From contig NZ_QJJK01000016.1 of the NCBI RefSeq assembly GCF_003201475.1, positions 109,754 to 141,811 on the forward strand: a stretch of 32,058 nt of DNA. Direction: 5' to 3'. Shown here piece by piece: positions 1 to 32,058 of this stretch (the stretch's first letter is position 1; every line of letters begins with the position of its first letter). A program made the translations under genes and the position numbers. This stretch comes from Chelatococcus asaccharovorans (lineage in GTDB: Bacteria; Pseudomonadota; Alphaproteobacteria; Rhizobiales; Beijerinckiaceae). Below the pieces are notes generated by a model. It saw only the letters and a program-made list of their open reading frames with translations. It was not told the origin of the DNA and made no database searches.

Positions 1-119
1 AAGTGAAGACGGGCGAGTTTCCCCAGCCGGTGCGTCTGGGAGGAACAACGGCCTGGCGCGCGGAAGAGATTTGGGAGCTCATTAACGAGCGGAACCCGCC
101 CGCGAAGACAAAACGCTGA
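1..119 (+). CDS. AlpA-like phage/island regulatory protein, C-terminal fragment (partial)
   Basis: The reading frame is open from the left edge and ends with TGA at 117-119, leaving the last 38 residues. They read VKTGEFPQPVRLGG then TAWRAEEIWELINER, the second half of the short MerR-like winged helix of AlpA proteins (P-x-P-x-x-L ... W-x-x-x-E-I-x-x-W/L-I). AlpA proteins are small DNA-binding proteins that act as excisionase or integrase regulators in prophages and integrative islands, usually close to an integrase gene. The start and the DNA-recognition helix lie outside the window. Its position suggests that an integrated element, or its remnant, lies to the left. Family assignment is from pattern recognition over a short stretch. 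Confidence 0.7.
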   Translation, partial: VKTGEFPQPVRLGGTTAWRAEEIWELINERNPPAKTKR

Positions 120-207
120 CACCAGCTTGGCAGAACGGCTTCAAAGACCCTTGCATGACACCCGGCCGTCAGGAATACGGTCTGTACAATGGGCGAAGAT
201 ATCCGCT

Positions 208-235
208 TCAGTGCATTTCACGTAAAATGCACTGA
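208..235. promoter_or_regulatory. Near-perfect 28-bp palindrome
   Basis: TCAGTGCATTT at 208-218 and AAATGCACTGA at 225-235 are exact reverse complements. The centre also contains the palindrome ACGT, so only one base pair of the 28-bp dyad is mismatched. It lies in the 240-bp gap between the AlpA fragment and the convergent mannonate dehydratase gene. It lacks the GC-rich stem and T-tract of an intrinsic terminator. It could be an operator or a recombination-related dyad of the element on the left; function unknown. Nothing else was recognised between 120 and 359. Confidence 0.6.
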
Positions 236-359
236 GAAAGAAAGCCGTTACTTGGGAGGTGTGAGATATCGAGGCATTGCGACCTATCGGTACGATATTG
301 ATCCTAGGGTTGCCAGGGCATGGCGATGTCTAGGCAGCTGTAACCCCCGGCTTTGTCGC

Positions 360-1394
360 TTAGGTCTCGTGCGAATCCAGCGCCCTGCACAGTCCTCGTA
401 GATAGCCGGTAGAAAAAGCCCGGCCACGATGCCCCCATGGCGTGTCATGCGTCATCTGAGGGACATGATCGTCGATCACGAAGCCTCCGAAGCTGTTGCG
501 CTGGAGTATTTTCAGGATGCGAACGATATCGATGTCGCCCTCATCGACAAAGCACTCCGCAAAACTGGGAACTGAGCCCTTGATGTTGCGGACATGAAGG
601 TACTTGACCCGATCCTGACCGACGAATTCCTCAAGCGCGTCGTAAACGACGCTTCCCCCCATCTGCCCCCAGGTTCCGACGCAGAATGTGAGCCCGTGAT
701 TTGGACTGGACCCGATGCGTAGGGCCTTACGGAAGCCGTCCAGACTATTCATGATGCGCGCCACGCCGCCAAGGGCAGAGACCGGCGGATCATCCGGGTG
801 CAGGGCTAGACTGACCCCAGCTTCTTGGGCTGCGGGAAGGACGCGCGTGATGAAGTATTCATAATTCTCCCACATCTCGGCTTCTTCGAAGACGCGGCCA
901 TGCGTGTTTGGGGCGAGGTGAGCCTCATCCATGTCGAACGCGGTGACGCCTGCGCGACCTCTCGCCGGCCTGGCGGTCGAGGTGCGCCAGACCAGGTTCG
1001 GTGCAAAATGATATCCAAGGATCCTGATGCCTGCACGCCCGAGATTGAGCAGAGTCTCGCAATAGTTGTCGATCTGTTCGTCGCGACCTGGCGCACCCGT
1101 CAGAACCTTGTCGTAGAAGTGGTAGGGAACGTTCTCGATCGACTCGAGCCGCAATCCGAAATCCTCAACGCGCCGACGCAGATTGACGAGATCCATGAAG
1201 TCCCATTTCGACGATTTGGTAAAATCGGCGGGGCCGTAGGGATAGTGTTTTCCCAGGAAATTTCGCCATGAGGGAGTGGAGAAATCCGGACGGTTGACGG
1301 TGATGCCGGAGACGCCGAGTTGGCTGCAGAAGGCCAGGTCGTCCGGTATGAGTTCCTTGAATTGCCCGACGGCGACTCTGAAGGTCAGCGGCAT
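360..1394 (-). CDS. uxuA: Mannonate dehydratase (UxuA family)
   Basis: Predicted 344-residue TIM-barrel enzyme that dehydrates D-mannonate (or a related aldonate) to 2-keto-3-deoxygluconate in hexuronate catabolism. UxuA-type metal-site residues are visible: His199 (LALHPDDPP), Cys238 (LTFCVGTWGQMGG), His267 (YLHVRNIKG) and Asp308/His310 (VIDDHVP). The chosen ATG is at 1394, preceded by GGGAG at a normal distance; the frame stays open far upstream, but that part overlaps the IclR-SMP-30 gene in another frame and is not protein-like. It starts 25 bp after the stop of that gene, so the two are probably co-transcribed. No KDG kinase or aldolase is adjacent, so the product must feed enzymes encoded elsewhere. 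The exact sugar acid is inferred from family. Confidence 0.85.
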   Translation of the reverse strand: MPLTFRVAVGQFKELIPDDLAFCSQLGVSGITVNRPDFSTPSWRNFLGKHYPYGPADFTKSSKWDFMDLVNLRRRVEDFGLRLESIENVPYHFYDKVLTGAPGRDEQIDNYCETLLNLGRAGIRILGYHFAPNLVWRTSTARPARGRAGVTAFDMDEAHLAPNTHGRVFEEAEMWENYEYFITRVLPAAQEAGVSLALHPDDPPVSALGGVARIMNSLDGFRKALRIGSSPNHGLTFCVGTWGQMGGSVVYDALEEFVGQDRVKYLHVRNIKGSVPSFAECFVDEGDIDIVRILKILQRNSFGGFVIDDHVPQMTHDTPWGHRGRAFSTGYLRGLCRALDSHET

Positions 1395-1419
1395 GGCAGT
1401 CTCCCTTAATTGCTCTTGG

Positions 1420-3111
1420 CTAGCCGGCGAACTTCGCCTGGGGGCGGCCTTCGACGGCCACATCGAGCTTGAACACGCTGCCGCTGAGCGGCCAGATGTC
1501 GAGCTCGGTTGCCGACATCCTGATGCGCGATGAGGTGACAAACAGCGTTTTGAGGTCGCTTCCGCCAAACGCCAGGCTGGTGGGCCTGAGCACCGGGATC
1601 GAAAAGCGGGCGTTGATTTCGCCTTGTGGCGTGATCCGCAGGACCTCTTTCCCGTCCCACATAGGAATCCAGAGATGATCATCCTTGTCGACGGCTATTC
1701 CGCCCGGCACCGCGCCATTGTCCGGGAACTGAACGAGGACGGAAGGATCGGAGATGTCGCCGCTTGCAACGTCATATCGGTACGACAGAATCCGCGAACG
1801 AAAGTTGTCAACCAGATACATTCTATCGCCCGCGACGTTCCACTCCGGGCCGTTGCAGACCGAAACCCCGGTTTCCATGGTCTTGAGTGAAAGGTCGGGG
1901 TCGAGTCTATACAGAGCGCCCTGGCCGGGCTCGCGCTGCATGCTCATCGTGCTTACCCAGAAGCGTCCGGAGGCATCGCATTTGCCGTCGTTGAAGCGGT
2001 TCTGTGGTTTGGCGGCCTCGGGATTTGCGATCGGCGTGATCTCTCCGCGGTCGGATATGAAGGCAAGCCCTATCTGCAGAGCGGCGAGTATGCCGCCATC
2101 TTTCCGCAATGCGATCGACCCGACTAGGCCCGGAAGCGGCATCGTGGTTACGGTTCCGGTTTGCGGATTCCCTATATGGATCGCTGGCCCGAGAATATCG
2201 ACCCAATAGAGGCGGTTCGTGCGGTCGCACCAGAGCGGGCTGTCGCCGATGAACGAAGTGCTGGGGAAGACGCAGGACATCTGATTGTCGTGTGTCCTGT
2301 TCATCCTGACGGGTTCGGCTTCGGGGTGCCCGCCCAGGTGTCGTAGCGCCGTCGTTATGCGATTGGCCGCCGCGATCAGTTCAGGCCCCAATTCATGGCA
2401 ACGGGCAACGGAAAGACGGTCGGCAGCCCCAGCTATCCCGATGGCCGCAATCGGCTGGTTGCGATGATCGAGTATCGCAGCAGCAGCAGCGTTCTGACCG
2501 GCCTCCAGTTCCTGATCCTCGACCGCGTATTGCCGTTCGCGAACCAGCCCCAGCTCATGCTGGAGCGCAGGCAGGTCAGTGATCGTCCGAGGTGTATATG
2601 CCGTCATCGCATGCACACCGACCAGGCGCCGCAGCTCGGAGGGGTCGAGGCAGGCCAGGATGGCTTTGCCGCCGGCCGTGCAGTAGGCGGGTTGGCGTCT
2701 GCCCCTCATGTAGTAGAGGCGCACTTCCTGCAGCGAACCACGCTCATCGATGTATGCGACCTGGAAACCCTCGAGCGCAACAATGTAAGCGTTGACACCT
2801 GTCAGCTTGCGCAGGTTCTCCAGTTCGCGCGTGAAGGCGCCGGAAAAGTCGATGCGCTCCCATATCCTGCCGGCAAGATCGACCAGGCGCATGCCGAGCC
2901 AATAGGTCCTTGCCGAGGGATCGTACTGGACGAGGCCCGATTCGGTGAGCGCGCTCAGCATGCGATGCAGTGTCGCCTTCGGCAGGCCGCACAAACTCAT
3001 CAAATCCTTGAATCCGAGGGGGCGATCCGCGTCGGCGATGACGTCAAACACCGCAAGCGCCTTCAGGGCCGTGCCCGCATAGACGTTGCCCGCCTTCGAT
3101 GACTTTTCCAT
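1420..3111 (-). CDS. IclR-family regulator fused to SMP-30/gluconolactonase domain
   Basis: One uninterrupted frame of about 563 residues. The first ~255 residues are an IclR regulator: winged HTH (ALAVFDVIADADRPLGFKDL, then GLPKATLHRMLSALTESGLV) followed by the IclR effector-binding domain. The rest is an SMP-30/gluconolactonase six-bladed propeller, with FIGDSPLW, NRFNDGKCDASGRFWVSTM, CNGPEW and GGIAVDKDDHLW carrying the usual metal and substrate motifs; GDSPLW has Asp where the more usual form is GESPLW. Family knowledge: IclR proteins sense small acids or sugars, and SMP-30 enzymes open aldonolactones. The fusion suggests that sensor and lactonase share ligand chemistry. ATG 3111 is preferred because it begins at a typical IclR N-terminus; ATG 3162 is possible but lacks a visible ribosome site. 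It lies upstream of uxuA and divergent from the ABC operon, which it probably regulates. Confidence 0.87.
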   Translation of the reverse strand: MEKSSKAGNVYAGTALKALAVFDVIADADRPLGFKDLMSLCGLPKATLHRMLSALTESGLVQYDPSARTYWLGMRLVDLAGRIWERIDFSGAFTRELENLRKLTGVNAYIVALEGFQVAYIDERGSLQEVRLYYMRGRRQPAYCTAGGKAILACLDPSELRRLVGVHAMTAYTPRTITDLPALQHELGLVRERQYAVEDQELEAGQNAAAAAILDHRNQPIAAIGIAGAADRLSVARCHELGPELIAAANRITTALRHLGGHPEAEPVRMNRTHDNQMSCVFPSTSFIGDSPLWCDRTNRLYWVDILGPAIHIGNPQTGTVTTMPLPGLVGSIALRKDGGILAALQIGLAFISDRGEITPIANPEAAKPQNRFNDGKCDASGRFWVSTMSMQREPGQGALYRLDPDLSLKTMETGVSVCNGPEWNVAGDRMYLVDNFRSRILSYRYDVASGDISDPSVLVQFPDNGAVPGGIAVDKDDHLWIPMWDGKEVLRITPQGEINARFSIPVLRPTSLAFGGSDLKTLFVTSSRIRMSATELDIWPLSGSVFKLDVAVEGRPQAKFAG

Positions 3112-3180
3112 TTCTGAACCCGGCCTCTCCCAATCGGGCGTCCATACAAAAAAACTTGACATTCCGACAGGGATATTTCA

Positions 3181-3216
3181 TCTCAATAAAGAAAACAAGC
3201 ATCTCATTTATTGAGA
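3181..3216. promoter_or_regulatory. Inverted repeat, candidate IclR operator
   Basis: TCTCAATAAA at 3181-3190 and TTTATTGAGA at 3207-3216 are exact 10-bp reverse complements with a 16-bp spacer. They sit in the gap between the IclR-SMP-30 gene and the divergent ABC operon, just upstream of that operon's ribosome site. A TTGACA hexamer is at 3156-3161. Placement fits the binding site of the divergent IclR regulator; which promoter it controls is inferred. Confidence 0.6.
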
Positions 3217-3235
3217 CCAATCGGGGAGGCAGTTT

Positions 3236-4138
3236 GTGAGGATTTTCCCCAGCCTTCGAGGGAAGGGGGCGGACGACGGCGGTGAAGCCTTCGCTATGAG
3301 GCTTGTCGCGCCCGCTCTGCTGATCGAGTTCCTGTTCGTGTTTCTCCCGCTGACCCTGGGCGTCTATTACAGTGTCCATACGGTTCGCTACTTCCAGGTC
3401 GGCGCGTTCATCGGCCTCGACAATTACGTCGGCGTGCTGACCTCACCGGCCGTACGGAACAGTTTCGTGGTCACAGCGATCTTCGCGCTTGGGTCGTTGA
3501 TCCTGACATTCACGGTTGGGTTGGCGCTCGCTCTTCACCTGGAGCGGGATGGGCGGATGCAAGTCTTCATGCGGGCCGTCGTGCTCGTGCCCTACATCAT
3601 CTCGATGCTGGTCGGTTCCCTGCTCCTGCGGTGGGTCCTGTCCCAGGATTCCGGGGTGCCACAGGCCGTTCTTGGACCATTCGGCTCGTCCGGGTTCAGT
3701 ATCTTCGCGAATTCGACGTCGGCGATGGGCGCGTTGACGTACAACGCCATGTGGCGGGATGCTGCTTTCGCGATGATCCTGTTGCTTGCAGGCCTGAAGA
3801 GCATTCCCCTTGAGCTCTACGCAGCCGCCCGCGTCGATGGCGCCAGCGCCTGGTATCGGTTTCGTCGGCTGACGCTGCCGCTGTTGAAGACGCCGATCCT
3901 GATCACGATCGTGCGTCTTCTGATGCATTTCATCAACTCACTCACCTTTCAGTTGATCCTGACCGGGGGCGGACCGGCCAACACGACGGAGACGATAGCG
4001 CTTCGAACGTTCCGGCTTGGATTCGAGGACTATGCCCTCGGCCGCGCCAACGCGCTGTCGTTCGTCATGTTCATTTTCAACGTGATCCTGATCTCCGTCC
4101 TCATTCACCTCTTCAAGCCGGGGGAGAAGCTGAGATGA
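3236..4138 (+). CDS. ABC sugar transporter permease (MalF/UgpA type)
   Basis: Integral-membrane subunit of about 300 residues with roughly six hydrophobic segments, the first at residues ~23-45. The EAA loop that docks the ATPase is near ELYAAARVDGASAWYRFRRL and is followed by TLPLLKTPI, which identifies the binding-protein-dependent permease family for carbohydrates. GTG at 3236 is the start, supported by GGGGAGG about 7 bases upstream. The stop overlaps the next gene as ATGA, so translation is coupled. It partners the second permease, the ATPase and the downstream binding protein. The substrate is probably an oligosaccharide, glycoside or sugar acid matching the neighbouring dehydratases; sequence does not settle it. 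Confidence 0.92.
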   Translation: MRIFPSLRGKGADDGGEAFAMRLVAPALLIEFLFVFLPLTLGVYYSVHTVRYFQVGAFIGLDNYVGVLTSPAVRNSFVVTAIFALGSLILTFTVGLALALHLERDGRMQVFMRAVVLVPYIISMLVGSLLLRWVLSQDSGVPQAVLGPFGSSGFSIFANSTSAMGALTYNAMWRDAAFAMILLLAGLKSIPLELYAAARVDGASAWYRFRRLTLPLLKTPILITIVRLLMHFINSLTFQLILTGGGPANTTETIALRTFRLGFEDYALGRANALSFVMFIFNVILISVLIHLFKPGEKLR

Positions 4139-4971
4139 GCTACAAACGAGCCATCCTCGCCCGCGGACTCGGCACGTTCGTGCTGAACTGCGTGATTGTG
4201 TTCTTCGCGCTGGCCCCGCTTCTTTGGGGGTTCAGCTCTTCGATCAAGCCGACAGACCAGATCTTGAAGGTGCCGCCGGAGATCATTCCGTCCGAGGTGA
4301 CGTTTGCTCACTACAGGACACTGATCGAAAACGATGTGTTCCGCTATATGGGCAACAGCGCGATCGTGTCGGCCGCGACGGTGTTGCTGTGCCTTGGCAT
4401 CGGTACGTTCGCTGGATATGCGCTATCCCGATTTGCGTTTCGCGGCCGCAATTTCGTGATGGTCGTCGTGGTGACGGTGATGTCGATCCCGATCGCCGCG
4501 CTACTCGTTCCTACCTACACATTGATTGCCAACATCGGATTACTTGATACGCGGACCGGGCTCGTCCTGCTGTACACGGCCTATGAGCTGCCGATCGTGA
4601 TCTGGATCATGCTCGGGTACTTCAACACGATCCCGCGCCAACTCGAGCATGCAGCGATGATCGACGGTTATTCGCGGTTCGAGACTTTGCGCCGCGTCAT
4701 CCTGCCGCTGACCGGCCCCGCCATGATAGCATCGGGTCTGTTCGTCCTCACGTCGGCCTGGAACGATTTCGTCGTAGCCGTCGTCATGACCTCGGGCCAG
4801 GCCGTCCGCACGCTGCCGGTGGCCGTCTACTTCTATCTGGGTTTCTTCGGGCGTGAATGGGGTCCGCTGCTCGCGGCCTCGATGGTGTCGATGGCGCCGA
4901 TCATCCTGATCTTCATCCTGTTCCAGAAATACTTTGTCTCCGGTGTGACCGGCGGCAGCGTCAAGGGTTGA
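4135..4971 (+). CDS. ABC sugar transporter permease (MalG/UgpE type)
   Basis: Second membrane subunit, 278 residues with about six membrane segments beginning at residues ~12-32. The EAA loop reads LEHAAMIDGYSRFETLRRVI followed by LPLTGPAM, typical of the MalG/UgpE partner. The C-terminal half has the usual SAWNDFVVAVVM segment. The start ATG overlaps the previous stop by four bases, and the ATPase gene begins 8 bp after its stop, so this is one operon. With the preceding subunit it forms the heterodimeric channel in the inner membrane. Confidence 0.92.
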   Translation: MSYKRAILARGLGTFVLNCVIVFFALAPLLWGFSSSIKPTDQILKVPPEIIPSEVTFAHYRTLIENDVFRYMGNSAIVSAATVLLCLGIGTFAGYALSRFAFRGRNFVMVVVVTVMSIPIAALLVPTYTLIANIGLLDTRTGLVLLYTAYELPIVIWIMLGYFNTIPRQLEHAAMIDGYSRFETLRRVILPLTGPAMIASGLFVLTSAWNDFVVAVVMTSGQAVRTLPVAVYFYLGFFGREWGPLLAASMVSMAPIILIFILFQKYFVSGVTGGSVKG

Positions 4972-4979
4972 GGTAGCTT

Positions 4980-6077
4980 ATGACCGAGGTTCGGTTCTCA
5001 CACGTTCGCAAGTCATTCGGTTCCGTCATTGCCCTCGCAGGTCTGGATCTGGACATAAAATCTGGTGACTTCGTGTCGCTTCTTGGCCCATCCGGCTCAG
5101 GAAAGACGACGACATTGAACCTGCTGGCGGGCCTGCATGCGGCGGATTCCGGCGACATCCTCATCGGCGACAAGCGAGTCAATGACCTGTCTCCGGACAG
5201 GCGCAACATCGCAATGGTTTTCCAGAACTACGCGCTCTATCCGCATATGACAGTCTTCGAGAACATCGCTTTCCCACTCCGTGCAAGGGGCCGTGGTTTC
5301 GCCGAAGCCGAGATCCAGAAAAAGGTCAAGGGTGTTGCGGAGAGCCTTGGCGTCGCCTCGCTGCTGGCGCGGTACCCGAAGGAACTCTCCGGAGGCCAGC
5401 AGCAGCGTATCGCTCTCGGACGGGCCATGGTGCGCGAGCCCGGCGTCTTTCTCCTCGACGAACCGCTGTCGAACCTCGATGCCCGGCTTCGCATCAGGAT
5501 GCGACGCGACATCAAAGCCCTTCACGACCGTATCCGGTCGACGATCGTCTACGTGACGCATGACCAGGCCGAGGCGCTGACGATGTCGACAAAGATCGCA
5601 GTCTTCGACCAGGGAGAACTGCAACAGTACGGTTCGCCGAACGAGATCTATCATCGCCCCTTAAACATGTTCGTGGCGAATTTCGTCGGCGAGCGGGAAA
5701 TCAACTTCATCGCGGGTCAGTTACAAGCAGTGGAGGGAATCCCGACTTTCATCGCTCCTGGGCTGTCGCTGCCCGTCAACGCCGAAGAAAGGTGGTGTTC
5801 CCTTGAACCGCGGGATGCGGTGTTGGGCATCCGCACTGAGGCGATTTTTGCCCGACCGACGGCCGGTTCCGAAACAGTAGGACTCGTCGAGCAGGTGGAA
5901 CTGGTGGGTCCGGAACTCGTCGCCTACGTCAAGATCGGTGAATCGCAGCTGTCATGCCGTGCCGAGCTGAGCTCCGAATTGCGCTCCGGCGATCGGGTTC
6001 ACCTGACTTTTGATCCAGCGCATTTCCATTTCTTCGACCCGCAGACAACGGCTTCGCTCGCCGGAAGCACGAAATGA
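4980..6077 (+). CDS. ABC sugar transporter ATPase (MalK/UgpC family)
   Basis: Cytoplasmic ATPase of 365 residues that powers sugar import through the two preceding permeases. All ABC motifs are present: Walker A GPSGSGKTT (36-44), Q-loop FQNYALYP (Gln82), signature LSGGQQQR (136-143), Walker B VFLLDEPLSNLD with Glu161, and the switch histidine in YVTHDQAEA. After residue ~240 comes the OB-fold (TOBE) regulatory extension of MalK/UgpC proteins (VGLVEQVELVGPE), which explains the length. It ends in an ATGA overlap with the next gene. Confidence 0.94.
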   Translation: MTEVRFSHVRKSFGSVIALAGLDLDIKSGDFVSLLGPSGSGKTTTLNLLAGLHAADSGDILIGDKRVNDLSPDRRNIAMVFQNYALYPHMTVFENIAFPLRARGRGFAEAEIQKKVKGVAESLGVASLLARYPKELSGGQQQRIALGRAMVREPGVFLLDEPLSNLDARLRIRMRRDIKALHDRIRSTIVYVTHDQAEALTMSTKIAVFDQGELQQYGSPNEIYHRPLNMFVANFVGEREINFIAGQLQAVEGIPTFIAPGLSLPVNAEERWCSLEPRDAVLGIRTEAIFARPTAGSETVGLVEQVELVGPELVAYVKIGESQLSCRAELSSELRSGDRVHLTFDPAHFHFFDPQTTASLAGSTK

Positions 6078-7243
6078 CGACCATGAAGATCACCTCGGTA
6101 ACCGCCCGATACCTGAGCTGTCCCATTGCCGTCGCCGATCGCAACGTCAGTGATTTTGGTGCCATGGAGCGCTTCACAACCGTGCTCGTCACCGTGGAGA
6201 CGGACAAGGGCGTCACTGGTGTCGGCGAGACACGGGCAGGCGGGTTGCCGGCAGCCGACAAAAGCATCGCTGCGATCATCAACGAGGAGCTCGGCCTACG
6301 CCTTATCGGCCGCGATCCGTTGGACATAACGGCGATCTGGGAGAGCCTTTATAATGGCCAACGTGCCGATATGGCGGCGAAGGCCGGCAGGGCATTTCCA
6401 TCGATTGCACGGCGCGGATTGAGCGTCTGCGCGATGAGCGCGATCGATATCGCGCTGTGGGACATTCTCGGCAAGGTCTGCGGCCAACCCGTGTGGCGTC
6501 TCCTTGGCGGCAAGGCGAAGGATACGCTGCCGATCTATGCGTCTGGCGGATGGTCGGATGCCGCTGGGTTGGAGCGGGAGGTGACCTCATATCTGCGGAG
6601 CACGGGAGCGCGCGCCGTGAAGATCCGGGTCGGCGCAAGGGATGGAACCGTCGATACCTCAATTGAGCGCGTGAACGAAGCGCGTCGAATCGTGGGCCGC
6701 GATATCGACCTCATGGTCGATGCTCACGGCACCTATAGCGCGGCAGAGGCAAAGCGGTTTGGGAGAGAAGCGCGAGAGGCGCGGCTTCGCTGGTTCGAGG
6801 AACCGTTATCCGGCGACAATAAGGGGGCATTGCCGGACGTGAGAGCCGCGAGTTTCTGTGCCATCGCGGCCGGTGAGAATGATTTCACACGGTTCGATTT
6901 CCTCCCCTATGTCGATGCGATGTCACTCGATGTCTTCCAGCCGGACCTCGGTGTCTGCGGCGGAATTACCGAAGCGATGCGCATTGCGGGGCTGGCAAGC
7001 GCCTTCCAGATAGAAATATCCCCGCATGTCTGGTCTGGAACCGTCATGGCAGCGGCCAGCGCGCATTTCGCGCTGGCCTGTCCCCAGACCACGATCTTCG
7101 AGGTTTCGGCCGCATCCAATCCCATGCTGGAGCAATTGGGTCGCGGGGGCTTCGAATTTTCGAACGGCATCATGTCCATATCCGACGGACCCGGTCTGGG
7201 ACTCGTCCTGGATGAGGATTTTGTCGCTCGTTGTGCAACGTGA
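6074..7243 (+). CDS. Enolase-superfamily sugar-acid dehydratase (mandelate racemase-like)
   Basis: A 389-residue enzyme with capping domain then barrel. Acid/base and metal residues are visible: Lys183-x-Arg185 (VKIRVG), Asp216 (LMVDAHGTYS), Glu242 (WFEEPL), Glu268 (AAGEN) and His318 (ISPHVWSG). The DLMVDAHG..FEEP..AAGEN..SPH pattern places it in the mandelate racemase subgroup, most of whose members are dehydratases of aldonates or aldarates giving 2-keto-3-deoxy acids. The second base is K-x-R rather than K-x-K, so the specificity differs from true mandelate racemase. It is embedded in the ABC operon, overlapping the ATPase gene by four bases, so its substrate is probably the imported compound or a derivative. 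Confidence 0.88.
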   Translation: MTTMKITSVTARYLSCPIAVADRNVSDFGAMERFTTVLVTVETDKGVTGVGETRAGGLPAADKSIAAIINEELGLRLIGRDPLDITAIWESLYNGQRADMAAKAGRAFPSIARRGLSVCAMSAIDIALWDILGKVCGQPVWRLLGGKAKDTLPIYASGGWSDAAGLEREVTSYLRSTGARAVKIRVGARDGTVDTSIERVNEARRIVGRDIDLMVDAHGTYSAAEAKRFGREAREARLRWFEEPLSGDNKGALPDVRAASFCAIAAGENDFTRFDFLPYVDAMSLDVFQPDLGVCGGITEAMRIAGLASAFQIEISPHVWSGTVMAAASAHFALACPQTTIFEVSAASNPMLEQLGRGGFEFSNGIMSISDGPGLGLVLDEDFVARCAT

Positions 7244-7264
7244 ACAAAAAAGGGAGGTACTGAA

Positions 7265-8560
7265 ATGAATGCACAATGGATCGAACGGTCACTCTCTGGC
7301 CTGTTACTGGCAAGCTGGTTGGTGACGGCTTCGACGGCTTCTGCCCAGACGACCCTCACCATGTGGAGCTTCCTGGATCCTGCGAAGGACACGCCGCGTG
7401 AGCGTGTGCTGCGCGGTCTCATCGAAGAGTATGAAAAAAAACATCCCGGCGTGAAAATTCGAGTCGAGCCGCAAGTCTGGAGCCAGATTGCGAACAAGTT
7501 CACGATCGCAGCAAGCAGTGGCAGGGCGCCGGACATCGCCTGGGTCAACTATCCAAGCCTGGTGCTCCCGCTCTCGGCCGGCATCGCGGCCGACCTGAAG
7601 GCGACGGCCTTCGGCAAATGGGATCAGAAGGAATGGGACGACTACGTAACGACGGCCCCATTTGACGCTGTCACGCAGGACGGCAAGATCCTTGCGGCGC
7701 CGATCATGCTCCTGTCGAACACGCTCATTTATCGCAAAGACCTGTTCGAGGCTTCGGGCGTGACGCCCACCGATGTCGGCACCTGGGACGGACTTTTGGC
7801 TAGCGCCAAGAAGATGACCAAGTCGACGGGGGGCAACACGACTTGGGGTCTCGGGATTCCGCTGTCCAGGGATGGCGCGTCCCAGCCACTCCTGGCAGTG
7901 GCGATGGCGGAACTGCAGCCCAAGCTGTTCGACGCTAAATGTGTCCCCGACGTCTCGACAGAAGCTGGCATAAAAGCTTTGAGCATGGCGGCCAACCTCG
8001 TGAAAGAGGGCGCTGTTTCAAAAGAGTCGCTTGTGCAAACCAGTGATGACAGCCAGGAGTTGTTCATCGGCGGTCGCCAAGCCATCACGGTAGCCGGAAC
8101 ATCGCGGGTCGCTAGCATCCAGCAGAAGGCTGTATTCGACAAATCGCAGGTGGGCGTCCTTCCCTGGCCAAGCTGGACGCAGGGCAAGACGGGCCCATAT
8201 ATCCTTGATGGCTGGACGGCCGTGGTCTGGAAGGGATCGCCCAATGTCGCGCAAGCGGCCGACTTCGTATCCTATATGGTCGGCGCCGAAGCCTCTGCAA
8301 AATGGACCGTTGAGGGGGGACAGGTTCCCTTTAGAAAGTCCGTTTTGAAGTTGCCCGCACTCGCTAGTCCCGAACTGGCATGGATGAAGGCTGTCGCCGA
8401 GGGTTGGGGAACGAACGCCACCTTCCTGCCGCCGCAGTGCAATGTCGGTGCCTTCTATGGGGATCTGAACCTGGCGGTTCAGAAGGTGGTAAGGGGAGAC
8501 GCAACCGCAGCCGCCGCCTTAGCCGAAGTCGTCGAGGAAGGTCGGAACCGAGCACAGTAA
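7265..8560 (+). CDS. ABC sugar-binding protein (extracellular solute-binding family 1)
   Basis: Periplasmic binding protein of 431 residues. A Sec signal peptide covers about residues 1-27 with cleavage after TASAQ or nearby; the mature part starts TTLTMWSFLDPAKD, characteristic of family-1 sugar-binding proteins (compare MalE/UgpB). Later landmarks are RAPDIAWVNYPSL and AAPIMLLSNTLIYRKDLFEASG. AGGGAGG precedes the ATG. It follows the enolase-superfamily gene by 21 bp and completes the importer, although in most such operons the binding-protein gene comes first. Ligand unknown. Confidence 0.92.
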   Translation: MNAQWIERSLSGLLLASWLVTASTASAQTTLTMWSFLDPAKDTPRERVLRGLIEEYEKKHPGVKIRVEPQVWSQIANKFTIAASSGRAPDIAWVNYPSLVLPLSAGIAADLKATAFGKWDQKEWDDYVTTAPFDAVTQDGKILAAPIMLLSNTLIYRKDLFEASGVTPTDVGTWDGLLASAKKMTKSTGGNTTWGLGIPLSRDGASQPLLAVAMAELQPKLFDAKCVPDVSTEAGIKALSMAANLVKEGAVSKESLVQTSDDSQELFIGGRQAITVAGTSRVASIQQKAVFDKSQVGVLPWPSWTQGKTGPYILDGWTAVVWKGSPNVAQAADFVSYMVGAEASAKWTVEGGQVPFRKSVLKLPALASPELAWMKAVAEGWGTNATFLPPQCNVGAFYGDLNLAVQKVVRGDATAAAALAEVVEEGRNRAQ

Positions 8561-8597
8561 GTGGTCGGGACGTTCGCACAGTCTATTCGGGTGCAGC

Positions 8598-8990
8598 ATG
8601 ATCTGGGATTACATCGTCGTTGGTGGCGGGACAGCCGGTTGCGTTCTTGCAAACCGGTTGTCGGCGGACTCGAATGTCAAGGTTCTGCTTCTGGAGGCAG
8701 GGCGAGATCTGCCGCCCGGCCAGGAGCCGTCCGAGATAAACGATCTTTATCCCTATGCTGCGGCGTTCAACAGGAAGAATGCCTGGGAGGACCTGAAAGC
8801 GACTTTCGCTCCCGTCCCGCACAACAATCCCGGCGCCGTCAAGCCGAAGAGCTATATCCAGGCGCGGATCATGGGAGGCGGCTCGAGCATCAACGGCCAG
8901 ATGGCTAATCGGGGCACGCCCGCCGACTACGACGAATGGTCTTCCCTGGGTGCGGCGGGCTGGGGATGGGCGGACGTTCTTGATCACGCA
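8598..8990 (+). pseudogene. GMC oxidoreductase, truncated to the N-terminal ~130 codons
   Basis: The frame opens with the FAD dinucleotide fold YIVVGGGTAGCVLANRLS, then VLLLEAG and the GMC signature region RIMGGGSSINGQMANRGTPADYDEW. Full-length GMC enzymes (choline or glucose dehydrogenase type) are about 530-550 residues. Here similarity stops after GAAGWGWADVL near 8985 and the frame ends at 9029 in unrelated residues, so the catalytic His/Asn domain is missing. The gene follows the binding-protein gene and was probably the last gene of the ABC operon, perhaps oxidising the imported sugar. The break point is approximate; 9030-9189 contains nothing recognisable. Confidence 0.8.
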
Positions 8991-9189
8991 GTCCACGGGC
9001 GCGCTGCCATCGGTGCAATTCGGCGTTAGCCATCGCCACCCGTCCCGGACCGATTCAAAGCGAGACAAACCAGTGCGCAGCGAGGCAGAACGAGTCGAAG
9101 AATGTTTTGAAATGGCTCGTTCACATCTGTGCACCTGTGGATTCCATCTGGCGTAACACTGGCGCCCTTGGCCTCGCGAATTCATTATC

Positions 9190-9606
9190 TCAAACGAAAT
9201 GCCGCAAACTGCGGGCGAAGTTCGCGACATAGCGCTCCAGAGCCTGTTGCTTGCTCTTGTCTGCCAGTATCGGCACCTCGACCTTGATCGTCTTGAATCG
9301 AACCTCTTCCTCGTCCTGGCTGACCAGCTTCGGCGCCCGATTCGGATGCGCTCCCTGATAGAAAGTCATGAAAAGATGCTCCTCATCCGCTGTGAAGTGG
9401 CACAGCCGGAAAAGAGACGCCAAATGCTTGACCGGGATGGGGGTCGCGTCCGCCGGGTTGGTGATCTGCGAGATGAAGCTCTTGTGTGTGCTGAGTTCCT
9501 TCGCGAGCCGCAGGCGAAGGCCTGAGGGGTTGCGATCAATAATATTTCGCAACAGCGTCTTGTAGGAGGCGACATAATCGTCGCGCGAGAGCGGCTCGGG
9601 TGCCAT
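9190..9606 (-). CDS. Small HTH DNA-binding regulator (XRE-like)
   Basis: Protein of 138 residues. Residues ~28-50 (GLRLRLAKELSTHKSFISQITN) form a Cro/CI-type helix-turn-helix; the middle has KHLASLFRLCHFTADEEHLFMTFY, an alpha-helical segment as in XRE-like proteins; the charged tail QALERYVANFARSLRHFV may mediate dimerisation. It is the only evident regulator between 9 and 30 kb. Its own upstream region has GGTTTAG and CTAAACC in inverted orientation (9619-9656), and related sequences precede the other units of the block. The inference is that this protein is the local, autoregulated switch. The ATG has no strong ribosome site. The effector is unknown; there is no obvious small-molecule domain. 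Confidence 0.75.
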   Translation of the reverse strand: MAPEPLSRDDYVASYKTLLRNIIDRNPSGLRLRLAKELSTHKSFISQITNPADATPIPVKHLASLFRLCHFTADEEHLFMTFYQGAHPNRAPKLVSQDEEEVRFKTIKVEVPILADKSKQQALERYVANFARSLRHFV

Positions 9607-9618
9607 GGAATCGTCTCT

Positions 9619-9656
9619 GGTTTAGCGAGCCATTGGGGCCTCTTTCTTACTAAACC
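9619..9656. promoter_or_regulatory. Candidate operator: inverted GGTTTAG / CTAAACC
   Basis: GGTTTAG (9619-9625) and CTAAACC (9650-9656) are exact inverted copies with 24 bases between them, immediately upstream of the HTH regulator's start at 9606. Centre-to-centre spacing is 31 bp, about three helical turns. The core matches the GTTTAG element found upstream of the other transcription units of this block, so this may be an autoregulatory site. Confidence 0.6.
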
Positions 9657-9776
9657 TTGTAGCCTCGTTCTTCAACCGAGAGGGAGCATCTTGCCAGTCA
9701 GGGCCGTGTCCGTATCCGACAATGCTGTGGGCGATGGGCACGGACCACGCAACGCCTGCAAACGGGAGGAGGAACG

Positions 9777-9968
9777 ATGTTGAGAACTACCTGCCTGCCT
9801 TCAAGGTGCACGCATAAGGAGGCCGCTCGAGATCAAGCGGGCACAGTCATGCGTCCGGTCCGCGCTGGCGTCGACGAGAGCGGTAGCCTGGCCGAGGCGT
9901 CGAGAGTCGTGAGCCCGCCTTCAGGATTAGCTGCGCAGATCGGCTCTGCGGACGATTTTTCCTTGTGA
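9777..9968 (+). CDS. Possible small protein of unknown function, 63 aa
   Basis: An ATG at 9777 is preceded by the very strong ribosome site GGGAGGAGG at normal spacing, and the frame runs to TGA at 9968. The product (MLRTTCLPSRCTHKEAARDQ...) has no domain, signal peptide or membrane segment that I recognise. The strong ribosome site suggests either a real small gene or the relic of a larger gene once translated from it. It lies between the HTH regulator and the operator of the MBL-dha operon. The rest of the 9607-10211 interval holds only the candidate operators. Confidence 0.25.
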   Translation: MLRTTCLPSRCTHKEAARDQAGTVMRPVRAGVDESGSLAEASRVVSPPSGLAAQIGSADDFSL

Positions 9969-9986
9969 AAGTTTGCTTCGGGAACT

Positions 9987-10001
9987 AAACTCAGTTTAGA
10001 A
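9987..10001. promoter_or_regulatory. Candidate operator: perfect palindrome CTAAACT-C-AGTTTAG
   Basis: A 15-bp palindrome with 7-bp perfect arms around a single central base. It overlaps a possible -10 box TAGAAT (9999-10004), itself 18 bp from a weak -35 TTGCTT (9975-9980). This would be the promoter of the MBL-dhaL-dhaM-HPr/EI-dhaK operon. It is the most symmetrical copy of the motif seen in the block; overlap with the -10 box would fit repression. Confidence 0.65.
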
Positions 10002-10211
10002 TATTGAGGTGCTGCACGACCTCGGTTTCGGCAATTGATGCTGCGGTGCCGGGCCGCCGCTGAGTGGAGGAAGCTGCGTGGCAGCCGGACGGGGAAAGCC
10101 GGCGGGGCGGATGCTTCATCAGCCGCTTTTCGAGCGCTTGGCAATTCAATCACTTGGCTATTCAGTCACTTGGCAAACTGTAATGGCGATGGCCATAAGG
10201 GAGAGGCGCTG

Positions 10212-11066
10212 TTGAAGCTCGATCTCGGCGGAGCTCAAATCCATGTGGTGTCGGACGGAGACATGCATCTCGGCCCTGCCGTGGGCCAGTATCTGAACGC
10301 GCCGGACGAGGATGTCCTCGAGAGCGTCGGGATGGGCGGATGCACGGATGGGCAGTTCGTCATCGCGCAGAACTGCCTCGTCGTTTCCCGGGGTGAGCGC
10401 CTGGTCCTGATCGATACGGGCGTGGGTCCCAATCCACTGTTCGGCCCGACGACGGGAAAGCTCCTGGCCAATCTCGCGGCGGCCGGAATAGACCGGGCAA
10501 AGATTACCGATGTCATACTGACGCATCCCCATCTCGACCATGCAGGCGGGGTCGCCATCGCGGAGGGCCACCCGGCTTTTCCGAAGGCGCCTATCTATGT
10601 GAATGCGGCCGATTTTGACTTCTGGACCGATATCTCTTCGGCCCCCTCGGGCTCCTTCCTTGCGCCGATTATCCGCGGCGTCGGCGATGCGCTGCTGCCG
10701 TTGCGAGAACGGATCGTATTCTACCAGCCAGGCGAAGAGCTCGTGCCTGGCTTTACCGCGGTGAGCGCGCCCGGCCACACCACGCATCACTGCGCGATCG
10801 CCATTCATGACGACGATCAGGTCGCGCTGATCTCCGGTGATGCCGTGCATCACCCGATGCAGGTCGCGAACCCGCAATGGGAGTTCCATGGCGATGCGGA
10901 TGGCGTGCTCGCCGCCCGAACGCGAGCCCGATTGTTTGACATGGCGGCGACCGACAATATGGTCTTCCTCGCGTTTCACTTTGCCTATCCGGGGGTAGGC
11001 CGCATCGCGCGGCACAGGAACTCCTACACTTTCAACCCCGTACAAGCCCGTGTCGCAGCACTCTGA
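10212..11066 (+). CDS. MBL-fold metallo-hydrolase
   Basis: Metallo-beta-lactamase-fold enzyme of about 284 residues. The metal-binding HxHxDH motif is His105-Pro-His107-Leu-Asp109-His110 (LTHPHLDHAGG); further ligands appear in SAPGHTTHHC, ISGDAVHH and LAFHFAYPG. The fold suits hydrolysis of a lactone or (thio)ester; relatives include N-acyl-homoserine lactonase-like proteins, but the substrate is not determinable. The start chosen is TTG at 10212, because GGGAGAGG lies just upstream and protein-like sequence (LKLDLGGAQIHVVSDGDMHL) begins there; the frame is open to 10035 but that part is not convincing. It overlaps the dhaL start by 17 bp and heads the DHA-kinase operon, hinting that it generates or clears a precursor of the kinase substrate. 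Confidence 0.85.
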   Translation: MKLDLGGAQIHVVSDGDMHLGPAVGQYLNAPDEDVLESVGMGGCTDGQFVIAQNCLVVSRGERLVLIDTGVGPNPLFGPTTGKLLANLAAAGIDRAKITDVILTHPHLDHAGGVAIAEGHPAFPKAPIYVNAADFDFWTDISSAPSGSFLAPIIRGVGDALLPLRERIVFYQPGEELVPGFTAVSAPGHTTHHCAIAIHDDDQVALISGDAVHHPMQVANPQWEFHGDADGVLAARTRARLFDMAATDNMVFLAFHFAYPGVGRIARHRNSYTFNPVQARVAAL

Positions 11067-11694
11067 CGCTTCCTTCCCGGATCTTTCGGCGGCGATCAAA
11101 AGGCGGCTGATCGAGCACGTTTGCGAAACGATCGAAGAGCATGCCGAGGAGCTGACGCGCCTCGACAAGGCCGTCGGCGACGGAGACCACGGGATCAACA
11201 TGTCTCGTGGCGTCCGCGCGATCTCCGCGGAAACGGAGCAGCTTGTTCAGCTTGAAACGCCGAGAATATTGCAGCGTGTCGGAATGATCCTGGTCATGAA
11301 TATCGGCGGCGCAGCCGGGCCGATTTTCGGCACGTTCTTCATGACGCTCGCCAAGGACTTCAGAACAGCGCGGGACCAAGCGTCGCTCGCGCAGATATTC
11401 GAGGCAGGCGTCGAGAGCGTTTGCGCTCGCGGAAAATCCCGCCCGGGCCAGAAGACGGTCATCGACGTACTGGCTCCGCTGAGCGGCTTGCTGCTCTCGG
11501 GTAAGCCGCTCAGCCTCGCCGCCTTTTCCGAGGCCGCATCGGCCGCGGCCGAGGCGACGATCCCACTGCAGGCGCAAAGGGGGCGGGCGTCCTTTCTCGG
11601 AGCACGCTCCATTGGCCATCTGGATCCCGGCGCACGCTCAGCCGAACTGATGATAAAGGCGGTCTGCTCGGTCCTTGCAAAGGAATGCAAATGA
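11050..11694 (+). CDS. dhaL: Dihydroxyacetone kinase subunit DhaL (ADP-binding)
   Basis: A 214-residue DAK2 domain, the nucleotide-binding subunit of PTS-dependent dihydroxyacetone kinase, which carries tightly bound ADP/ATP as a cofactor rephosphorylated by DhaM. The Mg-nucleotide Asp cluster is present: Asp39, Asp44 and Asp46 in LTRLDKAVGDGDHGINMSRG. The C-terminal half has the GRASFLGARSIGHLDPGA signature. GTG at 11050 is the start and overlaps the MBL gene; the stop overlaps the EIIA gene as ATGA. The order dhaL, dhaM, HPr-EI, dhaK differs from the E. coli order dhaK-dhaL-dhaM. Confidence 0.93.
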   Translation: MSQHSDASFPDLSAAIKRRLIEHVCETIEEHAEELTRLDKAVGDGDHGINMSRGVRAISAETEQLVQLETPRILQRVGMILVMNIGGAAGPIFGTFFMTLAKDFRTARDQASLAQIFEAGVESVCARGKSRPGQKTVIDVLAPLSGLLLSGKPLSLAAFSEAASAAAEATIPLQAQRGRASFLGARSIGHLDPGARSAELMIKAVCSVLAKECK

Positions 11695-12077
11695 CGAATG
11701 TAAGCATCGTGCTGGTGTCCCACTCAGCCAAGCTGGCTGAAGGAATTCGCGAAATGATACATCAGATGGTCGGCGACAATGTGCAGGTTGCGGCAGTGGG
11801 AGGCAATCTGGTCGGCGATCTGGGAACCGATCCTAAGCGCATCCGGGGAGGCATCGAGGAGGTCTGGAGCGATGCCGGCGTGGCGATCCTCGTCGATCTG
11901 GGGGGAGCGGAAATGAACTCCGAGATGGCGATCGAAGCCCTTGAGCCGAGGCGGCGCTCCAAGGTCGTGATCTGCGATGCCCCGATCGTAGAGGGGGCCG
12001 TGGTGGCAGCGACCGAGGCATCGGGCGGTTCATCTCTGGCCGTGGTCCGTGCGACGGCCGAGGCCGTGGGACGCTGA
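11691..12077 (+). CDS. dhaM: DhaM-type EIIA phosphotransferase subunit
   Basis: A 128-residue EIIA domain of the mannose class as found in DhaM. The N-terminus NVSIVLVSHSAKLAEGI contains the expected phospho-accepting His11. The later segments VAAVGGN, GVAILVDLGGAEMNSEMAIE and ICDAPIVEGAVVAA match the family. Its role is to pass phosphate from HPr to the ADP bound on DhaL. ATG 11691, overlapping the dhaL stop as ATGA, is preferred over ATG 11685. In E. coli, DhaM is one polypeptide of EIIA, HPr and a partial EI; here EIIA is separate, with HPr-EI in the next gene. Confidence 0.9.
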   Translation: MTNVSIVLVSHSAKLAEGIREMIHQMVGDNVQVAAVGGNLVGDLGTDPKRIRGGIEEVWSDAGVAILVDLGGAEMNSEMAIEALEPRRRSKVVICDAPIVEGAVVAATEASGGSSLAVVRATAEAVGR

Positions 12078-12085
12078 GCGCTGTC

Positions 12086-14008
12086 ATGACATGTTATCGG
12101 CGAGGGTCGGTTCTCCTGACGAACGCAATCGGGCTGCATGCGCGTCCGAGCGTTCGCCTCGTGCAGATGGCGCGGCAGTTCGACGCCGATATCGAGATCG
12201 CGACGGACCCGAAGGGGCCGTGGATCGATGCTCGCAGCATCGTCAAGCTGATGCGGGTGAGGGCTCGGCGCGGCACCACGCTTCACATCCGAACGGCCGG
12301 GCCGGATGCTGCGCGCGCGCTGGCGTTGGTCCATTCATTCGCTGCAGGCGGCTTCGACGGACAGCCAGCCGAGCCGGCGGCGGGCGAGTTGATAATCATC
12401 GGCAAGTCCGCCTCGCCCGGGCGCGCGCATGGCCCGGTCCATGTATTGCGCTCCGCGCAGTCGTCGAGCCGAGCACGCAATGGAGATGGCCTGCAGGTCC
12501 TTCGGACGGCGATCGAGTCGGCAACGGCGCAATTGACCGAGCTCATGGCCCGGTCGCATGACGATGGGCTTCAGATCCTGAGCTTCCAACGCGAGTTCCT
12601 GCGTGACGAGACGCTCATGGGAGGTGCTGCGGCCTCCATCGCCGCCGGAAAGGATGCAGCGGACGCCTGGACCGAGGTGGTACAGGCCGAGATCGATGGC
12701 TATGAGCAGTCGGACGATGAGGATTTTTTTGCCAGAGCTGCCGATCTGAGGGATCTGAGCATTCGCGTGACGGCCTTGTTGAACGGGACGATGTCACCTG
12801 ACCCTGTGCCCCCTGGAAGCATCGTCTTTGCTGACGAGGTGCTGCCATCACAGTTTCTCTCCGTCGATTGGCGACAGGGGGGTGCCCTGGTTACCCGGCG
12901 CGGCAGTCCGCGCAGCCATGTCGCGCTTCTGGCCCGCTCTCGCGGCGTGCCGATGATCGTGCAGGCGGCGGGGCTGCCGGATAGGCCGGGCGAAACAGCA
13001 CTGGTTGATGGAAATAACGGAATCGTCGTCATCAATCCGGAGAGAAACCACGCACTGCCTGCCCAGGCAAAAGCAACGGCTGGCGCAGGCCGCATGCCCG
13101 CTCGTCCGACGGTGTGGGAGAATAGCACCGGTGGGCAGGATGAGTTCAGGTTGCTCATCAATGTCTCCGGTGCGGACGAACTTTCCGGGATCGACCCCGT
13201 GATCTGCGACGGGATAGGTCTCGTCCGCACCGAGTTCATGTTCATGGGCACGGCCCTGCCTTCGGAAGAGGAGCAGCTCAACGCATATTCCCTGATCCTG
13301 CGTTGGGCGAGGGGGCTGCCGGTCACGATCCGGACGCTGGACGCAGGCGGCGACAAGCCCGTCGCGGGCCTCTCCCTTGGCGGAGAAAGCAATCCCTTTC
13401 TCGGCCTGCGGGGTGTCCGATTGGCGCTGGCCAACAGAGATGTTTTTCGCGTTCAGCTTCGTGCGTTGCTGCGGGCGGCTGCCGTCGGCCCCCTGCGGGT
13501 CATGATCCCGATGGTGACCATGCCCTCCGAGCTCGAGGCTGTGCGAGAGCTTCTCCAGCAGGAATACGCTGCGCTGAGCAGCGAGGGCGTCGCTTGCGCG
13601 CCGGTTTCGCTCGGCATGATGGTGGAGGTTCCCGCGGCAGCGCTCACGATCAAGCGGTTCAATGCGGATTTTTACTCGATCGGGTCCAACGATCTCGTAC
13701 AGTATGTAACGGCCGCCGCGCGCGATAATGGCGCTGTCGGCGACGTCTATGACCCACTTAACGAAGCCGTGCTGCAAATTATAAGCTCCGTCGTTGAGTT
13801 CGGGCGTCAGTCGGGGCGCCCGGTCTCTCTTTGCGGCGATGCGGGCGCCGATCCGGCGGTTCTTCCGGCCCTTATCGCCACCGGCTTGCAGAGTTTTTCG
13901 GTCCCTGTCGACGCCGTGGCCGCCGTTCGCGCGGTTATCCGATCTGTCGCCGCAAGCCGGCAGACTCAAGTTCCACCGCAGGCTCACCCGACGGACAGCC
14001 GATCCTGA
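12086..14008 (+). CDS. HPr-enzyme I fusion (PEP-protein phosphotransferase)
   Basis: A 640-residue PTS protein. Residues 1-90 are HPr with phospho-His18 (TNAIGLHARPS). From ~102 onward is enzyme I: the phosphohistidine domain with His278 (GSPRSHVALLARSRGVPMIV), then the PEP-binding barrel with LVRTEFMFM, TLDAGGDKP, NPFLGLRGVRL, MMVEVPAAA, YSIGSNDLVQYV and the active-site Cys583 (SLCGDAGADP). Unlike E. coli DhaM, whose EI part is truncated, this EI appears complete and should autophosphorylate from PEP. It therefore probably makes the DHA-kinase relay independent of the genome's nitrogen PTS. It starts 8 bp after dhaM. The EI C-terminal tail after ~620 is unremarkable. Confidence 0.9.
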   Translation: MTCYRRGSVLLTNAIGLHARPSVRLVQMARQFDADIEIATDPKGPWIDARSIVKLMRVRARRGTTLHIRTAGPDAARALALVHSFAAGGFDGQPAEPAAGELIIIGKSASPGRAHGPVHVLRSAQSSSRARNGDGLQVLRTAIESATAQLTELMARSHDDGLQILSFQREFLRDETLMGGAAASIAAGKDAADAWTEVVQAEIDGYEQSDDEDFFARAADLRDLSIRVTALLNGTMSPDPVPPGSIVFADEVLPSQFLSVDWRQGGALVTRRGSPRSHVALLARSRGVPMIVQAAGLPDRPGETALVDGNNGIVVINPERNHALPAQAKATAGAGRMPARPTVWENSTGGQDEFRLLINVSGADELSGIDPVICDGIGLVRTEFMFMGTALPSEEEQLNAYSLILRWARGLPVTIRTLDAGGDKPVAGLSLGGESNPFLGLRGVRLALANRDVFRVQLRALLRAAAVGPLRVMIPMVTMPSELEAVRELLQQEYAALSSEGVACAPVSLGMMVEVPAAALTIKRFNADFYSIGSNDLVQYVTAAARDNGAVGDVYDPLNEAVLQIISSVVEFGRQSGRPVSLCGDAGADPAVLPALIATGLQSFSVPVDAVAAVRAVIRSVAASRQTQVPPQAHPTDSRS

Positions 14009-14042
14009 GACTGGCATTGACGACAGCCTCGCGAGTCGCACC

Positions 14043-15032
14043 ATGAAGAAGCTCATCAATAGGCCCGAAGACATCGTCGCGGAGAGTCTCGAAGGGCTGG
14101 CGATCTCCCATTCCGACATCCTGGTGGTGCAACCCGGCGCCAGGTTCGTGCGCCGCCGTACGCTCGGCCGGGGCAAGGTCGCGCTTGTGTCCGGTGGAGG
14201 TTCGGGGCACGACCCTCTGCATGCAGGCTTTGTTGGCAAAGGTATGCTGGACGCGGCCTGCATGGGCGAGATCTTTACTTCGCCGACGCCGGACCAGATC
14301 GTCGCGGCCATAAATGCGGTCGAGACGGGGGCAGGCACGCTTCTCGTCGTCAAGAATTATGATGGCGACGTAATGAATTTCGATATGGCCGCCGAGATGT
14401 GCGACCATGCCCTGCGCAGCATTCTCGTCACCGATGATGTGTCGATCCCGATCGACGGGCGCTCGACAGGGGCGCGCGGCGTTGCCGGTACGCTCATCGT
14501 CGAGAAGATCCTCGGCGCAGCGGCAGAAATGGGCTGGCCGCTGGATCGCCTCATGATACTTGGCGAGCGCTTGGTGGCCCAGACCAAGTCGATGGGAGTG
14601 GCGCTCACCTCCTGCACGGTCCCTGCCAACCGGACGCCGACTTTCGAGCTGAACGACGATGAAATGGAACTCGGCGTCGGCATACATGGCGAAAGAGGAC
14701 AGACGCGCGTGAAGCTGGATAACGCCGACGCGATCGCCCGGCACTTGGTCTCGAAGGTGCTGCAATGCCTTCCGGTCTCCGAATCCGGCGATGCCCTTAT
14801 TCTCATCAACGGTTTCGGAGCGACGCCGCTGATCGAACTCAACCTCATGGCGCGCTCCGTCGATCAGGCGGTACGCCATGCAGGCCTTCGGCCGGTGCGC
14901 TATCTGGTCGGCAACTATGTCACGGCGCTGGACATGGCCGGCTGCTCGGTGACAATTACGCTCCTTGATGCTGAGATCGAGGCGCTATGGGATGCCCCAG
15001 TGCATACGTCCGCTTTGCGCTGGGGCTGCTGA
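14043..15032 (+). CDS. dhaK: Dihydroxyacetone kinase subunit DhaK (substrate-binding)
   Basis: A 329-residue DAK1 domain that holds dihydroxyacetone, or a related ketose, covalently as a hemiaminal on a histidine. That residue is His215 in GVGIHGERG. The catalytic pair His56 (GGGSGHDPLHAGF) and Asp109 (KNYDGDVMNFDMA) is also present. Two small deviations are Asp57 for the common Glu of GHEP, and Asp107 for the common Thr of KNYTGD; they may reflect a substrate other than DHA, such as a tetrulose. ATG 14043 matches the MKKLINRPEDIV start typical of the family, although the frame is open further upstream. Last gene of the relay operon; convergent with the TRAP binding-protein gene. The 85 bp between them show no clear terminator. 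Confidence 0.93.
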   Translation: MKKLINRPEDIVAESLEGLAISHSDILVVQPGARFVRRRTLGRGKVALVSGGGSGHDPLHAGFVGKGMLDAACMGEIFTSPTPDQIVAAINAVETGAGTLLVVKNYDGDVMNFDMAAEMCDHALRSILVTDDVSIPIDGRSTGARGVAGTLIVEKILGAAAEMGWPLDRLMILGERLVAQTKSMGVALTSCTVPANRTPTFELNDDEMELGVGIHGERGQTRVKLDNADAIARHLVSKVLQCLPVSESGDALILINGFGATPLIELNLMARSVDQAVRHAGLRPVRYLVGNYVTALDMAGCSVTITLLDAEIEALWDAPVHTSALRWGC

Positions 15033-15117
15033 TCCTGGGAGTTTCCGCGCGGATCGCATATCTCCCGGGACACAGCGTTGACACCGGCCGCCTGCTGCAT
15101 CCCGCTCGCTATCTCCG

Positions 15118-16140
15118 CTACTTCTTCTGAGCCTCGGCCGCTGACTTCTCGACCGCCGCGACGAGCGCCGGGTTCAGCTGTGCCGCCCACTTCTGATAGA
15201 CGGCCTTCGTCGCCTCGCGAAAAGCGGCCCGCTCCTCCGGCGTGAGCTGGATCACTTGCGCGCCCGAGGCTTCGATTTCCTTCAGCACGTGATCGTCCGT
15301 CGCCGTGAGCCCGTCGCGCTTTAGCTGCCGCGTCTTCAGGCCCTGCTCAATCGCCGCGTCCTTGACGATCTTCTGGTCTTCCGGCGACCACTGTTCCCAG
15401 ACCTTCTTGTTGACCGAAAAGACCAGAGGCTCCCAGCAGTGGTTGAGCAAGGTCAGATATTTCTGCTTCAACGCAACGAGCTTGAAGATGCGAAAGCCTT
15501 CAACAGACTGGTCGGCGCCATCGATCGCGCCTGTGGCCAGGGCGGCCTGCATGTCTATCGCGCTCATCTGCGTTGGATTGGCGCCGAGCGATGTGTAGAA
15601 ATCGGTGAAGAGCGGCGAGCCGATGGCCCTCAGCTTCAGCCCCTTGAAATCCTCCGGTTTGCGGATGGGGAGCTTTGCATTGGCGACGATACGGAACGCG
15701 GAATCACCCCAGGCCAGAGGTTCGATGCCGAGGCTGCGAAGCCGATCGAAGATCATGGTGCCGCCCGGGCCGGCGACGACCGCATCGGCGGTGGCGTCGT
15801 CGGGGATCAGGAAGGGCAGGGAGAAGACATTGAATTCCTTGACCTGCGGCGACCAGCTGATGCCGGCGCCGATGCCCATATCGATGACACCTTCGCGAAG
15901 CGCTGCAAATTCGCGGGTCTGTTCGCCGCCGAGCAGCATCGCGCTCGGGTAGATTTTGATGTTTATGCGTCCGTTGGTCTTCTCGCGTACGGTGTCCGCC
16001 CAGCCGTTGGCCGCCACACCGAAAACGGAATCCATCGGCGTGACGATGGAGAGCTTGTATTCCGGCTTGTAGTCGGCGCCCTTCGCGCCGCCGGCGAGGG
16101 CCAGACTTGCGACCAGAGCGGCCGCTATCTTCTTCAGCAT
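15118..16140 (-). CDS. TRAP transporter substrate-binding protein (DctP family)
   Basis: Periplasmic protein of 340 residues. The signal peptide MLKKIAAALVASLALAGGAKGA covers about residues 1-22. The mature domain has NGRINIKIYPSAMLLGGEQTREF, LKLRAIGSPLFTDFY (conserved Arg that binds the ligand carboxylate) and SAIDMQAALATGAIDGADQS. TRAP binding proteins deliver organic acids to a DctQM permease, so the ligand should be a carboxylate such as an aldonate, hydroxy acid or keto acid. ATG 16140 has GGGAGG just upstream. The matching membrane subunits are at 18180-20068 on the other strand. A motif copy at 16208-16221 lies in its upstream region. Confidence 0.93.
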   Translation of the reverse strand: MLKKIAAALVASLALAGGAKGADYKPEYKLSIVTPMDSVFGVAANGWADTVREKTNGRINIKIYPSAMLLGGEQTREFAALREGVIDMGIGAGISWSPQVKEFNVFSLPFLIPDDATADAVVAGPGGTMIFDRLRSLGIEPLAWGDSAFRIVANAKLPIRKPEDFKGLKLRAIGSPLFTDFYTSLGANPTQMSAIDMQAALATGAIDGADQSVEGFRIFKLVALKQKYLTLLNHCWEPLVFSVNKKVWEQWSPEDQKIVKDAAIEQGLKTRQLKRDGLTATDDHVLKEIEASGAQVIQLTPEERAAFREATKAVYQKWAAQLNPALVAAVEKSAAEAQKK

Positions 16141-16207
16141 GTCATCCTCCCACTGCATTTATTGTGTATGGCGTTGTCGACGCGCATCATGCGGCAACTG
16201 TGAAACG

Positions 16208-16221
16208 CTAGTTTAGTTTAG
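16208..16221. promoter_or_regulatory. Candidate operator: tandem AGTTTAG TTTAG
   Basis: CTAGTTTAGTTTAGT contains two head-to-tail copies of the TTTAG core, upstream of the TRAP binding-protein gene (start 16140) and just after the stop of the repeat-protein gene (16245). It is followed by a looser CTAGTAAA. Similar tandem copies occur at 17158 and 18084, supporting a shared regulator. Confidence 0.6.
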
Positions 16222-16244
16222 TGGTCTAGTAAAGTGCCCGCCAG

Positions 16245-17120
16245 TTAACTCGTCAGCCTTCCCATGATCACCGCCGGCAGGGTCATGCCTGCCTCGACGC
16301 CGAGGCGGCGTGCGCTTTCATTGACGAAGCTGACGATTCCGTTGATCCACATATCTGCGCCGCTGCTGATCTCGGCGGTATCATGGCTGATCCCGACGCC
16401 CGGGATTGCTGCCTGGTCGATCTGGATTAACCCGGCGATTCCCGCTCTGTCTTTCCCGATTCCGGCGTCATTCAACGCGACCAAGGCAGGCCTAACGCGC
16501 AAGGTCAACTCGCCGGAGGCCAGCCCGCCATTCGAGCCGGCTATCACGATCTGGTCTCGGTCTTCATCATGGATGATCGAGATGCTGTCCATAGCGACGA
16601 GCCGGCGTCCCATATTCTCCGCAAGGATTCGGCGTTCCATCGGCGAAGATTTCTGTCTCGAAGCGCCGACTGGCCTGGCCAGCCCGGCGGGATTACCGTC
16701 GAGGAAAGTCCTGAGGACCTCCCCCAGCCTGGCGCCCGGCGACATACCCGCCAGCTTGCCGCAATCATTCACATAACTGACGACGCCGTTCTCCCAGATA
16801 TCCATGCCGTCGCCGATGCGGGCGGAAAGGTGGCTTACGCCCAGACCGATCACGCCAAATGCGTCGAGCTCCTTGAGGCCCGCGACGCCGGCGCCGTTCT
16901 TGCCGATCCCGGCATCGCTGCAGACAGACACGAGCGGCATGATGCGCGCGGCGTATTCGCCGGCGCTACGCCCGCCATGGGATCCCGTGACGATTATCTG
17001 GCCGGCGTCCCGCGCATCCGCGAACGACACGGAATCCATAATCGAGATGGACCTCCCATGCGCTGCATAGACCTGAATGCGCTGGGCCATTTCCAAGAGC
17101 GCATTGCCCTGCTTTTCCAA
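16245..17120 (-). CDS. Unrecognised protein made of two tandem ~95-residue repeats
   Basis: About 291 residues with a clear internal duplication. Repeat 1 (about 26-120) and repeat 2 (about 176-270) share the pattern MDS[VI]S ... QI[IV][VI][TA]GS[HN]GG..[SA]GE ... [SN]DAGIGK..AG[VI]AGL..[IL]D ... G[VI][SG]H..A.I..G.D[MI]W.NG[VI]VS[FY]VN[DE]. Such glycine-rich, Asp/His/Asn-bearing motifs suggest an enzyme or ligand-binding fold rather than a structural repeat. I do not recognise the family. No signal peptide or membrane segment is seen. TTG 17120 is preferred since AGGGAGGGG is just upstream; GTG 17156 is possible but would start within the operator region. It precedes the TRAP binding-protein gene on the same strand and diverges from BKACE-1, so a role in handling the imported acid is likely. 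Confidence 0.85.
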   Translation of the reverse strand: MEKQGNALLEMAQRIQVYAAHGRSISIMDSVSFADARDAGQIIVTGSHGGRSAGEYAARIMPLVSVCSDAGIGKNGAGVAGLKELDAFGVIGLGVSHLSARIGDGMDIWENGVVSYVNDCGKLAGMSPGARLGEVLRTFLDGNPAGLARPVGASRQKSSPMERRILAENMGRRLVAMDSISIIHDEDRDQIVIAGSNGGLASGELTLRVRPALVALNDAGIGKDRAGIAGLIQIDQAAIPGVGISHDTAEISSGADMWINGIVSFVNESARRLGVEAGMTLPAVIMGRLTS

Positions 17121-17149
17121 TTGCCCCTCCCTGACATTGTGAAATTCGA

Positions 17150-17198
17150 TTGACACGGTTTAGTTTACTATTATGTTGCGTTCAACAAAAAACTAAAC
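17150..17198. promoter_or_regulatory. Divergent promoter region with GTTTAGTTTA and ACTAAAC sites
   Basis: GTTTAGTTTA (17158-17167) and the inverted ACTAAAC (17192-17198) lie between the divergent repeat-protein and BKACE-1 genes. On the plus strand TTGACA (17150-17155) and TATGTT (17172-17177), 16 bp apart, form a plausible promoter with the first motif inside its spacer, an arrangement suited to repression. The spacing between the inverted motif centres (34 bp) is close to that upstream of the HTH regulator gene (31 bp). Confidence 0.6.
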
Positions 17199-17212
17199 TT
17201 CTGGGAGATTCA

Positions 17213-18091
17213 GTGACAAAGCCGCTGATCATCGAGTTGCGTGCAAACGAGAATGCCGGGCGCGACCCCAATCGCAATGTTCCCTGGACGCCTGACGAGC
17301 TGGCTGCCGATATTGCGGCCTGTTGCGAGGCGGGCGCCTCGATCACGCACTATCACGGAAGGACCATTGACGGCGCGCCCGCCCATGATCCGGAGACCTA
17401 CGCCGCGATTGCGAGAGAGGTCCGCAGCCGATGCGATATTTTGCTGGCGCCGTCGCTGGCCAATACGCCGGGAGCTTCGGCACAGCAGCGCATCGCCAAT
17501 CTCGCCCCTGGCTTCGGCAGCGCGGATTTCCTGGCGATCGAGCCGGGCTCCGTCTGCATGGACCTGTATGATTGGGAGAGCCATGCCTTCCGGTCGACCG
17601 ACAGGCTCTTTCTCAACACGACCGAAACCGTGACGTTCATGGCAGATACGGCGCGTTCGGCGCGTCTCATGCCGTATGTCACGTCGTTTAACGTCAGCTG
17701 GACCCGGGCCCTGCACGCCCTTATCGACGCCGGCATCATCCAGCCACCCTTCCCGTTGCTGTTCGTCACGGGGGGGCCTGGCTTCCTGGCCGCGCATCCG
17801 GGGTCGATTGAAGGGCTGCAAGCGCATCTGACGTTCCTCGGTGCGCTTCCCGGGGTCGAATGGCTCGTCTGCTGCCATGGCGCAAGCGTCCTGGCGATGG
17901 CGGAATATGCCATCGCGCAGGGCGGCCATGTCGCGATCGGCCTGGGCGACCATCCCTATGAAGAACTTGGCCTGCCGACGAACGCCGATCTGGTGCGCCA
18001 CGTCGCGGAGCTGGGCCGTCGCTACGGCCGAGAGCCCGCCCGCCCAGCCTGGGTGAAGGCGCTCTTCACGCCGACCGATCAACAAGTTTAG
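17213..18091 (+). CDS. BKACE family protein 1 (beta-keto acid cleavage enzyme)
   Basis: A 292-residue TIM-barrel protein of the BKACE (formerly DUF849) family. Known members use Zn to condense a beta-keto acid with acetyl-CoA and split it into acetoacetate and a new acyl-CoA. The two metal histidines are visible at His46 and His48 (SITHYHGR), with the N-terminal strand IIELRANENAGRDPN. The usual C-terminal G-[LI]-E-D motif is GLGD here (Gly245), so the expected third metal ligand, a Glu, is absent, as in a distinct BKACE subgroup. GTG 17213, after CTGGGAG, is chosen; the frame extends to 17150 but that stretch overlaps the operators. It leads the TRAP-permease operon. The substrate is not predictable. 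Confidence 0.88.
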   Translation: MTKPLIIELRANENAGRDPNRNVPWTPDELAADIAACCEAGASITHYHGRTIDGAPAHDPETYAAIAREVRSRCDILLAPSLANTPGASAQQRIANLAPGFGSADFLAIEPGSVCMDLYDWESHAFRSTDRLFLNTTETVTFMADTARSARLMPYVTSFNVSWTRALHALIDAGIIQPPFPLLFVTGGPGFLAAHPGSIEGLQAHLTFLGALPGVEWLVCCHGASVLAMAEYAIAQGGHVAIGLGDHPYEELGLPTNADLVRHVAELGRRYGREPARPAWVKALFTPTDQQV

Positions 18092-18101
18092 TTTAGTATA
18101 G
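18084..18101. promoter_or_regulatory. Candidate operator: AAGTTTAGTTTAGTATAG
   Basis: A tandem AGTTTAG TTTAG element spanning the last codons of BKACE-1 and the start of the 88-bp gap before dctQ. It contains TAGTAT/TATAGA sequences that could be a -10 box, so an internal promoter under the same regulator is possible. It shares 13 consecutive bases with the copy at 16209-16221. Confidence 0.55.
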
Positions 18102-18179
18102 AAATCGCTCTTGGATTCCTGCGCGACGGCGCTTCGTCGAGGAAGCTGCAAAAGAAGCGATCGGCAATGGGAGAGGATC

Positions 18180-18791
18180 ATGACAGACGGCAAAAGCGCT
18201 GCCGATGCAGCCGCGCAGCCGGATGCGCCAAGTGCATTCGCGCAAGAGATCGCGGCGGGCCAGCCGCTTGATCTCGGAAGTTCCGACGCTGTCCAGCATC
18301 AGGACGCCCCGCGACGCCTCTGGTTGCCCGTCTCTGTCGAGGAGGCAACGGCTGCGGCCCTGATGGCGATCCTCGCAGTGATCACGCTGCTTAACGTTGT
18401 GACTCGCTATCTCACCAATATCTCCTTCGCATTCACCGAGGAATATTCGGTTGTCCTGCTTTTTATTCTGGTTTTTGTTGGCGTTTCGTCTGGTATCGTG
18501 AAGAAAAGCCACATCAGTGTAACCTTCTTCACGGATATGCTGCCCGAGAAGGGCCGTAAGATGGCCGAGTTTATCGGATTGCTCGCGATGATCGCCTGCT
18601 TCGTGGTGCTGGTCATCTATGGCGCCGGCGTTGCGATCGATTCCTACGAACTCGAAGAGACGTCGCCGGGCCTCGGCAATCCGCAATGGATCTATTATGC
18701 GACGCTTCCGCTTCTGTCCGCGCTCGCCTGCCTGCGGGCCCTCGGTGCCGTCATCCGGCTCGTCACCAGTCGCTCGGAGAATGCCCCGTGA
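18180..18791 (+). CDS. TRAP transporter small permease (DctQ family)
   Basis: A 203-residue membrane protein. A hydrophilic N-terminal tail of about 55 residues, longer than usual, precedes four hydrophobic segments (starting near ATAAALMAILAVITLLNVV, EYSVVLLFILVFVGVSSGI, FIGLLAMIACFVVLVIY and IYYATLPLLSALACLRAL). FAFTEEYSVVLL and KKSHISVTFF match the DctQ family. ATG 18180 follows GGGAGAGG. Its stop overlaps the large permease start (GTGA). It pairs with DctM and with the binding protein encoded at 15118-16140. Confidence 0.92.
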   Translation: MTDGKSAADAAAQPDAPSAFAQEIAAGQPLDLGSSDAVQHQDAPRRLWLPVSVEEATAAALMAILAVITLLNVVTRYLTNISFAFTEEYSVVLLFILVFVGVSSGIVKKSHISVTFFTDMLPEKGRKMAEFIGLLAMIACFVVLVIYGAGVAIDSYELEETSPGLGNPQWIYYATLPLLSALACLRALGAVIRLVTSRSENAP

Positions 18792-20068
18792 CGTCGACGC
18801 TGCTGTTTTCCAGCTTCTTCATCCTTCTCGCCATAGGCATGCCAATCTTTGCGGCGCTCGGCCTGGCGGGCATGATGGTCATCCTTGTCGCCGGCTTCAG
18901 CATGGACGCCGTGCCGATCGCCGTCCAGACGGCGCTGATGAAATACAACCTCCTGTCGGTCCCGATGTTCGTGCTGACCGGCGCGGTGCTCGAACGCTCG
19001 GGCGTCGCCCAGCGGTTGTTGCGACTTGCCCAGGCGATCGTCGGAACCGGGCCGGGCTCACTGGCCGTCACGGCGGTCGTCATGGCGATCCTGATGGGCG
19101 GGATCTCCGGCTCGGCCGCGGCCATCGCCGCGACGATCGGCGGCGTCATGACCTCGTCCATGATCCGCGCCGGCTATCCCCGGCCATTCATCGCGGCCGT
19201 GGTCGGGTCCGCGGCCTCCACCGACATCCTCGTGCCGCCATCGGTGACGCTTATCGTCTATTCGCTGATGGTGCCCGGTGTTTCGGTGCCCGACATGTTC
19301 GCGGCCGGTATCATTCCCGGTACGCTGGCCGGGCTGGCGCTCATTGTTCCCGTCTACGTGCTGTCGCGGGTTTATGGCTTCGGCGGCCGCTCGGACGACC
19401 CACGCCCGCCCTTCTGGGCCAGTCTGAAGGATGCCCTCTGGGGCCTGATGGCGAAGGTCGTCATTCTCGGCGGGCTGCGCGTCGGCCTCTTCACCCCCAC
19501 CGAGGCGGGGGTGATCGCTGCGCTCTACTCCTTCTTTGTCGGCATCGTCATTTACCGGGCGATCCCCATGCGGCAGGTCTACGAGCTTCTGGTCGAGGCT
19601 GCCGAACTGACCGCGATCATCATGATCATCGTCAGCTTCGCCGGCATCTTCAGCTGGGCACTGAGCACCATCGGATTCATCGGACCCGTCGTCGCCTATG
19701 TCACCAGCCTGCCGATCGGCGAATACGGCGTGCTGACCATGATCATCCTGCTGCTCATTGTCGCCGGCATCTTCCTCGACGGCTTCCCGATCTTCATCAT
19801 CTTCCTGCCGCTGCTGGTTCCGATCGGCCAGGCCTATCAGTGGGACATGGTGTGGTTCGGCGTGATCATGACCTTCATGATCATTATCGGGATGTTCACG
19901 CCGCCGCTCTCGGTCAACCTCATGGTGGCGGCCAAGATCGCCAATACAACCGTCGAAGCGACGACGAAATGGGTCTCGTGGATGCTGCTCTCCATGCTCG
20001 CGACCCTCGTCCTGATCATCGTCTTTCCTGAACTCGTTCTCTGGCTGCCGCGTGCGCTGGCCCATTGA
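18788..20068 (+). CDS. TRAP transporter large permease (DctM family)
   Basis: A 426-residue protein with about twelve membrane segments, the ion-coupled channel of the TRAP system. Family landmarks include the N-terminal FFILLAIGMPIFAALGLAG, PMFVLTGAVLERSGVAQRLL, MGGISGSAAAIAATIGGVM, DILVPPSVTLIVY and FTPTEAGVIAALYSF. GTG at 18788 overlaps the dctQ stop by four bases, so expression is coupled. The length is normal for the family. It is immediately followed by BKACE-2, tying import to the catabolic genes. Confidence 0.94.
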   Translation: MTSTLLFSSFFILLAIGMPIFAALGLAGMMVILVAGFSMDAVPIAVQTALMKYNLLSVPMFVLTGAVLERSGVAQRLLRLAQAIVGTGPGSLAVTAVVMAILMGGISGSAAAIAATIGGVMTSSMIRAGYPRPFIAAVVGSAASTDILVPPSVTLIVYSLMVPGVSVPDMFAAGIIPGTLAGLALIVPVYVLSRVYGFGGRSDDPRPPFWASLKDALWGLMAKVVILGGLRVGLFTPTEAGVIAALYSFFVGIVIYRAIPMRQVYELLVEAAELTAIIMIIVSFAGIFSWALSTIGFIGPVVAYVTSLPIGEYGVLTMIILLLIVAGIFLDGFPIFIIFLPLLVPIGQAYQWDMVWFGVIMTFMIIIGMFTPPLSVNLMVAAKIANTTVEATTKWVSWMLLSMLATLVLIIVFPELVLWLPRALAH

Positions 20069-20086
20069 CCGCCACGGAGAAGAACA

Positions 20087-21004
20087 ATGTCCACCCGCAA
20101 AGTCATCATCACCATCGCGCCGACCGGCGGCTTCGCGACCAAGGCGCACACGCCCTACGTCCCGACACAGCCTGAGGAGATTGCCGAAGACGTCCGGCGC
20201 TGCGTCGAGGCTGGCGCCAGCGTCGCCGCTCTGCATGCCCGCCGCCCGGACGACGAGGCGACCTGCGACGGTGCGATCTACCGCCGCATCAACGAGCTCG
20301 TCCGCGCGCGATGCGACGTCATCATCAACAATTCGACCGGAGGCGGCGTCAACGGCGACATGGTGTCCGGGAGCGACCGGATCACCGACGTGATTTGGTC
20401 TGAACGGCTCAAGGGCCTCGATGGCGGCGCCGACATGTGCACGATGGACGCGATGACTTTCATCGCCACCGCGCCGGACGGCCGCGAGGTGGTGATGAAG
20501 ACGCCACCCTCGCGCGCGACCGCACTCGCCGAACTGATGCGCCGGAAGGGCATCAAGCCGGAATGGGAAGCCTTCAGCCCGACGCATATCCTGCAGGACG
20601 CTGCGAGGCTGATCGCCGCCGGCTACGATTCCGCGCCCTATTTCTTCAACCTCGTTTTCGGCCTTGATACGGCCTTTCAAGGCGCCCTGCCTTACACACC
20701 CAAGCTTTTGCAGATGATGATCGAGCTCCTGCCGGCGGGGGCGCTCTTCAACGTCAGCACCATCGGGCCGGACCAGTTGCATGCCATGGCGCACGCGCTG
20801 ATCCTGGGCGGCCACATCAGGGTCGGGATCGAGGACAACCCCTACCTCTCGCCCGGCGTTCCCGGCACCAATGTCCAGTTCGTCGAGCGCGCCGTGCGCA
20901 TCGTTCGTGAGCTCGGGCTCGAGCCCGCAACCACGGCCGAGGCCCGGGAGATGCTCGGGCTCGCGCCCGGCCGCGGCGGCGTGCGCCACGCGGCCTCTTG
21001 CTGA
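20087..21004 (+). CDS. BKACE family protein 2 (beta-keto acid cleavage enzyme)
   Basis: A 305-residue BKACE-family barrel, only distantly similar to BKACE-1. It starts VIITIAPTGGFATKAHTPYVP, with QPEEIAEDVRRCVEAGAS and later INNSTGGG, as in the family. The C-terminal metal Glu is present (Glu249 in RVGIEDNPYLSPG), but the first metal histidine is replaced: VAALHARR has Ala48 where the family has His, leaving His50. This is the reverse of the BKACE-1 deviation. Known family chemistry is retro-Claisen exchange between a beta-keto acid and acetyl-CoA; whether this one keeps it is unclear. ATG 20087 follows GGAGAAG. It lies in the operon after dctM. Confidence 0.88.
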   Translation: MSTRKVIITIAPTGGFATKAHTPYVPTQPEEIAEDVRRCVEAGASVAALHARRPDDEATCDGAIYRRINELVRARCDVIINNSTGGGVNGDMVSGSDRITDVIWSERLKGLDGGADMCTMDAMTFIATAPDGREVVMKTPPSRATALAELMRRKGIKPEWEAFSPTHILQDAARLIAAGYDSAPYFFNLVFGLDTAFQGALPYTPKLLQMMIELLPAGALFNVSTIGPDQLHAMAHALILGGHIRVGIEDNPYLSPGVPGTNVQFVERAVRIVRELGLEPATTAEAREMLGLAPGRGGVRHAASC

Positions 21005-21015
21005 CGGACGGGGCC

Positions 21016-22752
21016 ATGAGCGAACAAGACGATCATCGCCCTGGGGGCTTTCGTTCCGCCGCCTGGTTCGGCCCTGACGACCGCAACGGCTTCATGCATC
21101 GGTCGTGGATGAAGAACCAGGGAACGCCGGACCACATGTTCGATGGCAGACCGGTCATCGGGATCTGCAATACCTGGTCGGAGCTGACGCCGTGCAACGG
21201 CCATTTCCGCCACATCGCCGAACATGTGAAGCGGGGCGTGCTCGAGGCGGGGGGCTTTCCGGTCGAGTTTCCGGTGATGTCGCTGGGCGAGACACTGCTG
21301 CGGCCGACCGCCATGCTCTTCCGCAACCTCGCCAGCATGGAGGTCGAGGAAACGATCCGCGCCAATCCGATCGACGGCGTGGTGCTGCTCTGCGGCTGCG
21401 ACAAGACAACGCCCGCGCTGGTCATGGGCGCGGCGAGCTGCGACCTGCCGACCATCGTCGTCTCCGGCGGGCCGATGCTCAACGGGAAGTATCGCGGGTC
21501 CGATATCGGCTCGGGAACGAATCTGTTCTCGATGAGCGAAGATGCGCGCGCGGGGCGGATGACGCGGCGCGAATTCATGGAGGCGGAATCCTGCATGTCG
21601 CGCTCGCCCGGCCATTGCATGACGATGGGCACGGCGTCGACCATGGCCAGCATGGTGGAAGCGCTGGGCCTGACGCTGCCCCAGAACGCCGCGATACCGG
21701 CGGTCGATTCGCGGCGGCTCGTGCTCGCGCAGGATTCCGGCCGGCGCATCGTCGAAATGGTCCGCGAGGATCTGCGCCTGTCGAAGATCCTCGATCGCCG
21801 CTCGTTCGAAAACGCCATCCGCGTCAACGCGGCGATCGGTGGCTCGACGAATGCGGTGATCCATCTGCTGGCCATGGCGGGCCGGTGCGAGATCGCGCTG
21901 ACGCTGGACGACTTCGACAGGATCGGGCGCGAGGTTCCGCTTCTGGTCGATCTGATGCCGTCCGGGCGTTTCCTGATGGAGGACTTCTACTATGCCGGAG
22001 GCCTGCCGGTCGTGCTGCGCAGGCTCGGCGGCCTGCTGCACGGTGATGCGCGGACCGTCAGTGGCAAGGCGCTCGCCGAAACCTTCGCGGAAGCGCCGTG
22101 CTGGAACGACGAGGTGATCCGGCCACTCGAACGGCCGGTCCGCGAGAAGGCCGGTATCGCCGTGCTCCGCGGCAATCTCGCTCCGAACGGCGCGATCATC
22201 AAGCCGTCGGCTGCAAGCCCCGCGCTGCTTGTGCATCGGGGACGCGCGATCGTGTTCGAAGGACTATCGGACTTCAGGGCGAGGATCGACGATCCTGCGC
22301 TCGATGTCGATGAGAGCTCTGTGCTCGTGATGCGCGGCGTCGGCCTAAAGGGGCATCCCGGCATGCCGGAGGTCGGCAATATGCCGTTGCCGCGCAAACT
22401 CCTCGAGCGCGGCGTCAGGGACATGGTGCGCCTGTCGGACGCACGCATGAGCGGTACCGCCTATGGCACCGTGATCCTGCATGTCGCTCCCGAGGCGGCG
22501 GCGGGCGGACCGCTGGCGCTCGTGGAAACGGGAGACATGATCGCGATCGACGTGCCGAACGGCCGCCTTCATCTCGACGTGTCGGATGCGACGCTCGCCG
22601 CACGCCGGCAGCGGCGTGATGCTCCATCCGCTGCACCCGCGACGGGCTACGAGCGGCTTTATCTCCAGCACATCATGCAGCCGGACACGGGCGCGGACTT
22701 CGACTTCCTGGTCGGGCGGCGCGGCCCCGCCGTCGCAGACAACGCACATTAG
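21016..22752 (+). CDS. IlvD/Edd-family sugar-acid dehydratase
   Basis: A 578-residue dehydratase of the IlvD/Edd family. It resembles the aldonate (L-arabinonate/D-xylonate type) branch in length and in the N-terminal [21 protein letters not shown]. The Fe-S cysteines appear as Cys51 (GICNTWSEL), Cys128 ([16 protein letters not shown]) and Cys201 ([14 protein letters not shown]); [13 protein letters not shown] and [17 protein letters not shown] are also characteristic. It should convert an aldonate to a 2-keto-3-deoxy acid in the cytoplasm. ATG 21016 is chosen over TTG 20998. The next genes encode an acylating dehydrogenase and a 4-hydroxy-2-oxo-acid aldolase, so the keto-deoxy acid is probably cleaved to pyruvate plus an aldehyde. 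Confidence 0.9.
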
Positions 22753-22763
22753 AGGGATCGTCC

Positions 22764-23699
22764 ATGAGTAGAACAAAGGTCGCCATCATCGGCTCGGGCA
22801 ATATCGGCACCGACCTGATGATCAAGGTCATGCGACACAGCAAGGTCCTGGAAATGGGGGCACTGATCGGCGTCGATCCGGCCTCGGACGGACTTGCTCG
22901 CGCAAGGCGGCTCGGCGTCGCCACCAGCGCCGAAGGAATCGAGGGATTGCGCCGGCTGCCGGATTACGGGGCGATCGAGATCGTCTTCGACGCGACCTCC
23001 GCCAGTGCCCACCAGCGCCATGCGGAAATCCTCGCCAGGGACGGCAAGCAGGCGATCGACCTTACGCCGGCAGCGGTCGGCCCGCATGTCGTTCCGCCGG
23101 TTAATCTCGATGAGCATCTCGGCAGCGGGAACATCAACATGGTGACCTGCGGCGGGCAAGCCACCATCCCTATCGTCGCGGCCGTGAGCAGCGTCGCGCC
23201 CGTTCCCTACGCGGAGATCGTGGCTTCGGTCTCATCCAAATCCGCCGGGCCCGGCACCCGCGCCAATATCGACGAGTTCACCGAGACGACTTCCGAGGCG
23301 ATCCGGACAGTGGGCGGAGCGGCCCGGGGCAAGGCGATCATCGTCCTCAACCCCGCCGACCCGCCGATCATCATGCGCGATACCGTCTATTGCCTGGCGG
23401 AGACGGACGATCGCGAGGCGATCCGGCGGTCGATCCTCGAGATGGTCCGACGGGTGCAGGAATATGTACCCGGCTACCGGCTGAAGCAGGAGATCCAGTT
23501 CGAGGACATCCCGCATAATAACCCGATCCGCGTGCCGGGGACCACGGAGCTCAAGAGCGGCACCAAGGTAACCGTCTTCCTCGAGGTAGAGGGCGCGGCC
23601 CATTACCTGCCTGCCTATGCGGGCAATCTGGACATCATGACGGCTGCGGCCATGAGGGCCGCGGAACGGCTTGTCGAGCTTCGCGGCCAGGGAGCCTGA
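22764..23699 (+). CDS. Acylating acetaldehyde dehydrogenase-like protein (BphJ/DmpF family)
   Basis: A 311-residue CoA-acylating aldehyde dehydrogenase. The NAD fold [12 protein letters not shown] (9-20), the thioester-forming Cys129 ([12 protein letters not shown]) and [21 protein letters not shown] are all conserved. Classical members accept acetaldehyde channelled from the partner aldolase and make acetyl-CoA at the end of aromatic meta-cleavage pathways. Here no hydratase or dioxygenase is present and the upstream gene is a sugar-acid dehydratase, so the aldehyde may be hydroxylated (for example glycolaldehyde), giving a hydroxyacyl-CoA. That part is inference. Twelve bases separate it from the dehydratase stop; two separate it from the aldolase. 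Confidence 0.92.
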
Positions 23700-23701
23700 C
23701 G

Positions 23702-24715
23702 ATGACACCGCTTTATATCCAGGACGTCACGTTGCGCGACGGCATGCATGCCATCCGTCACCAATATGATCTCGACCAGGTTGTGACCATCGCCAGCGCG
23801 CTCGATGCGGCGAAGGTCGACGCGATCGAAATTGCCCATGGCGACGGGCTGGCGGGCTCGAGCTTCAATTACGGCTTCGGCCGGCAATCCGATATCGAAT
23901 GGATCGAGGCCGTCGCATCGGCGCTTTCCCACGCAAAGCTGACGACCCTGCTGGTTCCGGGCATAGGCACGCTGCACGACCTGAAGGAGGCGGCCCGCAG
24001 CGGCGTCCGATCCGTTCGCATCGCGACCCATTGCACCGAAGCGGATGTCAGCCGCCAGCATATCGAGGCGGCCCGGACCATGGGGCTCGACGTCTCCGGT
24101 TTTCTGATGATGGCCCATTCGCAGCCTGCCGCGGTGCTGGCCGGGCAGGCCAGGCTGATGGAAGCCTACGGCGCCCATTGCGTCTATGTCACCGATTCGG
24201 GCGGCGCTCTGACGATGGATGGTACCCGTGAGCGGGTGCGGGCGCTGCGGCAGGCGCTGCAGCCGGAAACCCAGGTCGGCATCCACGCTCATCACAACCT
24301 CTCGCTCGGCGTCGCCAACTCCATCGTCGCGGTCGAGGAGGGCGCCCATCGTGTCGACGGCTCGCTGGCCGGCATGGGGGCAGGGGCAGGCAACGCGCCG
24401 CTCGAAGTCTTCATCGCGGTGGCCGCGCGGCTGGGACTTCCGCATGGCTGCGATCTCTACGCCCTCATGGACGCTGCCGAGGATATCGTGCGCCCCATGC
24501 AGGATCGGCCCGTGCGCGTCGATCGCGAAACGCTGTCCCTCGGCTATGCCGGCGTCTATTCGAGCTTCCTCCGCCATGCAGAGACGGCAAGCCGGGCCTA
24601 CGACATCGATACGCGCAGCCTCCTCGTGGAGCTCGGCCGTCGCGGGATGGTTGGCGGACAGGAAGACATGATTGTCGATGTCGCGCTGGACCTGAAGAAG
24701 GCCACAGCGCGATAG
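23702..24715 (+). CDS. 4-hydroxy-2-oxovalerate aldolase-like protein (BphI/DmpG family)
   Basis: A 337-residue metal-dependent (DRE-TIM type) aldolase that cleaves 4-hydroxy-2-oxo acids into pyruvate and an aldehyde. Catalytic and metal residues are present: Arg12, Asp13 and His16 ([12 protein letters not shown]), and His195/His197 ([12 protein letters not shown]). The communication domain after ~285 is of normal length, so complex formation with the preceding dehydrogenase, with aldehyde channelling, is expected from the family. Together with the IlvD/Edd enzyme it forms a short dehydratase-aldolase-dehydrogenase route. It is the last gene of its operon; a promoter-like gap with an operator follows. 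Confidence 0.92.
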
Positions 24716-24754
24716 GCAGGCGCCGCCAGCTGCGGGGCCAATCCGCGCGCAGAA

Positions 24755-24766
24755 AGTTTAGTAAAC
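24755..24766. promoter_or_regulatory. Candidate operator: GTTTA-G-TAAAC palindrome
   Basis: AGTTTAGTAAAC contains an 11-bp palindrome with 5-bp arms (24756-24766), located in the 90-bp gap between the aldolase gene and the VOC gene (start 24806). It is the same core as the upstream copies and suggests that the VOC-SDR-DhaKL unit has its own promoter under the shared regulator. Confidence 0.6.
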
Positions 24767-24805
24767 AGTAGACTTTGATAGTCTTGTTCGGGAGGAACAG
24801 CGGGC

Positions 24806-25363
24806 ATGAGTCACTTTCTGGGGCCGACACGGCAGATCGGCTACGTCGTCAAGGACATCGACAAGGCGATCGACTACTGGCTGAACGTCATGGGCTGCGG
24901 GCCGATTTTCCACATCCGCTCCATGTTCATCCGCAATTTTCACTATCGTGGCGAGCCGAGCGACCCCGAGCTCAGCATCGCGCTGTGCATGAACGGCGAT
25001 CTTCAGATCGAGCTGATCCAGCAGAACAACGATGCGAAATCCGCCTTCCGGACGTTCCTGGACGATGGCCATGAGGGCGCGCAGCATCTCGCCTACTGGA
25101 CCACGAAGTTCGACGAGGATCTGGCACTTTGCGAAAGCCGCGGCCTGCAGATCGAGCAATATGGCCAGTCCGGCCAGCATGGCGCCGCCAATGAGCGGCT
25201 CGTCTATTTCTCCGCGCAAAGCCATCCCGGAACGATGATCGAACTCTCGGAGATATCGGGCGCCAAGGGGGTGTTCTTCCGCGAGATCGCGGAAGCGTCG
25301 CGCAACTGGGATGGCCGCGACCCCATCCGATATGTCAGCGGGCCATCGAGGAGCGGCGCATGA
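24806..25363 (+). CDS. VOC-superfamily protein (glyoxalase/epimerase-like)
   Basis: A 185-residue vicinal-oxygen-chelate protein. It opens RQIGYVVKDIDKAIDYWLNVMGCGPIF, the first beta-alpha-beta unit; the second module contains EGAQHLAYWTTKFDEDL and PGTMIELSEI, with His and Glu in the usual metal positions. Relatives include methylmalonyl-CoA epimerase-like and lactoylglutathione-lyase-like proteins, so epimerisation or isomerisation of a keto or CoA intermediate is plausible but not assigned. GGGAGGAAC precedes ATG 24806. Its stop overlaps the first SDR start (ATGA), making it part of a four-gene coupled string that leads to the DhaK-DhaL fusion. Confidence 0.85.
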   Translation: MSHFLGPTRQIGYVVKDIDKAIDYWLNVMGCGPIFHIRSMFIRNFHYRGEPSDPELSIALCMNGDLQIELIQQNNDAKSAFRTFLDDGHEGAQHLAYWTTKFDEDLALCESRGLQIEQYGQSGQHGAANERLVYFSAQSHPGTMIELSEISGAKGVFFREIAEASRNWDGRDPIRYVSGPSRSGA

Positions 25364-26124
25364 CCGGTATGTCGGGAAGAACGGCGATCGTCACGGGGGG
25401 AGCATCCGGCATCGGCCTCGCCACCGCGGCGGAGCTGTTGCGGCAGGGATGGCGCGTCGCCGTTTTCGGTCGCGATACGGGTGAGTTCGCGGAGGCCAGG
25501 GCGTGGCTGGACGCGTTCGGCCCGACGGAGTTTCATGCTGTGGACGTCGTCGACGAGGCCGCTGTCGCTGCAGCGGTGGCGGACGTCGCCCGCAATTCGG
25601 CGCCGCTGACCGGCTTGGTGAATTCCGCTGGAATCGGCCACAATCTGAAGCTCCTCGATACCAGCCTGGAGCTCTTCCGCACGACGCTTGACGTCAATCT
25701 GACCGGGAGCTTCCTGGTCTCGCGGGAGGCGGTCCGCCACATGAAGCGGGGGGCGATCGTGAACGTCTCCTCCGTCTCAGGCGTGCGCGGCAGTTCGGGC
25801 CGGGCCGCCTATGCGGCGTCCAAGGGCGGCGTCGTGGCCATGACGAAAGCCCTAGCCGTCGAGCTCGCCGCACGGGGAATCCGCGTGAACGCGGTCGCTC
25901 CCGGCCCTGTCGAAACGCCGTTGGTGACGCGGGTCCATACGCCCGAGACACGGCGGGCGCTGACGCAGGCCGTGCCGCAGCACCGGTATGGCCGGCCGGG
26001 CGAGCTCGCCTCGGTCATCGCCTTTCTGCTCGACGACGAGTTGGCGAGCTACGTCACGGGGCAACTGGTCGCCGTGGATGGCGGGCTGACTGCCAGCGCC
26101 GGATGGTCCGCGGAGGCCGCATGA
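25360..26124 (+). CDS. SDR-family oxidoreductase 1
   Basis: A 254-residue classical short-chain dehydrogenase. Motifs: TGGASGIG cofactor glycine loop (residues 12-19), NSAGIG (NNAG variant), catalytic Ser in VNVSSVSG and YAASK, then a C-terminal YVTGQLVAVDGGLT. It probably oxidises or reduces a hydroxyl of a sugar, polyol or hydroxy acid with NAD(P). Start and stop both overlap neighbouring genes by four bases. It is clearly different in sequence from SDR 2 and SDR 3, so the three may act on successive intermediates. Confidence 0.93.
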   Translation: MTGMSGRTAIVTGGASGIGLATAAELLRQGWRVAVFGRDTGEFAEARAWLDAFGPTEFHAVDVVDEAAVAAAVADVARNSAPLTGLVNSAGIGHNLKLLDTSLELFRTTLDVNLTGSFLVSREAVRHMKRGAIVNVSSVSGVRGSSGRAAYAASKGGVVAMTKALAVELAARGIRVNAVAPGPVETPLVTRVHTPETRRALTQAVPQHRYGRPGELASVIAFLLDDELASYVTGQLVAVDGGLTASAGWSAEAA

Positions 26125-26987
26125 TGAGAGATACTGCGGAAAAGGGCCGTCTCGCCGGCCGGGTGGCGCTCGTGGTGGGGGCGGGCTCGGTGGGGCCCGG
26201 ATGGGGCAACGGCAAGGCCACGGCGGTTGCGTTCGCACGCGAAGGCGCGCGCGTGCTCGCCGCCGATCGCAACCTGTCGGCCGCGATAGAGACGCGCGAC
26301 ATCATCCGGGGCGAGGGCGGCCTGTGCGAAGCCGTCGAAGCGGATGTCACCGATGCCGGGTCGATGGCCGCAATGGCGGCCGCTTGCGTCGAGGCCTTCG
26401 GCAGCATCGACATCCTGCACAACAATGTCGGGCTCGCGCAGGTCGGCGGCGTCACCGATACGGACCCTGCCGACTGGGACCGCATCCTGAAGGTCAATAT
26501 CACGGGGATGTTTCTCTCTTGCCGCGCGGTCGTGCCTCACATGGAGCGTCAGATCGAGACGGGCGGCTCCCCCTGCGCGATCGTGAATGTCGGCGCCATT
26601 GCAGGGCGTCGCTGGACGGGCGTTCCGATGTTGGCCTACGCTGTCTCGAAGGCGGGCGTCGAGGCGTTGACCCGTTCGATCGCCCTGCAATATGCGCGCG
26701 CCGGCATCCGTTGCAATTGTATCCTGCCGGGGCTGATGGACACTCCGCACGTCGTCGAGCCGCTCAAGAATCTCTACGGCGAGAACAGCCTGGAGCGCCT
26801 GCGGCAGGTCCGCAACAACCAGGCTCCCATGGGCTTCATGGGGACGGCATGGGATGTCGCGGCCGCAGCGGTCTATCTCGCTTCCGACGACGCGCGCTAC
26901 GTCAACGGCCATGCACTCGCGGTCGATGGCGGCCAGTCGGCTCAGACCTGGTCCCCGCTCTACGCGTCGCCCGGAGAACCGCAATGA
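26121..26987 (+). CDS. SDR-family oxidoreductase 2
   Basis: Short-chain dehydrogenase of about 288 residues. The cofactor loop is unusual and longer than standard: VVGAGSVGPGWGNGKATA instead of TGxxxGIG. HNNVG replaces NNAG, and YAVSK with the downstream NGHALAVDGGQS is normal. ATG 26121 overlaps the SDR 1 stop; ATG 26124 is about equally possible given the GGAGG at 26112-26116. The stop overlaps the SDR 3 start. The altered loop may affect cofactor preference. Substrate unknown. Confidence 0.92.
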   Translation: MMRDTAEKGRLAGRVALVVGAGSVGPGWGNGKATAVAFAREGARVLAADRNLSAAIETRDIIRGEGGLCEAVEADVTDAGSMAAMAAACVEAFGSIDILHNNVGLAQVGGVTDTDPADWDRILKVNITGMFLSCRAVVPHMERQIETGGSPCAIVNVGAIAGRRWTGVPMLAYAVSKAGVEALTRSIALQYARAGIRCNCILPGLMDTPHVVEPLKNLYGENSLERLRQVRNNQAPMGFMGTAWDVAAAAVYLASDDARYVNGHALAVDGGQSAQTWSPLYASPGEPQ

Positions 26988-27748
26988 CCGCACAGACGCC
27001 GTCCCAAGCAAAAATCGCCGTCGTGACAGGTGCTGGCTCGGGAATCGGGCGCTTGAGCGCCCTGGCCCTGCTCGATGCCGGTTGGGCCGTCACGCTGGTC
27101 GGCAGGCGGCGGTCCGCGCTCGAGGAGTCATTGTCCTTGAGCAAGGAAAGCGCAGGCTCGATCTGCGCTGCCGACATCACGGACGAGGCTACTGTCGATA
27201 CGCTGTTCGAGCAGGTGTTCGAGGCGCATGGCCGGCTCGACCTGCTCTTCAACAATGCCGGCATATTTTCCGGCTCCGTGCCCTTCGAGCAGACGGACGC
27301 CAGCGAATGGCGACGGATGATCGACGTCAACCTTACGGGCGCCTTTCTCTGCGCCCGGAGCGCGTTCCACCTGATGAAGCGGCAAGCGCCCTCTGGCGGC
27401 CGCATCATCAACAACGGCTCCGTCTCGGCGCATGTGCCGCGCCCGCGCGCTGCGGCCTATACCGCCTCGAAGCACGCCATCACCGGTCTTACCAAGGCGA
27501 TCGCGCTTGAAGGTCGTCCCTTCAACATCGCTTGCGGGCAGATCGACATCGGCAACGCCGCCACGGACATGACGGCGGGGGTCGCTGCCGGAATGCTGCA
27601 GGCGGATGGAGGCGTGCGTGCCGAGCCCGTGATGGATGCGAGCGAGGCCGTGCGCGCCATCCTCCACATGGCGAGCATGCCGCTCGGAGCTAACATTCCA
27701 TTCATGACCGTCATGGCGACGACGATGCCGCTCTATGGCCGCGGCTGA
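26984..27748 (+). CDS. SDR-family oxidoreductase 3
   Basis: A 254-residue classical SDR with VTGAGSGIGRLSALALL, FNNAGIF, NNGSVSAHVPRP and YTASKHAITGLTKA. The C-terminus lacks the usual VDGG motif and instead ends IPFMTVMATTMPLYGRG, as in a recognisable SDR subgroup annotated as glucose/ribitol-type dehydrogenases. ATG 26984 overlaps the SDR 2 stop as ATGA; the frame is open far upstream, but that part is out of frame with SDR 2 and is not a fusion. The DhaK-DhaL gene follows 16 bp later, so its product may be a ketose for that kinase. Confidence 0.92.
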   Translation: MTAQTPSQAKIAVVTGAGSGIGRLSALALLDAGWAVTLVGRRRSALEESLSLSKESAGSICAADITDEATVDTLFEQVFEAHGRLDLLFNNAGIFSGSVPFEQTDASEWRRMIDVNLTGAFLCARSAFHLMKRQAPSGGRIINNGSVSAHVPRPRAAAYTASKHAITGLTKAIALEGRPFNIACGQIDIGNAATDMTAGVAAGMLQADGGVRAEPVMDASEAVRAILHMASMPLGANIPFMTVMATTMPLYGRG

Positions 27749-27764
27749 TCGAGAGGGAAGACCC

Positions 27765-29471
27765 GTGAAGAAACTCGTCAACGATGTTCTGAACGTCGTT
27801 CCCGAATCCCTGGAAGGCTTTGCGCGGCTTCACCCCACGCTGGCGATCCTCGACGGCCACACCACCGTCGTGCGAGCCGACGTCGCGGCATTCCGGGCAA
27901 GCGGCAAGGTCGCGATACTCAGCGGCGGCGGCGCCGGCCACGAGCCGGCTCATGCCGGCTACGTCGGGCAGGGAATGCTGACCGCCGCCGTCTCCGGCGA
28001 TGTCTTCGCATCGCCCAGCACGGATGCCGTTCATGCCGCGCTGAAAGCCGTCGGCACGCCGGCCGGCGTGTTGATGATCGTCAAGAACTATACCGGGGAC
28101 AGGATCAATTTCGGGCTGGCTGCCGAGATGGCCCGGGCCGAAGGAATTCCGGTCGAGACCGTCGTGGTCGATGACGACGCCGCGCTCGGGAGCGCCGAGA
28201 TGACGGCGGGGCGACGTGGCATCGCCGGCACCGTGCTCGTTCACAAGATCGCGGGCGCTGCGGCAGAAGCGGGGATGCCTCTGCCCGAGGTCGCCGAGAA
28301 GGCGCGTCAGGCGGTCTCCCGGCTGTCGAGCATGGGTGTGGCGCTGACGCCTTGCGTCGTGCCGGCAGCGGGATCGGCCAATTTCGAGATCGGTCCGGAC
28401 GAGATCGAATTCGGCCTCGGAATTCACGGCGAGGCAGGCGTGTCGCGACAAGTGATTGCGTCATCACGGGTGATTGTGGGATCTCTGATCGAGAAGATCG
28501 TCGCGGACAAGGGCCTCGTCAGCGGCGACCGTGTCGTTCTGCTTGTCAACAATCTCGGCAGCACCCCGACGATGGAGCTCAATATCGTCGCTCGCGATAC
28601 GCTGGAGAGCCTGGCGGATCGCGGCATCGCGATCGATCGTGCCTATTGCGGCACCTTCCTGACGGCCATCGAGATGGCTGGAATCTCGCTCAGTGTCCTG
28701 AAGTCCGACGCCGCGACGCTCGCTGCCCTGGATGCGGGGACGGTGGCTCCGGGTTGGCTCGCGAATGGAAGCACCATAGCGCCGCCGGCGAGGTCTGCGG
28801 CGCGGATCGCCATCCCGCCAACATCCACAAAGACGGCTGAGGAGGACGGAACGGGGTCGGCCCCGCCGGCATTCCTGGATGCGATCCGGGCCGCTTGCGA
28901 GGCGTTGATCGCTGCCGAGGACGCGCTGACGGCGATGGACCAGAAGGTTGGTGACGGCGATATCGGCCGGTCTCTGGCGCAAGGTGCGGAACAGATCCTG
29001 AAATCGATGGAGGGTTTCGCAAAGCGATCTCCCAAGGCTGTCCTGATGGCGATTTCGGAGATTGTAAGGCGGTCCGTGGGTGGCACGTCCGGCCCTCTCT
29101 ATGCAGCCTTTGCGCTTGGCGCGGCCAACGCGCTGACAGACGATTTCTGCGCTTCGGAGCAACTTTCGGCGGCGTTCGAGAATGGGGTCAGATCCGTGTC
29201 AGCTCTGGGAGGCGCCCAGGAAGGGGATAGGACGATGGTCGACGCGCTTGTTCCTGCCGTCCGCGCCATTCGCGCCGCAAGCTCCGCCCCTGCGGGGCTG
29301 TTGGCCGCAGCCGTTGCAGCACGTCGTGGGGCAGCCGCCACGGCCCATATGGCGCCTCGCCGCGGCCGCTCCAGCTATCTGGGCGCAAGAGTCCTCGGCC
29401 ATGTCGATCCAGGCGCCGAGGCCGTCGCCATCTGGCTCGCCGCAGTTGCAGGACAGACATCGGCCGAGTGA
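27765..29471 (+). CDS. DhaK-DhaL fusion kinase (ATP-dependent dihydroxyacetone/ketose kinase)
   Basis: A 568-residue single-chain kinase. Residues 1-335 are DAK1, with substrate-binding His221 (FGLGIHGEAG), catalytic His59 (GGGAGHEPAHAG) and Asp112 (KNYTGDRINF). After a linker (~340-368) comes DAK2 with VGDGDIGRSLAQGA (Asp397, Asp399) and a C-terminal SSYLGARVLGHVDPGA. This is the ATP-dependent architecture (Citrobacter DhaK type), also used by L- and D-erythrulose kinases. It needs no PTS partner. GTG 27765, preceded by GAGAGGGA, is the start. The block therefore encodes two mechanistically different kinases of the same family. Last gene of the SDR operon. Confidence 0.93.
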   Translation: MKKLVNDVLNVVPESLEGFARLHPTLAILDGHTTVVRADVAAFRASGKVAILSGGGAGHEPAHAGYVGQGMLTAAVSGDVFASPSTDAVHAALKAVGTPAGVLMIVKNYTGDRINFGLAAEMARAEGIPVETVVVDDDAALGSAEMTAGRRGIAGTVLVHKIAGAAAEAGMPLPEVAEKARQAVSRLSSMGVALTPCVVPAAGSANFEIGPDEIEFGLGIHGEAGVSRQVIASSRVIVGSLIEKIVADKGLVSGDRVVLLVNNLGSTPTMELNIVARDTLESLADRGIAIDRAYCGTFLTAIEMAGISLSVLKSDAATLAALDAGTVAPGWLANGSTIAPPARSAARIAIPPTSTKTAEEDGTGSAPPAFLDAIRAACEALIAAEDALTAMDQKVGDGDIGRSLAQGAEQILKSMEGFAKRSPKAVLMAISEIVRRSVGGTSGPLYAAFALGAANALTDDFCASEQLSAAFENGVRSVSALGGAQEGDRTMVDALVPAVRAIRAASSAPAGLLAAAVAARRGAAATAHMAPRRGRSSYLGARVLGHVDPGAEAVAIWLAAVAGQTSAE

Positions 29472-29969
29472 TGTCGCGAACGAGGCACCACCGGCGGTGT
29501 GTTCGACCACGATCGCTAAAGCATGCGATGGGTAGGGTGGTTTCATCGGAGCACGCGACTAGCCGATGAATATTGAAGCGCTGATTGCCGAAGCCAATGC
29601 CTCCAGCGGCAGCGCAAAGGAGATGTTTGCCGGGGATTTTGCGTTAGGGGAGGGGGCGCGACCCGAAAGCCGTATTCTTCGGGCAACTCCCACATACTAT
29701 GCTTGAACATAAACGAGCCAGCAGCATTGGTTCTGCCCTGAGGACTAGAAAGTGGCTATCGTCTACCCTGAACAGCTGGATAAGTGATCGGCGCGGAGCG
29801 CGCAGTGAAGAAAACACCCCGCGAAGCTCCATCAGGCTGACTGAGATATCTCCATTCGCTCTGCCATCCTTCTTTGCCTTCGAGTGACCACGCTTGGATA
29901 AGGGTAGTCAAATGTTAGCGCCCGCGACGAACTGCCAATGGCACTTTCCGTCTTGAAAGCCCAGCTAAC
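29472..29969. other. Gene-poor stretch after the catabolic block
   Basis: About 500 bp with no convincing gene. An ATG at 29566 opens 46 codons (MNIEALIAEANASSGSAKEM...) that end at 29706; the first half looks protein-like and the second half does not, so it could be the 5' remnant of a lost gene. No recognisable terminator, tRNA or transposase was seen. Base composition is visibly more A/T-rich than in the flanking operon, consistent with junction DNA. Confidence 0.4.
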
Positions 29970-30263
29970 CTACCGTGCTGCGTGAGCCTTGGCGGTCATG
30001 TCGAAGCCAAGCGCACGCATCACTGCGAGTGTCGTTTTGAGTGTGGGGTTTCCGCGCTCGCTGAATGAGCGGTAGAGCTGCTCACGTGACAGGCCCGTCT
30101 TCCGCGCTATTTCGGACATCCCCTTGGCGCGGGCAACAACACCAAGCGCCTTGGCGATATAGGTCGCATCGCCAGTTTCCAAAGCATCCGCCATAAACGC
30201 GGCAATTTCCTCGTCGTCCACGAGTGCAGCGGCCGGATCGTAAGTCGTCAGTTTTTCAGTCAT
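29970..30263 (-). CDS. Putative addiction-module antitoxin (HTH, HI1420 type)
   Basis: A 97-residue antitoxin. The N-terminal region [27 protein letters not shown], the middle [34 protein letters not shown] (helix-turn-helix) and the end [18 protein letters not shown] match antidotes that pair with Gp49/HigB-like toxins of the RelE superfamily. In this family the toxin gene comes first and overlaps the antitoxin start. Here that toxin is broken (next entry), leaving an orphan antitoxin. ATG 30263 gives the typical family N-terminus. Intact and possibly still able to repress its old promoter, though that promoter may be gone. Confidence 0.85.
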
Positions 30264-30431
30264 CTTGCGGGCTCCACGTCTTGGCGAGCGTTTTGGCAGT
30301 GGCGATATCACGGGCTTGAGATCTTTTGTCCCCGCCGGTCAGCAACACAATCAGGAGGTTGCCGCGCTTCTGGAAATAGATCCGGTATCCCGGTCCCTAG
30401 CGAATCCTCAGCTCGCTTATGCCTTCACCGG
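30256..30431 (-). pseudogene. HigB/Gp49-like (RelE superfamily) toxin, 5'-truncated with nonsense codon
   Basis: On the minus strand the frame reads GEGISELRIR, a TAG stop at 30397-30399, then [19 protein letters not shown] and [19 protein letters not shown], ending at TGA 30256-30258. The family has GVSELRIDYGPGYRVYF at this place, so both the reading across the stop and the C-terminal half are recognisable. The N-terminal ~50 residues are missing, replaced by unrelated sequence upstream of about 30430. The 3' end overlaps the antitoxin start by 8 bp, the normal arrangement for this toxin-antitoxin family. The toxin cannot be functional. Confidence 0.8.
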
Positions 30432-30552
30432 GGCCTTCGCCGCTTTCATGCGCCACAACGTGTCGAAGTTTTCCGCCGACTACGACCTCATCGAGAGCTC
30501 CCGGCCGGCCGATTATTCGACCCTGCCCATGCCCGTTCCTCACGGGCAGTGA
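30432..30552 (+). pseudogene. C-terminal fragment of an unidentified protein
   Basis: A plus-strand frame beginning at the toxin break point reads GAFAAFMRHNVSKFSADYD, then LIESSRPADYSTLPMPVPHG, and stops at 30552. It has protein-like composition and lies 30 bp before the EthD gene in the same direction, as if it were the 3' end of the preceding gene of an operon whose front was lost in the same rearrangement that cut the toxin. I do not recognise the family. It could also be chance coding. Confidence 0.35.
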
Positions 30553-30582
30553 GGCGGCTTGCCAGAAGAAGGAGCGACGCCG

Positions 30583-30862
30583 ATGCCGGTCGGCACCCTC
30601 GTGGCAGCGCCCTCCGACGGCGACCGGGCTGCGCTCCGCCTCTGGGCGCTGGAGGAGGCCGTACCGTCCCTCCTCGCCCGGCAACCGGACATCCGCCGCG
30701 CCACGGGTGGATGGGGTCGGCGAACTGCATTTCCCGACACGCGAGGCCATGCACGAGCCCTGATTCTGCTCCAAGGCCGGGCGCCAGGAGATCGTCCAGG
30801 ACATCGGCCATTTCCTGCATGACGGCACGTGCCTCTACCGCAGCGAATACGTTCCGCGCTAG
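30583..30862 (+). pseudogene. EthD-domain protein, frameshifted and with an internal stop
   Basis: ATG 30583 opens MPVGTLVAAPSDGDRAALRL then WALEEAVPSLLARQPDIRRAT in one frame. The homology continues in the next frame as VDGVGELHFPTREAMHEP, a TGA stop, then GRQEIVQDIGHFLHDGTCLY and RSEYVPR, ending with TAG at 30860-30862. Together these make a ~92-residue EthD-like ferredoxin-fold protein (DGVAELHF..REAM ... GRQEI..DIG.FLD...CLYR.EYVPR pattern). One frameshift near 30700 and one nonsense codon at about 30761 inactivate it. GAAGGAG precedes the ATG. EthD proteins are often encoded with degradative enzymes. Confidence 0.7.
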
Positions 30863-30884
30863 GGTTGGGCAACGCCCCTGCGCG

Positions 30885-31598
30885 CTATCCGTGCGGCGCG
30901 GCGACCGGCACCCGCTCCTTCGGATCCGGCGGGGTGATCGTGCCGGCGGCGATGGCCTCCAGGAACTCGACGAGATCCGCCCGGGGAATGTCGGGGATGC
31001 CGAAGGCCTGCTGCAGGCGGATGGTCTTTAGGAGATGCCCGCTGAAGGCGGCGATTTCGACGGCGGCACGCTGGCTTGTGCGAGATTCCAGCGCCGTGTA
31101 AAGTTCGCGGGTCATCGTGCCGCGGATGACCGCGCGGATGAAATCGGCCCGCAGTTTCTCGTCGGCCGTCAATTGGGCTTCGTCGCCCTGCACCAGCGCC
31201 AGGATGGCCGCCGGCCTGACCCCGACCGCTGCGGCATCGAGCGCATGCACATAGAGAACCCAGTTCATTCCGAGGTCCTGGCAGACCACCATGTCGCACC
31301 ATTCGCGATCGGCATGCGCCATACCGCCGGCGAATTCACCGCGCGTGCGGTAGACGACGCCGAGGTCGCTCATGCCGGCGGCGACCAGCGGGCTGTTGAG
31401 AAGGGCGGCGAAATAGGGCTGAAGCGTATCGCCGGGCATGCCCTGACGCACGCTCCGATGCGGAAACTTCTTCACGAACTCCGGGTAGTTATAGGCCCGC
31501 TGCCTGTCGATGACCTTCTGGTAGGCCGTCTTCTCATCATCGCGCACTGCATCCTTGGGCGGTGCCGCAGGCGTGTAGGTCGCAGGTGTTTCGGTCAT
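30885..31598 (-). CDS. Carboxymuconolactone decarboxylase-like protein
   Basis: A 237-residue, mostly helical protein. ADREWCDMVVCQDLGMNWVLYVHALDAAAVGVRPAAI, cut here as AHADREWCDMVV, LGMNWVLYVHALDAA and VGVRPAAILALVQGDE, then LTADEKLRADFIRAVIRGTM and SQRAAVEIAAFSGHLLKTIR, follows the pattern of large carboxymuconolactone-decarboxylase/AhpD-like proteins. Function is probably a decarboxylase or a redox-active hydroperoxidase, but the AhpD CxxC motif is not visible, so peroxidase activity is unlikely. ATG 31598 follows GGGAGGG. The only intact gene on this side of the EthD relic, convergent with it. Confidence 0.65.
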   Translation of the reverse strand: MTETPATYTPAAPPKDAVRDDEKTAYQKVIDRQRAYNYPEFVKKFPHRSVRQGMPGDTLQPYFAALLNSPLVAAGMSDLGVVYRTRGEFAGGMAHADREWCDMVVCQDLGMNWVLYVHALDAAAVGVRPAAILALVQGDEAQLTADEKLRADFIRAVIRGTMTRELYTALESRTSQRAAVEIAAFSGHLLKTIRLQQAFGIPDIPRADLVEFLEAIAAGTITPPDPKERVPVAAPHG

Positions 31599-31719
31599 TG
31601 TGTCCCTCCCGGATATCCGCTGGCGGCCTTTCGATCGCGATAGGCACGAGGATGGCACCGGCCCCGCGCCAACGGGCAGCCGTCCGCATATCGCATCGCC
31701 GCAATGTCACATTGGGCGT

Positions 31720-31825
31720 GTGGCGATGAACTACCAAAAGATAGGCCGCGCCGACGATGCGGCGCTGACGGCCGACATCATCGAGTGGGCAACGCGTTAT
31801 GGACTGCGGGAGAGATCGTCTCCCG
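31720..31825 (+). mobile_element. IS3-family transposase (OrfB) remnant
   Basis: A short frame reads NYQKIGRADDAALTADIIEW followed by ATRYG, corresponding to the start of IS3-family OrfB (D-[DE]-A-A-L-T-A-D-I-I-x-x-A-x-x-Y-G-R-Y-G-Y-R). After ATRYG the family sequence is lost and the DDE catalytic domain is absent. No terminal inverted repeats were recognised. The rest of 31599-31947 shows no other gene. It marks a past insertion and deletion between the degenerate genes and etfA. Confidence 0.6.
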
Positions 31826-31947
31826 AGCCGCGCCTAAGCGCCTGCGCGCAGCTCCGGCCCTTTTTTTGAGTTCGACATCAACCCGTTTGCCAGATCCTGG
31901 TAGAACGGCCTCATGATCGTCATTGCTGACGCCGCTGGTGATATCTT

Positions 31948-32058
31948 CTACTTACCTGCTTCTCCAAGCTCTTCGGTGAGTTCTGGCACGATAGTGAAGA
32001 GATCGCCGACGAGGCCGTAGTCCGCCACCTGGAAGATGGGCGCTTCCTCGTCCTTGTT
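31948..32058 (-). CDS. etfA: Electron transfer flavoprotein alpha subunit, C-terminal end (partial)
   Basis: On the minus strand the frame enters from the right edge and ends with TAG at 31948-31950. The 36 residues read [20 protein letters not shown] then [16 protein letters not shown]. The N-[KD][12 protein letters not shown][LI]-V-x-D-L pattern is the FAD-binding C-terminus of EtfA (FixB), the electron carrier from acyl-CoA dehydrogenases. EtfA is normally a core gene, so its end may mark the limit of the accessory region. The tail after PEL is slightly diverged. Confidence 0.88.

Follow-up and report, generated by a model that had tools for sequence, protein, structure and literature searches.

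In the breakdown of D-apiose and apionate, one branch relies on a Dha-type kinase to handle L-erythrulose. The catabolism of these compounds by way of 3-oxo-isoapionate (Carter et al., 2018, as cited in PMC6302742; also PMC11747546; both sources available in part) is among the described systems closest to the gene cluster considered here, a group of about 20 intact genes, the majority under a common operator, at positions 9190-29471 of a 32,058-nucleotide stretch of Chelatococcus asaccharovorans DNA (the window). Among the matches listed, no title or abstract opening was recognised as describing this gene set. We tentatively propose that the locus is a variant of a 3-oxo-isoapionate-type pathway whose Dha-type kinase works on the decarboxylated product, with a parallel branch through a dehydratase, BphI and BphJ; we infer both the substrate and the order of steps.

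The original prediction held that all of the genes it named are intact, and each is indeed an open frame without stops: TRAP DctP, DctQ and DctM, an IlvD/Edd dehydratase, BphJ, BphI, a VOC-fold protein, three SDRs, an ATP-type DAK and the PEP-dependent DhaL/DhaM/HPr-EI/DhaK set. The same is true of its two BKACEs, but these do not pass as ordinary BKACEs, having altered metal or catalytic residues. A further gene, P0001, missing from that account, lies between the DctP and BKACE1 genes, and the interval begins with a small gene for P0004, judged HTH-like by eye. A 515-aa ORF at 26201-27748 was rejected as a single gene, since its first half is in an artefactual frame; it corresponds to SDR2 and SDR3, which lie in different frames.

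Features of the locus, in window coordinates
Feature	Positions	Strand	Basis
P0004, 138-aa HTH-like protein	9190..9606	-	GC3 pattern, translation
Operator-like palindrome CTAAACTCAGTTTAG, upstream of unit 1	9985..9999	.	sole place at <=3 mismatches (both strands), 0.07 expected
Metallo-beta-lactamase-fold lactonase-like protein	10212..11066	+	AidB-like 121.5 bits, under cut-off 360; start codon by eye
DhaL	11050..11694	+	TIGR02365 204.8 bits, cut-off 138.3
DhaM EIIA-man domain	11691..12077	+	TIGR02364 134.0, cut-off 98.25; PF03610
HPr-EI fusion	12086..14008	+	PF00381, PF00391, PF02896, PF05524
DhaK	14043..15032	+	TIGR02363 420.8, cut-off 406.25
TRAP solute-binding protein DctP	15118..16140	-	PF03480; best solved relative 4p8b, 339 bits
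Operator-like site upstream of dctP	16211..16221	+	pattern match
P0001, duplicated protein, unnamed family	16245..17090	-	start codon by eye; frame open to 17156
Operator-like sites between P0001 and BKACE1	17158..17199	.	pattern matches
BKACE1, BKACE/CESH superfamily, CESH-like metal site	17213..18091	+	PF05853 174 bits; start by eye; frame open from 17150
Two overlapping operator-like sites upstream of dctQ	18086..18101	+	pattern match
TRAP small permease DctQ	18180..18791	+	PF04290
TRAP large permease DctM	18788..20068	+	PF06808; TIGR00786 317.7, cut-off 268.45
BKACE2, BKACE-family protein	20087..21004	+	PF05853 257.5 bits, cut-off 24.8
IlvD/Edd dehydratase, sugar-acid class markers	21016..22752	+	PRK06131 924.6, cut-off 539; 8ej0 857 bits
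BphJ-type acylating aldehyde dehydrogenase	22764..23699	+	TIGR03215 466.9, cut-off 282.25
BphI-type 4-hydroxy-2-oxoacid aldolase	23702..24715	+	TIGR03217 564.5, cut-off 286; 1nvm 529 bits
Operator-like site upstream of VOC	24756..24766	+	pattern match
VOC-fold protein, weakly methylmalonyl-CoA-epimerase-like	24806..25363	+	PF13669; TIGR03081 34.6, under cut-off 114.95
SDR1	25360..26124	+	PF13561
SDR2	26103..26987	+	PF13561
SDR3	26999..27748	+	PF00106
ATP-type dihydroxyacetone kinase family protein (DAK)	27735..29471	+	PRK14479 587.1, cut-off 492; TIGR02361 530.6, under 574.95

The short sequence AGTTTAG occurs eight times in the window where 0.49 occurrences are expected, a number reached in none of 100 shuffles, and the longer pattern GTTTAGTWWAS occurs five times (including an overlapping pair at 18086/18091) against 0.00 expected. 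Six matches to the longer pattern exist in the 7.25 Mb genome, five of which lie at promoters of the locus, in four places; read backwards, the pattern gives 4 + 5 matches, compared with 5 in the window and 1 elsewhere for the forward reading. Because the pattern was derived from the window sites themselves, its weight rests on its near absence from the remaining genome. The sixth match, on contig C13, was regarded as a chance occurrence; it falls between two called genes, each some 260 bases away. The shared sites of the original prediction are confirmed, although they mark five promoter regions (9985, 16211, 17158/17193, 18086/18091 and 24756) rather than four units. Since the operator is common to its promoters, it is well supported that the locus is one co-regulated regulon for hydroxy- or sugar-acid catabolism, and to this extent the earlier reading, in which an imported acid is split two ways, holds.

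The nearest solved relative of DctP, 4p8b, is presumably an acetolactate binder, and 3-oxo-isoapionate shares the skeleton of acetolactate but bears two additional hydroxyls. The ligands given in a review of TRAP transporters include 2-acetolactate and pantoate/D-erythronate.

The two halves of P0001 are 41% identical to each other. Searches of Pfam and NCBIfam returned no significant match of its own (IMS alone appears in its Pfam list, at E 0.13), while among 14 aligned family members DUF1805 is matched by 12 at E <=1 (best 2.6e-7) and IMS by 10 (best 1.2e-7). Two AlphaFold models reach mean pLDDT values of 35.6 and 42.9, no relatives were found in viral contigs, and the main PDB profile matches of the family, fragments of DNA polymerase IV (best E 0.19), were taken as chance. 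In the 13 other genomes that carry P0001, TRAP DctP/Q/M genes of the same type lie nearby in five and SDR2 (at least 45%) occurs with it in four, and none of 43 control loci contains P0001 at the thresholds of the script. RuBisCO-like and OiaK-like genes accompany it in one of the 13 (L093, which is itself the reference for both genes in this count) and on a haloarchaeal plasmid (L023). A ThDP acetolactate-synthase-like enzyme, absent from this window, is its partner in seven of the 13, with E1 genes as well in six of those seven, and thus P0001 need not imply a sugar acid. Furthermore, this TRAP is found in none of the five plasmid P0001 loci examined, four of which carry CoA, aromatic or unrelated genes.

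Relatives of VOC (46-50%) sit beside TRAP genes in all three loci examined, of 65 records, together with a DUF1537 kinase in all three and a RuBisCO-like gene in two. A BKACE1 relative shares its cluster with an OiaX that scores over its cut-off; OiaX and OiaK are the best models for the remaining RuBisCO-like proteins and kinases in the scan, at scores below cut-off. OiaX, a RuBisCO-like decarboxylase, has no match in the C. asaccharovorans genome itself, and neither an OiaK-type kinase nor a decarboxylase was identified in the locus.

In BKACE2, the alignment places Ala at the first His of the His-x-His and Glu metal site, whose positions we take to be those of Kce, and retains the Glu; Ala also occupies this position in all eight aligned relatives (55-61%), from 13 such plasmid records. 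BKACE1 is closer to cis-epoxysuccinate hydrolase (5zmu CESH, 214 bits) than to BKACE (Kce 2y7d, 76), and GLGD has taken the place of the GLED motif, so that its metal Glu is gone. CESH[D] has catalytic residues D115 and E190 and the metal ligand Glu14, according to the available part of PMC6429283; in a register assumed by setting R11 and E14 to align, BKACE1 keeps R11, E14, both metal His (inferred numbers) and D251, whereas D115 is replaced by Glu and E190 by Val. Because BKACE1 is CESH-like and BKACE2 is without the first metal His, the part of the earlier reading that depended on two BKACEs is weakened. Epoxysuccinate and tetronate readings of the locus were dropped because the partner genes they would need are missing. 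These residues also bear on an oxidative route of the deoxyribonate type, with a lactonase upstream, an SDR forming a 3-keto acid and a BKACE cleaving it with acetyl-CoA. Lactonase, SDR and BKACE genes belong to that pathway (accessible portion of PMC6365646), the window has counterparts of all three, and its genome carries two further lactonase-like/BKACE pairs. Unlike that pathway, however, the locus has the altered BKACE metal site and the CESH-like protein just described, and its additional kinases, dehydratase and BphI/BphJ would go unexplained, making this route highly improbable.

SGTA at position 485 of the 584-aa dehydratase frame and a C-terminal His are both markers of the sugar-acid dehydratase (SADHT) class of IlvD/Edd enzymes (PMC9314677, in extract). 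By these markers the enzyme fits with the SADHT class and a sugar-acid activity is predicted, with the L-arabinonate dehydratase model scoring slightly under its cut-off (869.9 against 882). The markers fit a 2-keto-3-deoxy acid split by BphI and BphJ, whose genes are adjacent and each over its NCBIfam equivalog cut-off; the window showed no identifiable aromatic meta-pathway gene beside this pair. Together with the nearest relatives of the dehydratase, 8ej0 and L-arabinonate dehydratases, these observations suit the linear route of the original prediction, by which a pentonate or hexonate would be dehydrated, BphI/BphJ would form pyruvate together with glycolyl- or glyceryl-CoA, and the kinases would receive a ketose from a second branch. 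We consider that route somewhat doubtful, as it leaves P0001, VOC and the CESH-like protein unexplained and the DctP relatives near P0001 accompany acetolactate-synthase-like enzymes. A branched substrate for the dehydratase branch is made less likely by PuDHT, a member of the same dehydratase class that is inactive on DHIV, a branched acid (PMC9314677, in extract).

It is plausible that a ketose is trapped by a Dha-type kinase. The DhaK, DhaL, DhaM and HPr models exceed their cut-offs, and the EI model TIGR01417 scores slightly under its own (332.3 against 341.7) with the Pfam EI domains present. P0004, for which Pfam gave nothing significant, has homologues between the EI and DhaK genes in all three plasmid regions examined, of 24 records matched, and is a candidate regulator or partner of this set. 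Relatives of DAK lie mostly near ABC transporters, not this TRAP.

In the proposed variant of the 3-oxo-isoapionate pathway, the TRAP system would import a C4-C6 aldonate, possibly branched, and SDR2 with SDR1/SDR3 would oxidise it to a 2-hydroxy-3-oxo acid, which VOC and P0001 may epimerise, isomerise or decarboxylate. Decarboxylation would give a ketose (erythrulose or dihydroxyacetone) that DAK, or the PEP-fed DhaKLM set, would phosphorylate for central metabolism, so that a Dha-type kinase acting at this stage would replace the DUF1537 kinase and RuBisCO-like decarboxylase. In parallel, the dehydratase may form a 2-keto-3-deoxy acid, BphI would release pyruvate and a hydroxyaldehyde, and BphJ would convert the latter to a hydroxyacyl-CoA; BKACE1 and BKACE2 could act on side products or a related acid. 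This variant is favoured by the operator, the neighbourhoods of P0001, VOC and BKACE1, the absence of OiaX, the TRAP ligands and the dehydratase markers. It is opposed by the absence of the whole set from the other genomes sampled, the acetolactate-synthase-like partners of P0001, the behaviour of PuDHT towards DHIV, the ABC-transporter company of DAK relatives, the missing decarboxylase and the poor P0001 fold models.

The original prediction named scattered orthologues that do not co-occur as evidence against it, and half of that pattern was seen. It likewise named the lack of an inducer common to the units; the shared operator indirectly supports such an inducer. The complete set is found in no other sampled genome, and a DNA-level search of the interval against plasmids matched 57 records, none with 80% coverage. 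Yet sub-sets recur, including TRAP with P0001 and P0001 with SDR2 as counted above, and Rhizorhabdus plasmid pSWIT02 holds BphJ, BphI and a BKACE2 relative (59%) together, adjoining a 4-oxalocrotonate decarboxylase gene. BphI/BphJ relatives on Tistrella and Aminobacter plasmids reside within aromatic-type clusters. BKACE1 occurs in six other genomes of 297 in the order (1e-40), with one distant relative only, a MAG, from a scan of genome contigs, whereas BKACE2 is absent from all other genomes among 289 of the class (1e-60). Components that keep such different partners would be expected of a patchwork, in which at least two separate modules (dehydratase-BphIJ, SDR-VOC-DAK, DHA-kinase) serve several substrates under one regulator. 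We find this doubtful given an operator that is nearly exclusive to the locus and present at all five promoter regions, and given the tight spacing of genes within units.

The locus is a compact regulon of about 20 genes with a single operator sequence and a single transporter. Across several genomes of the order, the nameless P0001 family is found in the company of TRAP transporters, of an SDR and of acetolactate-synthase-like enzymes, so that knowing what the binding protein binds could give access to a number of unassigned clusters together. A more specific proposal, which we rate as unlikely, is that P0001 founds an unrecognised family of 2-hydroxy-3-oxo-acid enzymes and that the locus is a branched sugar-acid branch free of RuBisCO-like protein, with decarboxylation preceding phosphorylation and a CoA-forming split of the same acid by the dehydratase, BphI and BphJ. 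If BphI/BphJ acts on a sugar-acid aldehyde, this channelling pair would be used outside aromatic breakdown.

Among known systems, rhizobial operons with the order DAK-dhaL-dhaM-HPr-EI-P0004-dhaK likewise combine a PEP-fed kinase set and P0004 with an ATP-type DAK (41-43% to that of the window), but they adjoin ABC transporters; in the window P0004 runs divergently, an HPr-EI fusion stands in for the separate proteins, and the lactonase-like gene heads the operon. Dahms-type non-phosphorylative pentose oxidation has dehydratase class markers in common with the window enzyme (PMC9314677, in extract), whereas the window aldolase is a BphI coupled to an acylating dehydrogenase and would yield an acyl-CoA. 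As for the 3-oxo-isoapionate system, its OiaK-like kinases and OiaX-like proteins repeatedly share clusters with relatives of P0001, SDR2, VOC and BKACE1; in their stead the window has Dha-type kinases and the dehydratase, BphI and BphJ.

The window is the final 32 kb of contig C16 of a 7.25-Mb genome, and the gene set in its interval from 9.2 to 29.5 kb is real, co-regulated and unusual. Stop-free open frames in this interval encode DhaL, DhaM, HPr-EI, DhaK, DctP, DctQ, DctM, two BKACE-family proteins, IlvD/Edd, BphJ, BphI, three SDRs, an ATP-type dihydroxyacetone kinase (DAK) and a VOC protein, and thus include every enzyme listed in the original prediction. A gene for a lactonase-like protein of the metallo-beta-lactamase fold heads the first unit. 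Two further genes were absent from the title and reasoning of that prediction: P0001, whose two halves are 41% identical and for which neither Pfam nor NCBIfam has a naming model, and P0004, a small protein judged by eye to be HTH-like. Elsewhere in the genome, a ~24-kb stretch of contig C12 (232644-256829; L063, L064) carries a further DAK (49% identical) along with two pairs of lactonase-like and BKACE genes.

Features of the window, in window coordinates
Feature	Position	Strand	Description
IclR-SMP-30 fusion	1420-3162	-	580-aa frame joining an IclR regulator, with both its HTH and its C-terminal domain, to an SMP-30/gluconolactonase domain; between UxuA-like gene and ABC transporter/enolase-superfamily operon
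Short open frame	8598-9029	+	putative; by eye resembles the start of a GMC-type oxidoreductase, then breaks off
P0004	9190-9606	-	138 aa
Palindrome CTAAACTCAGTTTAG	9985		before first unit
GTTTAGTWWAS	16211, 17158, 18086, 18091, 24756	+	pattern matches; 18086 and 18091 overlap
P0001	16245-17090	-	duplicated protein
BKACE1	17213-18091	+	
BKACE2	20087-21004	+	
SDR1, SDR2, SDR3	25360-27748	+	
DAK	27735-29471	+	
Open frame	30885-31598	-	~237 aa, no Pfam or NCBIfam match
Promoter region 1			serves lactonase-DhaLM-HPr/EI-DhaK
Promoter region 2			serves dctP
Promoter region 3			serves P0001 and BKACE1, divergent
Promoter region 4			serves dctQM-BKACE2-ilvD-bphJ-bphI
Promoter region 5			serves VOC-SDR1-SDR2-SDR3-DAK

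Co-regulation is indicated by a shared element. The window holds eight copies of the heptamer AGTTTAG where chance would give 0.49, and the longer pattern GTTTAGTWWAS has a single further match genome-wide outside the locus. Since the reversed pattern has nine matches in the genome, the composition itself is not missing from it. The pattern was written from the window sites themselves, and its weight therefore rests on near exclusivity to the locus rather than on count. Together with the palindrome, these sites define five promoter regions with a common element; the predicted sharing of operator-like sites holds, but the units had been counted as four. The lone outside match (C13:58329; position 9830 of L052) lies between two genes with no evident pathway link.

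P0004 is the sole candidate regulator gene noticed in the interval. Its relatives occur in 24 plasmid records, and in all three regions opened they lie between the EI and DhaK genes, so P0004 belongs with the kinase set. These three proteins, annotated as hypothetical, are on Phyllobacterium, Rhizobium and Microvirga plasmids (L083, L084, L085). The genome holds a second P0004 copy (33% identity), and AGTTTAG, sought on both strands of the three plasmid regions, has no match in two and one match in the third. As a result, nothing links P0004, a candidate regulator, with the operator.

IlvD carries the SGTA motif and C-terminal histidine given for sugar-acid dehydratases (PMC9314677), and among solved structures it lies nearest to 8ej0 and L-arabinonate dehydratases. 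The same study describes PuDHT, of this dehydratase class, as inactive on the branched acid DHIV (PMC9314677). BphI and BphJ both score above curated cut-offs, and their relatives on Tistrella and Aminobacter plasmids sit within aromatic-type clusters. On plasmid pSWIT02 of Rhizorhabdus wittichii (L034, 9213-12891), relatives of BphJ (68%), BphI (75%) and BKACE2 (59%) lie together beside a 4-oxalocrotonate decarboxylase gene, a grouping seen in one of nine BKACE2 loci opened.

The two predicted BKACEs do belong to that family, but neither is typical. BKACE1 scores 214 bits against the cis-epoxysuccinate hydrolase (CESH) 5zmu (40.6% identity, 281 aligned positions) versus 76 bits against the true BKACE Kce. 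In a register that assumes alignment of R11 and E14, it retains CESH residues R11, metal Glu14, two metal histidines and D251, but has Glu for D115 and Val for E190, both called catalytic in a CESH study (PMC6429283). BKACE1 is thus no normal BKACE and at most a candidate epoxide hydrolase. In BKACE2, Ala replaces the first metal histidine, as in all eight aligned relatives of 55-61% identity (from 13 such plasmid records); a 30% relative has His there.

Conservation of the gene set had been proposed as a check, and the complete set was found in no other sampled genome. Counting the genome itself, BKACE1 (E <= 1e-40) occurs in seven and DAK (1e-140) in 11 of 297 order genomes, and DctP (1e-80) in 14 of 299 phylum genomes. 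BKACE2 (1e-60) was found in this genome only among 289 class genomes, and BKACE1 in no other member of the host's own taxonomic family among the sampled order genomes. Six DAK loci were opened from 10 others: VOC, IlvD, BphI/J, BKACE and P0001 are missing from all six, and a single one carries a TRAP, which is of a different type; nine DctP loci opened from 13 others lack P0001.

What does recur is TRAP with P0001. P0001 occurs in 14 of 100 relatives, its own genome included, and all 13 others were opened: window-type DctP, DctQ and DctM are present in five, two of these also with SDR2, which at >=45% is present in four of the 13. An acetolactate-synthase-type ThDP enzyme (at least 66% to the reference, L090, itself counted) occurs in seven, as do E1 alpha and beta genes (same reference), and genes for a RuBisCO-like protein and a kinase of OiaK-like type in one (L093, itself the reference). 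Loci L094 to L097 have none of these at the thresholds; L096 is a 6.5-kb contig with a 31% ThDP match. Neither P0001 nor the ThDP enzyme (>=60%) occurs in 43 loci that had been retrieved around other genes and served as controls, under a coverage rule excluding matches of less than half the query (as in L093, L094 and L095), so that half-length P0001 copies would escape notice in controls too. E1-like genes at 42-51% in five of ten BKACE1 loci indicate that E1 is not specific. The P0001/ThDP cluster recurs in L054, L057, L058, L088, L089, L090 and L091, with E1 alpha/beta genes in six and window-type DctPQM in five; the one ThDP enzyme scanned, from L090, is under NCBIfam cut-offs. Among the five loci with TRAP genes is G003, which comes from the same genus; there P0001, the ThDP enzyme, DctPQM and SDR2 lie together. 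Plasmids hold 13 P0001 records; none of five loci opened has window-type TRAP, one has RuBisCO-like and kinase genes, and the rest lie beside CoA-, aromatic- or plasmid-maintenance genes. The P0001 family deserves study in its own right.

Around the observed gene identities, open frames, shared operator and recurrent neighbourhoods we propose a route whose individual reactions are all deduced from protein family and gene neighbourhood. TRAP would import a sugar-type acid, which SDR2, perhaps with SDR1 and SDR3, would convert to a 2-hydroxy-3-oxo acid. VOC and P0001 may act on this intermediate, whose decarboxylation would give erythrulose or dihydroxyacetone for phosphorylation by DAK or the PEP-fed DHA kinase. 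In a parallel branch, IlvD, BphI and BphJ would yield pyruvate and acyl-CoA. Two points weigh most heavily against this route: sugar-acid genes accompany P0001 less often than does an acetolactate-synthase-like enzyme, and linear acids are the known substrates of the dehydratase class. The original prediction of an imported acid split two ways is partly supported: operator sharing and the dehydratase residues speak for it, but the CESH-like BKACE1 and altered metal site of BKACE2 weaken the portion that relies on two BKACEs.

Several neighbourhoods resemble clusters of the 3-oxo-isoapionate pathway, which uses the RuBisCO-like decarboxylase OiaX and the DUF1537-type kinase OiaK. Three of 65 records of VOC relatives (46-50% identity) were opened; TRAP genes adjoin and DUF1537 kinases are present in all three, RuBisCO-like genes in two, and SDR2 at 51% in one. 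In G013, P0001, SDR2 and an SDR1 relative (42%) adjoin genes for a RuBisCO-like protein and a kinase resembling OiaK, and a haloarchaeal plasmid carries P0001 with such genes. A Rhizobium cluster pairs a BKACE1 relative with OiaX above the curated cut-off. The remaining RuBisCO-like proteins and kinases scanned score highest to OiaX and OiaK but under cut-off, making those clusters relatives of the pathway and not proven members; OiaX has no match in the window's own genome. The closest solved relative of DctP is 4p8b, reportedly solved with 2-acetolactate, and 3-oxo-isoapionate shares the carbon skeleton of acetolactate. A review lists 2-acetolactate among the TRAP ligands that a survey found (PMC5812351).
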